Assembly: GCF_000023285.1 (NCBI RefSeq) | Contig: NC_013162.1 | Location: forward strand, 2,545,001-2,609,000 | From: Capnocytophaga ochracea DSM 7271 | Lineage (GTDB): Bacteria; Bacteroidota; Bacteroidia; Flavobacteriales; Flavobacteriaceae | Direction: 5' to 3' | Length of the DNA stretch: 64,000 nucleotides | In this document: positions 1 through 64,000 of the stretch, one piece after another | Layout: the number at the start of each line of letters is the position of its first letter | Position numbering within the stretch: position 1 is the first letter of the stretch | The notes under the pieces: model-generated | The model's input: the letters and a program-made list of their open reading frames with translations, nothing else | What the model was told of the DNA's origin: nothing | Database searches by the model: none | Position numbers and translations under genes: made by a program

Positions 1-2
1 AG

Positions 3-332
3 AAAACACCAATGATAGGTACTTTAAAGAGCTTAGGTGCTTCTGACCGCAGTATCCGCAAGATATTTTTGTATAATGCTACCTATATCATAGGCTTGGG
101 ACTCTTATGGGGGAATGTTTTAGGATTCTTATTGCTCTGGTTACAACAGCGTTACAGCCTTATCAAGTTAGACCCTGCCACCTATTATGTAACCGAAGTA
201 CCGATTGCTTTCACTCCTCTGTGGGTGTTATTGCTCAATATAGGCGTTTTGCTATTGTGCTTGCTAATGCTACTCATTCCTACCTATGTGATTACCAAAA
301 TATCACCTACTAAATCTATGAAGTTTGCGTAA
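3..332 (+). CDS. ABC transporter permease, LolC/LolE (FtsX-like) type, C-terminal part
   Basis: The reading frame is open from the left edge, so only the last 110 or so residues are present. The segment beginning KTPMIGTLKSLGAS, followed by RKIFLYNA and two hydrophobic segments, is typical of the C-terminal permease region of lipoprotein-releasing ABC transporters. In those systems the complex extracts lipoproteins from the inner membrane for delivery to the outer membrane. The C-terminus IPTYVITKISPTKSMKF fits family ends (P-x-Y-x-xxxxPxxxxRF). An internal ATG at 12 is not the true start because family homology continues upstream of it. LolC/E is the likely role; another MacB/FtsX-type permease cannot be excluded from the fragment. 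Confidence 0.8.
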   Translation, partial: KTPMIGTLKSLGASDRSIRKIFLYNATYIIGLGLLWGNVLGFLLLWLQQRYSLIKLDPATYYVTEVPIAFTPLWVLLLNIGVLLLCLLMLLIPTYVITKISPTKSMKFA

Positions 333-401
333 ATAATTTGAGATAGTGCAAAAGTGAGTGCATAATTATTTAAAATCTTTGCTTTATTCAAAATAAAGAA
401 G

Positions 402-409
402 TACATTTG
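402..409 (+). promoter_or_regulatory. -7 promoter element (TACATTTG)
   Basis: TACATTTG matches the Bacteroidota -7 consensus TAnnTTTG and lies 24 nt before the ATG of the DUF2892 gene. No convincing TTG is seen at the -33 distance. It would drive the DUF2892-ybeY pair. Confidence 0.55.
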
Positions 410-433
410 CCACAAATTAAAAAATGTGACTAT

Positions 434-643
434 ATGAAAAGAAATATTAGCACTTTGGACAAGAATATCCGTTTGCTCATTATCGTTATCACTGCGATAT
501 TGGGGTATTTTAACGAGTTTTCTATTACCATTGCTTCCGTGTTATCAGGCGTTTCTATATTGCTTTTGGTAACCATTCTCATTAATTTCTCACCCATTTA
601 CGCACTTTTAGGTATCAGTACCTATAAGCCTAAAGAAAAATAA
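434..643 (+). CDS. DUF2892-type small inner-membrane protein
   Basis: This is a 69-residue protein with two hydrophobic segments (roughly residues 12-30 and 34-55), resembling DUF2892 (YgaP-like membrane domain). The motif of a leading NI-x-LDKNIRLLI followed by two helices is characteristic of the family. A longer TTG-initiated frame from 407 would start inside the -7 promoter box, so the ATG at 434 is preferred. It lies 5 nt before ybeY and is probably co-transcribed with it. Function is unknown; rhodanese-linked relatives exist but no rhodanese domain is present here. Confidence 0.75.
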   Translation: MKRNISTLDKNIRLLIIVITAILGYFNEFSITIASVLSGVSILLLVTILINFSPIYALLGISTYKPKEK

Positions 644-648
644 TTATT

Positions 649-1068
649 ATGACTTCTTTTTTTAACGAAACTCCCTTTGTCTTTCCTTTTAAGAAAAACG
701 AAGTAAAACGTTGGGTGAAACGCGTAGCCCAATCCGAAGGTAAAGAGGTGGGCAATATCAACTATATTTTTTGCGATGATGAGTATTTGCACAAAATAAA
801 TGTAGAGTACTTGCAACACGACACCCTTACCGATATCATCACCTTTGATTATTCTGAGGGCAAAGTGCTCCATTCGGATATTTATATTTCGGTAGAACGT
901 GTAAAGGAGAATGCTAACATCTTTAAAGTGCCGTTCCAAAGAGAACTCCTGCGGGTATTGGCACACGGCTTGTTACACCTCTGCGGTTATAAGGATAAAA
1001 CACCGGAAGACAGTGCGCTAATGCGCAACAAAGAAGAAGAAAAGATGAACCTTTTTACGGTTGTTTAG
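649..1068 (+). CDS. ybeY: Endoribonuclease YbeY (rRNA maturation)
   Basis: A 139-residue metal-dependent RNase of the UPF0054 family, involved in 16S rRNA 3'-end maturation and ribosome quality control. The signature HGLLHLCGY is visible at residues 106-114. In the Proteobacterial signature the motif continues to a third histidine (HGxLHLxGYxH). Here the next residues are KDK, so the third metal ligand would have to be the Asp or lie elsewhere. I believe related Flavobacteria show the same change, so this is a lineage variant rather than damage. The last 14 nt overlap the convergent flippase gene on the other strand. Confidence 0.92.
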   Translation: MTSFFNETPFVFPFKKNEVKRWVKRVAQSEGKEVGNINYIFCDDEYLHKINVEYLQHDTLTDIITFDYSEGKVLHSDIYISVERVKENANIFKVPFQRELLRVLAHGLLHLCGYKDKTPEDSALMRNKEEEKMNLFTVV

Positions 1069-2473
1069 GAAGAGTAGATTTGAGCTTTATAGTAAAACTC
1101 GCTAAATAACCATAAATAAGCAAAAGTAAGGTGCCTATGTAGATACTATTGTCAAAAGCATAGAAATTTACAAATGAGAAAACAACACTCATTCCAAGGA
1201 AGATTTTTATCTTCCTTTTTTTATAGGGTATCGGATAGTATTTTTGTCCGTAGTAATACGAAATAAACATCATCGCCCCATAGGTGATGAGTGTTGCTAA
1301 CGCCGCCCCTTTATAACTGAGCCAAGGAATAAGCGCAAAGTTGAACACTACCGTAATAGCCATTCCTACTAAGGATACGATAGCCCCGAAACTGGTACGG
1401 TCGGTTACTTTGTACCACACCGAAAGACTGTGGTAAATACCCAAACAAAGGTTAGCTAACAAGATAATAGGTACAATCCAAAGGGCTTCCCAATAGGCTT
1501 TGTTAGGTATCAAAATAAGTTTAAAAACATCAGTGAATACGGTAATAAAGAGCAAAATAAAGCCTCCGCAAACAATGAAATATTCAGTGATACGAGCATA
1601 GGTTTTAGGCGCATTCTTATCCTGTGCACTGCTGAAAAAGAAAGGTTCTATACCAAGTTTATAAGCAGTAACAAAGAGGTTCATAAATACCCCCATTTTG
1701 TAACAAGCAGAATAAATACCTATAGTTCCATCGGCAGTATCAGCGGGAAGGAGCATACGCAAGAACACTCGGTCAAAACCTTCGTTTACGGCAAAAGCAA
1801 TACCTGCCAATAATACAGGGAAAGCATAAATCATCATCTCTTTCCAAAGTCGATAATCAAAACGGAAATGTATTTTGAAATAGATAGGCAACAAGACAAT
1901 GAAAGTCGCTAAACTCGCTATTACGTTGGCTAAAAAGATATAATATACACCACCGTTGGTAGCAAGGGTTTCAGCAGGTAAATAGTTCAGGTAGTAAATG
2001 TTAAGAGCTAAATTCACTGCTGTATTCCCTATTTTAACAATAGCATAAAGTTTGGCTTTGCCTTTGTTCCTGAGCCACGCAAACGGAATAACCACTAAGG
2101 CATCGAGTACTAATATATAAATGGCAAAGACAATATACTGTACATCGTAGTTCAGCCAGGAGGCAATAAAGTGTCGCAATAAGTAGGCAATCAGCAGGAA
2201 AAACAAAGAGCTGACTGTAAGAGAAGTAAGTGCAGTAGATTGTACCTTCTTCTTCCGTTCGCCTTTGTTCATAAAGCGGAAGAAAGCTGTTTCCATACCG
2301 TATGATAGCAGTACGTTCCCCAAGATAAGATAGACAAACAACCCTGAATAGATACCAAAATCGGCAGTATCGAGTTTATTCACGTACAACCTTGTGAGCA
2401 ATAGGGTAAGCACACGAGGGAGTACAGTAGCAATGCCGTAGATAATGGTATCTTTAAAAAGTTTTTTCAACAT
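1055..2473 (-). CDS. Oligosaccharide flippase family protein (Wzx-like, MOP superfamily)
   Basis: A 472-residue integral membrane protein with 12-14 hydrophobic segments spread along its whole length. The N-terminal segment with TVLPRVLTLLLTRLYV, the repeated hydrophobic spans and the soluble loops fit polysaccharide biosynthesis flippases that move undecaprenyl-linked oligosaccharides across the inner membrane. It starts 12 nt after radA ends on the same strand, and rfbA (sugar nucleotide synthesis) lies upstream of radA. This supports a surface-polysaccharide role but does not identify the substrate. Its 3' end overlaps ybeY by 14 nt in convergent orientation. Confidence 0.85.
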   Translation of the reverse strand: MLKKLFKDTIIYGIATVLPRVLTLLLTRLYVNKLDTADFGIYSGLFVYLILGNVLLSYGMETAFFRFMNKGERKKKVQSTALTSLTVSSLFFLLIAYLLRHFIASWLNYDVQYIVFAIYILVLDALVVIPFAWLRNKGKAKLYAIVKIGNTAVNLALNIYYLNYLPAETLATNGGVYYIFLANVIASLATFIVLLPIYFKIHFRFDYRLWKEMMIYAFPVLLAGIAFAVNEGFDRVFLRMLLPADTADGTIGIYSACYKMGVFMNLFVTAYKLGIEPFFFSSAQDKNAPKTYARITEYFIVCGGFILLFITVFTDVFKLILIPNKAYWEALWIVPIILLANLCLGIYHSLSVWYKVTDRTSFGAIVSLVGMAITVVFNFALIPWLSYKGAALATLITYGAMMFISYYYGQKYYPIPYKKRKIKIFLGMSVVFSFVNFYAFDNSIYIGTLLLLIYGYLASFTIKLKSTLPKQP

Positions 2474-2485
2474 AAGGCGTTTTTA

Positions 2486-3850
2486 TTATCCAAATAGTTC
2501 TTGTATTGCATCTTCTATCTTGGCAACTTTTACAATCCTAATTTTAGTATTTTTAAGGGCTATTTTGTTATATTTTGATACAAAAATAGTGTTGAAGCCT
2601 AATTTCTCAGCTTCTGTAATGCGTTGCTCTACGCGTTGTACAGGGCGTATTTCACCGCCTAATCCTACTTCGCCGGCAAAACAGACGTCCTTTTCAATTG
2701 CTATATCTTCGTTAGAAGATAGGATAGCCATCGCCACTCCTAAGTCAGTGGCGGGGTCGTCGATAGTAATGCCTCCGGTAATATTAAGGAAGACGTCCTT
2801 AGCTCCTAAGCGGAATCCTGCGCGTTTCTCAAGCACTGCCAAAAGCATATTGAGGCGTTTGGCATTGAAGCCCGTAGTACTGCGTTGTGGTGTTCCATAT
2901 ACCGCTGTACTTACGAGTGCTTGTATTTCAATCATCAGCGGACGCATACCTTCCAAAGTGGCAGCTATGGAGGTACCGCTAATCGTCTCATCGGTTTTGG
3001 AAATGAGAATCTCCGAAGGATTATTTACCTCACGCAATCCGTTGCTAAGCATCTCGTAAATACCTAGTTCGGAAGTAGAGCCAAAGCGGTTTTTCAGTGA
3101 ACGCAAGATACGGTACACGTGATTACGGTCGCCTTCAAACTGCAAAACCGTATCGACCATATGCTCTAATATCTTAGGTCCTGCTATTTGTCCGTCCTTA
3201 GTGATATGCCCAATGAGTATTACAGGAGTGTGAGTAGTTTTAGCAAACTTAATCAGTTCGGAGGCACATTCCCTAATTTGAGAAATACTCCCTGCTGATG
3301 CCTCTATATAATCAGATTGAAGGGTTTGGATAGAGTCGATAATCACGATTTCGGGCAAGAGTTCTTTTATCTGCTGAAAGATATTTTGCGTCTTAGTTTC
3401 AGTGAGGATAAAGCAATTATCGAGCTTATGCGGAATGCGGTCAGCGCGCATTTTTATCTGTTTCTCACTTTCCTCCCCCGATACGTAGAGGGTACGATAA
3501 GGCAAGTTAAGAGCTATTTGTAGCAGTAGCGTACTCTTGCCAATGCCAGGTTCACCCCCTAAAAGAGTAACCGACCCCGGTACAATTCCACCACCCAAAA
3601 CGTTATTCAATTCGTGGTTGTTGCTATTGAGGCGCGCCTCCTGTTGTGTATCGATTTGCGAAATAGAGATATACTTAGGAGCTTTACTCTTGATAGGTGA
3701 TTCTTTCTCTTGCCAAGCAGGAGCAGTGTCTTTCTGTACGACTTCTTCCACAATGGTATTCCACTGCTTGCAGACGTAACACTGTCCTTGCCATTTGCTG
3801 TATTGTGCTCCGCAATTCTGACAGAAATATGCTGTTTTTAGTTTTGCCAT
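2486..3850 (-). CDS. radA: DNA repair protein RadA (Sms)
   Basis: A 454-residue RecA-like ATPase that drives branch migration during recombination and helps process recombination intermediates. Domains in order are a four-cysteine zinc finger (C10, C13, C24, C27), the ATPase core with Walker A GGEPGIGKST at about residues 98-107, the RadA-specific KNRFG motif near residue 252, and a C-terminal Lon-protease-like domain carrying the DLGVAMAIL segment. Length is normal for the family. It sits between rfbA and the flippase gene, 12 nt upstream of the latter, so it may share their transcript although its function is unrelated. Confidence 0.96.
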   Translation of the reverse strand: MAKLKTAYFCQNCGAQYSKWQGQCYVCKQWNTIVEEVVQKDTAPAWQEKESPIKSKAPKYISISQIDTQQEARLNSNNHELNNVLGGGIVPGSVTLLGGEPGIGKSTLLLQIALNLPYRTLYVSGEESEKQIKMRADRIPHKLDNCFILTETKTQNIFQQIKELLPEIVIIDSIQTLQSDYIEASAGSISQIRECASELIKFAKTTHTPVILIGHITKDGQIAGPKILEHMVDTVLQFEGDRNHVYRILRSLKNRFGSTSELGIYEMLSNGLREVNNPSEILISKTDETISGTSIAATLEGMRPLMIEIQALVSTAVYGTPQRSTTGFNAKRLNMLLAVLEKRAGFRLGAKDVFLNITGGITIDDPATDLGVAMAILSSNEDIAIEKDVCFAGEVGLGGEIRPVQRVEQRITEAEKLGFNTIFVSKYNKIALKNTKIRIVKVAKIEDAIQELFG

Positions 3851-3875
3851 TTTTTAGGAGATTAGATGTTAGGAA

Positions 3876-3896
3876 GCACGAGCTACAAGCTCGTGC
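3876..3896. repeat. Perfect intergenic hairpin (9-bp stem, ACA loop)
   Basis: GCACGAGCT-ACA-AGCTCGTGC is a perfect 9-bp inverted repeat between rfbA and radA. The 3-nt loop and G-rich stem resemble the small AGC-loop hairpins elsewhere in the window, but the stem is longer and no RGGCA follows. There is no T-tract, so it is not a standard terminator for the minus-strand rfbA transcript. Confidence 0.7.
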
Positions 3897-3947
3897 CAGC
3901 ATAGATAGAGGTTAGGTTTTAGGCGTTAGATTATCTGGAAAAGCAAA

Positions 3948-4829
3948 TTATCTATTGTTCATCGTTAATTGCAAAAGATATTGCCCGTATTGGTTTTTGA
4001 GCATTGGTTTTGCTAACTCTTGCAACTTTTCAGCAGTAATCCAACCTTTACGATAGGCTATTTCTTCCAAACAAGAGATTTTGAGTCCTTGACGTTTCTC
4101 TAAGGTTTCTACGAAGTTTGATGCTTCGCTAAGTGAATCGTGAGTACCCGTATCAAGCCACGCAAAACCGCGCCCTAAAAGTTGTACTTTTAATTCGCCG
4201 TCGTTTAGAAACTCTTGATTCACCGTAGTAATCTCCAATTCACCTCGTGCTGAGGGTTTGATACTTTTGGCTACTTTCACTACTTTATTGGGGTAAAAAT
4301 AGAGTCCTACTACGGCATAGTTAGATTTAGGCTGTGTGGGTTTTTCCTCAATGCTAAGCACATTACCCGCGGTGTCAAACTCAGCTACTCCATAACGTTC
4401 AGGGTCTTTTACGTAATAACCAAAGACAGTAGCTTTGTGTTCTTTCTTTACATTCTCTACCGCTTGAGCGAGCATTTTCGAGAAACTCTGTCCGTAGAAA
4501 ATATTATCTCCTAATACCAGGCACACATCGTCATCGCCTATAAACTCTTCGCCTATGATAAAAGCTTGAGCCAAGCCATCGGGACTGGGTTGCTCGGCAT
4601 AGCTAAGGCGAATGCCGAAGTCGGAACCGTCACCTAAGAGGCGCTCAAAACCTGGTAAGTCCTGAGGAGTAGAAATTACCAATACCTCGCGAATACCCGA
4701 AAGCATCAGCACCGATAATGGGTAGTAAATCATTGGTTTATCGTAAATAGGGAGCAATTGTTTAGAAACTCCCTTAGTAATGGGGTAAAGGCGTGTACCT
4801 GAACCGCCTGCTAATATAATTCCTTTCAT
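3948..4829 (-). CDS. rfbA: Glucose-1-phosphate thymidylyltransferase RfbA/RmlA
   Basis: A 293-residue nucleotidyltransferase forming dTDP-glucose from glucose-1-phosphate and dTTP, the first step of dTDP-L-rhamnose synthesis. The N-terminal signature [11 protein letters not shown] at residues 8-18 binds the nucleotide, followed by [17 protein letters not shown]. Later segments [21 protein letters not shown] and [12 protein letters not shown] are also family hallmarks. Length matches short-form RmlA. The other rml genes are not adjacent; only a flippase lies nearby. The 5' leader is about 95 nt and holds a small hairpin (4897-4909). Confidence 0.96.
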
Positions 4830-4930
4830 CGGTTGTTAGTTTTTTCAGACGTTAGTAATTACTATAACTTTCATATTATTTTGAGCATTGCCCAAAGTCG
4901 TTATACGACAAGCTATCAAAAAAACTTTGG

Positions 4931-4961
4931 CAAAGGTACAGTATTTATTTGAAATTAGCAA
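4931..4961 (-). promoter_or_regulatory. Promoter of rfbA
   Basis: Read on the minus strand, TACCTTTG (4931-4938) forms a -7 element with TTG 20 nt further upstream (4959-4961), matching the Bacteroidota consensus. It is embedded in a copy of the CTTTGGCAAAG repeat, so the repeat may have supplied or captured the promoter. Confidence 0.6.
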
Positions 4962-5139
4962 ATGTGCTATTAATACCACAATGCCAATTGTTGAAGGTAA
5001 AAGATAAAAGATAAAAGGTAAAAGGTAAAGTGTGAGCTCGTAGCGCAACAGACAGATAAAATTAGTAAATTAGTAAATGAGTCAATTAGCAAATGGGGAC
5101 GGGAGAATAAAATAATGTAGATATAAAAAGCTTATAGGA

Positions 5140-5385
5140 AAGACGAACAATGAACGAACAAAAGACGGTGCGAGCCGCACGGGCAGATAATGAAAAGACG
5201 AACAAAAGACGAAGAAAAGACGAACAAAGAACGAAGAAAAGACGAACAAAGAACGAAGAAAAGACGAACAAAAGACGAAGAAATGACGAACAAAAGACGA
5301 AGAAAAGACGAACAATGAACGAACAAATGACGAACAAATGACGGTGCGAGCCGCACGGGCAGATAAAGAAATGACGAAGGAAAAG
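5140..5385. repeat. Period-11 GACGAAC array with two AGC-loop hairpins
   Basis: About twenty 10-11 nt units of the form GACGAACAAAA, with variants GAACGAAG and GACGAAG, run through the segment. Two hairpin units GTGCG-AGC-CGCAC followed by GGGCAG interrupt or bound the array (5167-5186 and 5343-5362). The A-runs recur every 11 nt, close to one helical turn. Confidence 0.85.
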
Positions 5386-5513
5386 TGGGGGTAAGTTAAA
5401 GCTAAGATAAAAATAAAAAGAGGGTTATTAGTAGATTTCAACTTTGCCGAAGTTTGAAACTTTGGCAAAGTTCGTACATATAAACGAATAAATGACGGTG
5501 CAAGCCACACGGG
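5376..5513. repeat. 138-bp dispersed block, inverted copy at 48917-49055
   Basis: Starting at GAAGGAAA and running through a GTGGGGGTAAGTTAAAGCT segment, a palindrome (5441-5471) and a hairpin unit, this block matches the reverse complement of 48917-49055 almost throughout by eye. Differences are mostly single substitutions, and total length differs by one base. Confidence 0.85.
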
Positions 5514-5611
5514 AAAATAGACAATGAACAAAGGAAAAGTAGAGACAAGGTGGTGAAAAAGCGGAGAGCAAACGGAGAAAAACGACTGGAAAAATTAATT
5601 AGAAAATAATT

Positions 5612-5642
5612 TTGGGTAAATGAAAATAAATTCCTACCTTTG
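5612..5642 (+). promoter_or_regulatory. Promoter of the first GH6 gene
   Basis: TTG (5612-5614), a 20-nt spacer and TACCTTTG (5635-5642) match the Bacteroidota promoter. The leader to the ATG is about 25 nt. No equivalent is seen before the second GH6 gene, so the pair may form one transcript. Confidence 0.7.
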
Positions 5643-5673
5643 CCAAATTAACACATAAATAAGATTAAAGATT

Positions 5674-6726
5674 ATGAAGAAATTACTAGCCTTAATAGCT
5701 TTTTTATGGGTAATGACCGCCTGTGAAAAATCAGGGGAAGATACGCCCAAAAATACGCAAACTCAAATACCTTATGATTGGGATTTTTATTTGAAGCCTT
5801 CTCGGTTGTATGCAGTAAAAAATGAAAAAAATGCCGAGTTGAAAAAACTGTATTACCAAGTGTATGGTACGCCCTGCGGAGATTGGTATGATGGAATTAA
5901 CCCAAACAGTAAGGATAGCGACCTCTATCTAAAGAATTTTGTTGAAGGAGCTGAACACGCTCGCAAAACGCCTATTGTAGTGATTTACGGTATCCCCAAT
6001 CGCGATTGTGGCTCGTTTTCAAAAGGTGGACATCCTAATGCTGCTTCTTACAGAGCGTGGATAGATCGCGTAAGTGCCATTATTGGAAAACGCCGTGCAG
6101 TAGTAATTATCGAACCCGATGCTATTAACTACTGTAGACATAAAAAGGGCTCGGCTGAGTACAAAGAACGCGCTGATTTGCTTACTTATTGTGCAAGAAA
6201 GCTAAAAGAGAATAACCCTAATGTAGCGAGCTATATTCACGCTGGGAATTCTGTTTTGGTTACACAACACCCTGAAGCTGTTGCCAATGCCATTATAGAT
6301 GGAGGCTTACAATATATGCGTGGTTTCGCACTGAATGTTTCGGGCTTAGGAGGCACTGCTGAAGAACAAGCAGGAGCCGAGAAATTTGTAACTTACTTAG
6401 CTTCTAAAGGCTTTAAAGATGTGCATTACGTGATTGACACAGGGCGCAGTGGCATCAATAGACCTAAACACCAGAATGCAAATGCTCCTTATAACTCTTG
6501 CAATAACTTTAATGCAGCTTTAGGCCCGCGTAGCACTACCAAAACCACAGGTGCACACGCCGATGCTTATTTATGGATTAACGGAGGAGGTGGCTCTGAC
6601 GGTGAATGTAATATGGGAGCCCCCGCAGCGGGAGATCCTTATCCTGAATATACGAGACACTTGGTGCAAAACGCTATGAGAGTAAAGAGTATAGAGATTT
6701 TGGAAGTACCTCAAAACTTAAAATAG
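5674..6726 (+). CDS. Glycoside hydrolase family 6 lipoprotein (cellulase-like), copy 1
   Basis: A 350-residue predicted secreted lipoprotein: a short hydrophobic signal ends in VMTAC with C17 as the lipidated cysteine. The body shows GH6 landmarks in order: IPNRDC with D111, IIEPDA with D149 (position of the catalytic acid), YIHAGNS, VIDTGRSG at 254-260, and LWINGGGGSDGEC with D309. Family members invert beta-1,4-glucan linkages in cellulose-type chains. The general acid and the supporting Asp positions are all present, so it looks catalytically intact. It is compact with no obvious carbohydrate-binding module. A close paralogue follows 80 bp downstream. The true substrate is uncertain. Confidence 0.85.
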   Translation: MKKLLALIAFLWVMTACEKSGEDTPKNTQTQIPYDWDFYLKPSRLYAVKNEKNAELKKLYYQVYGTPCGDWYDGINPNSKDSDLYLKNFVEGAEHARKTPIVVIYGIPNRDCGSFSKGGHPNAASYRAWIDRVSAIIGKRRAVVIIEPDAINYCRHKKGSAEYKERADLLTYCARKLKENNPNVASYIHAGNSVLVTQHPEAVANAIIDGGLQYMRGFALNVSGLGGTAEEQAGAEKFVTYLASKGFKDVHYVIDTGRSGINRPKHQNANAPYNSCNNFNAALGPRSTTKTTGAHADAYLWINGGGGSDGECNMGAPAAGDPYPEYTRHLVQNAMRVKSIEILEVPQNLK

Positions 6727-6744
6727 TCGTAACACGACAGGCAA
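6726..6744. repeat. AGC-type hairpin unit abutting the GH6-1 stop codon
   Basis: GTCGT-AAC-ACGAC followed by AGGCAA begins on the final G of the TAG stop codon. The same arrangement occurs at the stop of the second GH6 gene (7985-8003), which continues into a CTTTGGCAAAG half-palindrome at 8010-8020. Confidence 0.75.
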
Positions 6745-6806
6745 TTATAAAATAACCTTTATCATTGCAAAGATAAGAATAATACAGATAAATAAGATTA
6801 ATGATT

Positions 6807-7985
6807 ATGAATAAATTACTATCCTTAGTAGCTTTTTTATGGGTAATGACCGCCTGTGAAAAATCAGGGGAAGAGAGCGACCCCTCTACACAGACTCCAA
6901 CAACGCAAACCTCTACTACACAAACTCCTACTACTCAGACCCCTACTACACCTCCTATTACGCCTCCGGTTACTCCTCCTATTCCACCTAACCCACCACA
7001 AGGTAAAAAGCCGGTAGCTTATGACTGGGATTTTTACTTGGAGCCCTCTCGGTTAGACGTAGTAAAAAATGAAAAAAATGCCGAGTTGAAAAAGCTGTAT
7101 TACCAAGTGTATGGTACGCCCTGCGGAGGTTGGTATGACGGCGGTGTTAGTCCTGGTAGTGGTGGTAAAGAGAAAAATGACCGTTGGCTTAAAAACTTCG
7201 TTGAGGGAGCAGAACGCGCTCGCAAAACGCCTATTGTGGTGCTTTACGGTATTCCCAATCGCGATTGTGGGTCGTTTTCAAAAGGAGGGCACCCTAATGC
7301 TGCTTCTTACAAAGAGTGGATAGACCGTGTAAGTGCCATTATTGGACAACGCCGTGCGGTGGTTATTATTGAACCTGATGCCATTAACTACTGCGGTCAC
7401 CCAAGAGGCTCAGCTAAATACAATGAGCGTGCTGAACTGCTTAATTATGCCGCTGAAAAACTAAATAAGAACAACCCTAATGTAGTGAGCTATATTCACG
7501 CTGGGAATTCTGATTTGGTCACAAAACACCCTGAAGCTGTTGCCAATGCTATTATAGATGGAGGTTTAAAATATATGCGTGGTTTCGCACTGAATGTTTC
7601 GGGCTTAGGAGGCACTGCCGAAGAACAAGCCGGAGCCGAGAGATTTGTAACTTACTTAGCTTCTAAAGGTTTTAAAGATGTGCATTACGTGATTGACACA
7701 GGGCGCAGTGGTATTAATAGACCTAAACACCAAAATGCAAATGCTCCTTATAACTCTTGCAATAACTTTAATGCAGCTTTAGGCCCGCGTAGCACTACCA
7801 AAACCACAGGTGCACACGCCGATGCTTATTTGTGGATTAACGGAGGAGGAGGCTCTGATGGTGAATGTAATATGGGAGCCCCCGCAGCGGGAAAGCCTTA
7901 TCCTGAATATACAAGACACTTGGTGCAAAACGCTATGAGAGTGAAAAGTATAGAGATTTTGGAAGTACCTCAAAACTTAAAATAG
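6807..7985 (+). CDS. Glycoside hydrolase family 6 lipoprotein, copy 2 with Thr/Pro linker
   Basis: A 392-residue paralogue of the preceding gene. It keeps the same lipoprotein signal (VMTAC) and the same GH6 landmarks (NRDC, EPDA, DTGRSG, GGSDGEC). It adds a linker of about 45 residues made of repeated TQTPTT units and then proline-rich segments, which would hold the enzyme away from the membrane. The C-terminal 150 residues are almost identical to copy 1, while the region after WYDG differs and is slightly longer. The ATG at 6807 aligns with the start of copy 1; an ATG two codons upstream is less likely. No separate promoter is evident. Confidence 0.85.
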   Translation: MNKLLSLVAFLWVMTACEKSGEESDPSTQTPTTQTSTTQTPTTQTPTTPPITPPVTPPIPPNPPQGKKPVAYDWDFYLEPSRLDVVKNEKNAELKKLYYQVYGTPCGGWYDGGVSPGSGGKEKNDRWLKNFVEGAERARKTPIVVLYGIPNRDCGSFSKGGHPNAASYKEWIDRVSAIIGQRRAVVIIEPDAINYCGHPRGSAKYNERAELLNYAAEKLNKNNPNVVSYIHAGNSDLVTKHPEAVANAIIDGGLKYMRGFALNVSGLGGTAEEQAGAERFVTYLASKGFKDVHYVIDTGRSGINRPKHQNANAPYNSCNNFNAALGPRSTTKTTGAHADAYLWINGGGGSDGECNMGAPAAGKPYPEYTRHLVQNAMRVKSIEILEVPQNLK

Positions 7986-8056
7986 TCGTAACACGACAAG
8001 CAATTAGAAACTTTGGCAAAGTGTGTGAAGAGTCGTAGCACAACAGAAGAGACATT

Positions 8057-8659
8057 TTATTTACATTGCCATTGGAAGTCTTCGACTTTAGATTGCATTT
8101 CGGGACGGTACTCATAGTGCCACCACTCTGAGAAAATAGATTTAAAGTTATATTTGTTGAGTACACCCTTCAACAACTTGCGATTCTCAAGTACCTTTTT
8201 AGGGAGGGTCGTGCAAGTGTGATGTGCTTTTTTACCAAAGAAATCAAAAGGAGTACCCATATCTAATTCCTTGCCTTGTGCATCTACAAGGGTAAGATCG
8301 ACAGCAGCCCCGCGATTGTGTTTAGAACCTTTCGCGGGGTTTGCTACGTAGTGGGTACCTGGAAGTATCTTCCACATCTTTTTCTGTACCGAAAGCGGTC
8401 GGTAGCAGTCGAACAATTTAATGCGGTATCCCAACGATTTAAACTCTTCATTAGCTTTTACCAAAGCCTTTGCAGTACTCTTGCGGAGATAGCATTCTCC
8501 ACAATCATATACTGCTTGTTTGAGAAAATTATCGGGGGTGGCGTATTTCATATCGAATACAAAGTCATTAGAAAGGCTTCTGAGGAGCACAAAATCATTC
8601 TGCTGTGCTAAAAGTGAGGACACTGATAATAATATAAAAAGTTGTAAGAGGTATTTCAT
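8057..8659 (-). CDS. D-alanyl-D-alanine dipeptidase (VanX/DdpX family, M15D)
   Basis: A 200-residue zinc peptidase with a cleavable signal (MKYLLQLFILLSVSSLLAQ). The SxHxxGxAxD zinc motif is seen as SKHNRGAAVD and the second zinc/catalytic motif as EWWH near the C-terminus. FDCYRPLSVQKKMW is also a family hallmark. The enzyme hydrolyses D-Ala-D-Ala in the periplasm, in salvage or cell-wall turnover. No van resistance genes are nearby, so a resistance role is not supported. A start 18 nt upstream (8677) would lie inside the -7 promoter box, so 8659 is chosen. Confidence 0.9.
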   Translation of the reverse strand: MKYLLQLFILLSVSSLLAQQNDFVLLRSLSNDFVFDMKYATPDNFLKQAVYDCGECYLRKSTAKALVKANEEFKSLGYRIKLFDCYRPLSVQKKMWKILPGTHYVANPAKGSKHNRGAAVDLTLVDAQGKELDMGTPFDFFGKKAHHTCTTLPKKVLENRKLLKGVLNKYNFKSIFSEWWHYEYRPEMQSKVEDFQWQCK

Positions 8660-8674
8660 AAGAGTGATTTTCGG

Positions 8675-8682
8675 CAAAAGTA
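8675..8682 (-). promoter_or_regulatory. -7 element of the dipeptidase gene
   Basis: On the minus strand this reads TACTTTTG, matching TAnnTTTG, 16 nt from the chosen ATG. It decides the start codon, since the alternative ATG overlaps it. Confidence 0.6.
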
Positions 8683-8702
8683 CAAAAAAACTTAAAAAAG
8701 GC

Positions 8703-8732
8703 TTGCTATATGTAACAAATTTACTACTTTTG
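8703..8732 (+). promoter_or_regulatory. Promoter of smpB
   Basis: TTG (8703-8705), a 19-nt spacer and TACTTTTG (8725-8732). The ATG of smpB follows only 4 nt after the -7 box, so the transcript may be leaderless. It is divergent from the dipeptidase promoter. Confidence 0.7.
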
Positions 8733-8736
8733 TGCT

Positions 8737-9192
8737 ATGATTCAGAAAACAGTACAAATACTCAACAAACGGGCAAAATTTGAATATGAAATCCTCGACA
8801 AATACACGGCGGGGATTGTGCTCGTGGGTACCGAAATAAAGTCTATACGAATGGGAAAAGCCTCGATAGCTGAGAGTTTTTGCGAGTTTAACGATAAAGG
8901 AGAGCTTTTCGTAATCAACTCTACCATTGAAGCATATGACTTTGGCACCTATTACAACCACCGCCCAAAAAGTGAACGCAAACTGCTTTTGCAGAAAAAA
9001 GAACTTCGCAAACTCAATAAAGAAGTGAAAAATAGCGGACTTACCATCGTACCTCTCAAACTCTTTATTAACGAAAAAGGCTTGGCTAAAATGGATATAG
9101 CCTTAGTACGCGGTAAGAAATTGTACGATAAACGCGAAACTATTAAAGACCGTGATAACAAGAGAAACTTGGATAGGCTGATGAAGAAGTAA
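8737..9192 (+). CDS. smpB: SsrA-binding protein SmpB
   Basis: A 151-residue RNA-binding protein that delivers tmRNA to stalled ribosomes for trans-translation. Family landmarks include [10 protein letters not shown] near the N-terminus, [18 protein letters not shown], the [11 protein letters not shown] segment, [20 protein letters not shown] and a basic C-terminal tail with [14 protein letters not shown]. Length is normal. The promoter lies so close that translation probably starts at or next to the 5' end of the mRNA. The tmRNA gene itself is not in this window. Confidence 0.96.
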
Positions 9193-9206
9193 GTCCTCAC
9201 CCCGTT

Positions 9207-9227
9207 CCCCTCTCCCAAGGAGAGGGG
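9207..9227. repeat. CCCCTCTCC-CAA-GGAGAGGGG hairpin
   Basis: A perfect 9-bp stem with a CAA loop, preceded by CCTCACCCCGTT, lies just after smpB. A related but degenerate copy with the same CCTCACCCC lead-in occurs at 24858-24912. No T-tract follows, so termination is possible but not typical. Confidence 0.75.
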
Positions 9228-9267
9228 CAAACTGTGAATTAATTATTAACAATTAATCATTAGATAA

Positions 9268-9750
9268 GTGTATAGAGATTTTAAAGAACTCCCCGATGAT
9301 GCCCGTGTGTGGGTATACCAATGCAACCGTAGCTTTACAGAAGAAGAGCAAAAGCAACTGCATACACAATTAGAAGAATTTATAAACCACTGGATGGTGC
9401 ACGGTAAGGATTTGCTATCATCATTTGAATTGCGCTATAACCGATTTATAGTTATAGGAGCATTACCCGATGCCCACGGTGTAGGAGGTTGTTCTCTTGA
9501 TGCTTTAGCGCACTTTATTCAAGAGCTTGAAGCCCAATACAACGTTACATTGCTTGACCGTATGAATGTGAGTTACCGTCAAGGTGAACACATCGCCTAT
9601 AAAAACCTTGCCGATTTCAAAAAAATGGTAAAAGAAAAAGCAGTATCGGCACAGACTATAGTGTTCAACAATTTGGTAAATACTAAAATAGAATGCGAAG
9701 AGAATTGGGAAGTGCCTTTGGAAGACAGCTGGCACAACCGGTTTTTATAG
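9268..9750 (+). CDS. Conserved Bacteroidota protein of unknown function (GTG start)
   Basis: A 160-residue soluble protein starting with GTG, reading MYRDFKELPDDARVWVYQCNR. Homologues in Flavobacteria are sometimes labelled 'ABC transporter ATPase', but there is no Walker A or other ATPase motif, so that label looks wrong. The conserved-looking segments RYNRFIVIGALPD, FNNLVNT and the C-terminal SWHNRFL are what I recognise of the family. No signal or membrane segment is seen. The TAG stop shares its G with a downstream hairpin array. Confidence 0.75.
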   Translation: MYRDFKELPDDARVWVYQCNRSFTEEEQKQLHTQLEEFINHWMVHGKDLLSSFELRYNRFIVIGALPDAHGVGGCSLDALAHFIQELEAQYNVTLLDRMNVSYRQGEHIAYKNLADFKKMVKEKAVSAQTIVFNNLVNTKIECEENWEVPLEDSWHNRFL

Positions 9751-9826
9751 TGCGAGCCACAGTGCGAGCCGCACAAGCAAAAAGTGCGAGCCACACAGGC
9801 AATAAGTGCGAACCACACAGACAATA
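9750..9826. repeat. Array of four AGC-loop hairpin units
   Basis: Four degenerate units follow each other: GTGCG-AGC-CAC, GTGCG-AGC-CGCAC, GTGCG-AGC-CACAC and GTGCG-AAC-CACAC, most followed by A/G-GGCA or a close variant. The first begins on the G of the upstream TAG stop codon. Confidence 0.8.
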
Positions 9827-9838
9827 AAAGAAGTATGA

Positions 9839-9869
9839 ACTTTGCCAAAATCTGAAACTTTGGCAAAGT
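9839..9869. repeat. CTTTGGCAAAG palindrome between convergent genes
   Basis: ACTTTGCCAAAATCT and AAACTTTGGCAAAGT face each other with one base between, giving an imperfect stem of about 13 bp. It lies between two convergent genes and could act as a transcription end for either, although it lacks a long T-tract. Confidence 0.7.
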
Positions 9870-9919
9870 GTAGCGACGCAAATGCGATTTTAAGACTTTT
9901 CGGACAGCCTTTTTTATTG

Positions 9920-11116
9920 TTAATATATCTGTCCTCTTAGTAAGTCTTCGAAGGTTTCTGCCTTTCTGATAAGTTTAGCTTCCCCATTCTGCCACAATAC
10001 TTCTGCTGGACGCAAGCGTGAATTGTAGTTGCTCGCCATAGTGTAGCAATAGGCACCTGCATTGTGAAAGCACAATATATCGCCCTCAGTAATCTCAGCT
10101 ATTTGTCGGTTGGAGGCAAAGGTATCGGTCTCGCATATATACCCGACTACTGAATAGAAACGATTCTTACCTTCGGGGTTAGAAATGTTTTCGATATAAT
10201 GATTAGCCCCGTAGAACATTGGTCGGATAAGATGATTGAAACCAGAGTCGATGCCTGCAAATACCGTAGAAGTGGTTTGCTTTACTACATTCACCTTTAC
10301 TAAAAAGTAGCCTGCTTCACTTACTAAAAACTTACCAGGTTCGAAAGCTAATGTAAGGTTGCGACCGTACTCCTTGCAGAAATCAGCAAAGCGACTGCTG
10401 AGACGTTCGCCCAACTCTTCTATATTGGTTTGTATATCTCCCTCTTTATAAGGCACTTTAAAGCCACTGCCAAAGTCGATAAATTGTAAATCCTTAAAGT
10501 GTTTAGCGGTTTCAAAGAGTATTTCGGCAGCGTATAGGAACACATCAATATCTAAAATATCACTACCTGTGTGCATATGGATACCGTTGATGTGCATCTT
10601 TGTATTCTCGACGATGCGCAAGATATGCGGTATTTGATGAATGCTAATACCAAACTTACTATCGATATGCCCTACCGAAATATTGCTATTACCGCCTGCC
10701 ATCACGTGTGGATTGATACGAATACACACGGGTATCTCAGGGTGTTGTGTGCCAAACTGCTCCAAGAACGAAAGATTATCGATGTTGAGCTGTACTCCTA
10801 AGCGCATAGCCTCCTCAATTTCGTCCATTGAGACACCATTAGGCGTAAAAATAATTTGCTGAGGGTCAAAACCTGCCAGCAATCCCAACTGTACTTCCTG
10901 AATAGAAACGGTATCGAGACCAGCCCCCAAGTCCTTCATCAATTTCAAGATAGAAATATTAGAAAGGGCTTTCATTGCATAGTTGATGCGCAACTTGGGT
11001 ACTGAGGCAAAGGCATTGGTAAGTCGGTTATATTGAGAAGCAATCTTCTGGGCATCATATACATATACAGGGCTACCGTAAGTATTTGCTATGTTTAGTA
11101 AATCGTTTATTTTCAT
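9920..11116 (-). CDS. lysA: Diaminopimelate decarboxylase
   Basis: A 398-residue PLP enzyme of the alanine-racemase-fold decarboxylases, making L-lysine from meso-diaminopimelate in the cytoplasm. The PLP-binding lysine is in YAMKALSN (about residue 49). HTGSD, GGG-like GSGFKVPY, EPGKFLVSEAG and the CETDTFASNR segment (substrate-binding Cys and Asp) are visible. The last part includes GAYCYTMASNYNSRLRP. Length is typical. It is transcribed alone from its own promoter. Confidence 0.95.
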   Translation of the reverse strand: MKINDLLNIANTYGSPVYVYDAQKIASQYNRLTNAFASVPKLRINYAMKALSNISILKLMKDLGAGLDTVSIQEVQLGLLAGFDPQQIIFTPNGVSMDEIEEAMRLGVQLNIDNLSFLEQFGTQHPEIPVCIRINPHVMAGGNSNISVGHIDSKFGISIHQIPHILRIVENTKMHINGIHMHTGSDILDIDVFLYAAEILFETAKHFKDLQFIDFGSGFKVPYKEGDIQTNIEELGERLSSRFADFCKEYGRNLTLAFEPGKFLVSEAGYFLVKVNVVKQTTSTVFAGIDSGFNHLIRPMFYGANHYIENISNPEGKNRFYSVVGYICETDTFASNRQIAEITEGDILCFHNAGAYCYTMASNYNSRLRPAEVLWQNGEAKLIRKAETFEDLLRGQIY

Positions 11117-11149
11117 TGAATATACTGTTGTTTAAATGATTATAGGGCA

Positions 11150-11157
11150 CAAAAGTA
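11150..11157 (-). promoter_or_regulatory. -7 element of lysA
   Basis: On the minus strand this reads TACTTTTG, about 34 nt upstream of the lysA ATG. Confidence 0.6.
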
Positions 11158-11731
11158 CAAATAATTAGCAAAATGGCAAATAATATTAATAATACCAGAA
11201 ATGCCAATAATACTAAATTAATGACAAATGATGGTGTGAGCCACACAGGCGGGTGTGAGCCACACGGGCAGATAAAATTAGTAAATGAGTCAATTAGCAA
11301 ATTAGCAAATGGGGTGGGAGAATAAAATAATGTAGAAAGAAGCCTTATTTAATGATTAATGGTTAATGATTAATTTAGGAGAAGCTTATAGGAAAGACGA
11401 ACAAAAGACGGTGCGAGCCACACAGGCAGTCGTAGCACGACAGGCAGATAATGAAAAGACGAACAAAAGACGAACAAAAGACGAACAAAAGACGAACAAA
11501 AGACGAACAATGAACGAAGAAAAGATAAATCTAAGGTGGAAATAAGAAGAAGGTTATTAGTAGAATTCATACTGCAACGGCGAAGGGTATATGAAGATGG
11601 GGTTGTTTTATGTGTGAAAAACAGTAGTTTTCAGATATTTAAATAATAATTTCAAATTAATTAAACGACTGGAATACAGTATATAATAAATTAGTATACA
11701 CAAAAATAATCTGAAAAAAGAGAAAAAAGTT
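11158..11731. other. Repeat-mosaic gap between lysA and rpmB
   Basis: No gene is supported. It contains the 9-mer module in reverse (11182-11219), two GTGTG-AGC-CACAC hairpins (11232-11270), TTAGCAAAT units (11288-11310), ATTAATG-type octamers (11350-11375), an AAGCTTATAGGAA module, a hairpin pair plus period-11 array (11386-11515), and a degenerate relative of the 138-bp block (11520-11570). The flanking genes are divergent. Confidence 0.75.
11386..11515. repeat. Period-11 array with two hairpins
   Basis: After AAGCTTATAGGAA and one GACGAACAAAA unit come hairpins GTGCG-AGC-CACAC and GTCGT-AGC-ACGAC, each followed by AGGCAG. Then five exact-period units of GACGAACAAAA follow (11458, 11469, 11480, 11491, 11502). 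An inverted, rearranged counterpart lies at about 49170-49290. Confidence 0.85.
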
Positions 11732-11761
11732 TTGCCGTTTCAAAAAATAGTTATACCTTTG
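11732..11761 (+). promoter_or_regulatory. Promoter of the rpmB-rpmG operon
   Basis: TTG (11732-11734), a 19-nt spacer and TACCTTTG (11754-11761) fit the consensus well, as expected for ribosomal protein genes. Confidence 0.75.
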
Positions 11762-11802
11762 CGCCCTGAATATAAATAACACATTAATAAATAGAGAAAA
11801 AA

Positions 11803-12039
11803 ATGGCAAGAGTTTGTGACTTAACAGGCAAAAAAGCATTGGTGGGCAATAACGTGTCACACGCAATGAACAAAACTAAACGTAAATTCAATGTAAACCT
11901 CCGTACAAAACGTTTCTTCATTCCAGAAGAGAATCGTTGGATTACCCTAAAAGTATCGGCAACTGCAATTAAAACTATCGACAAGAAAGGTATCTATGCA
12001 GTGCTTAAAGAAGTAGAACGTAACGGATATATTAACTAA
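11803..12039 (+). CDS. rpmB: 50S ribosomal protein L28
   Basis: A 78-residue bL28. MARVCDLTGKKALVGNNVSHA and the middle NRTKRRF-like segment (NVNLRTKRFFIPEENRW) are diagnostic. Only one cysteine is present, so this is the zinc-free form. First gene of a cluster with rpmG, a DUF4295 gene and, after a terminator, ftsY. Confidence 0.96.
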   Translation: MARVCDLTGKKALVGNNVSHAMNKTKRKFNVNLRTKRFFIPEENRWITLKVSATAIKTIDKKGIYAVLKEVERNGYIN

Positions 12040-12056
12040 TTTAAAAGAATACTAAA

Positions 12057-12239
12057 ATGGCTAAAAAAGGAAATAGAATTCAGGTTATTTTGGAGTGCAC
12101 TGAGCACAAAGAGTCTGGTTTACCAGGAACTTCACGTTACATCACTACCAAAAACAAAAAAAATACCCCAGATAGATTAGAGCTTAAGAAGTTCAACCCT
12201 ATCCTCAAGAAAGTAACTGTTCATAAAGAAATTAAATAA
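12057..12239 (+). CDS. rpmG: 50S ribosomal protein L33
   Basis: A 60-residue bL33. The segments [34 protein letters not shown] and the basic end are family landmarks. The zinc-binding CxxC pairs of the C+ form are absent (only one Cys), so this is the zinc-free form, as with L28 next to it. It lies 17 nt after rpmB and 10 nt before the DUF4295 gene. Confidence 0.96.
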
Positions 12240-12249
12240 TTAAAACGTT

Positions 12250-12402
12250 ATGGCAAAGAAAACAGTAGCAACCCTACAAGGTAAATCTAAGAAGCATACT
12301 AAAGCTATCAAAATGGTGAAATCACCTAAAACAGGTGCTTATACTTTCGTAGAAAGCGTAATGGCTCCTGAGCTCGTTGATGAATTTTTGAAGAAGAAAT
12401 AA
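12250..12402 (+). CDS. DUF4295 small basic protein, probably ribosome-associated
   Basis: A 50-residue, strongly basic protein starting MAKKTVATLQGKSKKHTKAIK and ending ELVDEFLKKK. It matches the DUF4295 family, found after rpmG in Bacteroidota. The position directly behind two large-subunit protein genes and ahead of their terminator implies a ribosomal role. A Flavobacterium ribosome structure added a new protein named bL38; this family may be that protein, but I cannot confirm the identity from sequence alone. Confidence 0.85.
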   Translation: MAKKTVATLQGKSKKHTKAIKMVKSPKTGAYTFVESVMAPELVDEFLKKK

Positions 12403-12430
12403 TTAAATTTTCTCTATTTTTATCATATTT

Positions 12431-12458
12431 AAAAAAGCTGTCGTGAGACGGCTTTTTT
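12431..12458 (+). terminator. Rho-independent terminator of the rpmB operon
   Basis: Stem GCTGTC (12437-12442) pairs with GACGGC (12447-12452) around a GTGA loop, flanked by A6 and T6. It separates the ribosomal genes from ftsY. Confidence 0.9.
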
Positions 12459-12486
12459 GCATATATAAACTTTTTTACTACCTTTG
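12457..12486 (+). promoter_or_regulatory. Promoter of ftsY
   Basis: TTG (12457-12459) overlaps the end of the terminator T-tract, with a 19-nt spacer to TACCTTTG (12479-12486). ftsY is therefore read both from here and possibly by read-through. Confidence 0.7.
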
Positions 12487-12515
12487 CACTCATATCCTAA
12501 AATATACAATAAGCT

Positions 12516-13478
12516 ATGGCATTGCAATTTCTGAAAAATATCTTTTCAAAAGAAAAGAAAGAAACCTTAGATAAAGGCTTAGAGAAATCTAAAAACAGCT
12601 TCTTTGATCGCTTAGGAAAGGCTCTCGTTGGGAAATCGAAAGTAGATGAAGAGGTGCTTGATGACCTTGAAGAAGTGCTTATTGCCAGTGATGTAGGAGT
12701 GAATACTACTCTTAAAATCATTGACCGTATAGAGACTCGTGTGGCTAAAGACAAGTACTTAAATACTTCTGAACTGAATACTATCCTTCGTGAAGAAATA
12801 GCAGGACTTCTATCAGAAACTCATACAGGAGAAGCAACAGACTTTACTTTACCTTCTGAAAAAAAACCTTATGTGATGATGGTAGTAGGGGTAAACGGAG
12901 CTGGAAAGACCACTACTATTGGCAAGCTAGCAAGTCAGTTTACTAAAAAAGGTTTGAAAGTAGTATTAGGTGCTGCTGATACTTTCCGCGCCGCTGCGAT
13001 TGACCAACTACAAGTGTGGGCAGACCGTACCGGAGTGCCAATGATTAAACAGCAGTTAGGTAGCGATCCTGCTTCGGTAGCCTATGATACCCTTAGTTCG
13101 GCGGTAAAACAAAATGCTGATGTAGTAATTATTGATACAGCAGGACGCTTGCACAATAAAATCAATCTAATGAACGAGCTTTCTAAAATCAAGCGCGTGA
13201 TGCAGAAAGTCATTCCTGATGCACCTCACGAAGTGCTGTTAGTACTCGATGGTTCTACTGGACAAAATGCCTTTGAGCAAGCTAAAGAATTTACCAAAGC
13301 CACTGAAGTAACCGCTTTGGCTGTTACTAAATTGGACGGTACTGCCAAGGGAGGTGTGGTAATAGGCATCTCTGACCAATTTCAGATTCCTGTAAAATAC
13401 ATAGGAGTAGGAGAAGGTATAGACGACTTACAAATTTTTAACAAATATGAGTTCGTAGATTCTTTCTTTAAAGAATAA
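12516..13478 (+). CDS. ftsY: Signal recognition particle receptor FtsY
   Basis: A 320-residue SRP-family GTPase that docks SRP-ribosome complexes at the inner membrane. The acidic/basic A domain is short, then the N domain and the G domain with GVNGAGKTTTIGKL (G1, around residue 128), DTAGRL (G3), TKLDGTAKGG (G4) and the FVDSFF end. AADTFRAAAIDQL is the SRP-specific insertion box. Length is typical for Bacteroidota. Confidence 0.97.
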   Translation: MALQFLKNIFSKEKKETLDKGLEKSKNSFFDRLGKALVGKSKVDEEVLDDLEEVLIASDVGVNTTLKIIDRIETRVAKDKYLNTSELNTILREEIAGLLSETHTGEATDFTLPSEKKPYVMMVVGVNGAGKTTTIGKLASQFTKKGLKVVLGAADTFRAAAIDQLQVWADRTGVPMIKQQLGSDPASVAYDTLSSAVKQNADVVIIDTAGRLHNKINLMNELSKIKRVMQKVIPDAPHEVLLVLDGSTGQNAFEQAKEFTKATEVTALAVTKLDGTAKGGVVIGISDQFQIPVKYIGVGEGIDDLQIFNKYEFVDSFFKE

Positions 13479-13517
13479 CAACTTCAAAACTAAAATGAGT
13501 AATTAATTAACATTGTA

Positions 13518-14552
13518 CTAAAAGCGAACCTTTATTGTATCGGTCATCGCATAAGCTTGGCAGGTGAGAATATAACCTTGGGATACTTCTTCTTCGCTGA
13601 GGGTTTCATTCTTAGCCATTTTGGCTTCTCCCTCCTCTACCCTACCGATACAGCTACTACACACGCCGTTCAGGCAAGAGTAAGGTGCATCGTAGCCACG
13701 TAAGAGTGCCGAACTGAGAAGTGTTTGGTTGCGCGCACTCTCAAAGCTGTGTGTCTGTCCGTTAAGTTCAAGAGTAATGGCAACATTGCCTTGTAGGGTG
13801 CTGTAATCTATCTCAGCTGGCGATGCCTCAAAAAGCTCTGTAAAAATGCGGTCTTTGTCTATCCCTCTTAACAAGAGTATCTCACGGAGGTTTTTCACCA
13901 ATTCCGTAGGACCACAAGCATAGTAACGCCCCCAGTTAAGATCTTTGTATTTGGCAAAAATCTCGTTTACTATCCTATCGTTGATGCGCCCCGTATAGTG
14001 GTCGCCCCAAGGCTGCTGACTGAAAGCGTAGTGGACTAAAAAGCGTTCGGGGTACTGAATGCGGAGGGCTTCTATTTCATCAAAAAACAAAGCTTCCTCT
14101 TTAGACTTATTGCCATAGACAAATACTACCTTGATATTCGTTTTAGACAAGGCTGTTTTAGCAATGCTCATCATAGGGGTTACGCCACTTCCTGCCGAGA
14201 AGAGCATAATATCGCGATTGCCAAAGATGTCGTAGAAGAATACGAAAGAACCCTTAGGCGGCATCACTTCTAATACATCACCTGCTTTGAGTTGGGTCGT
14301 CGCATAGGTAGAGAACACACCATTAAGCACGCGCTTTACGGCTACGCTCAGTTCACCTTCGTTCACTCCAGAGCAAATAGAATAAGCACGACGCACCTTT
14401 TCTCCGCCAATCGTTTGTTGGAGAGTAAGGTATTCGCCAGCTTCGAAGTGAAATACTTTCTTCAATAACTCAGGTACTTCAAAGGTAATCATTACCGATG
14501 AAGTAGTAAGTTGTGTGATTTTAGATATAGTTAGTTCGTAAAATCGATTCAT
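13518..14552 (-). CDS. Ferredoxin-NADP reductase-type flavoprotein with C-terminal [2Fe-2S] domain
   Basis: A 344-residue three-domain oxidoreductase of the PaaE/Hmp-reductase type. FAD-binding RAYSICSG is near residue 56, the pyridine-nucleotide site GSGVTPMMSIAK near 119, and the plant-type ferredoxin domain has CLNGVCSSC plus a later Cys in ILTCQAYA. It would pass electrons from NAD(P)H to an oxygenase or other acceptor. The paa oxygenase genes are not in the window, so the partner is unknown. Its ATG overlaps the stop of the upstream S41 protease by 4 nt, implying translational coupling. Confidence 0.85.
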   Translation of the reverse strand: MNRFYELTISKITQLTTSSVMITFEVPELLKKVFHFEAGEYLTLQQTIGGEKVRRAYSICSGVNEGELSVAVKRVLNGVFSTYATTQLKAGDVLEVMPPKGSFVFFYDIFGNRDIMLFSAGSGVTPMMSIAKTALSKTNIKVVFVYGNKSKEEALFFDEIEALRIQYPERFLVHYAFSQQPWGDHYTGRINDRIVNEIFAKYKDLNWGRYYACGPTELVKNLREILLLRGIDKDRIFTELFEASPAEIDYSTLQGNVAITLELNGQTHSFESARNQTLLSSALLRGYDAPYSCLNGVCSSCIGRVEEGEAKMAKNETLSEEEVSQGYILTCQAYAMTDTIKVRF

Positions 14553-16027
14553 TTGTACATTTCATTCAAGCCAAAATAGCCAGAGGTAGAAGTACCAAGC
14601 TTCTCAAAGTAAAAAGTTTCTTTCGACGCTGATCGCGAAGCTCTCCCGGCAACATTCCCTGTAATCTCTTGTAAGGTGCGAGCCAAAAGGGGTTCAGTTT
14701 CGTCGCCTAATACCCCCAAATCATTTACAATCTCACTAATCTGGACATTAGGTTCTAAGCCATTTACGTAATCGCCTATGCCTTTAGCATTTTCTATCTT
14801 CATCACCAAAGGTTGCATCGCCCATTTGTGCTTAGGGTTTTTAACTTTTCGCTGCTTATCGGTAAAGTCGTAAACAGTCACCGATCCTTGGTTCTTACCC
14901 ATTGTGGTTTCACCTATCTGCACTACATCTATGTAGGCTTTAAGACCATTGATAACCAATTCACTGGCTGAAGCTGTCCCGTCCGAAGTAATTACATACA
15001 CTTTGTTAAGTCGCAGACTATTGATAGCCACCTGCCGACTGCCTTTTACCATATTAGACGTAAAATACTCTCTTTCATTCCCTCTAAAAGGTTGCAACTT
15101 GCTATTCCATTTTTCTACCGCAAACACCTGTCCGTTAAACTGACCTGTAATCATCGATGCTAAGTAAGTAGCCGAATTAACGCTTCCCCCACCATTGTAA
15201 CGCAAATCGAGTATTAAGTCAGTAACCCCCTCTGCTTTAAACTCCGCAAAAGCATCGTTCAGTGCCTCATCAAAATCAGCTGTAAAAGCATTGTACATCA
15301 GGTAAGCTATTTTTTTACCTCCCTTGTTGAATACTTTATGAATAAGTACAGGGTTTTCAGGGGTTTGGTTTTGATTTAAAGTATAGGTTTTCCCTGTAGG
15401 AGTTGCTTTGCCATTTACAATTCTAAAGGTTGAAAACGAAATGACAGCCGTATTTTGCAACAGTTGAAAATAATTAGAACGGTTAAGTAATTGCCCGTTG
15501 ATAGTGGTTATCAAATCCCCCCGTTGCAAACCTTGTTGTTCTGCCTCCGATTTAGGCACTACATAACGCACTACAGTATAAACTCTAGTTTTTGTTTCGT
15601 CTACAAAACCAAAAGCGTAGTTTATACCCACACTGGCAGTAATCCCCTTGAATTGATTTTCAAGCTGAGTGTAATCATCTGTTATATAACTAAAGCGGTC
15701 TATTTCTTCATATCTATTAAGTAACCCTTTATAGAAAAGGACTTTAGGATTGCTAAAACTCTTTAAGAATTGAGTATAACTCTTATTTTTATCTGCTTTG
15801 GTATCAGCCAAACTACCAAAACGGTTATTTTGCAAATTAGGCACATCGGCTTGCCACAAATAATACGTGTTAAGCCCCTTCCAAATAAAATCGCGTACGC
15901 GCAAATCGGTATCGTTACCGGTATAGTCAGAGCCCGTAAAAGACACCTCATTGCCATTAGTAACAGGTTCTTTAGCACAAGATAACAAGCTGATAGCTAT
16001 GAATATAGAGATAAACAAGTGTTTCAT
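14549..16027 (-). CDS. S41 family C-terminal-processing-like peptidase, lipoprotein
   Basis: A 492-residue predicted lipoprotein (MKHLFISIFIAISLLSC). After an N-terminal helical region there is a PDZ segment (VVPKSEAEQQGLQRGDLITTINGQ) and the S41 catalytic core with LILDLRYNGGGSV, SDGTASASELVING (nucleophile Ser) and GKNQGSV (Lys). It probably cleaves C-termini of periplasmic proteins. The start at 16027 is preferred because the longer frame to 16048 begins inside the -7 box. It overlaps the downstream reductase gene by 4 nt, although no functional link is obvious. Confidence 0.9.
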   Translation of the reverse strand: MKHLFISIFIAISLLSCAKEPVTNGNEVSFTGSDYTGNDTDLRVRDFIWKGLNTYYLWQADVPNLQNNRFGSLADTKADKNKSYTQFLKSFSNPKVLFYKGLLNRYEEIDRFSYITDDYTQLENQFKGITASVGINYAFGFVDETKTRVYTVVRYVVPKSEAEQQGLQRGDLITTINGQLLNRSNYFQLLQNTAVISFSTFRIVNGKATPTGKTYTLNQNQTPENPVLIHKVFNKGGKKIAYLMYNAFTADFDEALNDAFAEFKAEGVTDLILDLRYNGGGSVNSATYLASMITGQFNGQVFAVEKWNSKLQPFRGNEREYFTSNMVKGSRQVAINSLRLNKVYVITSDGTASASELVINGLKAYIDVVQIGETTMGKNQGSVTVYDFTDKQRKVKNPKHKWAMQPLVMKIENAKGIGDYVNGLEPNVQISEIVNDLGVLGDETEPLLARTLQEITGNVAGRASRSASKETFYFEKLGTSTSGYFGLNEMYK

Positions 16028-16045
16028 ATTGAAAATAATTTTCCA

Positions 16046-16076
16046 CAAAAGTAATACTTTTTTTATATTTGCACAA
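16046..16076 (-). promoter_or_regulatory. Promoter of the S41 protease-reductase pair
   Basis: On the minus strand TACTTTTG (16046-16053) is preceded by TTG (16074-16076) with a 20-nt spacer, matching the consensus. Confidence 0.65.
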
Positions 16077-16203
16077 ATTTTGTACCAGATAAGAAGTAAA
16101 ACTAAATACCGATACGTGAAGTGTGAAAAACAAAATTTTCTGTTTTACAGCATAAAAAGTAGCTCTTTTTTTCAACTAAAATAGAAGATTCCTTCGGTTT
16201 TCA

Positions 16204-16432
16204 TACACTTATTGTTCGTTCATCGTTCGTCATTCGTTCATTTGCCCGTGCGGCTCGTACCGTCATTTGTTCGTCATTTGTTCGTCATTTGTTCGTCATT
16301 TGTTCGTCATTTGTTCGTTCATTGTTCGTCTTTTCATTATCTGCCTGTCGTGCTACGACTGCCCGTGCGGCTCGCACGTGCCTGTCGTGCTACGACCTCG
16401 CACTTTACCTTTTACCTTTTATCTTTTACCTA
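16204..16432. repeat. Repeat mosaic immediately upstream of mutL
   Basis: Reverse-oriented copy of the intergenic modules: ATTGTTCGTTCAT units, a hairpin (16242-16261), at least five units of CGTCATTTGTT with period 11 (16261-16320), three alternating hairpins GTCGT/GTGCG/GTCGT type (16341-16397), and TTTTACC heptamers (16401-16431). The heptamers end 7 nt before the mutL ATG. The rest of the gap back to 16053 holds the divergent protease promoter and AT-rich sequence; no gene is seen. Confidence 0.85.
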
Positions 16433-16438
16433 AATAAA

Positions 16439-18277
16439 ATGTCAGATATTATAAAATTACTCCCCGATCACGTAGCCAACCAGATAGCCGCTGGCGAAGT
16501 GATTCAGCGTCCCGCCTCAGCAGTCAAAGAGCTGATGGAGAATGCTATCGATGCCGGTGCTACCGAAATAAAACTGCTCATCAAAGACGCAGGCAAGACC
16601 CTCGTGCAGGTGATTGACAACGGCGTGGGAATGAGTACTACCGATGCGCGTATGGCTTTCGAGCGTCACGCCACCTCCAAAATACAAAAAGCTGAAGACC
16701 TTTTCCATTTGCAAACTAAAGGTTTCCGCGGGGAAGCCCTTGCCTCCATAGTGGCAATTGCGCACGTAGAGATGCAAACCAAGCGCCCAGAGGACGAGTT
16801 GGGTACCGAAATACACATCGAAGGCAGTAAGATTACGCGCCAAGAGCCCTGCGTATGCCCTACCGGTACGAGTATTGCGATGAAGAACCTCTTTTTCAAC
16901 ATTCCAGCGCGTCGCAACTTTCTAAAATCGGATACAGTGGAATTCCGCCATATACTCGATGAGTTTCACCGTGTTGCTTTGGCACACCCTGCAATTCATT
17001 TCTTTTTGTACAACAATGGCAACGAGCTGTTCAACCTGCCAGCTACCAATTTCCGCCAACGCATTGTACATCTTTTTGGAAGCAAAACCAATGAAAAGTT
17101 AGTGCCTATCATTGCCGAAGATACACCTTTGGTGCAAATCAGCGGATTTATCGTGAAACCTGAGTATTTAGCAAAGACTAAAAACTTGCAGTTTTTGATG
17201 GTCAATCATAGGTTTGTGAAAAATCAATACCTCAACCACGCAATTGCTTCGGCTTACGAAGGTCTTATCCACACCGACCAGAAGGCGGAGTATTTCATCA
17301 GTTTGGAAGTAGACCCCACAACTATCGACATCAATATTCACCCTACGAAAACCGAAATTAAGTTTGAAGAAGAGCATAGTATTTATGCCCTACTGAAGTC
17401 GGCAGTAAAACACAGTTTGGGTCAGTTTAACATCTCCCCTATCCTCGATTTTAGCAAAGACCCTACTTTCGATATTCCTTATAACTACAAGGATAAAACC
17501 CCAGAGTTTCCTAAGATAGAAGTAGACCCCAATTTCAACCCATTTAAAGAAGAATATGTAAGCCGAAGCAGTGGAAGCGATAGCCATAGTAATTTCGGCT
17601 CTTACAGCAAAAAAGCTCCTACGTGGGAGAGTTTGTACACGGGCATTGAATCTTCTATTAATACTTCAAACCCTGAAACTATCGTGAGTTCTCTCTTTGA
17701 AACCGAACCTACACGAAGCCAAGGTAAGAAAATTATTGCTTTGGCAAAGAAATACCTCATAACTACTTTGGAAGGAGGGCTTATCATCATCAATATCAAC
17801 AGAGCGCACCAACGTATCTTGTTCGAAGATTTTATGAAGCATCTGCAATCCACACATAGTGCAAGTCAGCAACTGATGTTCCCCTACGAACTGCCTTTTG
17901 CACCACACGAGTTGGAAGTGGTTGCACAACTGCGCGAGCTCTTTGAGTGCAGTGGCTTTATGTTTACCATAGAAACCGACAAGATTGTAGTAAGTGGGAT
18001 TCCTCTGCACCTTACCGATAGTGAGATTCCTAATATTTTCAACGAACTCTTGCAACAGCATATCGAGGCATTACCCTCTACCGAAAACACTCAGAAAGAA
18101 GCCTTTGCTAAAGCTTTATGCAAGAGCTTAGCTGTAAAAACCGGACAAGTACTCAGTGAGGAAGAACAAGAAACTTTGATAAATAATTTGTTTAGTTGTC
18201 AAGAAGTATTAATTTCGCCTTTTGGAAAGCGAATTTATTACAACCTTTCAGTAAATGAAATAGAAAACCTATTTTAA
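16439..18277 (+). CDS. mutL: DNA mismatch repair protein MutL
   Basis: A 612-residue GHKL ATPase that links mismatch recognition to strand incision and excision. The N-terminal ATPase shows NQIAAGEVIQRPASAVKELMENAIDAG with E34 and N35, then GFRGEALASI and GTSIAMKNLFFNIPARRNFL. In the C-terminal domain the endonuclease motif DQHAxxE is not intact (ININRAHQR) and the CPHGR-type motif reads SPFGKR, so nicking activity is doubtful. The frame stays open 50 codons upstream through the repeat block, but homology begins at MSDIIKLLPDHVANQI, which fixes the start at 16439. Confidence 0.96.
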   Translation: MSDIIKLLPDHVANQIAAGEVIQRPASAVKELMENAIDAGATEIKLLIKDAGKTLVQVIDNGVGMSTTDARMAFERHATSKIQKAEDLFHLQTKGFRGEALASIVAIAHVEMQTKRPEDELGTEIHIEGSKITRQEPCVCPTGTSIAMKNLFFNIPARRNFLKSDTVEFRHILDEFHRVALAHPAIHFFLYNNGNELFNLPATNFRQRIVHLFGSKTNEKLVPIIAEDTPLVQISGFIVKPEYLAKTKNLQFLMVNHRFVKNQYLNHAIASAYEGLIHTDQKAEYFISLEVDPTTIDINIHPTKTEIKFEEEHSIYALLKSAVKHSLGQFNISPILDFSKDPTFDIPYNYKDKTPEFPKIEVDPNFNPFKEEYVSRSSGSDSHSNFGSYSKKAPTWESLYTGIESSINTSNPETIVSSLFETEPTRSQGKKIIALAKKYLITTLEGGLIIININRAHQRILFEDFMKHLQSTHSASQQLMFPYELPFAPHELEVVAQLRELFECSGFMFTIETDKIVVSGIPLHLTDSEIPNIFNELLQQHIEALPSTENTQKEAFAKALCKSLAVKTGQVLSEEEQETLINNLFSCQEVLISPFGKRIYYNLSVNEIENLF

Positions 18278-18357
18278 ATGCGAGTTGGATAGACAATATA
18301 AGCATTATGAACATTGCTAATTAACCAATCTCTAACAACTAATAACTAAAGACTAAA

Positions 18358-19134
18358 ATGGACAGAATATCTAAAACAGTACTACATCTGATTATTATCA
18401 ATACGATAGTATTAATACTTACCGCATTGAATGAAAAAGGACTATTTTTACCTCAAATAAATATAGTCGGTACTTTTGCCTTACACCATTTTGAAACTCC
18501 TTCTTTTCACTGGTGGCAATATATCAGCTATATGTTTATGCACGCTGATTTCACACACCTGCTCTTTAATATGTACGCCTTATGGGCTTTCGGGACACCT
18601 TTAGAAAACATATGGGGGCGCAATAAGTTTCTATTCTTCTATTTCTCTTGTGGCGTAGGAGCAGCCTTACTTCATACGGGAGTAAATTACTACTATGTAC
18701 ATCAAGCTGTCAATGCTTTAGCGGAAGCTGGTGTGCCTGCTAATGAAGTTTTAGAAATTATTGCAGAAGGTAAATACAATCCTAATTGGGGCAATATCAT
18801 CAATCACAGCACCTTCCAAAGTATGTATGATGTACTTAGATCTACTACCGTAGGTGCTTCAGGTGCTATTTATGGTATATTAGTAGCTTTTGGAATGTTC
18901 TTCCCCGATGCCAAACTGATGTTGTTCTTTATCCCCTACCCTATAGCGGCTCGTTATTTTATCCCTTTACTCGTAGCCTTAGACTTAATAATGGGATTTG
19001 TAGGAGGAATTACTATTTTCGGTGGTAATATCGCTCATTTTGCACACGTAGGAGGGGCTCTCATAGGCTTCCTAATTATGTTGTACTGGAAAAAGCACAA
19101 CTTTGATAAGAATAGATGGGACAGAAGATTGTAA
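18358..19134 (+). CDS. Rhomboid family intramembrane serine protease
   Basis: A 258-residue membrane protein with about six transmembrane segments. Rhomboid landmarks are HADFTHLLFNMYALW (L1 loop and TM2), the catalytic serine in VGASGAIYG near residue 167, and the catalytic histidine in AHVGGALIGF near residue 233. An unusually long loop of about 50 residues, including NALAEAGVPANEVLE, separates TM3 from TM4. It lies 80 bp after mutL, a neighbourhood I believe is common in Flavobacteria. The substrate is not predictable. Confidence 0.93.
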   Translation: MDRISKTVLHLIIINTIVLILTALNEKGLFLPQINIVGTFALHHFETPSFHWWQYISYMFMHADFTHLLFNMYALWAFGTPLENIWGRNKFLFFYFSCGVGAALLHTGVNYYYVHQAVNALAEAGVPANEVLEIIAEGKYNPNWGNIINHSTFQSMYDVLRSTTVGASGAIYGILVAFGMFFPDAKLMLFFIPYPIAARYFIPLLVALDLIMGFVGGITIFGGNIAHFAHVGGALIGFLIMLYWKKHNFDKNRWDRRL

Positions 19135-19175
19135 AGAGCCTTTAAGTAGAATCCTATTTTTTAATAACAAATGAT

Positions 19176-19949
19176 ATGCAAAATATTCAAATTCCAGAAA
19201 ACTGGACTGTCTATATCGGCAGATTAGAAGATAACCCCGCTGTATTCCGCCTCAATTTAGGATTAGAGGAAATTGCTCCTATCACCCAATACCCTCAAAG
19301 CGTACGCCTTACTTTTGAGCTAAAAGAACCTGATGAAAACGGTTTTTCAAATAACCGAGAACGTGACTTCCTCTATACGATAGAAGATGAAGAAGTAATG
19401 CCTTTGCTTAATGAAAGTGATATCTTAGCGGGTATTGTCACTTATCAAGGCACTATCACGTGGTATTTTTATACCGAAAATACTTCTGATTTAGAAAAAC
19501 GCTTGCAATCAGTAGTAACCAAACACCCTGATTACAGCACTCAAATCAAAACTACTGACGATACTGATTGGAAGATTTACTTTGAGTTTCTTTTCCCTAA
19601 TATCTACGAAATGCAAAGCATTCACAATAGTAATTTGCAAGAACATTGTGAAGAAGCAGGCGACCACACCGACCAAGAGCGCCCTATTGAACACTGGTTG
19701 TATTTCCAAACTGAAAAGGATATGAATAGTGCTATTGCAAAAGCTGAAACCTTAGGTTTTTCAGTATATAACAGAGGTAAAATAGAGCCCGAAGAGGGTG
19801 AAGACCCTAATGAAGATTTAGGTTACCGCCTTATCCTCAGTAAAGCAAATAGTGTAGACAACATCGACCCCGATACGTGGGACTTGATAGACCTCGCTCT
19901 CGATACTCACGGCGAATACGACGGCTGGGAAACAGTCTTAGTTAAGTAA
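19176..19949 (+). CDS. DUF695 / RraB-like two-domain protein
   Basis: A 257-residue soluble acidic protein. The N-terminal half (ENWTVYIGRLEDNPAVFRLNLGL and the following strands) resembles DUF695. The C-terminal half (EHWLYFQTEKDMNSAIAKAETLGF and the ending YDGWETVLV) resembles RraB, which in Enterobacteria inhibits RNase E. The fusion is known from other bacteria, but whether it controls an RNase here is untested. The chosen ATG at 19176 gives the usual family start; an overlapping ATG at 19171 is in another frame. Confidence 0.8.
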   Translation: MQNIQIPENWTVYIGRLEDNPAVFRLNLGLEEIAPITQYPQSVRLTFELKEPDENGFSNNRERDFLYTIEDEEVMPLLNESDILAGIVTYQGTITWYFYTENTSDLEKRLQSVVTKHPDYSTQIKTTDDTDWKIYFEFLFPNIYEMQSIHNSNLQEHCEEAGDHTDQERPIEHWLYFQTEKDMNSAIAKAETLGFSVYNRGKIEPEEGEDPNEDLGYRLILSKANSVDNIDPDTWDLIDLALDTHGEYDGWETVLVK

Positions 19950-19988
19950 AAATAATTAACCATTTATCATTAAACATTAATCATTATT

Positions 19989-20381
19989 TTGAACTTAGAA
20001 AGTAAAAAAACAATTGTAGAAAAAAGTGCTAAAGACCTCTTTGCACTTTTAGAAAATGTAGCTAATTTTGAACGACTGATGCCTGATAATATTAGTAAGT
20101 TCCAAATGCTCAGCGAGCAGTCTTTTGTGTTTGCTTTAAAAGGAATGCCTGAAATTTCTTTAGAAAAGAAAAGTAGTACCCCTAGCAGTCAGTTGGTATT
20201 AGGTGAAGCAAAAGGTAAGATTCCTTTTCAGCTTACTGCCAATATTACCGAAGTATCGAACAATGAGAGTGAGGTACAACTACTCTTCGAAGGCAACTTC
20301 AACCCCGTAATGGCAATGATGGTAAAGACACCTATCAGCAAGTTTATGGAGACCTTAGTAACCAAAATGAAAGAATTATAA
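19989..20381 (+). CDS. SRPBCC (START-like) family protein, TTG start
   Basis: A 130-residue single-domain protein reading [34 protein letters not shown] from a TTG codon. The VEKS-x-x-x-x-F and FALKGMPEI segments and the amphipathic C-terminal helix fit the SRPBCC ligand-binding fold common in Bacteroidota. The ligand is unknown. The TAA stop shares its last A with the ATG of aroC, so the two are translationally coupled. An octamer-like ATTAATCAT run precedes the start. Confidence 0.8.
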
Positions 20382-21448
20382 TGGCTGGAAATAGTATAGG
20401 TACACTCTTTAGGCTCACCACCTTTGGTGAATCGCACGGCGAAGCCTTAGGAGGAATTATAGACGGCTGTCCACCTAATATAACCTTAGATTTTGAAGCC
20501 ATACAGCACGAACTCGACCGTCGAAAACCAGGGCAGTCAGCGATTGTTACGCAACGTAAAGAGGGCGACAAGGTACGCTTTCTCTCAGGAATTTTAGAAG
20601 GCAAAACTACGGGTACACCCATTGGCTTTATTATTGAAAATGAAAATCAGCATTCAGCGGATTATAGCCATATAGCCGAAGTATACCGCCCCAGCCACGC
20701 CGATTATGTATATCAACAGAAATACGGTATACGTGACTATCGTGGAGGCGGTCGCTCATCAGCGCGTGAAACAGCTTGTCGGGTAGTAGCAGGAGCTATC
20801 GCCAAACAGATACTGAAAGGTGTACAAATTACCGCTTATGTATCAAGTGTAGGTGAGCTTACCCTTACCAAACCCTATACCGAACTCAACTTGGCAATAG
20901 CCGAAACAAATACCGTACGCTGTCCCGAACCTACCTTAGCGGAACAAATGGAAGCCTACATCAAAGCCATTCGTAAGGAGGGTGACACAGTAGGCGGGGT
21001 AGTAAGTTGTGTAGTAAAAGGAGTACCCGTAGGTTTAGGTGAACCTGTATTCGATAAGCTCCACGCACAGCTTGGCAAAGCGATGCTCTCTATCAATGCG
21101 GTTAAAGGCTTTGAATACGGCAGTGGTTTTGCAGGTACTGCAATGCGCGGTAGCCAGCACAACGACCTTTTTAACCCTGATGGCACTACCCAAACCAACT
21201 ATTCAGGCGGGATACAAGGCGGTATCAGCAACGGTATGGATATTTATTTTAGAGTAGCTTTCAAGCCCGTAGCTACTCTTATGCAAGAGCAACCCGCACT
21301 CGATACACACGGCAACATCGTAACAATGCAAGGTAAAGGCAGACACGACCCTTGTGTAGTACCTCGTGCAGTACCTATTGTCGAGGCTATGGTTGCCCTC
21401 GTATTATTAGATTTTTGGCTAATTAGTCGTCAAAACACTAATAAATAA
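20381..21448 (+). CDS. aroC: Chorismate synthase
   Basis: A 355-residue FMN-dependent enzyme converting EPSP to chorismate, the end of the shikimate pathway. Signatures are [19 protein letters not shown] (N-terminal), [13 protein letters not shown]-like, [21 protein letters not shown] and [18 protein letters not shown] at the end. Length is normal. It overlaps the SRPBCC gene by one base and is followed after 11 bp by the restriction-modification genes, which appear inserted into this housekeeping operon. Confidence 0.97.
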
Positions 21449-21459
21449 ATATATTAGGA

Positions 21460-22383
21460 ATGAGAAAAAACACAAATCACATAGCAAAACCTTTCTTAAA
21501 ATGGGCAGGAGGTAAAACACAGCTCATAGAACAAATCAAAAATAATTTACCTATTTTTGTTCATAATGAGAATTTTACCTACATAGAACCTTTTGTAGGG
21601 AGTGGTGCTGTGTTATTTTGGTTGCTCAGTGAGTTTCCTAATATGAAAAAAGCAGTTATCAATGATATTAACAAAGAATTGATAGATACTTATAGAGCCA
21701 TTGCTGAAAATCCTGAACAGCTAATTGCTATTCTTAATAGTCTGCAAATAGAATATCACGCTTTGGAAGAGCAACAAGAGGCTAAAAAGGCATACTATTA
21801 CCAAAAAAGAGCTTTATTCAATAGCAAATGTGAAGAAAAGGTAATGCAATCAGCTCTATTTATATTCTTAAATCGCACTTGTTTTAATGGTCTGTATCGA
21901 GTAAACAGTAAAAATGAGTTTAATGTACCTATAGGTAGCTACAAGCGTCCTATGATTTGTGATAAAGAGAATATTTTAGCAGTAAGCAAGGCTTTGCAAA
22001 AGGTAGAAATTATTTGTGGAGACTTTGAGCAAACTATTCATTATACCAAAGAAAATACTTTATTTTATTTCGACCCTCCCTATAAACCTTTGAGTGAAAC
22101 CTCAAACTTCAATGCGTATGCAAAGGACAGTTTTGACGATAGCGAACAAATTCGTTTAAGAGACTTTTGTTATAAACTCAATAACTTGAATCACTATTGG
22201 ATACTAAGCAATTCAGATGTAAAAGGAAAAGACGAAAACAATCATTTCTTTGATGAACTATATGCTAACTTTGAAATAAAACGCGTATTAGCCAAAAGAA
22301 GTATCAATGCTAACCCTAAAAAACGAGGGATACTAAATGAATTATTAATTAACAACTATACTAATAATTTTTTGACTATATGA
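21460..22383 (+). CDS. DNA adenine N6-methyltransferase, Dam/DpnM type (D12 class)
   Basis: A 307-residue alpha-class methyltransferase. The SAM motif is near the N-terminus (PFLKWAGGKTQLIEQI, then YIEPFVGSGAVLFWL) and the catalytic motif is FYFDPPYKPLSETSNFNAY near residue 205. This class includes E. coli Dam and M.DpnII, both methylating GATC. The organisation with a downstream nuclease and a second methylase matches DpnII-type systems. GATC specificity is an inference, strengthened by scarcity of GATC in this window. Its end overlaps the nuclease start by 4 nt. Confidence 0.88.
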   Translation: MRKNTNHIAKPFLKWAGGKTQLIEQIKNNLPIFVHNENFTYIEPFVGSGAVLFWLLSEFPNMKKAVINDINKELIDTYRAIAENPEQLIAILNSLQIEYHALEEQQEAKKAYYYQKRALFNSKCEEKVMQSALFIFLNRTCFNGLYRVNSKNEFNVPIGSYKRPMICDKENILAVSKALQKVEIICGDFEQTIHYTKENTLFYFDPPYKPLSETSNFNAYAKDSFDDSEQIRLRDFCYKLNNLNHYWILSNSDVKGKDENNHFFDELYANFEIKRVLAKRSINANPKKRGILNELLINNYTNNFLTI

Positions 22384-22901
22384 TTTATGGAGGAAAAGGA
22401 GGAGGAAATACAAAAACTGGTTTAGCTTTTGAAGGTAAAACTGATTTAGCAGAATTTCTAAACTCTCAAAAAGGTTATGAAGTAAAAGAAAATAAAGTTC
22501 TCTATAAAGGTGAACTTGTCGGACGAATTTTTAAAAAATACGGTTTCTATGATTTCCTAAAAGAGTTAAATATTGATTGGAAACAATTAATTTCTAAAAG
22601 ATTACTGCCCGATGATAGTATATTTGTAATTATAGCAAATACATTATTCATAATTGAATGCAAATTTCAACAAGTAGCAGGTTCAGTAGATGAAAAATTA
22701 CAAACTTGTGATTTTAAAAGGAAACAATATCAAAAACTTTTATCAAAAGCAAATATAGAAGTAGAATACATTTATCTATTAAGTGATTGGTTTAGGAAGC
22801 CTGAATACAAAGATGTTTTAGACTATATTCATAGTGTACATTGTTATTATTTCTTTGAGTATATTCCATTAATAAAATTAGGTTTGCCTGTCCCTGAATA
22901 A
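22380..22901 (+). CDS. Type II restriction endonuclease, PD-(D/E)XK type, probable GATC specificity
   Basis: A 173-residue protein between two cognate methylases. The PD-(D/E)XK core is visible as LPDDS about 14 residues before IIECKFQ (catalytic E and K), followed by QVAGSVDEKLQT. N-terminal GGKGGGNTKTGLAFEG is glycine-rich. It is notably shorter than R.DpnII (about 290 residues) and more AT-rich than its neighbours, suggesting horizontal acquisition. Start codon overlaps the upstream methylase (ATGA) and its stop overlaps the next methylase (TAATG). The identity rests on context plus the nuclease motif. Confidence 0.78.
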   Translation: MIYGGKGGGNTKTGLAFEGKTDLAEFLNSQKGYEVKENKVLYKGELVGRIFKKYGFYDFLKELNIDWKQLISKRLLPDDSIFVIIANTLFIIECKFQQVAGSVDEKLQTCDFKRKQYQKLLSKANIEVEYIYLLSDWFRKPEYKDVLDYIHSVHCYYFFEYIPLIKLGLPVPE

Positions 22902-23698
22902 TGCTTAACCTCTATTTCAAATCCCAAGATAAATCTTTCTACCTCCTTCACGGAGATACGATGGAACTGTTACCACAGTTTCATCACAAATTTGATATGG
23001 TCTTTGCAGATCCTCCTTATTTTCTATCAAACGGAGGACTTACTGTAAATAATGGCGAGATTGTAAGCGTTAATAAAGGAGATTGGGATAAATCAAAAGG
23101 AATAGTTTTTGTAAATGATTTTAATAGACAATGGCTTACTTTAGTACGCGAAGTGATGAAAGAAGATGCTACTATTTGGATTAGTGGTACAATGCATAAC
23201 ATCTTTTCAATAGGACAAATACTTACTGAATTAGGCTTTAAAATACTTAATATTATTACTTGGGAGAAAACTAATCCTCCTCCTAACTTCTCTTGTAGGT
23301 ACTTTACTCATTCTACAGAGCAAATCATTTGGGCAAGAAAAGAAGAAAAAACGCCTCATTACTTCAATTACAAACTAATGAAAGAACTCAATGGTAATAA
23401 GCAAATGAAAGATGTATGGCGTTTCCCCGCTATTGCTCCTTGGGAAAAAACGTGTGGCAAACACCCTACTCAAAAACCCTTGTCAGTACTTACAAGGCTT
23501 ATTTTAGCTTCTACCAAACCTAATGCTTGGATATTAGACCCTTTTACAGGTAGCTCTACTACAGGTATTGCAGCTAATTTGTTAGGTAGGAAGTTTGTAG
23601 GAATTGATAAAGAACAAGACTTTTTAGAACTGAGTAAACTTAGAAAATTAGAAATAGAAAATAAAGAGATATTTGTAAAATATAAAAACCGTTTATGA
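22901..23698 (+). CDS. DNA adenine methyltransferase, DpnA-like (N4/N6, beta class)
   Basis: A 265-residue methyltransferase with circularly permuted motifs: catalytic DPPYFLSNGGL near residue 38 precedes the SAM-binding ILDPFTGSSTTGIAA near 208. GKHPTQKPLSVLTRLI is a beta-class hallmark. In Streptococcus the DpnA enzyme also methylates single-stranded GATC and protects incoming DNA during transformation; the same role here is an inference. It shares 4 nt with the downstream AI-2E transporter start. Confidence 0.88.
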   Translation: MLNLYFKSQDKSFYLLHGDTMELLPQFHHKFDMVFADPPYFLSNGGLTVNNGEIVSVNKGDWDKSKGIVFVNDFNRQWLTLVREVMKEDATIWISGTMHNIFSIGQILTELGFKILNIITWEKTNPPPNFSCRYFTHSTEQIIWARKEEKTPHYFNYKLMKELNGNKQMKDVWRFPAIAPWEKTCGKHPTQKPLSVLTRLILASTKPNAWILDPFTGSSTTGIAANLLGRKFVGIDKEQDFLELSKLRKLEIENKEIFVKYKNRL

Positions 23699-24771
23699 AC
23701 TCAAAAGAAATAGCAAATGGTATATTGCGTGCCGTAGGAATTATTGTTTTGGTAGTGTTAGGGCTCTACACCCTTTACTTGCTACAATCTATTATAATTT
23801 ACCTTATTGTATCGCTGGTACTGACACTGATGGGCAAACCACTTATACAGTTTTTTTACAAAAAACTGAAAATAAAAAACCGAACCTTATGTGTGGTTCT
23901 TACAATGTTATTGTTCGTGATATTGAGCCTTGGGGTATTCAGTTTATTTATCCCTTTGCTTATTTCGCAAGGTAAGAACCTATCAAGTCTTAATATAGAC
24001 TTGCTGAAGGACAATCTTGACGCCCTTCTCCACCAAACTCTTAGCAAGGTGGGACTTCAGAGAGAAGATTACTCTTTTGGAGTACAAGAGATGTTGAATT
24101 TTATCGATATTCCTAACTTCTTAAACTCTTTTATCTCGTTTATCAGTAGTTTTGGGGTAGGATTCTTCTCGGTACTTTTTATTACCTTCTTCTTTATGAA
24201 AGACGGTGACAGAATACTTATCGCATTGCTTTCTATTTTCTCTCCTAAACGTAAACGCAAACTTAAAACCTCTATTTTCAAAATAAACAACCTATTGTCG
24301 CGTTATTTTGTAGGATTAATGCTACAGCTTACCATTCTTTTTATAATTTACACCATAGTATTGCTTATTTTCGGGGTAGAAAATGCGTTTATCATAGCCC
24401 TTTTATGCGCTTTACTGAACCTTATTCCTTATATAGGCCCAATGATAGGTTTTATATTAATGGCTTTGCTTACAATGAGTAGCAACCTACAAAACGATTT
24501 TATGACGGTAAGTCTGCCTACTACTATCTATGTGTTGATAGGGTTCATAATAGGTCAGTTTATTGATAATTTCTTTTCTCAACCGCTTATTTTCTCTAAT
24601 TCAGTAAAATCTACTGCCTTAGAGATTTTCCTCATTACCCTTATCAGTGGTACGCTTTTCGGGATAACAGGAATGGTAGTGGCTATTCCCGCCTATACGG
24701 TACTGAAAGTAGTATTAAAAGAGTTTTTCCCGAACAACAAGGTTGTAGAACTTCTCGCAAAAAACATATAG
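23695..24771 (+). CDS. AI-2E family transporter (PerM-like)
   Basis: A 358-residue membrane protein with a hydrophobic N-terminal hairpin, a soluble segment of about 80 residues (NLSSLNIDLLKDNLDALL), and five or six further transmembrane spans. LLNLIPYIGPMIGFIL near residue 245 and SGTLFGITGMVVAIPAYTVLKV near the C-terminus are family hallmarks. Members have been linked to AI-2 or solute/ion export, and the substrate here is unknown. The ATGA overlap with the DpnA-like gene indicates co-expression with the restriction system, probably because the cassette was inserted upstream. Confidence 0.88.
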   Translation: MNSKEIANGILRAVGIIVLVVLGLYTLYLLQSIIIYLIVSLVLTLMGKPLIQFFYKKLKIKNRTLCVVLTMLLFVILSLGVFSLFIPLLISQGKNLSSLNIDLLKDNLDALLHQTLSKVGLQREDYSFGVQEMLNFIDIPNFLNSFISFISSFGVGFFSVLFITFFFMKDGDRILIALLSIFSPKRKRKLKTSIFKINNLLSRYFVGLMLQLTILFIIYTIVLLIFGVENAFIIALLCALLNLIPYIGPMIGFILMALLTMSSNLQNDFMTVSLPTTIYVLIGFIIGQFIDNFFSQPLIFSNSVKSTALEIFLITLISGTLFGITGMVVAIPAYTVLKVVLKEFFPNNKVVELLAKNI

Positions 24772-25287
24772 CTATGAACCCTCTTGCTCTCTTCGTTTTG
24801 AATTAGACAAATGGTGAAAAACTCCGATTTTTAGGAAAAGAATGAACGAACAAAATATCCTCACCCCAGCCACATACTCTCCTATTCGGAGACTTCTCCC
24901 AAGGAGAGGGAGGGTAGTAACGGAAAAATGAGACAAACAATGAACGAACAAATGACGGTGCGAGCCGCACGGGCAGGTAATGAAAAGACGAACAATGAAC
25001 GAAGAAAAGACGAACAAATGACGAACAAATGACGAACAAATGACGAAGCTAAACTGAAGCTAAGACAAAGTTATAATCTTAGAAAACTAAATACTAATTG
25101 CTTTTTTAAGGTAATAAAACTTTGAAAAAAACGCAATGATTTTAGAGTTTTTATGATTTTTAGACTTCAATAAAGTAAATGAGATTTACTTCGGACAATC
25201 AGGATTTAAATAGCTATTATTCAAACATATAAAATTATATATAAATAAAAAAGTGATTAAAGTAGCTTTTATTCAAAATATTATTCG
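24772..25287. repeat. Repeat-mosaic gap between the AI-2E transporter and lpdA
   Basis: No gene is supported. It contains a degenerate CCTCACCCC...CTCC-CAA-GGAG element (24858-24912), one GTGCG-AGC-CGCAC hairpin (24957-24976), and period-11 GACGAACAAATG units (24983-25045) ending in GACGAAGCTAAACTGAAGC, a relative of the 138-bp block. The remaining 200 bp are AT-rich sequence leading to the lpdA promoter. Confidence 0.8.
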
Positions 25288-25295
25288 TAACTTTG
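25288..25295 (+). promoter_or_regulatory. -7 element of lpdA (first copy)
   Basis: TAACTTTG matches TAnnTTTG, 36 nt before the ATG. Confidence 0.55.
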
Positions 25296-25330
25296 TAGCC
25301 TAATATCAAACTTGATAAATTTTAAAAGAA

Positions 25331-26728
25331 ATGAGTAAATACGACGTTATTGTATTAGGAAGTGGTCCTGGTGGGTATGTTACTGCCATTCGCGCTTCTC
25401 AATTAGGGTTTAAAACCGCTGTTATTGAAAAAGAAAACCTCGGTGGTATTTGTTTGAACTGGGGTTGTATTCCTACGAAAGCTTTGTTAAAATCAGCGCA
25501 AGTGTTTGAATACCTAAAGCACGCTGAGAACTATGGTATCACCGTAAAAAAAGAGTCTTTTGACAAAGATTTTTATGCGGTTATCAAACGTAGCCGCGAG
25601 GTAGCTGCTACAATGAGCAAAGGGGTGCAGTTCTTGATGAAAAAGAACAAAATAGATGTGATAATGGGCTATGGTACCCTAAAAGCTGGCAAGAAAGTAG
25701 ACGTAAAAGATAAAGATGGCAAAGTAACTGAATACAGTGCTGACCACATTATTATTGCTACTGGAGCACGTTCACGCGAGTTGCCTGCTTTACCTCAAGA
25801 CGGCAAGAAAATTATCGGTTACCGCCAAGCACTTACGCTCCCTGAGCAACCTAAGAAAATGATTGTAGTAGGTAGTGGGGCTATCGGTATTGAGTTTGCT
25901 TACTTCTATAACGCTATGGGTACTGAAGTAACCATTGTAGAGTTTATGCCTAATATTGTTCCTGTGGAAGATGAGGATATCTCTAAACAATTAGAAAAGA
26001 GCCTTACAAAATCAGGTATCAATATTATGACTTCGGCTGAGGTAACCAAAGTAGATACTTCTGGCAAAGGTGTAAAAGCATTTGTAAAAACAGCCAAAGG
26101 CGAAGAAGTTTTAGAAGCTGATATCTTGCTTTCAGCCGTAGGTATCAAAACAAATATTGAAAATATCGGTTTGGAAGCGGTAGGTATCAAAACTGAACGC
26201 GATAAAATCCTCGTGAATGAATTCTACCAAACTAATGTTCCTGGTTATTACGCTATTGGTGACGTAGTTCCTGGTCAAGCCTTAGCACACGTAGCTTCAG
26301 CAGAAGGTATTATTTGCGTTGAAAAGATTAAAGGAATGCACGTAGAACCACTTAACTATGGTAATATTCCTGGTTGTACTTACTGCACTCCTGAAATTGC
26401 TTCAGTAGGTCTGACCGAAAAACAAGCTAAAGAAAAAGGCTATGAAATAAAAGTAGGTAAGTTCCCATTCACTGCCTCAGGAAAAGCAAATGCAGCGGGT
26501 ACTACTGAAGGCTTCATAAAAGTAATCTTTGATGCTAAATATGGCGAATGGTTAGGTTGCCATATGATTGGCGCCGGCGTTACTGATATGATTGCTGAAG
26601 CGGTAGTAGCTCGTAAATTGGAAACTACAGGACACGAAATCATCAAAGCGGTACACCCACACCCTACAATGAGCGAAGGTGTAAAAGAAGCAGTAGCAGC
26701 TGCTTATGGTGAAGCTATCGACATTTAA
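25331..26728 (+). CDS. lpdA: Dihydrolipoyl dehydrogenase, copy 1
   Basis: A 465-residue flavoprotein disulfide reductase, the E3 subunit that reoxidises lipoamide in 2-oxoacid dehydrogenase complexes. FAD site GSGPGGYVTAI (10-20), redox-active pair C41/C46 in GGICLNWGCIPTK, NAD site GSGAIGIEFAYFY, and the C-terminal histidine motif HPHPTMSEGVKEA are visible. It differs in the redox segment (NWGC rather than NVGC) from the second copy at 52.6 kb, so the two probably serve different complexes. No E1 or E2 gene is adjacent. Confidence 0.95.
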   Translation: MSKYDVIVLGSGPGGYVTAIRASQLGFKTAVIEKENLGGICLNWGCIPTKALLKSAQVFEYLKHAENYGITVKKESFDKDFYAVIKRSREVAATMSKGVQFLMKKNKIDVIMGYGTLKAGKKVDVKDKDGKVTEYSADHIIIATGARSRELPALPQDGKKIIGYRQALTLPEQPKKMIVVGSGAIGIEFAYFYNAMGTEVTIVEFMPNIVPVEDEDISKQLEKSLTKSGINIMTSAEVTKVDTSGKGVKAFVKTAKGEEVLEADILLSAVGIKTNIENIGLEAVGIKTERDKILVNEFYQTNVPGYYAIGDVVPGQALAHVASAEGIICVEKIKGMHVEPLNYGNIPGCTYCTPEIASVGLTEKQAKEKGYEIKVGKFPFTASGKANAAGTTEGFIKVIFDAKYGEWLGCHMIGAGVTDMIAEAVVARKLETTGHEIIKAVHPHPTMSEGVKEAVAAAYGEAIDI

Positions 26729-26760
26729 TATTTTTGTTCCAATAAATTCATAAACGCAAG

Positions 26761-26798
26761 AAACTCCAAGTAAAAAAGATTTTACTTGGAGTTTTTTT
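26761..26798 (+). terminator. Terminator of lpdA
   Basis: AACTCCAAGTAAAA and TTTTACTTGGAGTT form a long stem with a short AGA loop followed by a T8 tract. Confidence 0.9.
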
Positions 26799-26849
26799 TA
26801 TTAGTGGAAATTTGAGATAAGAAATCTAACAGACTGTTAGTTATGATTA

Positions 26850-26880
26850 ACTTTGGCTAAGTTTAAAACTTTAGCTAAGT
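26850..26880. repeat. Divergent copy of the CTTTGGCTAAG palindrome
   Basis: ACTTTGGCTAAGTTT is followed by AAACTTTAGCTAAGT; the arms pair at both ends with mismatches in the middle. It is related to the perfect palindrome at 41745-41775 and lies downstream of the convergent lpdA and recO genes. Confidence 0.6.
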
Positions 26881-26920
26881 GTGGGAGTAAAAAACAGCAT
26901 TGTATTATGTTAAAATAGTG

Positions 26921-27637
26921 CTAAAAGAGCGTTTGTAGCACCTCTAATGATTTTATTTGTCTAAAACTGGGGAAGTGCCATTCGTAGTATTTAAGCAGTT
27001 GAAAAAGCAATGCATTGCGCTCGTTCTTATTGCTTTTAACGGTTGATAACTGAGGATAATCGGTGTGTAGGAGGGTTTTGAATAGCAACAAGGTAGTGCC
27101 TGCAATGGTGTATTTGCTTTCATCGGTAGTAGTGAAAATACCGTCTTCCAACGAAAAGGAGGGCAAATGCTCGTGAGTGGTATCGGGGTAAAAGCCAAGA
27201 TAGCGAGTGATATCAAGCAGAAACTTTAAGTGAAAATTGGCAGAGAAGTCGTTTCTATCAAAAAAAAGGAGCTTCTGTTCTAAAAACAAAAACATTTCTT
27301 CATCGGGAGCTTCAGATGTGCAAACAAAAGCACATACTTCAGAAAGAAACATACTTACAGCACTCTTGTACATATCAGTATGTAACGAGTAATAAGGGAC
27401 GGCTATCTTAGCTTCCTTTACACGTCCTAACGTACCGTTATTTTTATGGGTAGCCACCAGTTCTAACAGCATAAAAGGCTGAAAAAGGGCTGTTTTTAAG
27501 TTCCCTTTCTTCTGTGCTAAAACGCCTTGTAACAAATAGCTACGAGTACCCATCGTTTGAGTGAAGCACTTCACTATAAGACTGTTATCGCTGTATTTGA
27601 GACTTGAAATAACTATGGCTCGGACTTTATCGTACAT
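26921..27637 (-). CDS. recO: DNA repair protein RecO
   Basis: A 238-residue protein of the RecFOR pathway that anneals strands and loads RecA on SSB-coated DNA. The N-terminal OB-fold region reads MYDKVRAIVISSLKYSDNSLIVKCFTQTMGTRSYLLQGV, typical of Bacteroidota RecO, with the helical C-terminal domain after it. The zinc-binding cysteines found in some RecO proteins are not evident. A frame 31 codons longer has no family support, and the -7 box (27660-27667) lies within it, so 27637 is the start. Confidence 0.9.
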   Translation of the reverse strand: MYDKVRAIVISSLKYSDNSLIVKCFTQTMGTRSYLLQGVLAQKKGNLKTALFQPFMLLELVATHKNNGTLGRVKEAKIAVPYYSLHTDMYKSAVSMFLSEVCAFVCTSEAPDEEMFLFLEQKLLFFDRNDFSANFHLKFLLDITRYLGFYPDTTHEHLPSFSLEDGIFTTTDESKYTIAGTTLLLFKTLLHTDYPQLSTVKSNKNERNALLFQLLKYYEWHFPSFRQIKSLEVLQTLF

Positions 27638-27659
27638 ATTTCTTCTATAAATAGCGTTG

Positions 27660-27667
27660 CAAAAATA
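27660..27667 (-). promoter_or_regulatory. -7 element of recO
   Basis: On the minus strand TATTTTTG matches TAnnTTTG, about 23 nt before the recO ATG. Confidence 0.5.
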
Positions 27668-27730
27668 CAAAAAAGACTTCAATAGGACGTAATTGATGAT
27701 ATAAATGAAAGGTAACGCCAATAATACCAA

Positions 27731-27886
27731 TGAGAAAATGAGAGAATGAGAAAATGAGAGAATGAGAAAATGAGAGAATGAGAAAATGAGAGAATGAGAA
27801 AATTAGAGAATGAGAAAATTAGAGAATGAGAAAATTAGAGAATGAGAAAATTAGAGAATGAGAAAATTAGAAAATTAGAGAATTAG
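27731..27886. repeat. 16-bp tandem repeat (VNTR)
   Basis: Four units of TGAGAAAATGAGAGAA (27731-27794) are followed by about four of TGAGAAAATTAGAGAA (27795-27858), then partial TTAGAAAATTAGAGAATTAG. The two unit types are blocked rather than mixed, as expected from slippage or unequal crossing-over. A 9-mer module (27715-27730) adjoins it on the left. Confidence 0.9.
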
Positions 27887-28440
27887 TAAATGGGGTACGA
27901 GCTTGAGTTAGAGGAATGAGGCTGTGCCTTGTGAAGTAACTTTTTGGAACATTAACTTTGGCAAAGGTCGTAGCACGACGGGCAATAGAAAATTAGAGAA
28001 TTAGGAAATTAGCAAATGGGTAGTGATAAAAAAGGTTTTTTGACGGGTCTGACTTGTCGGACAAATTGGACTGGTCTGAGTTATCGGAGGAAAACGAAAA
28101 ATATAAAAAGTGAGTTGGAAGGATTTTTGATGAAAAAAGGGTGTAAGGAGGGTACAGTTAGCTTATAGAGAGCTTATAGGAAGCTTATACGAATCTTGGA
28201 CGATTGGTATAGAAAGGGTATATAAATGATTGATTCACATCATAATACGACAACATCAAAAATGTTAAAAACGGGGTTACGAGGCGAAAGAAAGAGAAAA
28301 GGCACTAGGCATCAGGCCATAGGCAATAGGGGGAAGTATGACGGAAAGAAGAAGGAATAATTAGGAAATTAGTAGGTTAGTGGGAATATTGGAGAATCTT
28401 GGAGGAAGTTTGAATATAATGAAAGCATTTGTAATTCGCA
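27887..28440. other. Non-coding gap upstream of rlmD
   Basis: No gene is supported in these 550 bp. It contains a CTTTGGCAAAG half-element joined to a GTCGT-AGC-ACGAC hairpin with GGGCAA (27954-27985), TTAGAAAATTAG units, and the AAGCTTATAGGAAGC block (28167-28216) with an inverted copy near 37.4 kb. The rest shows nothing recognisable. Confidence 0.7.
28167..28216. repeat. Dispersed block, inverted copy at 37407-37460
   Basis: A segment with AGCTTATAGGAAGCTTATAC and then GAATCTTGGACGAT matches the reverse complement of the 37.4-kb gap without mismatch over about 34 nt, and with a few differences over about 50 nt. Confidence 0.85.
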
Positions 28441-28449
28441 ATTATTTTG

Positions 28450-28457
28450 TACCTTTG
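28450..28457 (+). promoter_or_regulatory. -7 element of rlmD
   Basis: TACCTTTG lies only 8 nt before the ATG at 28466, so the leader would be one to three nucleotides or absent. Confidence 0.65.
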
Positions 28458-28465
28458 CACCCATA

Positions 28466-29881
28466 ATGAGCAAAAATAAGCATATAACCATTGAAAATGT
28501 AACCGTGATTGATGCAGGAGCCAAAGGCAAAAGCATTGCTAAAGCCCCTGACGGACGTGTGATATTTATAAGTAACGCTATTCCTGGTGATGTAGTAGAT
28601 GTGCAGACCACCAAGAAGAAATCGGCTTATTATGAAGGTTTTGTAACTAAATATCACCAACTATCAGAACAACGAGTAACGCCCGTATGTTCTCACTTTG
28701 GCTATTGTGGCGGTTGCAAATGGCAAGATATGAACTACCAAAGTCAGCTATTTTACAAGCAGAAAGAAGTAGAAAACAACTTAGTACGGTTAGGTAGGAT
28801 AGAAATTCCTGCTGTGATGCCTATCATAGGCTCTGACGAGACTTATTACTACCGCAACAAAATGGAGTTTTCTTTTTCGGATATGCGCTGGCTTACTCCC
28901 GATGAAATTAAGAAAGCCGACGAAATAGACAATCGGAATGCCTTAGGTTTTCACATAGCAGGAGCTTGGGACAAGATTTTGGACATAGACAAATGTTACT
29001 TGCAAGCCGACCCTTCTAACGCGATACGCTTGGAGGTAAAGCGTTTTGCCTTGGCGAACGAAATGCCTTTTTACAGTCCGAGACAACAAACAGGCTTATT
29101 GCGTACTATGATGATACGCATTAGCTCCATTGGGCAAATAATGGTAGTGATACAGTTCTTCCGCAACGACCCTAAAATTACACTGCTCCTTGACCATATT
29201 GCAGAGACATTCCCGATGATTACCTCTTTGCAATACTGTATCAATAGCAAAGGCAACGATGCTATTTATGACCAAGAACTTATTTGCTATAAAGGTACTG
29301 ACTGTATTTATGAGGAAATGGAAGGGTTGCGATTTAAAATCAATGCCAAGTCGTTTTACCAAACTAACTCGGCACAAGCGTACAAGCTGTACCAAGTAGC
29401 TCGTAACTTTGCCGATTTAAAGGGCGATGAATTAGTGTACGACCTTTATACAGGGACGGGCACTATTGCGCAATTTGTAGCCAAAAAAGCGAAAAAAGTG
29501 ATAGGGGTAGAAGCTGTACCAGAGGCTATAGCAGATGCCAAAGACAATGCTTTTGCCAATGGTATTGAGAATGTTACTTTTTACGTGGGAGATATGAAAA
29601 ACATTTTCAACGACACTTTTATAGAAGAAAACGGCACCCCTGATGTGATTATCACCGACCCTCCTCGCGACGGTATGCACAAAGATGTAGTAGCTAAAAT
29701 TCTTCAAATAGCCCCCAAAAAGATAGTATATGTAAGTTGCAATAGTGCAACGCAAGCGCGAGACCTTTCCTTGCTTGATGTAACTTATAAAGTAACCAAA
29801 GTTCAGCCCGTGGATATGTTTCCACAAACCTACCACGTAGAGAATGTTGTATTATTAGAGAAGAGAAATGAAAAAAGCTGA
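28466..29881 (+). CDS. rlmD: 23S rRNA (uracil-C5)-methyltransferase RlmD (RumA)
   Basis: A 471-residue SAM enzyme methylating a uridine of 23S rRNA. An N-terminal TRAM domain (ITIENVTVIDAGAKGKSIAK) is followed by the iron-sulphur cysteines in CSHFGYCGGCKWQDM, the SAM-binding LVYDLYTGTGTIAQFVA and the catalytic cysteine in IVYVSCNSATQARDL. Length is standard. It overlaps nth by 14 nt and heads the rlmD-nth-bioA operon. Confidence 0.93.
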   Translation: MSKNKHITIENVTVIDAGAKGKSIAKAPDGRVIFISNAIPGDVVDVQTTKKKSAYYEGFVTKYHQLSEQRVTPVCSHFGYCGGCKWQDMNYQSQLFYKQKEVENNLVRLGRIEIPAVMPIIGSDETYYYRNKMEFSFSDMRWLTPDEIKKADEIDNRNALGFHIAGAWDKILDIDKCYLQADPSNAIRLEVKRFALANEMPFYSPRQQTGLLRTMMIRISSIGQIMVVIQFFRNDPKITLLLDHIAETFPMITSLQYCINSKGNDAIYDQELICYKGTDCIYEEMEGLRFKINAKSFYQTNSAQAYKLYQVARNFADLKGDELVYDLYTGTGTIAQFVAKKAKKVIGVEAVPEAIADAKDNAFANGIENVTFYVGDMKNIFNDTFIEENGTPDVIITDPPRDGMHKDVVAKILQIAPKKIVYVSCNSATQARDLSLLDVTYKVTKVQPVDMFPQTYHVENVVLLEKRNEKS

Positions 29882-30497
29882 AAAAGTAAACTTTATCATT
29901 GATACACTGGAAAGTATCTATCCTGAAATTACTATACCCCTACAACACAAAGACCCTTATACGCTACTGATAGCCGTACTCTTATCGGCACAAACTACCG
30001 ATGCACGGGTGAACCAAATCACGCCTATTCTATTTAGCAAAGCGGACAATCCGTATGATATGGTACTACTTTCGGTAGACGAAATACAGGAGATTATCAA
30101 ACCCTTAGGGCTTGCCCCTATGAAATCTAAAGGTATTCACGGGCTTTCCCAAATACTCATAGACAAATACAACGGCGAAGTTCCTCAAACCTTTGAGGCT
30201 TTAGAGGCTCTCCCCTCAGTAGGACATAAAACTGCCAGCGTTGTTCTTGCACAAGCCTTTGGCATTCCGACCTTCCCCGTTGATACCCATATACACCGAC
30301 TGATGCACCGCTGGAAACTTTCCGACGGTAGCTCGGTAGTGCAAACAGAGAAAGATGCCAAACGACTCTTCCCCAAAGAAAAATGGAACAAACTGCACGT
30401 GCAAATCATCTTGTACGGGCGCGAATACAGTCCGGCGAGAGGCTGGAATATGGAAAAAGATATTATAACCAAAACCATTATACAATCGAAAAAATGA
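29868..30497 (+). CDS. nth: Endonuclease III-type DNA glycosylase, lacking the [4Fe-4S] motif
   Basis: A 209-residue HhH-GPD glycosylase/AP lyase of base-excision repair. The helix-hairpin-helix ends in LPSVGHKTASVVL with catalytic K121, and catalytic D139 is in FPVDTHIHR. In E. coli Nth the C-terminus carries four Cys (CX6CX2CX5C) binding a [4Fe-4S] cluster; here the equivalent segment reads GREYSPARGWNMEKDI and has no cysteine. The protein is therefore predicted to be cluster-free. I believe this is a lineage trait in Bacteroidota. Overlaps bioA by 4 nt. Confidence 0.92.
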   Translation: MKKAEKVNFIIDTLESIYPEITIPLQHKDPYTLLIAVLLSAQTTDARVNQITPILFSKADNPYDMVLLSVDEIQEIIKPLGLAPMKSKGIHGLSQILIDKYNGEVPQTFEALEALPSVGHKTASVVLAQAFGIPTFPVDTHIHRLMHRWKLSDGSSVVQTEKDAKRLFPKEKWNKLHVQIILYGREYSPARGWNMEKDIITKTIIQSKK

Positions 30498-31771
30498 ATT
30501 TACAACAGCGAGACGAAAAACATTTGTGGCACCCGTATACCCAACATCAAACGGCTGCCAAACCTATCGGAATCGTGAAAGGAAAAGATGCTCTCCTTTG
30601 GGACGAGGACGGCAAAGAATACATAGATGCCATTGCCAGTTGGTGGGTGAACCCCTATGGGCATAGCAACGAGCGATTAGCCCAAGCTGCCTACAAACAA
30701 CTCACCCAGTTAGAGCACGTACTCTTTGGTGGCTTTACACACCGACCTGCGGTAGAGCTTGCTGAAAAGCTCATCAGTATCCTGCCTAAAAACCAACAGA
30801 AAGTATTCTTCTCGGACAACGGTTCGACAGCAGTAGAAGTAGGTATCAAGATGGCTTTACAGTACTTTTTCAATAAAGGCGAGAAACGCTTTACGGTAGT
30901 TGCTTTTGAAGATGCATTTCACGGAGATACCTTTGCCGCTATGGCAGCTTCGGGTATTTCATTCTTTGCTGATGCTTTTAAAGAACACTTGTTGAAAGTA
31001 GTGCGCATACCGTTACCCAAAAAAGGAAGCGATGCAGCTGCTAAAAAACTAAAAGAAGTGATTGCCGAACATCACCCTGCCGCCTTTATATTTGAAGCCT
31101 TAGTACAAGGAGCCTCAGGAATGCAAATCTATGAACCTGATGCCTTAGACAAGCTGATTCATATCGCACAAGAAAATGGTGTGATTACCATTGCCGACGA
31201 GGTAATGACAGGCTTCGGGCGTACAGGGCGCACTTTTGCTTCGGACTATCTCACTCATAAACCCGATATTATGTGCTTATCGAAAGCTCTTACAGGAGGA
31301 ACGATTCCGCTTGCAGTAACTACTGCTACCCAAGAGATATTCGACGGTTTTTACAGTGAAGACGTGAACAAAGCTCTTTTCCACGGACATACCTTTACGG
31401 CAAACCCCACGGGCTGTGCGATTGCCTTAGAAGCTATTCGCATATTGGAAAGTGACGAAATGCAAGCCAACTTAAAACGCATTGCACGCCGTCATCAGGA
31501 GTTTTTAGCCCGTATTGCGAAATATCCATCGGTAGAGAATGCACGTACCTTAGGTGTTATTTTGGCATTCGACCTCAAAACCTCTCAAAATACTGACTAC
31601 TACGGCTCATTCAGGGATAAACTGTACAACTTCTTTATCTCAGAGGGCGTAATACTGCGTCCGGTGGGAAATATTATCTACATTTTGCCCCCTTACATCA
31701 TTACAGATGCTCAATTAGACCGAGTGTACGATGTTTTAGAAGAAGCGATACAAAAGTTCTCTAATCAGTAA
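30494..31771 (+). CDS. bioA: Adenosylmethionine-8-amino-7-oxononanoate aminotransferase
   Basis: A 425-residue class III PLP aminotransferase making DAPA from KAPA with SAM as amino donor in biotin synthesis. HLWHPYTQ near the N-terminus is the BioA hallmark; PLP lysine is in CLSKALTGGTIPLAVT and the FEALVQGASGMQ and DEVMTGFGRTG segments are also present. Homology begins at MNLQQRDEKHLWHPY, so the ATG at 30494 is used, overlapping the nth stop by 4 nt. No other bio gene is in the window. Confidence 0.93.
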   Translation: MNLQQRDEKHLWHPYTQHQTAAKPIGIVKGKDALLWDEDGKEYIDAIASWWVNPYGHSNERLAQAAYKQLTQLEHVLFGGFTHRPAVELAEKLISILPKNQQKVFFSDNGSTAVEVGIKMALQYFFNKGEKRFTVVAFEDAFHGDTFAAMAASGISFFADAFKEHLLKVVRIPLPKKGSDAAAKKLKEVIAEHHPAAFIFEALVQGASGMQIYEPDALDKLIHIAQENGVITIADEVMTGFGRTGRTFASDYLTHKPDIMCLSKALTGGTIPLAVTTATQEIFDGFYSEDVNKALFHGHTFTANPTGCAIALEAIRILESDEMQANLKRIARRHQEFLARIAKYPSVENARTLGVILAFDLKTSQNTDYYGSFRDKLYNFFISEGVILRPVGNIIYILPPYIITDAQLDRVYDVLEEAIQKFSNQ

Positions 31772-31791
31772 GAGGAAAGAAAAAAACATTT

Positions 31792-31828
31792 AAGAGACTA
31801 TTTTCATAAGAGAATAGCCTCTTTTTTA
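31792..31828 (+). terminator. Terminator of the rlmD-nth-bioA operon
   Basis: AAGAG-A-CTATT pairs with AATAG-C-CTCTT around a TTCATAAGAG loop and runs into a T-tract. A 10-nt direct repeat TAGTAACACA (31831-31850) follows. Confidence 0.7.
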
Positions 31829-31913
31829 TTTAGTAACACATAGTAACACAAGAGAAAAGTTAAAATAATTTTATTGAGATATTAATACAAGGTACAATCT
31901 TTAGAATTTTATT

Positions 31914-31943
31914 TTGATAGTAAAAAAATATTCTATATCTTTG
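31914..31943 (+). promoter_or_regulatory. Promoter of the alpha-L-fucosidase gene
   Basis: TTG (31914-31916), 19-nt spacer, TATCTTTG (31936-31943); leader about 40 nt. Confidence 0.7.
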
Positions 31944-31991
31944 CACCACTTATGAAAACTTTATAACAAAGAAGTTTAAATACTGTACACA

Positions 31992-34064
31992 ATGAAAAAA
32001 TTAATCTTATTAGTCACCGCTTTATTTATGGTGGCTTGCAAAAGTATTGAAGCCCCCAAGTCAGTGGGAGCTATTCCTTCCGCACGTCAGTTGCCGTGGC
32101 ACGAGATGGAATATTATGCTTTTATCCACTTTAATATGAACACCTTTACCGATATGGAATGGGGCACAGGTGGCGAAGACCCTGTTTTATTCAACCCTAC
32201 CGAATTAGATGTAAATCAGTGGGTGAAAGTGATTAAAGACGCTGGTATGAAAGGTGTTATTATCACGGCTAAGCACCACGATGGTTTCTGCTTATGGCCA
32301 TCAAAGTACACCGAGCATTCTGTAAAAAACTCACCTTGGAAAAACGGCAAAGGCGATGTTATAAAAGAGCTTTCAGAAGCCTGCCACAAAGCAGGACTTA
32401 AATTTGGAGTATATTTATCACCTTGGGATAGAAACCACGCTGAGTATGGTAGAGAAGCCTACGTTACCTATTTCCATAACCAACTACGAGAATTACTTAC
32501 CAATTACGGTGAAATATTTGAAGTATGGTTTGACGGTGCCAACGGTGGTTCAGGTTATTACGGTGGAGCTAACGAAACTCGTACTATTGATGCTCATACT
32601 TATTATCAGTGGGATAAAACATTTGCCATAGTACGCGAATTGCAGCCTAATGCTACTATCTTTGGTGATGAAGGTCCGGATATTCGCTGGATAGGTAATG
32701 AAAAAGGCTTTGGTACTCGTACTAACTGGAATCCTTTTACCTCTAACCCTTCTCTACAAGGAAAAGACCACTTACATCATTTGGGTGAAGGTGATGAAAA
32801 TGGCGTAAATTGGATTCCTGCCGAAGCTGATGTATCTATTCGCCCAGGTTGGTATTACCACGCACGAGAAGACCACCAAGTGCGTCCATTAGAAAAAATG
32901 GTAGACATATACTACGCTTCAGTAGGTCGCGGTTACAACTTATTACTGAATCTTCCCGTGGATAGACGTGGCTTAGTACACGAAAATGACATCAAGAGAC
33001 TTATGGAACTCAAAAAAGTTATAGAAGCAGATTTTGCACGTAACCTCGTAACTGATGCCTCTGTAACGGCTTCTAATATTCGTAAAAATAACAAGCAATT
33101 TAAAGCTGAAAAAACTACCGATAGTGATAAAAATACCTATTGGACAACCGACGAAGGAGTAACAGAAGCTTCTATAGAACTAAACTTTACCAAGCCTACT
33201 ACCTTCAACCGTTTTATGGCACAAGAGTATATCCCATTGGGGCAACGTGTAAAGAAGTTTAAATTAGAATACCAAAAAGATGGCAAATGGGAAACTATAG
33301 ATGAACAAACAACTATTGGCTACAAGCGATTACTACGCTTCCCATCAGTAACAGCTACTAAGGTACGTTTCACAGTTTTAGAAGCTAAAGGTTCGCCATT
33401 GATTAGCAATATAGGGTTATACAATGCACCTGTGTTATTGGTAACTCCTCAGCTTTCTCGTGATAAGAATGGTCTAGTAACCCTCACTCCCGCTGATACT
33501 GAAACTGAAATTTATTATACTTTAGACGGCAGTCAGCCTACTGAACAGTCGTTGCGTTATACAGCTCCTTTCCCCGTTACTCAGCCTACTTCTTTAAAAT
33601 TTGTAGCCTATGACCGCAAGCAGCAATTGTACAGTGAAGTAGCTTCTTACGCATTGGATATCCCCAAAGCAAAGTGGAAAGTGTTATCTTCTGCTTCCTC
33701 TGATATCCAGAAAGTAATTGATGAGAAACCTAATACGTGGTTTGCTCAAGAAAAGGGCAATACACCGACTGCCATTACTATTGATTTAGGAGAGCTGTTA
33801 AACCTAAAAGGATTTACCTATTTGCCTTCACAAGACCGCTGGGCTGAAGGCACTATCAGTCATTACATTTTTGAAGTGAGCGCTGATAATGTTCATTGGA
33901 AGAAGCTAAGTGAGGGAGAATTTGGCAATATCAAGAACAATCCTATTGAACAACGCATTACCTTCCCTGCCGAGAAAGCCCGTTATATCAAGCTTACCGC
34001 TACCAAAACTGTAGATGATACCAATAGAGTATCGTATGCCGAAATAGGAATCATTACACAATAA
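31992..34064 (+). CDS. Alpha-L-fucosidase (GH29) lipoprotein with C-terminal binding domains
   Basis: A 690-residue lipoprotein (MKKLILLVTALFMVAC). Residues about 25-350 form the GH29 barrel: AIPSARQLPWHEMEYYAFIHF, ITAKHHDGFCLWPS, GVYLSPWDRN and the nucleophile Asp in FEVWFDGANGG near residue 180. Next come an F5/8-type carbohydrate-binding domain (ITASNIRKNNKQF...), a chitobiase-like segment (ETEIYYTLDGSQPTEQS) and a second F5/8-type domain. It would remove fucose from host glycans such as mucins. It stands alone without susCD genes, upstream of an unrelated protease gene. Confidence 0.92.
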   Translation: MKKLILLVTALFMVACKSIEAPKSVGAIPSARQLPWHEMEYYAFIHFNMNTFTDMEWGTGGEDPVLFNPTELDVNQWVKVIKDAGMKGVIITAKHHDGFCLWPSKYTEHSVKNSPWKNGKGDVIKELSEACHKAGLKFGVYLSPWDRNHAEYGREAYVTYFHNQLRELLTNYGEIFEVWFDGANGGSGYYGGANETRTIDAHTYYQWDKTFAIVRELQPNATIFGDEGPDIRWIGNEKGFGTRTNWNPFTSNPSLQGKDHLHHLGEGDENGVNWIPAEADVSIRPGWYYHAREDHQVRPLEKMVDIYYASVGRGYNLLLNLPVDRRGLVHENDIKRLMELKKVIEADFARNLVTDASVTASNIRKNNKQFKAEKTTDSDKNTYWTTDEGVTEASIELNFTKPTTFNRFMAQEYIPLGQRVKKFKLEYQKDGKWETIDEQTTIGYKRLLRFPSVTATKVRFTVLEAKGSPLISNIGLYNAPVLLVTPQLSRDKNGLVTLTPADTETEIYYTLDGSQPTEQSLRYTAPFPVTQPTSLKFVAYDRKQQLYSEVASYALDIPKAKWKVLSSASSDIQKVIDEKPNTWFAQEKGNTPTAITIDLGELLNLKGFTYLPSQDRWAEGTISHYIFEVSADNVHWKKLSEGEFGNIKNNPIEQRITFPAEKARYIKLTATKTVDDTNRVSYAEIGIITQ

Positions 34065-34068
34065 AGCT

Positions 34069-34944
34069 ATGTATCTTAAAAACGGAAGATTATCACAGAG
34101 CCCTAAGTGGCTTTATATTATAGTTCCAACCCTGTTCTTTGCCTTTACAGGGTTGAACTTTTTAGTAGCACAGTTTTTTGATACTACTACACTTATACAG
34201 TCGGAAATTGCCCAAAAAGGAGAATTACAATTCTTGTTTGAGAACTTAGTTATCTTTGCTATCTTCTTAGGGTTATTGTTACTATGGGTGAAGTTCATAC
34301 ATCGCCAGCCTTTGGTAGCACTTATCACGGCGCGACCCCGTATCAGTTGGAAGCGTTTTTGGTTTGCTTTCTTATTGTGGGGAGGCGTAACCATAGGCAT
34401 AACTTGTATCGACTACTTATTTTTTAACCCCGATGATTATATTTGGAATTTTCAGTGGATACCTTTCTTAAAACTACTCGTGATAGTAGTGCTGTTCATT
34501 CCTCTGCAAACCGCTTTTGAAGAAATATTCTTTCGAGGCTACCTAATGCAAGGCTTAGGACTTGCTATGCGTAATGCGTGGTTTCCTTTGCTTTTTACCT
34601 CTATCACCTTCGGACTAATGCACATTGCCAACCCCGAGGTAGAAAAATTAGGATACAGCTTGCTTATCTATTACATAGGTACAGGTTTGTTCTTAGGTAT
34701 CACTACCTTAATGGACGATGGCTTAGAGTTAGCTTTAGGGTTTCACACCGCCAACAACCTTTTTACAGCTCTTTTAGTAACTTCCGACTGGACAGTTTTC
34801 CAAGTTCCTTCCGTCTTGCGTGATGTCTCAGAACCCTCTTTAGGCTTCAGTGTATGGGCTCCTCTATTGCTCTGCTTCCCTCTTTTATTGTATATCTACG
34901 CCAAGAAATACCATTGGAAAGAGTGGAAAAAACACTTGTTATAA
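34069..34944 (+). CDS. CPBP family intramembrane glutamic endopeptidase
   Basis: A 291-residue membrane protein with seven or eight transmembrane segments. CPBP (Abi) motifs are visible: the glutamate pair in TAFEEIFFRGYLMQG near residue 150, the histidine in FGLMHIANP, and GFHTANNLFTALL. Such proteases process prenylated proteins or signalling peptides; the substrate is unknown. It starts 4 nt after the fucosidase stop, so the two are co-transcribed. Confidence 0.9.
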   Translation: MYLKNGRLSQSPKWLYIIVPTLFFAFTGLNFLVAQFFDTTTLIQSEIAQKGELQFLFENLVIFAIFLGLLLLWVKFIHRQPLVALITARPRISWKRFWFAFLLWGGVTIGITCIDYLFFNPDDYIWNFQWIPFLKLLVIVVLFIPLQTAFEEIFFRGYLMQGLGLAMRNAWFPLLFTSITFGLMHIANPEVEKLGYSLLIYYIGTGLFLGITTLMDDGLELALGFHTANNLFTALLVTSDWTVFQVPSVLRDVSEPSLGFSVWAPLLLCFPLLLYIYAKKYHWKEWKKHLL

Positions 34945-34996
34945 AAGAAAACTTAATTTTTTGTTAAAATAATTTCCTTCATATCATAATATTTCA

Positions 34997-35004
34997 TATC
35001 TTTG
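34997..35004 (+). promoter_or_regulatory. -7 element upstream of the DUF4190 gene
   Basis: TATCTTTG followed by a leader of about 75 nt containing CAAAAGGCGACACCCCGAAA. No clear -33 at the normal distance. The long leader could carry regulatory structure, but I see no recognised riboswitch. Confidence 0.5.
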
Positions 35005-35084
35005 CAACCGATTTTAAATAGCAAAAGGCGACACCCCGAAAAGCCTTTAACAGAGTAGGGAGTAATTTTAATTTTCAGTTTTTT

Positions 35085-35432
35085 ATGGAAGAAAATACAA
35101 CTTCAACACAAGAGCAATCTGTTTCTCAAGAACAGCAAACTGCTAAAGAAAACAACCCAACCATCATTATCCAAAACTCCTCTAAGAGCAACGGAATAGG
35201 CACTGCTGGTTTCGTATTAGCTTTAATAGCTGTATTCTTAGGTTGGGTTCCTGTTTTAGGGTGGATTATCTGGCTTTTAGGACTTGTCCTTTCAGGTATA
35301 GGTGTTACTAAAACTCCTAAAGGATTAGCCATTGCAGGGCTTGTGCTCTCTTTAATTGGGCTTGTTATCCTTATTCTTTTAGCTACTGTTTTTGCAACAG
35401 CGGCAGCTGTTTCTTCAATGCCAGTACAATAA
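35085..35432 (+). CDS. DUF4190 small membrane protein
   Basis: A 115-residue protein with a polar, Gln-rich N-terminus (EENTTSTQEQSVSQEQQ) and two hydrophobic segments around GTAGFVLALIAVFLGWVPVLG and GLAIAGLVLSLIGLVILIL. The repeated A-x-x-G-x-x-L-x-L arrangement fits DUF4190. Function is unknown. It has its own long leader and a strong terminator, so it is a single-gene transcript. Confidence 0.8.
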   Translation: MEENTTSTQEQSVSQEQQTAKENNPTIIIQNSSKSNGIGTAGFVLALIAVFLGWVPVLGWIIWLLGLVLSGIGVTKTPKGLAIAGLVLSLIGLVILILLATVFATAAAVSSMPVQ

Positions 35433-35441
35433 GAATTTACA

Positions 35442-35479
35442 AAAAAGGCTATCTGAGATTCTTCTCAGATAGCCTTTTT
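35442..35479 (+). terminator. Strong bidirectional-type terminator
   Basis: AAAAAGGCTATCTGAGA and TCTCAGATAGCCTTTTT form a perfect stem with a TTCT loop. A and T tracts on the two sides allow it to serve the convergent RsmI-like gene as well. Confidence 0.92.
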
Positions 35480-35499
35480 CTATAAAGTTACATATCATT

Positions 35500-36195
35500 T
35501 CAGCTCCCTATAATAAAAATAGTAGGTCTCTTCTGCACATCAATATTCGTTTTCTTCCAACGATGCACAGGGAGTGTTTTAATTTCTTCAGTAGGAAGCG
35601 TAATATCACAAGCCACGCATAAAAGAGTATTAGCCTGTAATGTCTCTATCAAGTCAGTAAGCATTTGCTTATTGCGGTAAGGCGTTTCTATAAATAGTTG
35701 CGACTGTCCTTCTCGTGCTTTGCGCTCTAAGGTTTTAAGTGCCTTCTTTCGCTCTTGTTTATCAATAGGGAGATATCCGTTAAAAGCAAAATTCTGCCCA
35801 TTAAGTCCACTCGCCATCATTGCCAGTAACAACGAAGAAGGTCCTACCAGCGGAATCACTTTCAGTCCTTTTTGGTGAGCCACCCGCACAATATCAGCTC
35901 CTGGGTCGGCTATCCCTGGGCAACCTGCCTCCGAGATAATCCCTATCGAGTGTCCTTCCATACAAGGGGTTAAAAAACTCTGATAGTCAGTATCCTGATG
36001 GTGCTTATCTATCACAACTATTTTTAAATCTGCTTGCACCTTGTCCGGAGTAATGAGCTTGATAAACTTCCTTGCCGACTTTTCGTTTTCTACTACAAAA
36101 TAAGTAAGTGATTGCACTACATTTGCCACCTGTGCTGGCAATACATCAAGAGCTACACCCCCTAATAAGTTCGGTATTAAATAAATATTTCCCAT
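35500..36195 (-). CDS. RsmI-like tetrapyrrole-methylase-fold methyltransferase
   Basis: A 231-residue SAM-dependent methyltransferase of the tetrapyrrole methylase fold. SEAGCPGIADPGADIVRVAHQKGLKVIPLVGPSSLLLAMMASGL is the family core (split here in several motifs) and FIETPYRN is also typical. Bacteroidota often carry this shorter paralogue beside canonical RsmI (16S rRNA ribose methylation), so the exact rRNA target is uncertain. The start at MGNIYLIPN (36195) is chosen over upstream ATGs because the -7 box lies at 36227-36234. Confidence 0.85.
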   Translation of the reverse strand: MGNIYLIPNLLGGVALDVLPAQVANVVQSLTYFVVENEKSARKFIKLITPDKVQADLKIVVIDKHHQDTDYQSFLTPCMEGHSIGIISEAGCPGIADPGADIVRVAHQKGLKVIPLVGPSSLLLAMMASGLNGQNFAFNGYLPIDKQERKKALKTLERKAREGQSQLFIETPYRNKQMLTDLIETLQANTLLCVACDITLPTEEIKTLPVHRWKKTNIDVQKRPTIFIIGS

Positions 36196-36226
36196 CGTTG
36201 TTTGTATCAACATTACTAACAGATTG

Positions 36227-36234
36227 CAAAGGTA
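36227..36234 (-). promoter_or_regulatory. -7 element of the RsmI-like gene
   Basis: On the minus strand TACCTTTG, 31 nt before the chosen ATG. Confidence 0.6.
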
Positions 36235-36278
36235 TATTTTTTTCATCATACTTATAGTATTAAATGATTAATTATTTG

Positions 36279-36286
36279 TACCTTTG
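36279..36286 (+). promoter_or_regulatory. -7 element of the orphan lipoprotein gene
   Basis: TACCTTTG, 34 nt before the ATG. It is divergent from the RsmI-like promoter, 45 bp away. Confidence 0.6.
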
Positions 36287-36320
36287 TCGCGTATATCTCA
36301 ACAATCTATAATCACAACAA

Positions 36321-37304
36321 ATGAAAAACATTCTCTCTTATAGTATCATTTTCTCGGTTATTACACTGATAAGCTGTAATAAAGACAGCAACAGCAATAA
36401 CCTTTCTGAGCATTCCCAACAAATGCTACAACAAGCTATGCGCAATACCGAAGCAGGGCACGACACAAATTTTAGTGACAACACTCCCTTCATTTTCAAT
36501 GGTTATAGTAATACTTCCAACAGATTATTCGAAAAAGGAGGTAACATATCCATCGGGGCTGCTTTAAATTTTGCGTCTCTTAATCACGACAAAATCATTT
36601 ATAAAAGTTGTTATTGGGGGCTTTATGGCAAAAAAGGCTATTGCAAGTACCCTAACGAAAACCGATATTTTGAATTGTACAACCTTTGGGGGGTGCTATT
36701 TTCTGAAAAGAACAATCAGAACCCTAACGCTTTGATAAATGTAAAAAACTTTCGCTTCTACGTGCTTTACAAAGGTGAAAATGTATGGCGGAGAGTCCAT
36801 TTTCCTGAAACTGATATTACCGACCAAGCCCCTATCACGTGGGCGGCTACATATTATAAAGATATCGTAACAGAAGCAGGCAATGGGAAGATTAAAGTAA
36901 TACAAGAAAAAAACTATTCCACTATCCCTATTGCCAAATCAGGAAAATACGACGGCAAATGGTATGATGCCAAAATATTAGTAAACCACTTTGGTTCTAA
37001 ACTTATGAAACCTGTGGGAGAGTTCACCCCCAGCAAAGTCGAAGGCGTGTATATGCAAGTAGAGGTACGTCTCGACCCAAGTACCCCCAACGCCAAAGTA
37101 GGCATACAAGCTGGTATGGACGTCCGCCACGAAGGCATTAAAACTACTTACTATATGGCTTTTGGCTCTACCCGCATCGTTACTGTTGCCCCTCATTGGA
37201 AAACCGTTAATTGGGTAAACTACGCAGGCGGACAAGGAGCTGACGAAGGAGGCGTCGTACTGAGTAAAGAACGATTACTAAACACCTCTTTTCCAATAGA
37301 ATAA
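36321..37304 (+). CDS. Lipoprotein of unknown function
   Basis: A 327-residue predicted lipoprotein: signal MKNILSYSIIFSVITLISC with C19, then a Ser/Asn-rich stretch. I do not recognise the mature domain. It is rich in aromatic residues and short strands (for example GYSNTSNRLFEKGGNISIGAALNF), suggesting a beta-rich extracellular domain. VEGVYMQVEVRLDPSTP and VGIQAGMDVRHEGIKTTYYMAF recall carbohydrate- or surface-associated folds, but that is only an impression. Only three cysteines are visible, two of them close together (KSCYWGLYGKKGYCKY). It is a single-gene unit and may be a lineage-specific surface protein. Confidence 0.75.
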   Translation: MKNILSYSIIFSVITLISCNKDSNSNNLSEHSQQMLQQAMRNTEAGHDTNFSDNTPFIFNGYSNTSNRLFEKGGNISIGAALNFASLNHDKIIYKSCYWGLYGKKGYCKYPNENRYFELYNLWGVLFSEKNNQNPNALINVKNFRFYVLYKGENVWRRVHFPETDITDQAPITWAATYYKDIVTEAGNGKIKVIQEKNYSTIPIAKSGKYDGKWYDAKILVNHFGSKLMKPVGEFTPSKVEGVYMQVEVRLDPSTPNAKVGIQAGMDVRHEGIKTTYYMAFGSTRIVTVAPHWKTVNWVNYAGGQGADEGGVVLSKERLLNTSFPIE

Positions 37305-37540
37305 CCCCCTATTAAACAGCTCTAAAAAGCACTTTATCTCTGAAAACGAAATATATCTTATATAAAACGAAATTAGAATAGGGATTACTACCTTATATCA
37401 TTCGTATAGCTTTTCTATAACTATCGTCCAAGATTCGTATAAGCTTCCTATAAGCTTTCTATATCTATCCCTTAACTATCAAGCTCTTACAAAAACGGCA
37501 AAACAAACCCAAAAAAGCACCTAACAAACTAATTATCACA
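37305..37540. repeat. Intergenic gap with inverted copy of the 28.2-kb block
   Basis: Positions 37407-37460 (CGTATAGC, then ATCGTCCAAGATTCGTATAA and GCTTCCTATAAGC) are the reverse complement of 28167-28216. No gene or terminator is evident in the rest of the gap. Confidence 0.8.
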
Positions 37541-38308
37541 ATGAAACAGTCTTTTTATCAAAAAGAAGGAAAAAGAAAGAATAAGACAGTTGTCTTCCTT
37601 CACGGCTTTTTAGAAGACCATACTATATGGCAACCTATCAGTAAAGCTCTCTCTACCGAATATTTCACACTATCCATCGACCTTTTAGGGCACGGGCAGA
37701 GCCCCACTATCGCCCCAGTACACACAATGGAAATGATGGCAAGCCAAGTAAACGATATCTTACTAAAAGAAGAAATAGAACATTGCACCATCGTGGGGCA
37801 CTCAATGGGAGGTTATGTAGCCTTAGCTTTTGCTGAATTATTCCTCAAAAAAGTAGAAGGAATAGTATTGTTAAACTCCACTACCCTACCCGATTCTCCA
37901 GAGAAAAAAGTAAATAGAGACCGAGTGCTGAAAGTAATCGATAAAGAGAAAGAACTCTTCGTGCGCACTGCCGTTATAAACCTATTTAGCGATGAAAACA
38001 AAACGCTGATGAAACCGGCGCTCAACAAACTAATCGATATAGCAATGCGCACCCCTAACGAAGGTATCAAAGCAGCTTCCTTAGGAATGAAACAACGCCC
38101 CGACCGCACAGAACTATTCGAACAACTAACCGCTAAAAAGCATATCATTATGGGTAAAAAAGACGCTCTTATCCCTTCTGATAGTTTGATAGCATTAGCC
38201 CAAAAAGCAGGTGCAAGCTATACCTTGCTTTCAGGCGGACATTTAGTATATATTGAGAACGAAGCCGAGACCATAGAAGCCTTGCGCAATTTTATGGCAC
38301 AACCCTAA
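37541..38308 (+). CDS. Alpha/beta hydrolase
   Basis: A 255-residue soluble alpha/beta-fold hydrolase. [13 protein letters not shown] holds the oxyanion-hole segment, the nucleophile elbow is [10 protein letters not shown] with Ser about 97, the acid Asp is in [11 protein letters not shown], and the catalytic His is in [13 protein letters not shown]. The arrangement matches MhpC/BioH-type esterases, but the substrate cannot be told. It is followed after 29 bp by pyrD. Confidence 0.88.
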
Positions 38309-38337
38309 TCTTAACCCTTTTTCTCAAATTCCAAGAT

Positions 38338-39384
38338 ATGTATAAGCTATTCATTCGCCCATTCCTTTTCAGTCTCGACCCCGAGAAAGCTCATCACTTT
38401 ACATTTAAATACTTAAAGTTTGTTCACAAAATCCCCTTAGTGCCTTTGCTCATTCGCAAAATATACAATGTGGAACACCCTTCTCTACATCGCGAAATCT
38501 TTGGGCTACACTTCAAAAATCCCATAGGATTAGCCGCAGGTTTAGATAAAGATGCTAAATTGTACAAAGAGTTAGCCAATTTAGGTTTTGGTTTTATCGA
38601 AATCGGAACCATTACCCCTAAACCACAACTGGGGAACCCAAAAAAGCGATTGTTCAGACTCTTAGAAGACCAAGGAATTATAAACCGTATGGGCTTTAAC
38701 AACGAAGGAGTTGAAGCTGCTGTAAAGCGCCTTAAAAAGAATACCAATGTACTGATAGGAGGAAATATTGGTAAAAATAAAACCACCCCAAATGAAGAAG
38801 CGGTAAACGACTACCTGATTTGTTTTAAACAACTCTTTAATTATGTCGATTATTTTGTAGTAAATGTAAGTTCACCCAATACTCCAAATTTGCGTACATT
38901 ACAAGAAAAAGAACCTCTAAAACAGCTTTTAAGCACTTTGCAAAACACAAACCTAACCCATAAAAACCCTAAGCCTATCCTCTTAAAAATCGCCCCTGAC
39001 CTTACCGACGAACAACTGTCAGATATCATCGAAATCGTACAAGAAACTCATATTGCAGGCGTAATAGCTACCAATACCACGATTGGTAGAGAAGGGTTAG
39101 TATCCAATAATCAAAAAGAAACCGGCGGACTTAGTGGGAAACCTCTAAAAAATCGCTCCACTGAGGTAATACGTTTTCTAAGTGAAAAGAGCAACCACGC
39201 ATTTCCCATCATTGGCGTTGGAGGAATATTTAGTGAAACCGATGCCCTCGAAAAGTTAGAAGCAGGAGCCTCACTTATCCAGCTCTATACAGGTTTCATT
39301 TACGAAGGAGCAGGTCTTATAAAACGCATTAATAAACAGCTAATTGCTAATATGAATAAAGGTTTCAGAAATGATTGTCTCTGA
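38338..39384 (+). CDS. pyrD: Dihydroorotate dehydrogenase (quinone), class 2
   Basis: A 348-residue membrane-associated FMN enzyme oxidising dihydroorotate with quinone in pyrimidine synthesis. The N-terminal amphipathic segment ([18 protein letters not shown]) is class 2-specific. [29 protein letters not shown] and the catalytic serine in [12 protein letters not shown] are visible, then GVIATNTTI and [27 protein letters not shown]. Length is typical. Confidence 0.95.
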
Positions 39385-39617
39385 TTTACAACCTCATAGT
39401 CGTTTTTGCGTCACATCTCCCCCTTTGGAGGGGGCTGGGGGGAGGTTTATAATCAATAATTTAGTTCAACTCTTGATTAGCTTTGCTAATTCTAACCAAC
39501 ATTAGCATTATTTCCGTTATTTGTTATTTGTAATTCTTAATTCATCGATACAAACCAAACGCATTGATGAAATAAAAGTCTTGATGAAATTTTATAAACA
39601 TACTCATCTCACAAATA
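39385..39617. other. Gap downstream of pyrD with a CCCCCTTTGGAGGGGG element
   Basis: CTCCCCCTTTGGAGGGGGCTGGGGGGAGG-like sequence (39408-39437) forms a G/C-rich hairpin. The rest is AT-rich, with nothing else recognised before the yicC promoter. Confidence 0.65.
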
Positions 39618-39647
39618 TTGTCAATTACTAATTATTTTATACCTTTG
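39618..39647 (+). promoter_or_regulatory. Promoter of yicC-gmk-nadD
   Basis: TTG (39618-39620), 19-nt spacer, TACCTTTG (39640-39647). Confidence 0.7.
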
Positions 39648-39670
39648 CACTTATTTTCAAAAACGATATT

Positions 39671-40525
39671 ATGATACAGTCAATGACAGGCTTTGGCAAG
39701 AGTGTACTATCTCTCACCGATAAACATATTAGTATAGAAATCAAATCCTTAAACAGTAAGAGTATTGATATCAATACACGTATTCCACAAGCGTATCGCG
39801 AAAAAGAACTCGATTTCCGTAAACTCATTGCCGAGCAGCTCTTACGCGGGAAAGTAGATTTTAGTATCTTTGTAGAAAATACAGGCACACAAACACCCTC
39901 TAAAATCAATCCTAATATCGTAAAATCCTATATCGAGCAAATGCGTGCTATTGTTGATGGTGACCTTACCGAACTGCTAAAAATGGCAGTACGTATGCCC
40001 GATGCCTTACAAACCACCACCGAAAGCGTTTCCGAAGAAGAACTTTCAGCTATTTTCGAACATATCAGCCTCGCCATTACCGATTTGCAATCCTTCCGCA
40101 TTCAAGAAGGTAAAGTTTTAGAAAAAGACTTCGTTTTGCGTATTAGTAACATCGATAGCTTACTGCAAGAGGTACAAGCTCTTGATAGTGAACGCTTAGC
40201 GCTCATTCGCGAACGCTTGGAAAAAGCAGTAGCTGATATCCAGAGTGTAGACGCCAACCGCTTTGAGCAAGAACTCATTTTCTACTTAGAAAAATTGGAC
40301 ATCACAGAAGAAAAAATCCGACTCAAAAAACACTTAGACTATTTTCTCGAAACCCTTCACAGCGAAGATTCTAACGGACGTAAATTGAGTTTTATTGCAC
40401 AAGAAATAGGCAGAGAAATCAATACCTTAGGTTCAAAAGCTAACTTCGCCCCTATGCAACAGTTAGTAGTCCAAATGAAAGACGAACTCGAAAAGATTAA
40501 AGAACAAGTTCTAAACGTATTATAA
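39671..40525 (+). CDS. YicC family endoribonuclease
   Basis: A 284-residue protein beginning MIQSMTGFGKS, the hallmark of YicC. Middle FRIQEGKVLEKD and the C-terminal DUF1732 region (RLKKHLDYFLETL, GRKLSFIAQEIGREINTLGSKANFAPM) complete the family pattern. E. coli YicC is an RNase that promotes decay of some small RNAs. The gene is usually next to gmk, as here (31 bp), with nadD following. Confidence 0.93.
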   Translation: MIQSMTGFGKSVLSLTDKHISIEIKSLNSKSIDINTRIPQAYREKELDFRKLIAEQLLRGKVDFSIFVENTGTQTPSKINPNIVKSYIEQMRAIVDGDLTELLKMAVRMPDALQTTTESVSEEELSAIFEHISLAITDLQSFRIQEGKVLEKDFVLRISNIDSLLQEVQALDSERLALIRERLEKAVADIQSVDANRFEQELIFYLEKLDITEEKIRLKKHLDYFLETLHSEDSNGRKLSFIAQEIGREINTLGSKANFAPMQQLVVQMKDELEKIKEQVLNVL

Positions 40526-40556
40526 CCTGCTAATTTACCAATTTGCTAATTAAAAA

Positions 40557-41123
40557 ATGAACAAACTAATTATTTTCTCAGCTCCTTCTGGGAGTGGCAA
40601 AACTACCATAGTGAGGCATTTACTCTCGCTCAAAAAACTAAACTTAGCCTTTTCTATTTCGGCTACTTCTCGTGCTCCTCGTGGTGAAGAACAACACGGC
40701 AAAGAATACTATTTCCTTTCTGCTGATGAATTCAAAAAACGTGTTCAGCACAACGAATTTATGGAATGGGAAGAGGTATACACAGGTTGTTATTACGGCA
40801 CATTAAAATCAGAAGTAGAACGCCTATGGGCAAAGGGAAAGAATGTGATATTCGATATTGATGTTGCAGGAGGTCTCCGTCTCAAACAACAATATCCAGA
40901 GCAAACTTTAGCAGTATTTGTTGAACCGCCAAGCCTTATTGCCTTAGAAGAACGCTTGCGCAACCGTAAGACCGAAACAGAGGAGAAAATACAAATGCGT
41001 CTCAACAAAGCCGAACAAGAAATGGCAACTGCTCACCAGTTTGATGTGATTATCAAAAACGATAATCTACAACAAGCCCTACAAGAGGCTGAGCGCATAG
41101 TAACCGATTTTATCAACCGATGA
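40557..41123 (+). CDS. gmk: Guanylate kinase
   Basis: A 188-residue P-loop kinase phosphorylating GMP to GDP. P-loop APSGSGKTT (8-16), the GMP-binding SATSRAPRGEEQHGKEYYF segment and the RNRKTETEEKIQMRL lid are visible. Overlaps nadD by 4 nt (ATGA). Confidence 0.96.
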   Translation: MNKLIIFSAPSGSGKTTIVRHLLSLKKLNLAFSISATSRAPRGEEQHGKEYYFLSADEFKKRVQHNEFMEWEEVYTGCYYGTLKSEVERLWAKGKNVIFDIDVAGGLRLKQQYPEQTLAVFVEPPSLIALEERLRNRKTETEEKIQMRLNKAEQEMATAHQFDVIIKNDNLQQALQEAERIVTDFINR

Positions 41124-41707
41124 AAAAACAAATAGGCTTATTCTTTGGCTCGTTTAACCCTATTCATATAGGGCATCTCATTATCGCCAATCATTTGGTA
41201 GAGCACAGTGCAATGAACGAACTGTGGTTTGTGGTAACACCTCAAAATCCGTTTAAAGAAAAACAATCGTTATTAGACAACCACTTGCGATTGGAAATGG
41301 TCAATTTGGCAATAGAGAGCTATCCCAAGTTACGCGCCTCAAACATCGAGTTTCACTTGCCACAACCTAATTACACAGTTAATACCTTAGCCTATTTAGA
41401 GGAAAAACACCCTAATACTAACTTTGCCCTAATTATGGGGGAAGACAACCTAAAAAGCTTTCACAAATGGAAGAACTACGAGCATATTTTAGTAAATTAC
41501 CCTATTTATGTCTATCCTCGTATTTCAGAAGGTACAGTGCCCGAAGCTTTAACTGAGCACCCGCATATCACCCGTGTACCCGCCCCTATCATCGAACTCT
41601 CAGCCACCTTTATCCGTGAAGAAATCAAAGCTGGACGCAATATACGTCCGCTCCTCCCCGAAAAAGTATGGCAATACATTGATAAATTAGGACTCTATTT
41701 CAATTAA
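41120..41707 (+). CDS. nadD: Nicotinate-nucleotide adenylyltransferase
   Basis: A 195-residue nucleotidyltransferase forming NaAD in NAD synthesis. Nucleotide-binding GSFNPIHIGHL near the N-terminus (HxGH) and the C-terminal SATFIREEIKAG (ISxTxxR) are diagnostic. FALIMGEDNLKSFHKW also fits. Translationally coupled to gmk. Confidence 0.95.
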   Translation: MKKQIGLFFGSFNPIHIGHLIIANHLVEHSAMNELWFVVTPQNPFKEKQSLLDNHLRLEMVNLAIESYPKLRASNIEFHLPQPNYTVNTLAYLEEKHPNTNFALIMGEDNLKSFHKWKNYEHILVNYPIYVYPRISEGTVPEALTEHPHITRVPAPIIELSATFIREEIKAGRNIRPLLPEKVWQYIDKLGLYFN

Positions 41708-41744
41708 CAATTGACAAGTAACAATTAACATTTTTGCGTCATAC

Positions 41745-41775
41745 ACTTAGCCAAAGTTTCACACTTTGGCTAAGT
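41745..41775. repeat. Perfect 13-bp palindrome (CTTAGCCAAAG type)
   Basis: ACTTAGCCAAAGT, loop TTCAC, ACTTTGGCTAAGT. It sits 13 nt before a -7 box (TATCTTTG, 41788-41795) that would serve the phosphatase gene. It is a compensatory variant of the CTTTGCCAAAG copies. Confidence 0.8.
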
Positions 41776-41787
41776 TAAAACCAATAA

Positions 41788-41795
41788 TATCTTTG
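41788..41795 (+). promoter_or_regulatory. -7 element of the phosphatase-recR-DUF3109 cluster
   Basis: TATCTTTG, 38 nt before the ATG; the -33 region coincides with the palindrome arm. Confidence 0.55.
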
Positions 41796-41833
41796 TTTAA
41801 TTTCTAAGACGTAAGTCTTATCTCTTTTAATAT

Positions 41834-42301
41834 ATGAAAAAAACGAAAATACTAATGGTTTGCTTAGGCAATATTTGCCGTTCTCCTTTAGCCGAAGGCG
41901 TGATGAGAAGCAAGCTCCCTTCCGATAACTTTGAAGTAGATTCAGCTGGTACTGCCAACTATCACGTAGGCGATACTCCTGACACTCGTTCTATCGCCTC
42001 TGGCAAAAAACACGGAGTAGATATCTCTATGCTTAGAGGTTGTCAGTTCTCAGCCAAAGATTTTGCCCTTTTCGATTATATTTTCGTAATGGATAAAAGC
42101 AATTACCAAAACGTTATCCGGCTTGCTAAGAACGAAAAAGAGCGTGCTAAAGTACATTTCTTAGCTGATGCTTTGAATGGAATGACACAACACGAAATCC
42201 CCGACCCTTATTACGGCACAGAAGCTGATTTCGAAAACGTTTATCAGCTCATCGACGAGGCTTGCACCAAAGTTGCTCACAAACTATCTCCTAACCCCTA
42301 A
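41834..42301 (+). CDS. Low-molecular-weight protein-tyrosine-phosphatase
   Basis: A 155-residue phosphatase with the CX5R loop C10-LGNIC-R16-S and the acid Asp in IPDPYYG near residue 127. VDSAGTANYHVGDTPDTRS is also typical. In bacteria such enzymes often act with tyrosine kinases on capsule or exopolysaccharide export. No kinase is in the window. It is 18 nt from recR. Confidence 0.93.
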   Translation: MKKTKILMVCLGNICRSPLAEGVMRSKLPSDNFEVDSAGTANYHVGDTPDTRSIASGKKHGVDISMLRGCQFSAKDFALFDYIFVMDKSNYQNVIRLAKNEKERAKVHFLADALNGMTQHEIPDPYYGTEADFENVYQLIDEACTKVAHKLSPNP

Positions 42302-42319
42302 CTACTATTATCTCCTAAA

Positions 42320-42940
42320 ATGGATTTCTCATCTAAACTCTTAGAAAACGCCGTCTACGAAATAGCACAATTGCCTAGTATAGGCAAACGTACGGCTTTG
42401 CGTTTAGCCTTGCACCTGCTCAAACAACCCGAGGAGCAATCACTACAATTGGCACAAGCTATTGTAGCTTTACGCACTCATATCCAATACTGCAAAAACT
42501 GCCACAACATCTCCGATGTAGATTTGTGTGAGATATGTGCTAACCCTATGCGTGATACGGGAGTTGTTTGTGTTGTAGAAGATTTTAGAGATGTAATGGC
42601 AATAGAAAACACAGGACAATTCTTTGGTCAGTATCACGTCTTAGGAGGTAAAATATCCCCTATCGATGGCATCGCTCCTTCCAATCTACATATTGCCTCA
42701 CTGATAGAAAAAGTAAAGACAGGTAAAGTAACTGAACTAATCCTAGCTCTGAGCAATACAATGGAGGGCGATACTACCAATTTCTATATTTACAAACAAG
42801 TAGAGTCTTACCATATCACCATTTCTACCATTGCCCGAGGCATAGCCGTAGGAGGCGAACTCGAATACACTGATGAGGTAACTTTGGGCAGAAGTATTAC
42901 TCAGCGCATTCCTTTTGAAAAAGCTATTAAAGCCGTTTAA
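42320..42940 (+). CDS. recR: Recombination protein RecR
   Basis: A 206-residue ring-forming component of RecFOR. Helix-hairpin-helix [17 protein letters not shown], the C4 zinc finger [16 protein letters not shown], and the Toprim segment [17 protein letters not shown] followed by [14 protein letters not shown] are clear. Three bases separate it from the DUF3109 gene. Together with recO at 27 kb, two of the RecFOR proteins are encoded here. Confidence 0.96.
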
Positions 42941-42943
42941 AAT

Positions 42944-43516
42944 ATGATACAAGTAGCCAATACCATTATTTCGGAAGATATCATAGATTGCGATTTTGTT
43001 TGCAACCTTAATGCTTGTAAAGGTGTTTGTTGTATAGAAGGTGATGCAGGAGCACCCGTAGAAGAAAGCGAACTAAAAGTGATGAAGCGCATTTATCCCG
43101 AAGTAGCTCCTTACCTTACCGAGGAAGGTCGTACAGCTATCGAGGAGCAAGGAGTATACATCAAAGGAGAAGACGGCGAATGGGAAACTCCTCTCATCAA
43201 TGGAGGCGAATGTGCTTATGTAGTACGCAATGAAAAAGGTTGGGCTCTTTGTGCTATCGAGCAAGCATATAACGATAAAAAAATAGACTGGAAGAAACCT
43301 ATATCGTGTCACTTATATCCTATACGATTACAAGAGTACAGCTCCTTCACAGCAGTCAATTACCATCGTTGGAGTCCTATATGCGATGATGCTTGTGTCT
43401 TAGGTAAAAAGTTACAAGTGCCTATCTACAAATTCGTAAAAGAGGCTCTTATTAGAAAGTTTGGAGAAGAGTGGTTTCAAGAGTTAGAGCTTATAGCTGA
43501 GCATTTGAAAAAATAA
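42944..43516 (+). CDS. DUF3109 family cysteine-rich protein
   Basis: A 190-residue protein with conserved-type cysteines: CDFVCNLNACKGVCC near the N-terminus, then CAYVV, CAIEQAYND, SCHLYPIRL and ICDDACVLGKK. The pattern is that of DUF3109, related to YkgJ-type proteins proposed to bind metal (zinc or iron-sulphur). It is probably read with recR. Function is unknown. Confidence 0.85.
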   Translation: MIQVANTIISEDIIDCDFVCNLNACKGVCCIEGDAGAPVEESELKVMKRIYPEVAPYLTEEGRTAIEEQGVYIKGEDGEWETPLINGGECAYVVRNEKGWALCAIEQAYNDKKIDWKKPISCHLYPIRLQEYSSFTAVNYHRWSPICDDACVLGKKLQVPIYKFVKEALIRKFGEEWFQELELIAEHLKK

Positions 43517-43534
43517 CATATAAATAACAAAATA

Positions 43535-43570
43535 AAAGAGACAGTACTTTTAATATTGTACTGTCTCTTT
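43535..43570. terminator. Bidirectional terminator
   Basis: AAAGAGACAGTAC and GTACTGTCTCTTT form a perfect 13-bp stem with a TTTTAATATT loop, between convergent DUF3109 and TolC-like genes. Confidence 0.9.
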
Positions 43571-43594
43571 CTTATATAAATATTATGGGATTTC

Positions 43595-44941
43595 TTACTT
43601 CATTGTCTCTAACTTCCCTTGTGATTTTAGCAACTGTATTTCTGCTAATTTGTAGTCCAACAAAGCATTGGTATAATTGTTCTTAGCATCCGATAAAGAG
43701 CGTTCTGCTTCCAATAAATCCGTAAGGGAAGCCAAACCTTGTTGGTAGTTGTTTTGGGTATTTAGCAATACCTCTTCTGCAAGCTTTACATTCTCCTTTT
43801 GCGAATCAATAGTAAGAAGGTTATTAGTAAGCCTACTGTGGGCATTCTCATAAGCCAAATCCATTGCCAAACGGGTGTCTTTAAGGGTCGCTTCAAGCGC
43901 TTGACTTTCTATCTGTGCTTGGCGTATCTTAGCACGTGTGCCAAAACCCGAAAATATAGGTATTTTAAGTCCCAATGTAATAGCCGAATAGTCAGCTCCG
44001 TACACTTTATCTTTCTTGCCGTAAATAATCGGTGTTTTAGGTCCCATACTCAAATAACCATAAGTAGCCTGCAATGCTAATGATGGATAAAGTGCTGCAC
44101 GTTGTACTTTGGTATTGAGGTCAAGAAGTTGCTTTTGCTTTTCGAGTACTTGTAGTTCTATACGAGTATTGCTATTGCCTTTCTCAAAAGCCAAATCGTA
44201 ATTGGCTTCAAAGCCTTCTTTAGGCAGAGTAATTACTTCATTCATCGGCATACCTATCATATATTTGAGCGCATTCTCCGAGAGTTGTACTCCATTAAGG
44301 GCTTGTTGGCGTGCCGATTTGAGATTATTTACAGCCACAGTAGTGCGGTCAACGTCTATTTTCTTTGACAACCCCGATTGGTTTAACCCTTTTACAACAT
44401 TAGCCGTTTTCTCGGTAAGAGCCAAATTACTTTCTATATTTTCTAATGTTTGTCGGGTTTGGTATACTTGATAGTAGGCTTGTGCTACTTTCTCAATGAT
44501 TTCATTCTCGGTAAGCTGTTGGTTAAGCATATAAAACTCACGTGTCGTACGAGCCGCTTTCAAGCCCATAAACACCGTTTGATTAAACAACACTTGGGTA
44601 AGTTTTGCTTCAGCATTAGCCGACCATTTTTGCCCCATTTCCATCTTTATAGGCTCATTACTTGCGGGCATACCCGGGAAAGCAAATGTGCTGGCATCAA
44701 TATAAGTAGCTTGTAACTTAGGGTTGTACACCATACCGCCCGAAGCCGAAATATTAGGCAGTGCATTAGCGCGTACTTCTTGTATTTTGTATTCGCTTTT
44801 GGTTACTTCCAATCGCGCTTTCTCTGCGTCCGCTTTATTCTCTAAAGCATAACGAATAGCGTCTTTTAAAGTCAATTCTTTTTGTTGTGCAAAGCTCATA
44901 ACACTAAGGCACAACAAAGCACTCGTAATGATTTTTTTCAT
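43595..44941 (-). CDS. TolC family outer membrane efflux protein
   Basis: A 448-residue protein with a signal peptide (MKKIITSALLCLSVMSFAQ) and the two-fold repeat of the OEP domain: LTLKDAIRYALENKADAEKARL (first), then LNTQNNYQQGLASLTDLLEAERSLSDAKNNY (second). It would form the outer-membrane duct of an efflux pump or type I system. No inner-membrane pump or adaptor gene is next to it. It lies 168 bp downstream of the tetR gene on the same strand and is probably its partner. Confidence 0.92.
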   Translation of the reverse strand: MKKIITSALLCLSVMSFAQQKELTLKDAIRYALENKADAEKARLEVTKSEYKIQEVRANALPNISASGGMVYNPKLQATYIDASTFAFPGMPASNEPIKMEMGQKWSANAEAKLTQVLFNQTVFMGLKAARTTREFYMLNQQLTENEIIEKVAQAYYQVYQTRQTLENIESNLALTEKTANVVKGLNQSGLSKKIDVDRTTVAVNNLKSARQQALNGVQLSENALKYMIGMPMNEVITLPKEGFEANYDLAFEKGNSNTRIELQVLEKQKQLLDLNTKVQRAALYPSLALQATYGYLSMGPKTPIIYGKKDKVYGADYSAITLGLKIPIFSGFGTRAKIRQAQIESQALEATLKDTRLAMDLAYENAHSRLTNNLLTIDSQKENVKLAEEVLLNTQNNYQQGLASLTDLLEAERSLSDAKNNYTNALLDYKLAEIQLLKSQGKLETMK

Positions 44942-45066
44942 AATAATTATATTGCCTATTAATAGGCTTATTTATATTGTCCTTTTAATTCTGATGTAAC
45001 TTCTTTTTACTTTATTTATTCAGATACCCTTCTCTCGCTGACCTTACTTTTTCACCTCTGATCATT

Positions 45067-45104
45067 GGTATTATTGGCATTTTTAGTATTATAGTATTAA
45101 ATTA
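45067..45104. repeat. 9-mer module (TTGGCATTA-type units)
   Basis: GGTATTATTGGCATTTTTAG followed by further TATTATAG units. Related segments occur at 4966-4989, 11182-11219 and 27715-27730 (all reverse), 49292-49328 and 58018-58056 (same orientation). TTTTACC heptamers follow directly. Confidence 0.75.
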
Positions 45105-45109
45105 ACCTT

Positions 45110-45721
45110 TTACCTTTTATCTTTTACCTCCTTAAGCACTCGTTCCAATTCTTTTAGCCCTTTTTCATTGACAAGTATCCTAAAAAAGTACTCTAAAATA
45201 GTATAGATAGTTTCCCAGAAGGGAAATTCTCTTTCAGGGAAAGTATGAGTTATAGAACGGAGACGTTGTACACTAGTATAGAAAACCTTACAGAAGTTCA
45301 CATTGATATCTTTTCTAAAAAGACCTTCTTGCCAACCTTTTTCTAAGAGTTTATCTATAAAAAGTCCATCAGTTTTAGCGAACTCACTTTTCATACGTTC
45401 GTATGTTTTAGGATAGTACTTTTGCAATTCCCAAATAGGACGGTCGCTATTGATGTTAAAAACTTCTTGAACCTTTTTTTGGTTGCGGTATACATTTTCT
45501 ATCACTGAACCTTCCCCTTGTACAAAAGTAGTTACATTTGTACAACTCATTTCTAAGGCATAATCTAAACAAGCATCTACTAAATCTTGTTTAGAGGGAA
45601 AATACTCGTAAAGCGTCTTTTTAGACATCCCCATTTTGTTAGCCAAATCATCCATAGTAAAGGTTTTAAACCCATACTGCATAAAGTCGTTTAAGGCACG
45701 TTTTACAATATCTTCTTTCAT
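45110..45721 (-). CDS. TetR/AcrR family transcriptional regulator
   Basis: A regulator of about 203 residues. The N-terminal helix-turn-helix reads TMDDLANKMGMSKKTLYEYFPSKQDL, the strongest part of the family pattern; the C-terminal ligand domain is helical. The start MKEDIVKRAL at 45721 is the safest; an upstream ATG about 9 nt away is possible, but the longest frame (to 45820) runs across the promoter. The tolC-like gene follows on the same strand. A shared inverted repeat over its own -33 and that of the phospholipase gene suggests autoregulation and control of that gene. Confidence 0.88.
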   Translation of the reverse strand: MKEDIVKRALNDFMQYGFKTFTMDDLANKMGMSKKTLYEYFPSKQDLVDACLDYALEMSCTNVTTFVQGEGSVIENVYRNQKKVQEVFNINSDRPIWELQKYYPKTYERMKSEFAKTDGLFIDKLLEKGWQEGLFRKDINVNFCKVFYTSVQRLRSITHTFPEREFPFWETIYTILEYFFRILVNEKGLKELERVLKEVKDKR

Positions 45722-45743
45722 CTCTCTCATCTTTAAATTCGGG

Positions 45744-45785
45744 GGCAAAGGTATAACAAAAAAACTTAATAAACAAAAAAAGTTT
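45744..45785 (-). promoter_or_regulatory. tetR promoter with candidate operator
   Basis: -7 box reads TACCTTTG on the minus strand (45744-45751). Upstream, AACTT...AAGTTT arms flank the -33 region, similar to the arrangement upstream of the phospholipase gene. Confidence 0.55.
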
Positions 45786-45864
45786 CCATTATTACCTCTT
45801 ATTTTTCTACTCTTATACACAATTCTCGTCGGCTTTCCCTTTTACCTTTTATCTTTTACCTTTA

Positions 45865-46797
45865 TTAAAGGTTTAAGAAAGTAAACCCTACTCCCACAAT
45901 AGTTTGTTTGTAATTGTAATCGATAAGAGAATCACCATAACCGTGAGAGGCTTGCAACAAAATACGCAGGTCGCGACTCAGCGGATATACCCAGTTCAGC
46001 TCTACGTGCCCGCGATTATGATTAAAATTTAAATTATTCCTCACTCGCAAATTAAAAACATTTTTACGGAAAGGGTAAGCAATGCTCAATTCACAACGTC
46101 CTATATAATTCTCAATATCGGGATTGTCATCTTCTCTTGCTTTTTCTGAGAAACGCCACCAGAAACGGCTATTAACCATTAAATCATTCCATTGGAAAAT
46201 ACCTAATAAAATAATTCTGTTCCAACTGCGCGAATGTGCCGCTTCTTTACCATTAGATTGGTGGTTTACGGATAGTCCTGCCATTTTCACTTTAAAATTC
46301 CCCACCGAGAGGTTCAGCGGGTAAGTAAATATCAATTCAGGTTCGTAATTCAGTTCCCTAAACGGACGTGAAAGCTCACCGTTGTACATCTGCCAATACG
46401 ATTGCTGAGTGAAAGCTACCCACACATCACCCTTCCCAAAAGCATCTTGCATAATCTTAGCTTTTAAGCTCACTTGAAATTTTACCTCCACGTGCTGGTA
46501 GTCGCGCCATTCGGGTATAGGTCGGTCGGGGTTCAAACTTATAGGTTGTTCCGTAGGTTTATCCGTAAAACGGAAAGGCATTACGTACATAGGTAAGTAA
46601 TCCACAAATTTAAAAGTACCTCTCTGGTCTTCTCGGTCAAGCTCCCATAGCTTAGAAATAGCCCTTTCCAACTGAGCTCTTCTATCGGCTTTTATTGCTG
46701 TCTTAGGAAGTTCCTGCAATGTGTCTTTCACCGCCTCCTGAGAAAAAATAGGTGTCGCAATAGCCAAGAACATTATAAATAAAGTGTATTTCATCAT
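45865..46797 (-). CDS. Outer membrane phospholipase A (OMPLA/PldA family)
   Basis: A 310-residue predicted outer-membrane beta-barrel with a signal (MMKYTLFIMFLAIATPIFSQ). The catalytic motif HxSNG is present as VNHQSNGKEAAHSRSWNR, matching the His-Ser pair of OMPLA, and the strands KAKIMQDAFGKGDVWVAFTQQSYWQ fit the barrel. It hydrolyses phospholipids exposed in the outer leaflet. Start 46797 (or 46794) follows the -7 box at 46816-46823; the longer frame crosses it. Confidence 0.88.
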   Translation of the reverse strand: MMKYTLFIMFLAIATPIFSQEAVKDTLQELPKTAIKADRRAQLERAISKLWELDREDQRGTFKFVDYLPMYVMPFRFTDKPTEQPISLNPDRPIPEWRDYQHVEVKFQVSLKAKIMQDAFGKGDVWVAFTQQSYWQMYNGELSRPFRELNYEPELIFTYPLNLSVGNFKVKMAGLSVNHQSNGKEAAHSRSWNRIILLGIFQWNDLMVNSRFWWRFSEKAREDDNPDIENYIGRCELSIAYPFRKNVFNLRVRNNLNFNHNRGHVELNWVYPLSRDLRILLQASHGYGDSLIDYNYKQTIVGVGFTFLNL

Positions 46798-46815
46798 TTT
46801 GTTTTTTGCGGGTGC

Positions 46816-46854
46816 AAAGGTACAGCAAATAAACTTTATAAACAAAAAAAGTTT
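46816..46854 (-). promoter_or_regulatory. Phospholipase gene promoter with candidate operator
   Basis: On the minus strand TTG-19 nt-TACCTTTG (46816-46845). AAACTTT (46831-46837) and AAAGTTT (46848-46854) form an inverted repeat across the -33, nearly identical in sequence to the tetR upstream region. Confidence 0.6.
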
Positions 46855-46917
46855 CCTACATTTTAATATGAGGAAACTTTTTCTTTTCTAATACTTTATG
46901 TATATCAATATTTCTTC

Positions 46918-48510
46918 TTACTCAAACTCCGATGTAAAGTGCAACTTTAAGTCCGGATATTTTTGTTTTACCATCTCAATAGAGAAAGCTGAGTCGGCTA
47001 AGAAGACTAATTGATTCTGCTTATCGCGTGCTAAGAACTTCTGTTTTACGCGTAAGAAATCAAGATACTCAGCATCTTTGGGGTTTTCAGGCGTCTCTAC
47101 CCAACAAGCTTTATAAATAGGGAAGTTTTCATAACTACACTTTGCCCCATACTCGTGTTCTAATCGATACTGAATTACCTCGTATTGGAGTGCTCCTACC
47201 GTCCCAATTACTTTGCGACCGTTGAAGTCTAACTTAAAGAGCTGTGCCACCCCTTCGTCCATTAGCTGGTCGATACCTTTTTCTAATTGTTTAGATTTCA
47301 GTGGGTCAGCATTGTTAATGTAGCGGAAGTGCTCAGGAGAGAAGCTCGGTATCCCCTTGAAGTGCAATACTTCACCTTCGGTAAGTGTATCGCCTATCTT
47401 AAAGTTCCCCGTATCGTGCAAACCTACAATATCCCCCGCATACGAGATATCCACCACTTCTTTCTTTTCGGCAAAGAAAGCATTCGGACTGGAGAACTTC
47501 AATTTCTTGCCCAAACGCGTATGTAAATAAGGTTTGTTACGCTCGAATGTGCCCGAAACAATTTTTACAAACGCCAAACGGTCGCGGTGGTTAGGGTCCA
47601 TATTTGCGTGAATCTTGAAAACGAAGCCCGTAAAAGTAGGTTCTTCAGGGTTTACGATGCGCTCTTCACTGGCTTTCGGGCGTGGCGAAGGAGCAATTTC
47701 CACAAAACAATCCAAGAGTTCTCTTACCCCAAAATTATTCAATGCCGAGCCAAAAAATACAGGTTGTTGATCTCCTTTGAGGTAGGCTTCTCTATCGAAT
47801 TTAGGATATACTTCATACACTAACTCCAAATCGGAACGGAGGTTCTCGGCAGATTGTTCGGATATAATCTTCTCTAATTCAGGACTGTTAATATCGTTGA
47901 AGGCAATAGTTTCCTCTATATTCTTACGGCTGTCGCCTGAAAAAAGGTTGATATTCTTCTCCCAGATGTTATAAATCCCTTTAAAATCATACCCCATCCC
48001 TATGGGAAAGCTCAGCGGAGTAACCTTTAAGCCCAACTTCTGTTCTACTTCGTCCAACAGGTCGAAGGCGTCTTTCCCCTCACGGTCTAACTTATTAATG
48101 AACACAATCATAGGAATATTGCGCATACGGCACACCTCAACGAGTTTTTCGGTTTGCTCTTCCACCCCTTTGGCAACGTCAATAACCACAATTACACTGT
48201 CCACAGCCGTGAGAGTGCGGAAGGTATCCTCGGCGAAATCCTTGTGCCCGGGGGTATCTAAGATGTTTATTTTATGCTCTTTGTAGTTAAAAGCCAGCAC
48301 CGAAGTAGCTACGGAAATCCCACGTTGGCGTTCAATCTCCATAAAGTCGGAGGTAGCTCCTTTCTTTATTTTATTCGATTTCACCGCACCAGCTTCTTGG
48401 ATAGCCCCCCCGAAGAGTAAGAGTTTTTCGGTAAGGGTTGTCTTTCCCGCGTCGGGGTGAGAGATGATGCCAAAGGTACGGCGTTTTTGTATTTCTTGTT
48501 GTAAAGACAT
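46918..48510 (-). CDS. prfC: Peptide chain release factor 3
   Basis: A 530-residue translational GTPase that recycles RF1/RF2. G1 SHPDAGKTTLTEKLLLFGGAIQ near residue 17, switch GATSDFMEIERQRGIS, G3 DTPGHKDFAEDT and G4 NKLDREGKDAF are visible. QEAGAVK is the RF3-specific segment. Length is normal. Confidence 0.96.
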   Translation of the reverse strand: MSLQQEIQKRRTFGIISHPDAGKTTLTEKLLLFGGAIQEAGAVKSNKIKKGATSDFMEIERQRGISVATSVLAFNYKEHKINILDTPGHKDFAEDTFRTLTAVDSVIVVIDVAKGVEEQTEKLVEVCRMRNIPMIVFINKLDREGKDAFDLLDEVEQKLGLKVTPLSFPIGMGYDFKGIYNIWEKNINLFSGDSRKNIEETIAFNDINSPELEKIISEQSAENLRSDLELVYEVYPKFDREAYLKGDQQPVFFGSALNNFGVRELLDCFVEIAPSPRPKASEERIVNPEEPTFTGFVFKIHANMDPNHRDRLAFVKIVSGTFERNKPYLHTRLGKKLKFSSPNAFFAEKKEVVDISYAGDIVGLHDTGNFKIGDTLTEGEVLHFKGIPSFSPEHFRYINNADPLKSKQLEKGIDQLMDEGVAQLFKLDFNGRKVIGTVGALQYEVIQYRLEHEYGAKCSYENFPIYKACWVETPENPKDAEYLDFLRVKQKFLARDKQNQLVFLADSAFSIEMVKQKYPDLKLHFTSEFE

Positions 48511-48562
48511 AAAGTTAATTTGCTAATCTGCTAATTTTCGAATCTGCTAATTTGCTAATTTG

Positions 48563-48721
48563 TTAATTAGCTTTTTTAAGAGTATAATTTGGTAGCGAGT
48601 TCACTATCATTAATGCTGTTACCTTCTTGGTCGAACATTCTTCGTAAGTACTTACATACGAACAACCATAGGTTGTAAGCAACAGCGCTACCACACTGAA
48701 TATTAATAAGATTCTTTTTAT
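48563..48721 (-). pseudogene. Possible small lipoprotein with an ATA start (decayed gene)
   Basis: A frame of 52 codons begins ATA and reads IKRILLIFSVVALLLTTYGCS, a near-perfect lipoprotein signal with a lipobox cysteine. It has no ATG, GTG or TTG; one base change (ATG to ATA) would explain this. A -7 box (TACTTTTG on the minus strand, 48753-48760) lies about 32 nt upstream. After the Cys another frame reads DQEGNSINDSELATKLY, which looks more protein-like, so a frameshift is also possible. Function unknown. Confidence 0.35.
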
Positions 48722-48789
48722 TCTTACTAATATTTTGTTTTAAAATCGGGTGCAAAAGTAGTGAATAAACTCCAAAAAGAGACATAAAT

Positions 48790-49447
48790 AAGTAAAAAAT
48801 TCACTTTACCTCAATTTAATCCTCCTCTTAACCTCAACGTACCCCCACCCTTCCTTCGCTTATTCGTTATCTGCCCGTGCAGTTCGCACCGTCATTTGTT
48901 CGTTCTTTCTCCATCTGCCCGTGCGGCTCGCACCGTCTTTTGTTCATTTATATATACAAACTTTGCCAAAGTTTGAAACTTTGGCAAAGTTGAAATCTAC
49001 TAATCACCCTCTTTTTATATCTATCTTAGCTTTAACTTACCCCCACATTTCCTTCGTTCTTTGTTCGTCATTCGTTCGTCATTCGTTCGTCTTTTGTTCG
49101 TCTTTTGTTCGTCTTTTGTTCGTCTTTTGTTCGTCTTTTGTTCGTCTTTTGTTCGTCTTTTGTTTATTTGCCTGTCGTGCTACGACTGCCTGTGCGGCTC
49201 GCACCTGCCTGTCGTGCTACGACTACCCGTGTGGCTCGCACCATCTTTCCTATAAGCTTCTCCCAAATTAATCATTAATCATTAAACAATCGGTATTATT
49301 AGCATTTTTGGCATTGTGGCATTAAACTCATTTATCCATTTGATAATCAATAAATATATAAGAATATATACCCCTTATGCCAGCCTTTCAAATACAAATA
49401 AAATATAATTTTTTAGGACTTTATTTTTCTATGTTCAGTAAAATATA
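48790..49447. repeat. Repeat-mosaic gap between prfC and secDF
   Basis: Largest mosaic in the window: hairpins at 48870-48890 and 48916-48935, the 139-bp block (48917-49055) with perfect palindrome 48960-48990, about nine units of TTTTGTTCGTC with period 11 (49070-49165), four alternating hairpins (49168-49242), AAGCTT/TTCCTATAAGC module, ATTAATC octamers, and the 9-mer module (49292-49328). No gene is supported; flanking genes diverge. Confidence 0.85.
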
Positions 49448-49455
49448 TATCTTTG
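49448..49455 (+). promoter_or_regulatory. -7 element of secDF
   Basis: TATCTTTG, 43 nt before the ATG. No TTG at the usual -33 distance. Confidence 0.5.
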
Positions 49456-49497
49456 CCGTTTGAAGATATAAAATAAGTAAATTATTTAATTAAAAAA

Positions 49498-52485
49498 ATG
49501 CAAAACAAAGGACTTGTGAAACTATTTGCCATATTGTTTGGGCTAATATGTATTTATCAGCTTTCATTCACCTACGTGGCAGGTAGAGTAGAAGATGAAG
49601 CCAAAGCATTCGCTGAGGCAAAAGTGCCTAATACTCAAGCTGACTATATCGCTAAACGCGAAGCTATAGAAGCTAAGTATTTGGACGATAAAATGGGGCA
49701 AGATGTCTATAACCTCGGTTTTACAAAATTCACTTATGGTGAAGTAAAAGCTAAAGAATTGAACCGCGGTCTTGACCTTAAAGGCGGTATCAACGTGATT
49801 CTGCAAATTTCCGTAAAAGACATCTTGAGAGGTCTTGCTGACAACTCCAAAGACCCTATCTTTAACAAATCATTAGCCGAAGCCGATGAACAGCTCCGCA
49901 AAACCGACAAAACCTACTTGGATTTGTTCTTCGAGGCTTACGCTAAGAACGGAGGTAAATTAGCCTCCCCCGATGTGTTCGCTAATAAAACCCTCAGCGA
50001 TCAAATCAACTTCCAAATGAGTGATAGTGAGGTGCGCCCTATCATCAGAAAGCGCGTAGACGAGTCTATCGTATCTGCTTTCGAGGTATTGCGCAAACGT
50101 ATCGATAAATTTGGCGTTTCTCAACCTAATATCCAGCGCCTTGGTAACTCAGGTCGTATCCTTGTAGAACTTCCAGGTGCTAAAGATATCACTCGCGTAC
50201 AATCTCTCTTGCAAAGTACCGCTCAGCTTGAGTTCTGGGAAACTTATAAGAATACTGATGTTTTCCCTTATTTACAAGCCCTCAACGAGCAACTTAAATC
50301 TACTGCTAAAACCACTGATAAAGTAAAAGATACGCTCACAGCAGCTACTCAATCAGGTAGCAGTGCTATTGATTCTCTACTTACTGATGTAAAGAAGGAT
50401 TCTGTTCCTACTCAACAAGGAAAAGGCAATCCTTTGTTTGACCTTATCAAAGCTAATTCTTATGAAGGTTCTCCAGTACTTTTTACAGTAAGTTTAAAAG
50501 ATACTGCTCAAGTAAATAGCTATATCAATTCTCCTGAAGCAAAACATTTGATTCCTGCTTCATTGCAGTATGTAAAATTCGCTTGGGGTAAACCTGATAA
50601 AAAGACCTCCCTTATCGAACTTTATGCCCTAAAAGGTAACCGCGATAACACCCCTCCTCTTACAGGTAACGTAGTAACCCAAGCCGAACAAACTTACGAC
50701 GTTCGCAACCAGCCTGCCGTATCTATGCAAATGGACGGTAAAGGAGCACGCATTTGGGAAGCGCTTACTGGTAAAGCATTTACTCAAAATACCAATATTG
50801 CTATCGTACTCGATAACATCGTATATTCAGCACCAGGAGTAACTACAGGTGCTATTTCAGGAGGTCGCTCTGAAATTACAGGGCATTTTACTTTAAATGA
50901 AGCTGTCGACCTTGCTAACGTGCTCCGTGCTGGTAAATTACCTGCAAGTGCTGATATCGTACAATCTGAAATCGTAGGACCTTCTTTGGGACAAGAAGCT
51001 ATCGATAGCGGTATGAACTCTTTCCTTATCGCTACTATCTTCATCTTTGCGTGGATGATATTCTACTACGGTCGTGCGGGTATTTATGCCGACCTCGCTT
51101 TGGTATTCAATATACTCCTCATATTTGGAGTGTTAGCAAGTATAGAAGCTGTTCTTACGCTCCCTGGTATTGCGGGTATCGTGCTTACCATTGGTATGGC
51201 AGTCGACTCGAACGTGCTGATATTCGAGCGGTCGAAAGAAGAACTGCGCAAAGGTAAAAACATCAATCAAGCAGTGGTTGATGGTTTCAAACACGCCCTA
51301 TCGTCTATCTTAGACTCCAACATTACTACAGCGCTTACTGCTCTTATCTTGTTGTTCTTTGGTAGTGGTCCTATCCAAGGTTTTGCAACTACCTTGCTTA
51401 TTGGTATTGCAACTACTTTGTTCACCGCTATCTTTATCACTCGCTTGTTTATCGACTATAGTGTTGAGAAAAAACACACGCTTACTTTCACCACTCCTAT
51501 TACTAAGAACTGGTTCAAAAATGTAGATCTCAACTTCATCGGCAAGCGCAAAATAGGATATGCTTTTTCTATTATCCTATCAATAATAGGTATCATTTCT
51601 CTCTCTACTCGTGGTCTCGACCAAGGTATCGATTTCGTAGGTGGTAGAACTTACCAAATTCGTTTTGAGCACGAAGTAAACCCTACCCAAGTAGCCGATG
51701 CCCTCAAAACTACTTTAGGAAATGTGGAAGTGAAGACTTTTGGAGCTCCTAACCAAGTGAAAATCGCTACTAAGTATAAAGTACAAGAAGAAAGCACTGA
51801 GGTAGATAATGAAATACAAGAGCTCTTGTACAAAGGATTACAGAAATTCTTACCCGAAGGAACTTCATTCGATAGTTTCGCTAAAGCCTCTTCTACTGAT
51901 AAGATTGGTATTATGCAATCTATGAAAGTAGGGCCTACTATCGCTGAAGATATTAAGAGCAGTGCGTTCTGGTCAGTTATCGGTTCGCTTATTGTAATCG
52001 GTCTATATATCTTATTTCGTTTCCGAAGATGGCAGTTCTCTATGGGTGCGATTGTATCTTCAGCGCACGACGTGCTAATGGTACTCGGTATCTACTCGCT
52101 CACTTATAGCATTATGCCTTTCAATATGGAAATCGACCAAGCTTTTATCGCGGCTATTCTTACAGTAGTAGGTTACTCACTAAACGACACGGTGATTATC
52201 TACGACCGTATCAGGGAAGTAATGCGTGAACCTCATTGGTCAAGAGAGAAAATCAATCACGCGCTCAACGCTACCCTTAGCCGTACCTTGAACACCTCAT
52301 TCACTACTTTGGCAGTACTCGTTACTATCTTTATCTTTGGTGGTGAAACCTTGCGTGGCTTTATGTTCGCAATGATTATCGGGGTACTCATCGGTACTTA
52401 CTCTTCTATCTTCGTGGCAGCTCCTCTCATTTACGATACTGTAAAGGACGAAGCTGACCATACTAAAGAACAATCTAAAAAGTAA
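49498..52485 (+). CDS. secDF: Protein translocase subunit SecDF (fused)
   Basis: A 995-residue fusion of SecD and SecF, standard in Bacteroidota. SecD part: N-terminal membrane segment, GLDLKGGINVILQI (near residue 93), KRIDKFGVSQPNIQRLGNSGRILVELPG, then a periplasmic domain and the transmembrane set with GIAGIVLTIGMAVDSNVLIFERSKEEL. SecF part starts near residue 680 (GLDQGIDFVGGRTYQI) with VVGYSLNDTVIIYDRIREVM. Using the proton motive force it completes protein export through SecYEG. Read alone, ended by a terminator. Confidence 0.96.
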   Translation: MQNKGLVKLFAILFGLICIYQLSFTYVAGRVEDEAKAFAEAKVPNTQADYIAKREAIEAKYLDDKMGQDVYNLGFTKFTYGEVKAKELNRGLDLKGGINVILQISVKDILRGLADNSKDPIFNKSLAEADEQLRKTDKTYLDLFFEAYAKNGGKLASPDVFANKTLSDQINFQMSDSEVRPIIRKRVDESIVSAFEVLRKRIDKFGVSQPNIQRLGNSGRILVELPGAKDITRVQSLLQSTAQLEFWETYKNTDVFPYLQALNEQLKSTAKTTDKVKDTLTAATQSGSSAIDSLLTDVKKDSVPTQQGKGNPLFDLIKANSYEGSPVLFTVSLKDTAQVNSYINSPEAKHLIPASLQYVKFAWGKPDKKTSLIELYALKGNRDNTPPLTGNVVTQAEQTYDVRNQPAVSMQMDGKGARIWEALTGKAFTQNTNIAIVLDNIVYSAPGVTTGAISGGRSEITGHFTLNEAVDLANVLRAGKLPASADIVQSEIVGPSLGQEAIDSGMNSFLIATIFIFAWMIFYYGRAGIYADLALVFNILLIFGVLASIEAVLTLPGIAGIVLTIGMAVDSNVLIFERSKEELRKGKNINQAVVDGFKHALSSILDSNITTALTALILLFFGSGPIQGFATTLLIGIATTLFTAIFITRLFIDYSVEKKHTLTFTTPITKNWFKNVDLNFIGKRKIGYAFSIILSIIGIISLSTRGLDQGIDFVGGRTYQIRFEHEVNPTQVADALKTTLGNVEVKTFGAPNQVKIATKYKVQEESTEVDNEIQELLYKGLQKFLPEGTSFDSFAKASSTDKIGIMQSMKVGPTIAEDIKSSAFWSVIGSLIVIGLYILFRFRRWQFSMGAIVSSAHDVLMVLGIYSLTYSIMPFNMEIDQAFIAAILTVVGYSLNDTVIIYDRIREVMREPHWSREKINHALNATLSRTLNTSFTTLAVLVTIFIFGGETLRGFMFAMIIGVLIGTYSSIFVAAPLIYDTVKDEADHTKEQSKK

Positions 52486-52506
52486 TATCTAATTACTGAA
52501 TATATA

Positions 52507-52540
52507 AAAGGGACTGTCCTAAAAAGGATAGTCCCTTTTT
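52507..52540 (+). terminator. Terminator of secDF
   Basis: AAAGGGACTGTCC pairs with GGATAGTCCCTTT (one G-U) around a TAAAAA loop, followed by a T-tract. Confidence 0.88.
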
Positions 52541-52570
52541 CTATGCGGGTAGAAAAAAGTGAAAAACTAC

Positions 52571-52601
52571 TTGCAAATATCAATTATAAACCCTAACTTT
52601 G
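52571..52601 (+). promoter_or_regulatory. Promoter of lpdA copy 2
   Basis: TTG (52571-52573), 20-nt spacer, TAACTTTG (52594-52601). Confidence 0.7.
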
Positions 52602-52623
52602 CCTTTCAAAAAAACTAAGTAAT

Positions 52624-54030
52624 ATGAAAACATACGACATTGTTATCATCGGTTCAGGTCCTGGTGGTTATGTAGCCGCTATTCGTGCAGGTCAATTGGG
52701 CTTTAAAACTGCCCTTATTGAAAAATATAATACCTTAGGAGGCACTTGTCTTAATGTAGGCTGTATCCCTTCTAAAGCCTTACTCGACTCTTCTCACCAC
52801 TACGAAAACGCCTCCAAACACCTCGAAGCCCACGGTATTGAAATCACAGGTAAAGTAAAGTTTAGCTTAGAGAAAATGATTGCTCGTAAGGCGGCTGTGG
52901 TAGAGCAAACTTGCGCAGGGGTAAAGTTCCTAATGGAGAAAAACAAAGTAGACGTTTTTACCGGCGTAGGGAGCTTTGTATCACCCACACAAATTAAGAT
53001 TACTCCTAATAAAGGCAAGGCAGAGACCATAGAAGCCAAGCACACCATTATTGCTACCGGCTCTAAACCTGCCTCCTTACCTTTTATTGCGCTCGATAAA
53101 GAACGCATTATTACTTCTACTGAAGCTCTCCAGCTCAAAGAAGTACCAGAACACCTCATCGTGATTGGTGGGGGCGTAATAGGCTTAGAATTGGGGCAAG
53201 TATACAGTCGCTTAGGAGCTAAAGTGTCGGTAGTAGAATACACCGATAGCATTATCCCTACGATGGATAGAGGCTTAGGGCGCGAACTCACCAAAGTACT
53301 CAAAAAACAAGGCTTTGCTTTCTATACAGGTCATCAGGTGAAAGAAGTAACTCGCAAGGGCAAAACGGTAACTGTAAAAGCTACAACCTCCAAAGGCGAA
53401 GAGCTTACCCTTAAAGGTGATTACTGCTTAGTAGCCGTAGGTCGTCGCCCTTATACCGAGGGTCTTAACCTCGAAGTAGTAGGTGTACAGAAAGACGAGC
53501 GCGGTAGGGTAATAGTAAACGACCACCTGCAAACCAATGTGCCTAACATCTATGCCATAGGTGATGTAGTACGCGGGGCTATGCTCGCCCATAAAGCCGA
53601 AGAAGAAGGCGTATTGGTAGTAGAACAACTCGCTGGACAAAAACCACATATCGACTATAATCTTATCCCTGGTGTTGTTTACACTTGGCCTGAAGTAGCT
53701 TCAGTAGGCAAAAGTGAAGAGCAACTAAAAGCTGACAGCATCGCCTATAAAGTGGGGCAGTTTGCTTTTCGTGCCTTAGGGCGCGCCCGTGCCAGTATGG
53801 ATACCGACGGCTTTGTAAAGATTTTAGCTGACACCCAAACCGATGAAGTGCTCGGCGTACACATCATTGGAGCTCGTGCTGCCGATATGATAGCCGAAGC
53901 CGTTACCGCAATGGAGTTCCGTGCTAGTGCCGAAGATATCGCTCGCATCTGCCACGCTCACCCTACCTTTACCGAAGCAATAAAGGAGGCCGCCCTTGCT
54001 ACCACCGAAAACCGCGCTATCCATAGTTAA
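52624..54030 (+). CDS. lpdA: Dihydrolipoyl dehydrogenase, copy 2
   Basis: A 468-residue E3 subunit with FAD site GSGPGGYVAAI, redox pair C42/C47 in GGTCLNVGCIPSK, NAD site GGGVIGLELGQVYSRLG and C-terminal CHAHPTFTEAIKEA. The NVGC redox segment is that of typical 2-oxoglutarate dehydrogenase E3. Two E3 genes in one window suggest separate dehydrogenase complexes. It is followed after 10 nt by an outer-membrane protein gene. Confidence 0.96.
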   Translation: MKTYDIVIIGSGPGGYVAAIRAGQLGFKTALIEKYNTLGGTCLNVGCIPSKALLDSSHHYENASKHLEAHGIEITGKVKFSLEKMIARKAAVVEQTCAGVKFLMEKNKVDVFTGVGSFVSPTQIKITPNKGKAETIEAKHTIIATGSKPASLPFIALDKERIITSTEALQLKEVPEHLIVIGGGVIGLELGQVYSRLGAKVSVVEYTDSIIPTMDRGLGRELTKVLKKQGFAFYTGHQVKEVTRKGKTVTVKATTSKGEELTLKGDYCLVAVGRRPYTEGLNLEVVGVQKDERGRVIVNDHLQTNVPNIYAIGDVVRGAMLAHKAEEEGVLVVEQLAGQKPHIDYNLIPGVVYTWPEVASVGKSEEQLKADSIAYKVGQFAFRALGRARASMDTDGFVKILADTQTDEVLGVHIIGARAADMIAEAVTAMEFRASAEDIARICHAHPTFTEAIKEAALATTENRAIHS

Positions 54031-54040
54031 TTAATGCTAT

Positions 54041-56389
54041 ATGAAATCAACCATCTTATTTTGCCTATTTTGCCTCCCTTTGTGCGCTTTTTCGCAATAT
54101 AGTATTACAGGAAACCTAATCAGTAAAGAACAACCTGTGAGCAACTGTGTCGTTAAGCTCCTCTCGCAGGGCAAAGTTGTGCATACTACCGCTTCAAATG
54201 AAAAGGGTACTTTTTCTTTTGAAAACCTTTCAGCAGGGCAATACCAGCTAAATGTGGTTTCTATTTTCTATGAGCCTTTTCAGCAAGAGCTAATGGTAGA
54301 TAAGAATATCGCATTAGGCAATATTGTGATTACCGAGAAAGTAGAAAACCTTAAAGAAGTAACTGTTACTGGTCGGAAAAATCCTGTCATCCCTACTGAA
54401 ACGGGCTCTCTTATTGAAGTAACAGGCACACGGCTCGCCTATCGTTCTGCGGTGACTGATATTTTAGAGTATGCTCCCAGCATCTCCACTACTAATGGCT
54501 TGAAAATCTATGGCAATGACGATATTTTAATAATGCTCGACGGTAAAGAATTACACCTCGATAAAGACAAAATAGCGTTTTTCTTAAATAAAATACCCGT
54601 CAAGAGTATTAAAAGTATTGAAGTAGTTGATAAGATTGATGCCAGTGTCGATAGCTCAAAAGCAGGCGTCATAAAAATAACTACTATTGCAAAATACGGC
54701 TGGGTAGGCTCGTTAAGTCACAATTTTTTTTACGACCCAAAATTAGGTTATACAGACGATGCAACACTGTTTTATTCTACTGATAAATATCGCCTTTTTA
54801 CTAACCTATACCACAGCCGACATCACTCTTTTAGCGATGATAAGGAACAATCTCTTTTGAGAAATAACAATACTCTTTATCAAAATACCTCAGAACTACA
54901 GTTAAAGCGGAAAGAAAACGGAATAACGCTGGGAGCAGATTACTATTTCAATAAAAAATCTACTCTTAGCTTTCTGTATATCTATAATTATGATGCTGAT
55001 GCCGACAAAGAATACAATGGTTTAACTAACGTGTATAACAACAATGTGCTTAACCATCATTTTAGTACGAACAGAAAATGGGACGCCATATCTAATGACC
55101 ACTCTTTCTCACTGAACTTCGACCGCACTACTGACTCCTTAGGTTCAAATATCAAAATAGCCTTAGACTTGGTTAAGAAAAAGTATGAAAGTCCTCTTAC
55201 TGAAAAAGATATTTATTACCGCACAGTAACTACCGAAGAAAATACTGAGCAAGATTCATACTCTTACAGCGATGTTTACGCCTTCAAAACTACTTGGAGT
55301 AAGTTTTTTACCTCTAAATACCCTTCAGAAAAGCAGAACTTAGTGCTTGGATTGCGTTATTCATTGGTAGACAATCAAGATGAGTTTGCTTATTTTGATA
55401 TTTTGCCTACCCAGAAGTTAAAAAACACTACTCTTTCTAATGATTTCTCCTTCAAAGAACACATCTTCGCCACTTTTGCCAATTACACTTTCCCTCTTAC
55501 TGAAAAATCAAAGTTCTCAGTAGGCTTACGTTCTGAATATAATTACAATACGTTTAGCAATCATTTAGATAATTTCCATAACGACAACACACAATGGTCA
55601 CTCAATGCCCTCTATACTACCAAGCTCGGCAAAGAAACCTTCTTCTTTTCTGCTCGTCGATGGTTCAGCAGGGTGAATTACAGTCTGTTCAACCCTACCT
55701 ATATCAAAAGTTCTCCTACCGATGCCTATACAGGTAATAAAGATTTAAGTCCCATAGAAGGATATACGTTGCAATCGGGTTATAGGTGGAAAAAAGTAGA
55801 TATGGCTCTGGCTTACCGCTATTCCGAAAAAAATGTGCTTAACATTCCTACCGCTATTGTTGGCGTAATAACTACTCGCCCCGAGAATGTAGGTTATAAA
55901 AACGATGTGTTTTTGTTCCTATCCCGTTTTACTAAGTTCACCGATTGGTGGGAGTGCAATGCAAAATTCACAGGGGGTTATTTTAACTTCAAATATTTAG
56001 GGAATGCTTTCAACTCCTTATATGCCGAGTTTTACACCTCACAGCGAATTTACCTCCCCAAAGATATCGAAGCCTCTCTCACTTACCAATATACCTCAAC
56101 CAATAAGAGTTTGTATATCAAAAACTATTACAATCACCAGCTCAACTTTAACCTAATGATTCCTCTTTCTGATTCTTTCCAGTTAAACGCTTCATTAGAT
56201 GATATATTTAACACCTCTCGTTCTAAAAGCGAATACGATTTCAACGGCGTTTATAATACATCTTATTATAAATTTAACACCCGTAGTTTTTATATTGGTA
56301 TCAATTATGATTTTGCGAAAGGTAAAAAAGTGAATGACAATATAAGAAACACAGGAGCAGAAGACGAGAAAAACAGACTTAAACGATGA
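54041..56389 (+). CDS. TonB-receptor-like outer membrane beta-barrel protein
   Basis: A 782-residue protein with signal MKSTILFCLFCLPLCAFSQ. Residues about 20-100 form a carboxypeptidase-regulatory-like domain (SITGNLISKEQPVSNCVVKLL), then a plug-like region (VTVTGRKNPVIPTETGSLIEV ... EYAPSISTTNGLKIYGNDDILIMLDGKEL) and a long barrel ending in FYIGINYDFAKGKKV. It fits the outer-membrane beta-barrel family (OMP_b-brl_3) related to TonB-dependent receptors. No SusD partner is adjacent. Ligand unknown. Confidence 0.85.
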   Translation: MKSTILFCLFCLPLCAFSQYSITGNLISKEQPVSNCVVKLLSQGKVVHTTASNEKGTFSFENLSAGQYQLNVVSIFYEPFQQELMVDKNIALGNIVITEKVENLKEVTVTGRKNPVIPTETGSLIEVTGTRLAYRSAVTDILEYAPSISTTNGLKIYGNDDILIMLDGKELHLDKDKIAFFLNKIPVKSIKSIEVVDKIDASVDSSKAGVIKITTIAKYGWVGSLSHNFFYDPKLGYTDDATLFYSTDKYRLFTNLYHSRHHSFSDDKEQSLLRNNNTLYQNTSELQLKRKENGITLGADYYFNKKSTLSFLYIYNYDADADKEYNGLTNVYNNNVLNHHFSTNRKWDAISNDHSFSLNFDRTTDSLGSNIKIALDLVKKKYESPLTEKDIYYRTVTTEENTEQDSYSYSDVYAFKTTWSKFFTSKYPSEKQNLVLGLRYSLVDNQDEFAYFDILPTQKLKNTTLSNDFSFKEHIFATFANYTFPLTEKSKFSVGLRSEYNYNTFSNHLDNFHNDNTQWSLNALYTTKLGKETFFFSARRWFSRVNYSLFNPTYIKSSPTDAYTGNKDLSPIEGYTLQSGYRWKKVDMALAYRYSEKNVLNIPTAIVGVITTRPENVGYKNDVFLFLSRFTKFTDWWECNAKFTGGYFNFKYLGNAFNSLYAEFYTSQRIYLPKDIEASLTYQYTSTNKSLYIKNYYNHQLNFNLMIPLSDSFQLNASLDDIFNTSRSKSEYDFNGVYNTSYYKFNTRSFYIGINYDFAKGKKVNDNIRNTGAEDEKNRLKR

Positions 56390-56461
56390 TGATTAGTGGT
56401 TAATACTGAATAGTTAATGATTAGTGGTAAATACAGTGATAAAAATAATTAAGAAAAAGTT

Positions 56462-56491
56462 TGTTTCTTTCAAAATAAATAGTAACTTTGC
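56462..56491 (+). promoter_or_regulatory. Promoter of the proline dehydrogenase gene
   Basis: TTG (56462-56464), 19-nt spacer, TAACTTTG (56484-56491). Confidence 0.7.
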
Positions 56492-56520
56492 CTCAACTAA
56501 CCTTTAATCATTAAAATATT

Positions 56521-57702
56521 ATGAGTAGATTTTCCGATACCCAAACCGCTTTTGCCCTCAAAAGCCAATCCGAACTCAACTGGGCTTACCGCCTTTTTAA
56601 ACTTATTGGCAGTAATACCCTTACTCGTGTGGGCACTGCCCTTACCAACTTCTCCTTAAAACTGCGCCTGCCTGTCGAAGGACTCATCAAGCGCACCGTC
56701 TTTAAGCAGTTCTGCGGAGGTATCTCCGAACAAGACTGCCTTCCCGTAATCCAAAAGATGCATCAAAAAGGAGTAGGCTCTGTACTCGACTATTCCGTAG
56801 AAGGTAAAGAAGACGAATCCTCTATCGAAGCTACTTTCGAAAAAACAATGGAAACCATCGATTTTGGTAATCTCCATCGCAACGAAGGTATTCCTATTGT
56901 GGTATTTAAACCTACAGGATTTGGGCGTTTTGCCATCTTCCAAAAACTCACCGAGAAAAAAGCCCTTACCCCCGAAGAAGAAAAAGAATGGGAGCGCATC
57001 AAATCTCGTTTCGACGCAGCCTGCAAGCGCGCCTACGAGTATAAAATTCCTATTTTGGTAGACGCCGAAGAAAGCTGGATGCAAACTGCTGCCGATGACC
57101 TCGTAGAAGAGATGATGCAGAAGTACAACAAAGAAGAACCTATCGTATACAATACCTTGCAAATGTACCGCCACGACCGTTTGCCTTACCTAAAAGAACT
57201 TTATGAACGTGCCGTAGATAAAGGCTTCTACATAGGCGTAAAAATCGTACGAGGTGCCTATATGGAAAAAGAAAACGAACGCGCTGCCGAGCTAGGCTAC
57301 CCCACTCCCATTTGCCCCAGCAAGCAAGCAACCGACGATAATTATAACGCTGTTGTGCGCTATATTATTGACCATATCGATAGGATTGCGCTCTTTGCAG
57401 GTACTCACAACGAAGAAAGTGCTGCCCTAGTAATGGATTTGATGCACAAAAAAGGCTTGCAACCTAACGACAAACGCGTGTGGATAGCACAACTCTACGG
57501 TATGAGCGACCATATCAGCTTCAATGCCTCTAAGGAAGGCTATAACGTAGCCAAGTATTTGCCTTTTGGTCCCGTGCGCGAAGTGATGCCTTACCTTATC
57601 CGCCGAGCCGAAGAAAATACATCAGTAGCAGGGCAAACAGGACGTGAACTCACTTTGCTAAAAGCAGAGAAAAAGCGCCGAAAAGAAACTGCTAATCAGT
57701 AA
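56521..57702 (+). CDS. Proline dehydrogenase
   Basis: A 393-residue FAD-dependent enzyme of the (beta-alpha)8 ProDH/PutA-N family converting proline to P5C. KRTVFKQFCGG, GVGSVLDYSVEGKE, VDAEESWMQTAADDL, NTLQMYRHDRLPYL, GVKIVRGAYMEKE and AGTHNEESAALV are family motifs. It is the single-domain form without a fused P5C dehydrogenase, as in most Bacteroidota. Single-gene transcript with a strong terminator. Confidence 0.95.
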   Translation: MSRFSDTQTAFALKSQSELNWAYRLFKLIGSNTLTRVGTALTNFSLKLRLPVEGLIKRTVFKQFCGGISEQDCLPVIQKMHQKGVGSVLDYSVEGKEDESSIEATFEKTMETIDFGNLHRNEGIPIVVFKPTGFGRFAIFQKLTEKKALTPEEEKEWERIKSRFDAACKRAYEYKIPILVDAEESWMQTAADDLVEEMMQKYNKEEPIVYNTLQMYRHDRLPYLKELYERAVDKGFYIGVKIVRGAYMEKENERAAELGYPTPICPSKQATDDNYNAVVRYIIDHIDRIALFAGTHNEESAALVMDLMHKKGLQPNDKRVWIAQLYGMSDHISFNASKEGYNVAKYLPFGPVREVMPYLIRRAEENTSVAGQTGRELTLLKAEKKRRKETANQ

Positions 57703-57726
57703 AAATAAGTTTTTATTATTCGTTGC

Positions 57727-57768
57727 AACTCTCGTTTTTGCACTTCTCGCAAAAACGAGAGTTCTTTT
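57727..57768 (+). terminator. Terminator of the proline dehydrogenase gene
   Basis: AACTCTCGTTTTTGC and GCAAAAACGAGAGTT form a perfect 15-bp stem around ACTTCTC, followed by a T-tract. Confidence 0.92.
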
Positions 57769-57789
57769 TATTCCCAATTACTACCCTCT

Positions 57790-58056
57790 TACCTTCGCTC
57801 ATTGTTCGTCATTTCTCTATCTGCCCGTTCGAATCGCACCGTCTTTTGTTCGTTCTTTGTTCGTTCTTTGTTCGTTCTTTGTTCGTTCTTTGTTCGTCTT
57901 TTGTTCGTTAATTATTTATCCGCCCGTGTGGCTCACACTATCTGCACGTGCGGCTCGCACCTGTTCGTGTGGCTCACACCAGCCCGTGAGGCTCGCACTG
58001 TCACTCGCCATTGATTTGGTATTTTTGGCATTATTGGCATTATTGGTATTAAATTA
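57790..58056. repeat. Repeat-mosaic gap upstream of ftsX
   Basis: Reverse-oriented modules: hairpins with GCT loop (57820-57840), five units of CGTTCTTTGTT with period 11 (57843-57910), four degenerate hairpins (57920-58000), then the 9-mer module (58018-58056). It lies between a terminator and the ftsX promoter. No gene is supported. Confidence 0.82.
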
Positions 58057-58057
58057 G

Positions 58058-58087
58058 TTGCTAATTCAAAAAAAAGTTGTACTTTTG
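58058..58087 (+). promoter_or_regulatory. Promoter of ftsX operon
   Basis: TTG (58058-58060), 19-nt spacer, TACTTTTG (58080-58087). The TTG sits directly at the end of the 9-mer module. Confidence 0.7.
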
Positions 58088-58121
58088 CGTGATTTTCTAT
58101 CTTAAAACAAAAAATATAAGA

Positions 58122-59000
58122 ATGGCACGTTCCATCGATTCATTTAACAAACGAAGATTAATTACCTCCTATTTTTCGGTAATAGTGAGCATTACCTTAG
58201 TGCTCTTTCTTATGGGCTTTTTTAGTTTTTTAGTATTAAGTGCTAATAAATTAGCCAATTACTTCAAAGAGCAAGTAACCGTTACCGTCTTGATAAAGGA
58301 CGACGCTAAAAATGCCGACATCGAACAGTTACAGAAAACTCTTTCGGTAGCGAGTTTTGTAAAGTCAGTGCGTTTCGTATCAAAAGAAGTTGCTGCCGAA
58401 AAGTTCAGTAAGGATATCGGCGAAGATTTTGTTACCTTCATCGGTACTAATCCTCTGCAAAACACCATTGATTTAAGCCTAAAAGCCGAATATGCCGAGC
58501 CCGATAAGATGCGCGAAATCAAACGTGAGTTAGAGCAAAACTCTTTTGTTACCGAAGTAGTGTACGACCAATCTTTGGTAGCTCTTATCCACGAAAATGT
58601 GAACAGAATAGGTATTGTTACATTAATTTTCAGCGCCCTATTCACTTTTGTATCTATCTTGCTTATCAATGCCTCTATTCGCCTCTCCATTTATTCCAAA
58701 CGTTTTATCATCAAAACAATGCAATTAGTAGGGGCTACGCGCAGTTTCATACGCCGTCCGTTTTTATGGACAAATGTACGCTTGGGCATTCTCAGTGCTC
58801 TAATAGCCATAGTGCTTTTCTATCTATCGCTATTGGCTATTGTAAAATCATACCCTGAGTTTAATATCTTAATGGACACTGGTACTTTAAGCATTGTTTT
58901 CATAAGCATTATAACCATTGGGATACTCATCAGTTGGCTAAGCACCTATTTTGCTACACAACGTTTCCTAAACCTCAATACCAACGACCTTTATTATTAA
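58122..59000 (+). CDS. ftsX: Cell division protein FtsX
   Basis: A 292-residue membrane protein with an N-terminal transmembrane segment (SYFSVIVSITLVLFLMGFFSFLVL), an extracellular domain of about 110 residues (VTVTVLIKDDAKNADIEQLQ) and three further spans. MARSIDSFNKRRLITSYFS is the usual Bacteroidota start, so the frame from 58077, which would include the -7 box, is rejected. FtsX with FtsE activates cell-wall hydrolases; ftsE is not here. First gene of a run of closely spaced genes. Confidence 0.92.
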   Translation: MARSIDSFNKRRLITSYFSVIVSITLVLFLMGFFSFLVLSANKLANYFKEQVTVTVLIKDDAKNADIEQLQKTLSVASFVKSVRFVSKEVAAEKFSKDIGEDFVTFIGTNPLQNTIDLSLKAEYAEPDKMREIKRELEQNSFVTEVVYDQSLVALIHENVNRIGIVTLIFSALFTFVSILLINASIRLSIYSKRFIIKTMQLVGATRSFIRRPFLWTNVRLGILSALIAIVLFYLSLLAIVKSYPEFNILMDTGTLSIVFISIITIGILISWLSTYFATQRFLNLNTNDLYY

Positions 59001-59027
59001 CCATTAATCATTAATAATTAATCACTG

Positions 59028-59279
59028 ATGAAACATCATTCAACTTTCATTTTTGAAAAGAAAAACTATCTTATTATGGCTATTGGCTTAATAGTAATAG
59101 CCCTTGGTTTTATAACAATGAGCGGTGGTGGTAGCGATAATCCCGCTGTGTTCGACCCCTCTATTTTCAATTTCCGACGTATTCACTTAGCTCCTGCTTT
59201 GGTACTTTTAGGTTTTGCCATTGAAATTTACGCCATTCTGGTAAATCCTAAAACTGATAAAAAACAAGACGAAAAATAA
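59028..59279 (+). CDS. DUF3098 small membrane protein
   Basis: An 83-residue protein with two transmembrane segments: FEKKNYLIMAIGLIVIALGF with a following GGGSDNPAVFDPSIFNFRR loop and LAPALVLLGFAIEIYAIL. This matches DUF3098, typically between ftsX and uppP in Bacteroidota. Function unknown; context suggests envelope growth. An ATTAATCATTAATAATTAAT octamer run lies just upstream. Confidence 0.9.
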   Translation: MKHHSTFIFEKKNYLIMAIGLIVIALGFITMSGGGSDNPAVFDPSIFNFRRIHLAPALVLLGFAIEIYAILVNPKTDKKQDEK

Positions 59280-59281
59280 GA

Positions 59282-60091
59282 ATGAGTACACTGCAAGCTA
59301 TTATTATTGCTATTATCGAAGGACTTACCGAGTACCTTCCTATCTCATCAACCGCACATATGGGCTTTACCGCTGCCCTTATGGGAATGCCCGACGATGA
59401 GTATTTGAAAATGTTTCAAGTCTCCATACAGTTTGGTGCTATCCTCTCGATAGTAGTACTGTATTGGCGCAAGTTCTTCGACTTTTCTAATTGGAACTTC
59501 TATTTCAAATTAGCTTGTGCCGTTATCCCTGCTCTTATATTAGGTAAGCTTTTCGATGATAAGATTGAAGCAGTTTTGGGCAACCAAAAAGCGATTGCTA
59601 TTACCCTAATTGTCGGCGGTATTATCCTTATTTTTGTAGACAATTGGTTCAAACATCCTACGATTCACAACGAGAAAGACATCACAATAAAGAAAGCCGT
59701 TACTATTGGTTTTTGGCAGTGTTTAGCAATGATGCCAGGCACTTCGCGCTCTGCTGCTTCTATTATTGGTGGAATGACGCAAGGGCTCACTCGCAAAGCT
59801 GCCGCTGAGTTCTCTTTCTTCTTAGCCGTTCCTACAATGCTGGCTGTAACCGTGTATTCTATTTTCTTGAAGAAATGGGGTACTGCCCAGGAGAAAGGCT
59901 ACGAGCTGATAATGAAAACTGATGAGAGTTTTTGGTTGTTTATCATAGGTAATGTAATAGCTTTTGTGGTAGCAATGATAGCCGTGAAATTCTTTATACA
60001 TATCCTCACCAAATTTGGTTTTAAAGTATGGGGCATTTACCGCATTGTTATTGGAGCAGTATTACTGATTTATTTCTCAATTAACAATTAA
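59282..60091 (+). CDS. uppP: Undecaprenyl-diphosphatase UppP (BacA)
   Basis: A 269-residue polytopic membrane enzyme that recycles undecaprenyl pyrophosphate for cell-wall synthesis. EGLTEYLPISSTAHM near the N-terminus and PGTSRSAASIIGGM near residue 155 carry the active-site residues. It begins 2 nt after the DUF3098 gene. Confidence 0.96.
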   Translation: MSTLQAIIIAIIEGLTEYLPISSTAHMGFTAALMGMPDDEYLKMFQVSIQFGAILSIVVLYWRKFFDFSNWNFYFKLACAVIPALILGKLFDDKIEAVLGNQKAIAITLIVGGIILIFVDNWFKHPTIHNEKDITIKKAVTIGFWQCLAMMPGTSRSAASIIGGMTQGLTRKAAAEFSFFLAVPTMLAVTVYSIFLKKWGTAQEKGYELIMKTDESFWLFIIGNVIAFVVAMIAVKFFIHILTKFGFKVWGIYRIVIGAVLLIYFSINN

Positions 60092-60141
60092 TTATCTTTC
60101 CCTCCTACCCTTACCTTTTACTTTTTACCTTTTTTCACAAA

Positions 60142-60915
60142 ATGAAAATATTACTTTTAATTGTAGCTTTCTGTTTTATTCTCATTCAATCTATAAAAGC
60201 TCAAACCGATAGCTTATCAGTACTCCACGAGTCGGTACTCACAGCCGATACTTTGCAAGTAGCTACTGAAAAACCTAAACTCAAACAGGTATTACTTCCT
60301 GCTTCTCTCATTACCTTAGGAGTTATCTCCAACGCTACTTATATCAATCGTTATGTACAACGACACGCTTATAGATATTCCGGCGGACAGAAGTTGCGCT
60401 TCGATGATTATATACAGTATCTACCTATTGCTAGCGTCTTTGCTTATAGCAATTTAGGTATAAAAGCCAAGCACAGTGTAAAGGAACGGCTCATAGTAGG
60501 AGCTACCGCTTATGCCATTACGGCAGCCTTAGTAAATGGAGTAAAATATAGTGTCAGAATACATCGTCCCGATGAAAGTGCTTACAATTCTTTTCCTTCA
60601 GGACACACAGCTACCGCTTTTACAGGTATGGAAATCCTTTGGCAAGAGTACAAAGATGAGAATATATGGGTAGGTATCAGTGGCTATGCTATAGCTACCA
60701 CCGTAGGTGCAATGCGTTTGTACAATAATCGCCATTGGATAGGCGATGTGCTTGTAGGGGCAGGTATAGGTATCCTTAGTGCCAAAACAGCCTATTGGCT
60801 CTTGCCATATACTTCCAAATGGCTTACACGCAAAGAGAAATCTTTAGTACAAATAGCTGTTTACCCCGTTTATTCCGAAGAAATGAAAGGAGTAGGGCTC
60901 ACCTTATTTCGCTAA
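60142..60915 (+). CDS. PAP2 superfamily phosphatase
   Basis: A 257-residue protein with a signal (MKILLLIVAFCFILIQSIKA). The three PAP2 motifs are present: KYSVRIHRPDESAYNSFPSGHTATAF (motifs 1 and 2) and RLYNNRHWIGDVLVG (motif 3). It acts on lipid pyrophosphates or similar substrates in the periplasm; next to uppP it may share undecaprenyl or lipid A work. TTTTACC heptamers precede the start. Confidence 0.9.
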   Translation: MKILLLIVAFCFILIQSIKAQTDSLSVLHESVLTADTLQVATEKPKLKQVLLPASLITLGVISNATYINRYVQRHAYRYSGGQKLRFDDYIQYLPIASVFAYSNLGIKAKHSVKERLIVGATAYAITAALVNGVKYSVRIHRPDESAYNSFPSGHTATAFTGMEILWQEYKDENIWVGISGYAIATTVGAMRLYNNRHWIGDVLVGAGIGILSAKTAYWLLPYTSKWLTRKEKSLVQIAVYPVYSEEMKGVGLTLFR

Positions 60916-60927
60916 AAACACCTTCTA

Positions 60928-61692
60928 ATGGCTATTATTACCACTATATTAAACAAAGTTCCACGCCCTTGGCTTATAAAGATGAGCTATTGGGTGCGTC
61001 CGTTTTTAGCTTTCTACTTGCGAGGAAAGAAATACCAAGACCCTATTGATGGCAAGACTTTTAGGAAATTCTTACCATATGGCTACGGCAAAGCTCGCCC
61101 CAATGTACTCTCGCCCTCTACCCTATCGCTTGAACGCCACCGATTGCTTTGGCTCTATCTTACTCGTGAAACCGATTTCTTTACACGTGAGCTAAAAGTG
61201 CTACACGTCGCTCCTGAACAAGCCTTCTATAAACGCTTTAAAAAACAACCTAACCTCAATTACCTCACCACCGACCTATATTCTCCTTTGGCAGATGTAA
61301 AAGCCGATTTGTGTGCTTTGCCTTTTGAAGACGAATGTTTTGATGTGATATTTTGCAACCACGTATTGGAGCATATCCAAGATGATACCCAAGCAATGAA
61401 AGAGCTTTATCGTGTGATGAAAAAGGGTGGTTGGGGTATTTTTCAAGTACCACAGGACTACCACAGAGCAATTACGTTTGAAGATAACACCATTACTGAC
61501 CCGAAAGAACGCACCCGTATCTTTGGTCAGTATGACCACGTAAGGGTCTACGGTTTAGACTATTTTGATAAATTGCGCAGTATAGGCTTTGAAGTAGAGG
61601 AACTGCAATATGCTTCCCATTTCACAGCTGAAGAAATAGAACGGTATCGTATTGTTGCTGAAGAAATCATTCCTTTATGCAAGAAGAAGTAA
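60928..61692 (+). CDS. SAM-dependent class I methyltransferase
   Basis: A 254-residue soluble methyltransferase. The SAM-binding region is seen in VLHVAPEQAFYKRF, YLTTDLYSPLADVKADLCALPFEDECFDVIFCNHVLEHI and VMKKGGWGIFQVPQ, which are Methyltransf_11 motifs. The substrate cannot be determined. It starts 12 nt after the PAP2 gene in the same cluster. Confidence 0.85.
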   Translation: MAIITTILNKVPRPWLIKMSYWVRPFLAFYLRGKKYQDPIDGKTFRKFLPYGYGKARPNVLSPSTLSLERHRLLWLYLTRETDFFTRELKVLHVAPEQAFYKRFKKQPNLNYLTTDLYSPLADVKADLCALPFEDECFDVIFCNHVLEHIQDDTQAMKELYRVMKKGGWGIFQVPQDYHRAITFEDNTITDPKERTRIFGQYDHVRVYGLDYFDKLRSIGFEVEELQYASHFTAEEIERYRIVAEEIIPLCKKK

Positions 61693-61710
61693 AAATTTAA
61701 TAATTAAATA

Positions 61711-62721
61711 ATGAAATATCTATTTTTAAGTATCACAATAGGTTTAGTAGCTTGCCAGTCTTCCGTAAAAGATGAAATTCATCTTATAAGTGGGGAAGCG
61801 CAAGGTAGTACTTACCACATTAAGTACATTAGCAAAACTAAAGAAGACTTAAAACCCGCCATAGACTCTATTTTACAAGTGATAGATAAGTCTATGTCTA
61901 CCTATAAAACAGATTCTGACATTTCTAAAATCAATGCAGGGGATAAAAATGTAGTGGTAGACGAACATTTCAGAAAGGTTTTTGAAGCCTCTCAGCAAAT
62001 ATGGCAAGAAAGTGAAGGTTTGTTTGACCCTACGGTAGGTGTATTAGTAAATGCTTGGGGGTTCGGTAAACAAAAGATAACTGAGGATAAACTCCCCACA
62101 GATGAAAGAATAGCAGAACTAAAAAAATATGTAGGCTTTAATAAAGTACATCTCACAGCCGATAACCATATTGAAAAAGAGTCTCCTGAAATACTGTTTG
62201 ACTTTAATGCCATAGCACAAGGCTATACCTCCGATGTAGTTGCGGCTTTTCTCAGCTCAAAAGGTATTGAGAATTATATAGTAGAGATAGCAGGTGAGAT
62301 GTATCTGAAAGGAAGGAACATCATAGAGAACAAAGCGTGGACGATAGGCGTAGAAAACCCTATCAAACCTTTGGACGACCGCGAATTGGTAGCTACTATA
62401 CAATTTACCAATCAAGGATTGGCAACCTCTGGTAACTATCGCAAAGTATGGACAGATAGTAATGGGCGCAAATATGTACATTCTATTAACCCTATTACCG
62501 GACGCGCTACCCAAAGCGATGTGCTCAGTGCTACAGTAGTTGCTCCTTCCACTATGTTTGCTGATGGATATGCCACTATGTTTATGGTAATGGGATTGGA
62601 AAAGAGCAAAGATTTCTTAGAGAAACACCCCAATATGGCTGTACTTTTAGTGTATAGTAACGAACAAAACGAAGAACTTACCTTTAAGACGAAGGCTTTT
62701 GAAAAATTAATAATTCAGTAA
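61711..62721 (+). CDS. apbE: FAD:protein FMN transferase ApbE, lipoprotein
   Basis: A 336-residue lipoprotein (MKYLFLSITIGLVAC). ApbE motifs are visible: GEAQGSTYHIKYI, MSTYKTDSDISKINAG, FDFNAIAQGYTSDVVAAFL, GEMYLKG and HSINPITGRATQSDVLSATV. It attaches FMN to threonines of periplasmic proteins such as Rnf/Nqr subunits. Lipid anchoring through the cysteine is common in Bacteroidota. 13 nt before mtnN. Confidence 0.94.
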   Translation: MKYLFLSITIGLVACQSSVKDEIHLISGEAQGSTYHIKYISKTKEDLKPAIDSILQVIDKSMSTYKTDSDISKINAGDKNVVVDEHFRKVFEASQQIWQESEGLFDPTVGVLVNAWGFGKQKITEDKLPTDERIAELKKYVGFNKVHLTADNHIEKESPEILFDFNAIAQGYTSDVVAAFLSSKGIENYIVEIAGEMYLKGRNIIENKAWTIGVENPIKPLDDRELVATIQFTNQGLATSGNYRKVWTDSNGRKYVHSINPITGRATQSDVLSATVVAPSTMFADGYATMFMVMGLEKSKDFLEKHPNMAVLLVYSNEQNEELTFKTKAFEKLIIQ

Positions 62722-62734
62722 AGATTTTTTATTT

Positions 62735-63430
62735 ATGAAAATAGGAATTATAGGTGCAATGGAGCTTGAGATAGATAGTTTAAGAGCTTCTATTCAGTCT
62801 TGCAAAGAAACTAAAATAGGGCGTTTTGTTTTTTATGAAGGTTCTCTTAATGGGATAGAAGTAGTATTATTACTTTCAGGTATAGGTAAAGTAAGCGCTT
62901 CGGTTGCGACCACTTTACTTATAGAAAGATACAATCCATCGCTTATTATTAATACAGGTACTGCCGGAGGCTTAGGTGATACTTCGGTACACGATATAAT
63001 CTTAGCTAATGAAGTACGCCACCACGATGTAGACGTTACGGCTTTTGGGTATGAAATAGGTCAGCAAGCACAAATGCCTCCTGCCTTTATTGCTAACACA
63101 CAATGGACAGAAAGACTAAAACAAGTAGCCGAACGATACAGCCATACACTTCACTACGGACAAGTAGTAAGTGGAGACTCTTTCATTTCCTCGCCCACCC
63201 GACTACAAGAAATTGCTAATACCTTCCCTAAAGCAAAAGCCGTAGAAATGGAAGCAGCAGCTATTGCTCAAACCTGCTATTTATTAAACATTCCATTTGT
63301 AATGCTTCGCGCTATTTCTGATAAGGCAGGCGAAGGGAATGCGGTATCATATGAGACTTTTGTAGTAGAGGCAGGCAAACTGTCTGCAACTATTATAAAA
63401 GCATTCTTAGCCTCTATCTCTGAAAGATAG
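62735..63430 (+). CDS. mtnN: 5'-methylthioadenosine/S-adenosylhomocysteine nucleosidase
   Basis: A 231-residue enzyme cleaving MTA and SAH in the SAM-recycling and AI-2 pathways. MKIGIIGAMELEIDSLRAS, VVLLLSGIGKVSASVATTLLI, INTGTAGGL, SGDSFISSP, VEMEAAAIAQTC and LRAISDKAGEGN with the catalytic Glu/Asp are visible. Its product feeds AI-2 production, which invites comparison with the AI-2E-family transporter at 24 kb, though that link is speculative. Confidence 0.95.
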   Translation: MKIGIIGAMELEIDSLRASIQSCKETKIGRFVFYEGSLNGIEVVLLLSGIGKVSASVATTLLIERYNPSLIINTGTAGGLGDTSVHDIILANEVRHHDVDVTAFGYEIGQQAQMPPAFIANTQWTERLKQVAERYSHTLHYGQVVSGDSFISSPTRLQEIANTFPKAKAVEMEAAAIAQTCYLLNIPFVMLRAISDKAGEGNAVSYETFVVEAGKLSATIIKAFLASISER

Positions 63431-63448
63431 GGAAAGTACACATATAAC

Positions 63449-63490
63449 AAATAAGGGATTGAATTATGTAATTCAATCCCTTATTTTTTT
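63449..63490. terminator. Bidirectional terminator downstream of mtnN
   Basis: Perfect 18-bp palindrome AATAAGGGATTGAATTA / TAATTCAATCCCTTATT with a TG centre and a T8 tract. Serves the convergent DUF7935 gene too. Confidence 0.93.
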
Positions 63491-63508
63491 ATACTTACAG
63501 AAATATTC

Positions 63509-64000
63509 CTATTTTAAAAACTGACGTACTTCTTCTTTTAAATGGCTTAGTGCATTAGCCGAAGGAGTGGCTTTCTCTACAAACTCTTTAAATATAGCTT
63601 CTACCATAGCTTGTGAGTCTTTTACTTCTTCGGTTAGGGCTACTTTACGAATCATTTGGATAGTAGCCATTTTAGCAGTACGAATAATATTCCATAGCTT
63701 TTCACTGAGGTATATTTGTTGTGCTAAGTTATGTTCAAATTCTTCATCAATAGAGTTTACAAGCAATGTTTCATACTCTTTCTTAGAAAAGTTATGAGGA
63801 GGAATGCGCAAAAATAGCTGTTGAGGAGACATTCGCTCTAAGAAAAGTGTCATTCGCTCGTATGCTTGCAAGCGGATAGGCATTGTGTACTTTTGGTTTT
63901 CTTTATGAAGAAGAAATAATCGCTTTTTATCTTCATTTTCAATATGTATTCTAAAAAAATAAAAGGCTACCGCTCCTACAATAAGAGCCGGAACGCAATA
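63509..64000 (-). CDS. DUF7935-type membrane-anchored protein, N-terminus outside the window
   Basis: The frame stays open to the right edge, so the gene extends beyond position 64000 (at least 163 residues seen). Its start side carries a transmembrane segment reading VPALIVGAVAFYFF, then a basic stretch (IHIENEDKKRLFLL) and the soluble part starting MPIRLQAYERMTLFLERMSP. This matches the DUF7935 family known from Flavobacteria. An ATG at 63883 is internal and not the real start. Function unknown. Confidence 0.8.
   Translation of the reverse strand, partial: YCVPALIVGAVAFYFFRIHIENEDKKRLFLLHKENQKYTMPIRLQAYERMTLFLERMSPQQLFLRIPPHNFSKKEYETLLVNSIDEEFEHNLAQQIYLSEKLWNIIRTAKMATIQMIRKVALTEEVKDSQAMVEAIFKEFVEKATPSANALSHLKEEVRQFLK

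Follow-up and report, generated by a model that had tools for sequence, protein, structure and literature searches.

Intergenic spacers of Capnocytophaga ochracea DSM 7271 carry a dispersed family of composite repeats, in which tandem arrays of 7-, 8-, 9- and 11-bp units follow one another in a recurrent order together with a mini-hairpin of fixed loop and tail. With a probability of about 0.6, we regard these composites as minisatellite-like mosaics in promoter-upstream spacers that undergo local homogenisation and are carried from locus to locus by recombination, and not as transposons of a known type. The window, i.e. the whole stretch of 64,000 nt analysed here, is part of the closed 2.61-Mb genome and contains six gaps which an initial annotation had assigned to one repeat family. 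This assignment is confirmed and the family is more extensive than first described, with the hairpin or the 11-bp array in 61 of 361 sampled gaps.

Materials and methods

The 361 intergenic gaps were taken in two samples of the genome. Relatives were compared across 20 species, and the collections hold one genome per species. Gap-type and orientation tests used gaps of at least 60 bp and free of N runs; identical gaps were dropped from the promoter-box test. A hairpin with a same-strand neighbour within 500 bp was left out of the flank and strand counts, and hairpin sites less than 2 kb apart were left out of the neighbour-strand test. The comparison of orthologous gap lengths left out part of C. 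bilenii gap 4 and gaps above 2.5 kb (C. bilenii mutL, G013 gap 4). Array length was counted from a minimum of five units upward, and composite ends for the inverted-repeat test were chosen by eye. A search of the whole window against Rfam at gathering scores gave DUF805b at 35025, outside the studied gaps, as its sole match, and a paper on these Capnocytophaga repeats was not found among the literature matches listed.

Results

Such modules as the initial annotation named are present in all six gaps at the positions it gave, though not every module occurs in every gap (Table 1). As had been stated, four of the six (gaps 1, 2, 3 and 5) separate divergent genes; gaps 4 and 6 separate co-directional genes.

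Table 1. Gaps of the window and their repeat modules
Feature	Position	Strand	Context and modules	Arrays called by TRF
Gap 1	4830..5673	+	between NTP transferase gene (-) and GH6 gene (+)	period 11: 5193-5343; heptamers: 4994-5029
Gap 1, left part			9-mer stretch, heptamers 4994-5029, 8-mers 5059-5094, AGCTTATAGGAA 5129	
Gap 1, right part			period-11 array ~5141-5343, hairpins 5168 and 5344, core B ~5391-5430, AACTTTG inverted pair ~5441-5474	
Extra gap, convergent	9751..9919	+	three hairpins and AACTTTGCC/GGCAAAGTT pair (palindrome)	
Gap 2	11117..11802	+	hairpins 11234 and 11253, 8-mers 11275-11310, heptamers 11349-11374, AGCTTATAGGAA 11383	period 11: 11454-11525
Gap 2, array	~11394-11525		hairpins 11411 and 11430 within	
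Gap 3, upstream of mutL	16049..16438	-	array 16205-16334, hairpins 16348, 16365 and 16385, heptamers 16404-16431	period 11: 16261-16334; heptamers: 16404-16431
Gap 4	24772..25330	+	array ~24936-25052 with hairpin 24958, CTCCCAAGGAGAG hairpin ~24893-24912	period 11: 24983-25047
Further gap	27638..28465	+	16-bp array 27729-27886, palindrome 27956, TCGTAGCACGA hairpin 27968, AGCTTATAGGAA 28171	
Gap 5	48511..49497	-	8-mers 48516-48572, hairpin 48921, AACTTTG pair 48959-48995, core B ~49005-49045	period 11: 49060-49164
Gap 5, array side			array 49048-49164, four alternating hairpins 49175-49242, AGCTTATAGGAA 49247, heptamers ~49265-49285, 9-mers ~49296-49325	
Gap 6	57703..58121	-	terminator-like hairpin after Pro_dh gene, array ~57795-57909, hairpins 57926, 57948 and 57967	period 11: 57845-57909
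Gap 6, far side			9-mers 58016-58051, then -7 promoter of FtsX gene	9-mers: 58016-58051

Array units stand head to tail without unique spacers, which rules out CRISPR, as had been claimed. The arrays comprise 5 (the minimum counted) to 35 units and are set inside the recurrent module order. At up to two mismatches, the doubled period-11 unit matches the genome 400 times and the reversed pattern never. Autocorrelation in the noncoding DNA of the first sample is exact at 11 bp (z 31.7, with lags 10 and 12 negative), and longer periods of 22, 33 and 99 are also present. Units of one array differ at 1.37 of 11 bases as compared to 2.10 +/- 0.06 after shuffling (359 units, 38 arrays). The density of intergenic arrays is 19-25 per 100 kb here, versus 2.0 in a set of 50 outgroup loci and 3.5 in a more distant set of 24. 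Three composites used as queries match others over stretches of 45-468 bp, at 67-99% identity and with ragged ends. Pile-ups of three composites reveal no common termini, and an end-to-end inverted match of at least 7 bp in the outer 120 bp is absent from five of the six composites, the sixth having one of 7 bp. Ordinary slippage, named beforehand as a counter-explanation, fits the arrays with their local homogenisation but neither the recurrent module order nor the hairpin.

The hairpin consists of a 5-bp stem, an AGC loop and an RGGC tail on the 3' side. Its pattern has 164 genome matches (reversed control, 0), the 118 kb of noncoding DNA contain 55 perfect motifs versus 0.0 in shuffles, and 6 of 60 hairpins lie inside called genes. 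Loop and tail are fixed, and the stem varies in sequence but keeps its pairing, which would not be maintained by drift alone. Of the 36 distances of 330 bp or less between hairpins, 19 are divisible by 11, four of them from 22-bp tandem hairpins. GACG precedes about 7-9 of 60 hairpins by manual count. Hairpin strand shows no preference with respect to gene direction (10 to 10) and no significant replication bias in the C. ochracea genome (23 versus 15, P 0.26).

Fifteen of the 20 species have the hairpin. Neighbouring hairpins share a strand in 37 of 53 cases in C. sputigena (P 0.002; 71 of 81 matches used) and in 34 of 46 in G010 (P 0.014). Both alignable hairpin sites (2/2, ~94% identity) are common to these two species. 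One such hairpin lies inside an 8-mer array with AAATTG on either flank; both flanks belong to the repeated unit of that array, and the orthologous gaps are too diverged to read a target duplication. The proposed mobilisation by a Y1 (RAYT) transposase is rejected by a PF01797 (Y1_Tnp) search of the 20 genomes, which finds the domain neither in C. ochracea nor in the set of 15 hairpin-bearing species. The only matches are in G016 and G017, both without the hairpin, and the control search was positive in E. coli.

In both samples together, elements occupy 25 of 67 divergent gaps versus 4 of 44 convergent ones, and no convergent gap (0/44) holds an array. In co-directional gaps the array runs on the strand of the genes in 16 of 21 cases (P 0.027), which hints at selection. 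These gap-type and orientation tests are not significant in the first sample alone and become so once both samples are joined. A TAnnTTTG box lies between array and start codon in 55 of 71 array-facing genes (shuffled 6.5 +/- 2.4), and where it is present the array ends upstream of it, at a median distance of 150 bp and a minimum of 49 bp. An RNA-level role in untranslated regions was rejected, since most arrays (55/71) end upstream of the -7 box and hairpin strand ignores gene direction. From a reading of the sequence, some CTTTGGCAAAG palindromes fall on promoter -7 boxes (TACCTTTGCC, near 4925-4940 and 5635-5650).

The 40 loci with GACGAAC arrays among the matches listed occupy one chromosome half. 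Their largest empty arc, 1138 kb, was reached in 0 of 200000 random circular placements, and 38 of these 40 listed loci are no more than a quarter of the chromosome away from 2323.8 kb. In the second sample, array gaps number 9 in the occupied half and 0 in the other. A degenerate copy is found at ~715 kb, inside the otherwise empty 1.14 Mb. The array-bearing half contains dnaA (2323.5 kb) and had been taken as origin-proximal; this was withdrawn on a GC skew fit and two rRNA operons, which mark the half as terminus-proximal, on an axis resting on a weak skew and these two operons. By manual count of the listed loci, 22 arrays are leading and 18 lagging, showing no polarity of strand along the arms. 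Half-confinement of the TTAATGG heptamer, seen in sample 1 (16 versus 4 gaps), was not repeated in sample 2 (7 versus 5), and core B is too rare in the samples to judge.

The unit turns over between species. Relatives have other units, some of them also 11 bp, such as AACGAAGGATA in G013, CGAAGGATCAG in C. bilenii and ATCCTTCGGTG in C. leadbetteri. Gap 6 measures 420 bp versus 143-168 bp in three relatives, the mutL gap 391 bp versus 124 bp in C. sputigena, and gap 4 560 bp versus 200 bp in G010, which has no array there. Upstream of four genes, 15 of 21 comparisons lack an 11-bp array and six show one built from the relative's own unit, five of these with a CGAA core. For mutL, C. sputigena and G010 lack the array, and G009, G013 and G008 have 11-bp arrays of their own; in G013 the gap 4 gene, too, is preceded by an array of that species' own. 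At the gap 6 site, an 11-bp array is absent in G001, G009 and G013. Because of the six own-unit arrays, a plain insertion facing an empty site is a weakened reading. The suggested comparison of empty and filled sites, made here between species, bears out differing gap lengths, but not an array that is simply inserted or absent. G013 has an array at three of four orthologous sites, yet 6 of 17 of its sampled gaps score likewise, and array sharing at orthologous sites is at most suggestive. The gap 1 copy adjoins the same gene in G008, within a block 95% DNA-identical to window positions 5301-6923, while MutL is merely 71% identical at the protein level.

Discussion

Under the mosaic reading, 7-, 8-, 9- and 11-bp arrays between transcription units would grow, shrink and homogenise via strand slippage or unequal exchange, and multi-array segments would be copied between spacers via homologous recombination or gene conversion. 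At least one segment may have come to be common to two species along with its flanking gene. A REP-like mini-hairpin would have spread through the genus and, embedded in arrays, would be copied along with them, often in 11-bp register. Slippage and conversion are the probable engines, and the arrays are presumably tolerated for the most part rather than required. Conversion alone accounts neither for the 1138 kb without GACGAAC arrays among the matches listed nor for the preference for divergent gaps. The strand agreement of arrays with genes, the pairing kept in a varying stem and the at most suggestive array sharing at orthologous sites likewise count against the mosaic reading.

Of the mobile element in the initial annotation, what stands is a modular family dispersed over intergenic gaps, with sites that vary among species; the Y1 transposase and discrete ends are not supported. 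A non-autonomous element of a new kind, either the hairpin with its RGGC tail or the whole composite, moved by a non-Y1 enzyme, is unlikely, although it is the foremost of the alternatives. The genus-wide hairpin, its fixed loop and tail beside a variable paired stem, and the differing sites would suit it. The same-strand neighbours in C. sputigena and G010 would suit it too, since insertion on the lagging strand could produce them, and so would the AAATTG on either side of their common hairpin. It is opposed by Y1_Tnp missing from all hairpin-bearing species, by inverted ends and common termini not being found in the composites, by the lack of a significant replication bias of hairpin strand in C. 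ochracea and by the membership of AAATTG in the array unit. A slightly weaker, speculative proposal combines a species-specific satellite vocabulary in promoter-upstream spacers with a position code, in which the 11-bp satellite would mark the terminus half and the GTGTAGCTTACGCTACAGAAA module the other half, and with the stem-AGC-RGGC hairpin as a new mobile mini-hairpin class.

More doubtful still is a role as regulatory or insulating spacers, in which the repeats would offer a DNA-binding protein a row of tandem sites or buffer supercoiling between divergent promoters. The TAnnTTTG box between array and start codon in most array-facing genes, the divergent-gap preference, the strand agreement (16 to 5) and the six own-unit arrays upstream of the same genes are consistent with it; the 15 orthologous upstream regions without an 11-bp array, the indifference of hairpin strand to gene direction and a unit number varying from 5, the minimum counted, to 35 argue against it. 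In E. coli, matS marks the terminus domain for a segregation or nucleoid protein. By analogy, the 11-bp arrays might mark the terminus half for such a protein, sharing with matS the confinement to one domain save for the degenerate copy at ~715 kb. The empty arc and the clustering of the listed loci around 2323.8 kb, as well as the 9 to 0 distribution in sample 2, speak for this least probable of the readings; the lack of strand polarity, the absence of the GACGAAC sequence in relatives, the weak axis with dnaA in the array half and the degenerate copy speak against it.

The mosaics resemble minisatellites or long simple sequence repeats in their tandem, locally homogenised units of variable number. 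In eukaryotic satellite DNA, units are homogenised within species and within arrays and differ between related species. The Capnocytophaga unit behaves likewise, but in short arrays located in bacterial promoter-upstream spacers. Pneumococcal BOX, as described in PMC3049150, is a dispersed composite intergenic repeat of 67-637 bp whose tandem middle module varies in copy number, and is similar in these respects. BOX ends in inverted repeats, duplicates its target and shows enrichment in convergent gaps, whereas in the Capnocytophaga composites inverted ends were not found, arrays are absent from the 44 convergent gaps and several tandem modules follow in succession. The TAACTGA heptamer arrays of five Bacteroidetes are likewise tandem repeats dispersed between genes; PMC4679880 gives them a single 7-bp unit, an irregular phylogeny and a position few nucleotides before start codons. 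The arrays described here differ in combining several unit lengths in recurrent order with hairpins, upstream of promoters. The REPs of the GTAG and CGTC superfamilies (PMC3733652) are, like our hairpin, short stem-loops between genes that occur in many copies beside a fixed tag. CGTC REPs (stem 8-9 bp, loop 4-5 nt) are described there as lacking a dedicated transposase, much as our hairpin lacks a Y1 enzyme. Within arrays our hairpin is often adjacent to GACG, which reads CGTC on the complementary strand. It differs in its 5-bp stem and 3-nt loop, and in having GACG/CGTC beside few of its copies. Compared with REPs or REPINs mobilised by RAYT, the GTAG tag is absent, the constant flank is the 3' RGGC, and hairpin-bearing species lack Y1.

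Conclusions

The hairpin rule without a Y1 enzyme raises the same question as the CGTC REPs, namely multiplication without a dedicated transposase. Confinement to half a chromosome offers a testable link between the spread of repeats and chromosome folding or replication position. The arrays could moreover serve for strain typing. To our knowledge, satellite-like concerted evolution has rarely been described for bacterial spacers; in Capnocytophaga it is dense and can be traced between the species of one genus.

Composite elements and their tandem arrays

The initial annotation described six gaps of the window as built from common modules, and modules of the named kinds were indeed present in 6/6. 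Sampling comprised two evenly spaced 400-kb samples and the window (bases 2545001-2609000 of the closed 2,612,925-bp genome). Capnocytophaga species are the closest named relatives of the window. The period-11 unit is GACGAACAAAA. Doubled, and with at most one mismatch, it occurs 300 times in this genome, three times in G010, once in G008 (both genomes of other species) and is missing from 17 further species of the genus. Of 112 TRF arrays kept in the first sample plus the window, 92 are intergenic, 16 coding and 4 between; those in intergenic DNA have periods chiefly of 7, 8, 9, 11 and multiples. Recurrent units are GACGAACAAAA, AGTGGGTCTAC, AGCTTATAGGA, TTAATGA/TTAATGG, AAAGGTA, AATTAGCA/AAATGAGG and AATGCCAATAATACCA. 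Noncoding DNA of that sample and the window is autocorrelated at exactly 11 bp (z 31.7), with lags 22 and 33 high too and lags 10 and 12 negative; the 11-bp signal survives masking of arrays (z 5.6). Units inside one array are closer to each other than units across arrays (1.37 vs 2.10 mismatches). On the array strand a recurrent module order, read by eye and only partial in many gaps, runs from heptamers through AGCTTATAGGA, AGTGGGTCTAC, GACGAACAAAA with hairpins, and core B (AAGTTAAAGCTAAGATAAAAATAAAAAGAGGGTT) to an AACTTTG inverted pair.

Features of the window and lengths of orthologous gaps
Feature	Position	Strand	Remarks
Gap 1	4830-5673
Block with GH6 gene and part of upstream element	5301-6923		95% identical in G008 (locus L164)
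Gap 2	11117-11802
Gap 3, upstream of mutL	16049-16438		391 bp; C. sputigena 124, G010 293, C. leadbetteri 201, G013 295, G008 2033, C. bilenii about 5.6 kb
Gap 4	24772-25330		560 bp; G010 200, G008 258, G013 about 7 kb; 1.8 kb in C. sputigena, C. bilenii and C. leadbetteri, which reads as containing an additional gene
16-bp array	27729-27886		Nearly perfect, 9.9 copies, 97% matches
DUF805b cis-regulatory RNA	35025-35061	+	Rfam, 42.3 bits; sole Rfam match of the window at gathering scores
Gap 5	48511-49497
Open frame, 782 aa	54041-56389
Gene in this frame	54080-56389	+	Between two genes conserved in relatives
Gap 6, upstream of FtsX gene	57703-58121		420 bp; 168, 143 and 154 in three relatives, all without array

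The hairpin module

In 60 aligned occurrences (one per cluster, 6/60 inside called genes) conservation is centred on the stem-loop and the RGGC after it. When every perfect 5-bp stem was admitted, with any 3-nt loop and RGGC behind it, the scan returned the AGC loop in 55 cases and the runner-up loop in 6; the AGC-loop scan on shuffled sequence gave 0.0. Six different stems were seen (GTGCG 27, GTCGT 18, GTGTG 6, GCCGT 2, GTACG 1, TCCGT 1), and pairing is thus maintained while the stem sequence varies. With two mismatches allowed, the pattern is found in 15/20 species, five of them with one possibly weak hit each; the reversed control gave 0 in every one. Since the spacing between hairpins is a multiple of 11 in 19/36 cases, hairpins have often been copied along with arrays. 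In several gaps the hairpin adjoins the left arm of a AACTTTGCC...GGCAAAGTT pair.

Four C. bilenii loci (L155, L157, L158, L160) carry further recurrent words, e.g. GGGCACAAGCTGCAAGCTTGCGCCAGCGG and CACATACTCGGCTGCGCCAGCTCG, possibly more hairpin families of the same kind. In G003, locus L170 holds a longer repeat starting AACCAAAAGTGCGAGCCGCACGGGCATTAAAAAATAA, with two copies ~7 kb apart; a hairpin lies at the border of the larger repeat.

Among the known systems compared, BOX elements come closest to the composites in architecture; they differ by their inverted ends and by a preference for convergent gaps (PMC3049150). CGTC REPs are closest to the hairpin and likewise lack a transposase, although stem, loop and tag all differ (PMC3733652), and TAACTGA arrays are closest to the heptamer arrays (PMC4679880). 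For repeats, two passages of the genome paper name 'CRISPR repeats 1' as well as repetitive regions met during assembly; nowhere does its text use the words 'intergenic' or 'palindrom-' (PMC3035226).

Position relative to genes and along the chromosome

Concerning gap type, a survey of 864 kb with 361 gaps of at least 60 bp found 61 that carry hairpins or arrays with three or more units (25/67 divergent, 32/250 co-directional, 4/44 convergent). Divergent gaps are enriched (P 5.8e-6; P 0.004 among gaps of at least 200 bp) and arrays occur in 0/44 convergent gaps (P 0.014; 0.07 among long gaps), P values that are rough because gap length is partly a consequence of the element itself. Co-directional gaps have the array on the gene strand in 16 cases vs 5 on the opposite strand (P 0.027). 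TAnnTTTG, the Bacteroidetes -7 box consensus, lies between array and start codon in 55/71 array-facing genes, a set that takes in targeted loci (shuffled 6.5 +/- 2.4); the median distance from this box to the array end upstream is 150 bp. Most elements thus seem to lie in the stretch that separates a transcription unit from the promoter that follows. A clear example is gap 6, which in the window runs from terminator-like hairpin through element to promoter.

The genome holds at least 40 array loci, from place lists and the window together; the lists are complete up to 2346 kb (forward) and 2512 kb (reverse), the remainder lying within the array-bearing half. Among the matches listed there is no array locus at 355.1-1493.1 kb, a gap never reached in 200000 trials of random circular placement that treats loci as independent, and 38/40 listed loci fall within a quarter chromosome of 2323.8 kb. 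A degenerate array does exist at about 715 kb, so good copies were either lost from the empty half or never reached it. The GTGTAGCTTACGCTACAGAAA module is distributed the opposite way (no gap with it in the array half against 4 + 4 in the opposite half, P 0.041 and 0.047); hairpins and palindromes do not differ between halves. By a skew fit, the axis runs through about 1.0 and 2.48 Mb. Two rRNA operons were found; the one at 722.7 kb is on the (-) strand, the one at 1698 kb on the (+) strand, and both are directed away from the stretch that separates them. The array half is thus terminus-proximal, with the caution that dnaA (2323.5 kb, L214) lies close to where the skew puts the terminus and a long way from the origin it implies (about 1.0 Mb).

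Relatives and the spread of the elements

Per 100 kb, this genome has 19-25 intergenic arrays, C. bilenii 25, G008 20, C. leadbetteri and G013 13 each, and C. sputigena and G010 3-5, the relatives being represented by 60 kb each near chosen genes; 50 outgroup loci have 2.0 and 24 more distant loci 3.5. One G008 composite probably travelled with the GH6 gene in a recent transfer, its block being 95% identical vs 71% for MutL. G010 and C. sputigena, which are about 94% identical, share 2/2 alignable hairpin sites; four other C. sputigena sites have no counterpart in the stretches compared. For the gene at 54080-56389, possibly a lineage-specific insertion, the orthologous stretch of G013 gives a short fragment match and those of C. 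bilenii, C. leadbetteri and G008 give none.

Orthologous gaps are unlike from species to species. In C. sputigena and G010 the counterparts of gap 9750-9920 carry inverted 8-mers in place of hairpins. Terminator-like hairpins of inverted 8-mers, AATTAGCAAAT...ATTTGCTAATT, stand in relatives at L173, L174 and L183, the counterparts of 9751-9919 and of gap 6, and suggest a common origin of 8-mer arrays and terminators.

A mobile element had been proposed, to be recognised by comparing the same gaps. The sites do differ between species, yet not as plain presence and absence. Direct tests of the regions that precede mutL, the 995-aa gene, lpd and ftsX, with six relatives, gave 15/21 comparisons without 11-bp periodicity (P above 0.01) and 6/21 with an array whose unit is the relative's own: C. 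leadbetteri, G013 and G008 have one upstream of mutL, G013 and, weakly, C. leadbetteri upstream of the 995-aa gene, and G013 upstream of lpd. A CGAA core is present in 5/6. The G008 array upstream of mutL (L178) is a divergent 11-bp one with this core (TTCGAAGCACC TTCGAAGGACG ATCGAATCACG). We therefore set aside the view that orthologous gaps are simply without array. Set against background rates in sampled gaps (C. leadbetteri 4/18, G013 6/17, G008 3/25, C. bilenii 2/21, C. sputigena 1/14, G010 0/17), these counts are only suggestive of some old array sites whose unit has since changed, as in satellite DNA; they favour satellite-like mosaics, and plain insertion is weakened only slightly.

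The Y1 transposase envisaged as the mover found no support: PF01797 (Y1_Tnp) has 0 matches in this genome and in every hairpin-bearing species, and its matches in G016 and G017 fall in genomes without hairpins. Common termini are absent among three query composites, and the six composites have no inverted ends beyond a single 7-bp match. The hairpin's own spread aside, the most parsimonious account is that of satellite-like mosaics, in which slippage or unequal exchange inside arrays would add and remove units and recombination would act between dispersed copies. The hairpin strand test in this genome was not significant (23 vs 15). Neighbouring hairpins tend to the same strand in C. sputigena (P 0.002, 71/81 hits listed) and G010 (P 0.014), a lead towards a replication-linked mover.

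Follow-up and report, generated by a model that had tools for sequence, protein, structure and literature searches.

Tandem GH6 lipoproteins of Capnocytophaga ochracea with retained catalytic residues and replaced glucan-contact residues

Organization of the GH6 locus

The analyzed window, a 64,000-nucleotide stretch of C. ochracea DSM 7271, harbors two adjacent open reading frames, A1 and A2 (Table 1). As the initial annotation had proposed, they form a tandem pair of GH6 lipoprotein genes: both products match the Pfam profile PF01341, Glyco_hydro_6 (5.7e-47 and 161 bits for A1, 2.2e-45 and 156 bits for A2, cut-off 27), and both contain a lipobox. The genus it had given, Flavobacterium, was corrected, as related loci place the genome in Capnocytophaga (family Flavobacteriaceae). 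The likely start of A2 is the ATG at 6807. Pfam analysis of A1 and A2 detected no domain beyond PF01341 and no carbohydrate-binding module. The repeated TQTPTT linker described for the second copy was traced to a 15-base tandem array.

Table 1. Features of the GH6 locus, in window coordinates
Feature	Coordinates	Strand	Basis
3.9-kb block with the GH6 pair, M15 peptidase and smpB; 96.9% identical, out of context, in G008	5301..9192	.	Genome comparison
Promoter match, Bacteroidota-type, TTG-N20-TACCTTTG, upstream of A1	5612..5642	+	Pattern scan
GH6 lipoprotein A1, 350 aa, short linker	5674..6726	+	ORF list and Pfam PF01341
C-terminal third of A1, homogenised with A2	6289..6726	+	Sequence comparison
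GH6 lipoprotein A2, 394 aa, Thr/Pro linker	6801..7985	+	ORF list and Pfam PF01341
15-base tandem repeat coding the TQTPTT linker of A2	6880..6951	+	Tandem Repeats Finder
C-terminal third of A2, homogenised with A1	7548..7985	+	Sequence comparison
Secreted M15 peptidase, VanX-like D-Ala-D-Ala dipeptidase family	8057..8659	-	Pfam PF01427 1.1e-33
smpB; the shared block ends on the right at its stop codon	8737..9192	+	ORF list and block comparison

Inspection of A1 and A2 revealed a hydrophobic signal followed by a lipobox cysteine (..LWVMTAC-EKSGE), and this cysteine was invariant on inspection in 12/12 Capnocytophaga GH6 proteins. The surface export signal of Capnocytophaga lipoproteins is C-X-K-(D/E)2-X (PMC5080379). 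After the lipobox, A1 and A2 read C-E-K-S-G-E-D/E, which places a lysine at +3 and the acidic pair at +6/+7 and not at +4/+5. Surface exposure of the Capnocytophaga GH6 lipoproteins may be considered plausible.

The pattern scan that identified the promoter match upstream of A1 gave 20 matches on the plus strand of the window against ~3 expected from shuffling. It found no Bacteroidota-type promoter match in the gap of ~75 bases before A2, and hence the pair may be one transcript. The intergenic DNA of the window also carries arrays of an 11-base unit (AAAAGACGAAC and variants, in both orientations) at 5113-5389, 11407-11573, 16206-16337, 24982-25048, 49048-49164 and 57845-57909, often beside GTGCGAGCCACACGGGCA-type units; one such array flanks the GH6 block on the left, and the copy of the block in the genome G008 also has such repeats. 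A clean 16-base tandem array (AATGAGAAAATTAGAG, 9.9 copies, 97% matches) is present at 27729-27886.

Family membership, fold and active site

Profile, sequence and fold all bore out the assignment to GH6. The best phmmer match of the window protein was M. tuberculosis Cel6 (3.8e-46). An AlphaFold2 model (pLDDT 89, pTM 0.90), obtained without ligand from a thin alignment, adopted the distorted beta/alpha-barrel fold of the family. Foldseek searches with this model retrieved solved GH6 endoglucanases with E values down to 1e-24 and target-normalised TM scores up to ~0.9, and each of ranks 1-46 was either a GH6 entry or a scaffold derived from one. The Capnocytophaga proteins are correctly named GH6.

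The 12 Capnocytophaga GH6 proteins were aligned with T. fusca Cel6A (TfCel6A), M. tuberculosis Cel6, mgCel6A (compost metagenome) and a further 57 GH6 domains taken from phages, plasmids and viral contigs. Actinobacterial chromosomes are accordingly represented only via a few of the 57 domains and the three solved enzymes. T. reesei Cel6A (TrCel6A), the sequence of which is fully identical to PDB 3CBH, was joined to the alignment afterwards and provides the numbering used below. Residues W135, Y169, R174, D175, D221, R353 and D401 were kept in 12/12 Capnocytophaga proteins, including the catalytic acid of the EPD motif (D221) and the Asp of the RDC motif (D175); D401 was required by the scan patterns, and its conservation in the comparison set is hence not independent. 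The retained residues are R110/D111, D149 (acid) and D309 in A1, and D155, D193 (acid) and D353 in A2.

The usual glucan-contact residues were found to be replaced. D263 is His in 12/12 Capnocytophaga proteins, W269 is Leu in 10 with a gap in 2, N305 is Gly or Asp, and W367 is Ser in 12/12. The corresponding residues of the other domains are Asp, Trp and Asn in 57/57 each and, for W367, Trp in 50 and Tyr in 6 of 57; these four positions lay outside the scan patterns, and their conservation in the comparison set is no selection effect. K395 is Asn in the 10 clade A proteins and Lys in both clade B members, against Lys in 57/57 others, sequences retrieved by the scan pattern being limited to K or N here. 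E399 is Gly (clade A) or Leu (clade B), and E, D, N or Q in 57/57 others. All six contacts are changed in clade A; in clade B, D263, W269, N305, W367 and E399 are changed and K395 is kept. The replacing residues, in the order D263 to E399, are H189, L195, G224, S275, N303 and G307 in A1, and H233, L239, G268, S319, N347 and G351 in A2. The initial annotation had both copies keeping the catalytic Asp positions, which is correct for the equivalents of TfCel6A D79, D117 and D265 but not for a fourth, D156 (TrCel6A D263), which is His in both. Its treatment of the catalytic site as standard does not agree with the alignment, in which the substrate-binding residues have been rebuilt.

In T. reesei Cel6A, K395 binds O3 at the -1 and O6 at the -2 subsite and E399 the O6 at -1, with stacking on the substrate provided by W269 and W367 (PMC6091422, PMC3962180). 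In view of these roles, the catalytic apparatus has been kept and the grip on the glucan replaced. The C-loop comprises 10 residues in Capnocytophaga GH6 vs. 26 in TrCel6A, and the TrCel6A insertion after the RDC motif is absent. Since the tunnel of cellobiohydrolases is built by long loops (PMC5968413), the lack of extended N and C loops to close it argues for an open, endo-type cleft, and a cellobiohydrolase reading was rejected on this ground.

The dN/dS between clade-A members was 0.06-0.23, which led to the rejection of a pseudogene reading. As the replacing residues are also fixed across near-saturating silent divergence, remodelling rather than decay is indicated, and the remodelled site is a stable one.

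Distribution, gene conversion and movement between species

The same 2,612,925-base genome contains a third GH6 gene at 656033, which is an older paralogue. One to three GH6 genes were present in 8/20 Capnocytophaga genomes, and outside the genus none was found in ~1,350 sampled genomes (different genomes by handle numbers) drawn over family, phylum, class, order and a second order. This genome served as the positive control in the family, phylum, class and order draws, and the second-order draw was without any match anywhere. These counts agree with the initial view of GH6 as rare in Bacteroidota; a wide vertical distribution across Flavobacteriaceae, which had been set as the observation that would overturn it, was not seen in the genome draws. 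Elsewhere in the genome, GH3 and GH5-type genes lie side by side at G000:C1:1189995-1192522 (L168, L170), a possible beta-glucan locus.

A protein scan of genome contigs identified GH6 in Capnocytophaga only, and plasmid and phage searches yielded GH6 proteins of Actinomycetota and a few Pseudomonadota with 28-36% identity. A viral scan gave no match with the window protein alone and 214 distant GH6s with a mixed alignment, of which 80 were kept. A GH6 domain with 33% identity to the window protein is encoded at 847-1650 of a contig labelled phage from human stool (L018, MT836874.1); this stands against the absence of GH6 from gut samples reported in PMC3374616. In the phylogenetic analysis, the Capnocytophaga proteins formed a clade (100/99) that falls within the bacterial endoglucanase-type GH6s, on a stem of ~1.1 changes per site and with no sister group resolved. 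Owing to the long stem and the lack of a resolved sister no donor is named, and the phylogeny that had been suggested for finding one brought out no donor phylum.

The almost identical C-terminal thirds of the two copies and their divergence from the WYDG region on, noticed at the outset, were confirmed, the copies differing most in the middle of the domain. Silent differences per site between A1 and A2 were 0.14 in the C-terminal third vs. 0.41 in the middle (Fisher p 3e-5), a contrast that supports the proposed gene conversion for the C-terminal third. Between species this third is not so protected, with silent differences of 0.40-0.73. Among the two-state sites of the central part of the domain, 70 distinguish A1 from A2 in each of the two pair-bearing genomes and none distinguishes one genome from the other; the C-terminal third has 6 sites of the former kind and 1 of the latter. 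These counts suggest that conversion took place mostly before the split of the two pairs. The GH6 of C. periodontitidis (L029) matches A2 at 96-99% identity over a central tract and at a clearly lower 71-93% on either side of it, which is a sign of exchange between species.

The 3.9-kb block carrying the pair recurs in G008, which is a different species (radA DNA 76.2% identical), and the third GH6 gene and its neighbours are shared with it as a 6.85-kb block of 97.9% identity. A 20-kb control from the window compared with G008 gave 65-84% for longer matches, short repeats being set aside. The identity of 97-98% against 65-84% elsewhere indicates that both GH6 loci moved recently between species. 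G008 retains its own diverged M15 copy, and the 3.9-kb block is hence an addition there. As the neighbourhood of the pair in C. ochracea (radA, rfbA, M15) is the same as in its relatives, C. ochracea itself or one of its close kin would be the likelier source of this block. In G008, an IS4/5-family transposase lies ~1.9 kb from the 3.9-kb block and directly beside the 6.85-kb block. Contamination of the assembly as the source of these blocks was rejected, because they lie within native sequence on a single contig. In G008, the transferred GH6 block is immediately followed on its right by three tandem related lipoprotein genes (L024, 12405-15590), and an IS4/5 transposase lies on its left.

M15 adjoins GH6-A genes in five genomes. 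In genomes that lack GH6, the junction next to M15 is clean, being phosphoesterase-M15 in G001 and G009 and TPR lipoprotein-M15 in G019, G006 and G005. A transfer into C. gingivalis was also considered and dropped: a position sister to the GH6 of G011, as for radA, was weakly rejected (p-AU 0.012), but a single clade of G004, G007 and G011 was not (p 0.51). Inspection of the listed neighbours of the GH6 genes revealed no SusCD (polysaccharide-utilisation) genes, and a reading as PUL enzymes was rejected for this reason.

Proposed specificity and comparison with known systems

At the level of sequence, the analysis establishes the fold and family membership, the kept acid and putative base, and the lost contacts and missing loops. 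It also shows that the genes are under purifying selection, have undergone gene conversion and were recently transferred from one Capnocytophaga species to another. The best explanation, and in our judgement a probable one, is that the proteins are lipid-anchored, catalytically competent GH6 enzymes with an open endo-type cleft, the glucan-binding subsites of which have been rebuilt on both sides of the scissile bond. Each would be a lipoprotein anchored by its N-terminal Cys, most likely in the outer membrane, and carried on a linker of variable length. Inverting cleavage would be retained, the role of the acid falling to D149 in A1 and D193 in A2, and that of the remote base to D111 and D155, respectively. 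The substrate would be another beta-linked polysaccharide met in plaque and not plain cellulose. With Asn in place of Lys395 and Gly in place of Glu399, the cleft would accommodate a sugar that lacks a normal O6 or carries a substituted one, and the loss of both O6 contacts would point to a backbone of this kind. More tentatively, the proteins could represent a Capnocytophaga-specific GH6 subfamily that has changed its substrate, probably to a plaque beta-linked polysaccharide with absent or substituted O6, and spreads between oral Capnocytophaga species as small blocks.

The catalytic residues and fold match endoglucanases, and the pair could be ordinary GH6 endoglucanases that act in the mouth on cellulose from the diet or on mixed-linkage beta-glucan, with substitutions that tune affinity only. 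Two metagenome papers credit Capnocytophaga GH6 with oral cellulose digestion (PMC3374616, PMC8702856), and the four GH3 matches of the genome, with a GH5-type gene beside one, could finish beta-glucan oligomers. The replaced contact residues are by themselves compatible with weak activity on cellulose or mixed-linkage glucan. However, six positions that are invariant or nearly so in the 57 GH6 domains are all gone in clade A, and the genes have neither a carbohydrate-binding module nor SusCD neighbours; we consider this explanation unlikely, though worth weighing. That the domains are catalytically weak or dead and are retained as glycan-binding or structural surface lipoproteins would fit the loss of aromatic and polar contacts, and the tunicate CesA-GH6 keeps its GH6 domain without the catalytic Asp (PMC7464555). 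The invariance in 12/12 proteins, at near-saturating silent divergence, of the equivalents of the acid D221, the putative base D175, R174, Y169 and D401 makes this improbable.

The adjacency of GH6-A to M15 in five genomes and their movement together as one block could also point to an enzyme of Capnocytophaga's own cell envelope, acting with the neighbouring D-Ala-D-Ala dipeptidase on wall or capsule. Such a role is very improbable: M15 is present in 20/20 genomes but GH6 in 8, GH6-A is located elsewhere in three genomes, and GH6-B is not beside M15.

A catalytically competent GH6 with rebuilt subsites, the reading preferred here, can be compared with three characterized enzymes. M. tuberculosis Cel6 (Rv0062, PDB 1UOZ/1UP0), an endoglucanase, is the closest solved relative by both sequence and fold, with a fold-match E value of 1e-24, and shares with the pair the short C-loop, the catalytic Asp residues and the RDCGS motif. 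It is 34% identical and, unlike the Capnocytophaga proteins, retains the equivalents of D263, W269, N305, W367, K395 and E399; its aligned part is without a Bacteroidota-type lipobox and linker. D79, D117, D265, Y73, R78 and W41 of the open-cleft endocellulase T. fusca Cel6A (PDB 1TML/2BOD) are kept in Capnocytophaga, whereas its D156, W162, N190, W231, K259 and E263 are H, L, G, S, N and G in the pair. T. reesei Cel6A (cellobiohydrolase II) belongs to the same family and has the same catalytic pair, D175/D221, but its long N and C loops are missing from the Capnocytophaga proteins, as are its W269, W272, W367, K395 and E399, which leaves the published 'cellobiohydrolase' label for the oral genes unsupported.

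That label stems from metagenome surveys. Cantarel et al. (2012) describe GH6 as oral-cavity-specific and of high prevalence in supragingival plaque, assign it primarily to Capnocytophaga, and treat it as a non-reducing-end cellobiohydrolase (PMC3374616); a 2021 survey repeats the cellulose reading (PMC8702856). Plaque GH6 has been used to argue that the digestion of cellulose begins in the mouth through a cellobiohydrolase. With the acid and base kept but the cellulose-gripping residues almost all replaced, there is reason to doubt the label 'oral cellulase'. Should cellulose no longer fit the cleft, the inference of oral digestion fails, and a common plaque bacterium has an enzyme for some other substrate. 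Within a cellulase family that is among the best studied, this would also be a natural change of specificity that left the catalytic pair constant, and the roles of K395, E399, W269 and W367 could be tested in a second background. Our literature search found no biochemical work on Capnocytophaga GH6 proteins. Both surveys, of plaque and saliva, concern the same genes at the genus level and, in the portions available, infer cellulose digestion from family membership without treating the active site, paralogues, conversion or transfer. It was hence known already that oral Capnocytophaga carry GH6, and what is new relative to these portions is the rebuilt site, the third paralogue, the gene conversion and the interspecies transfer.
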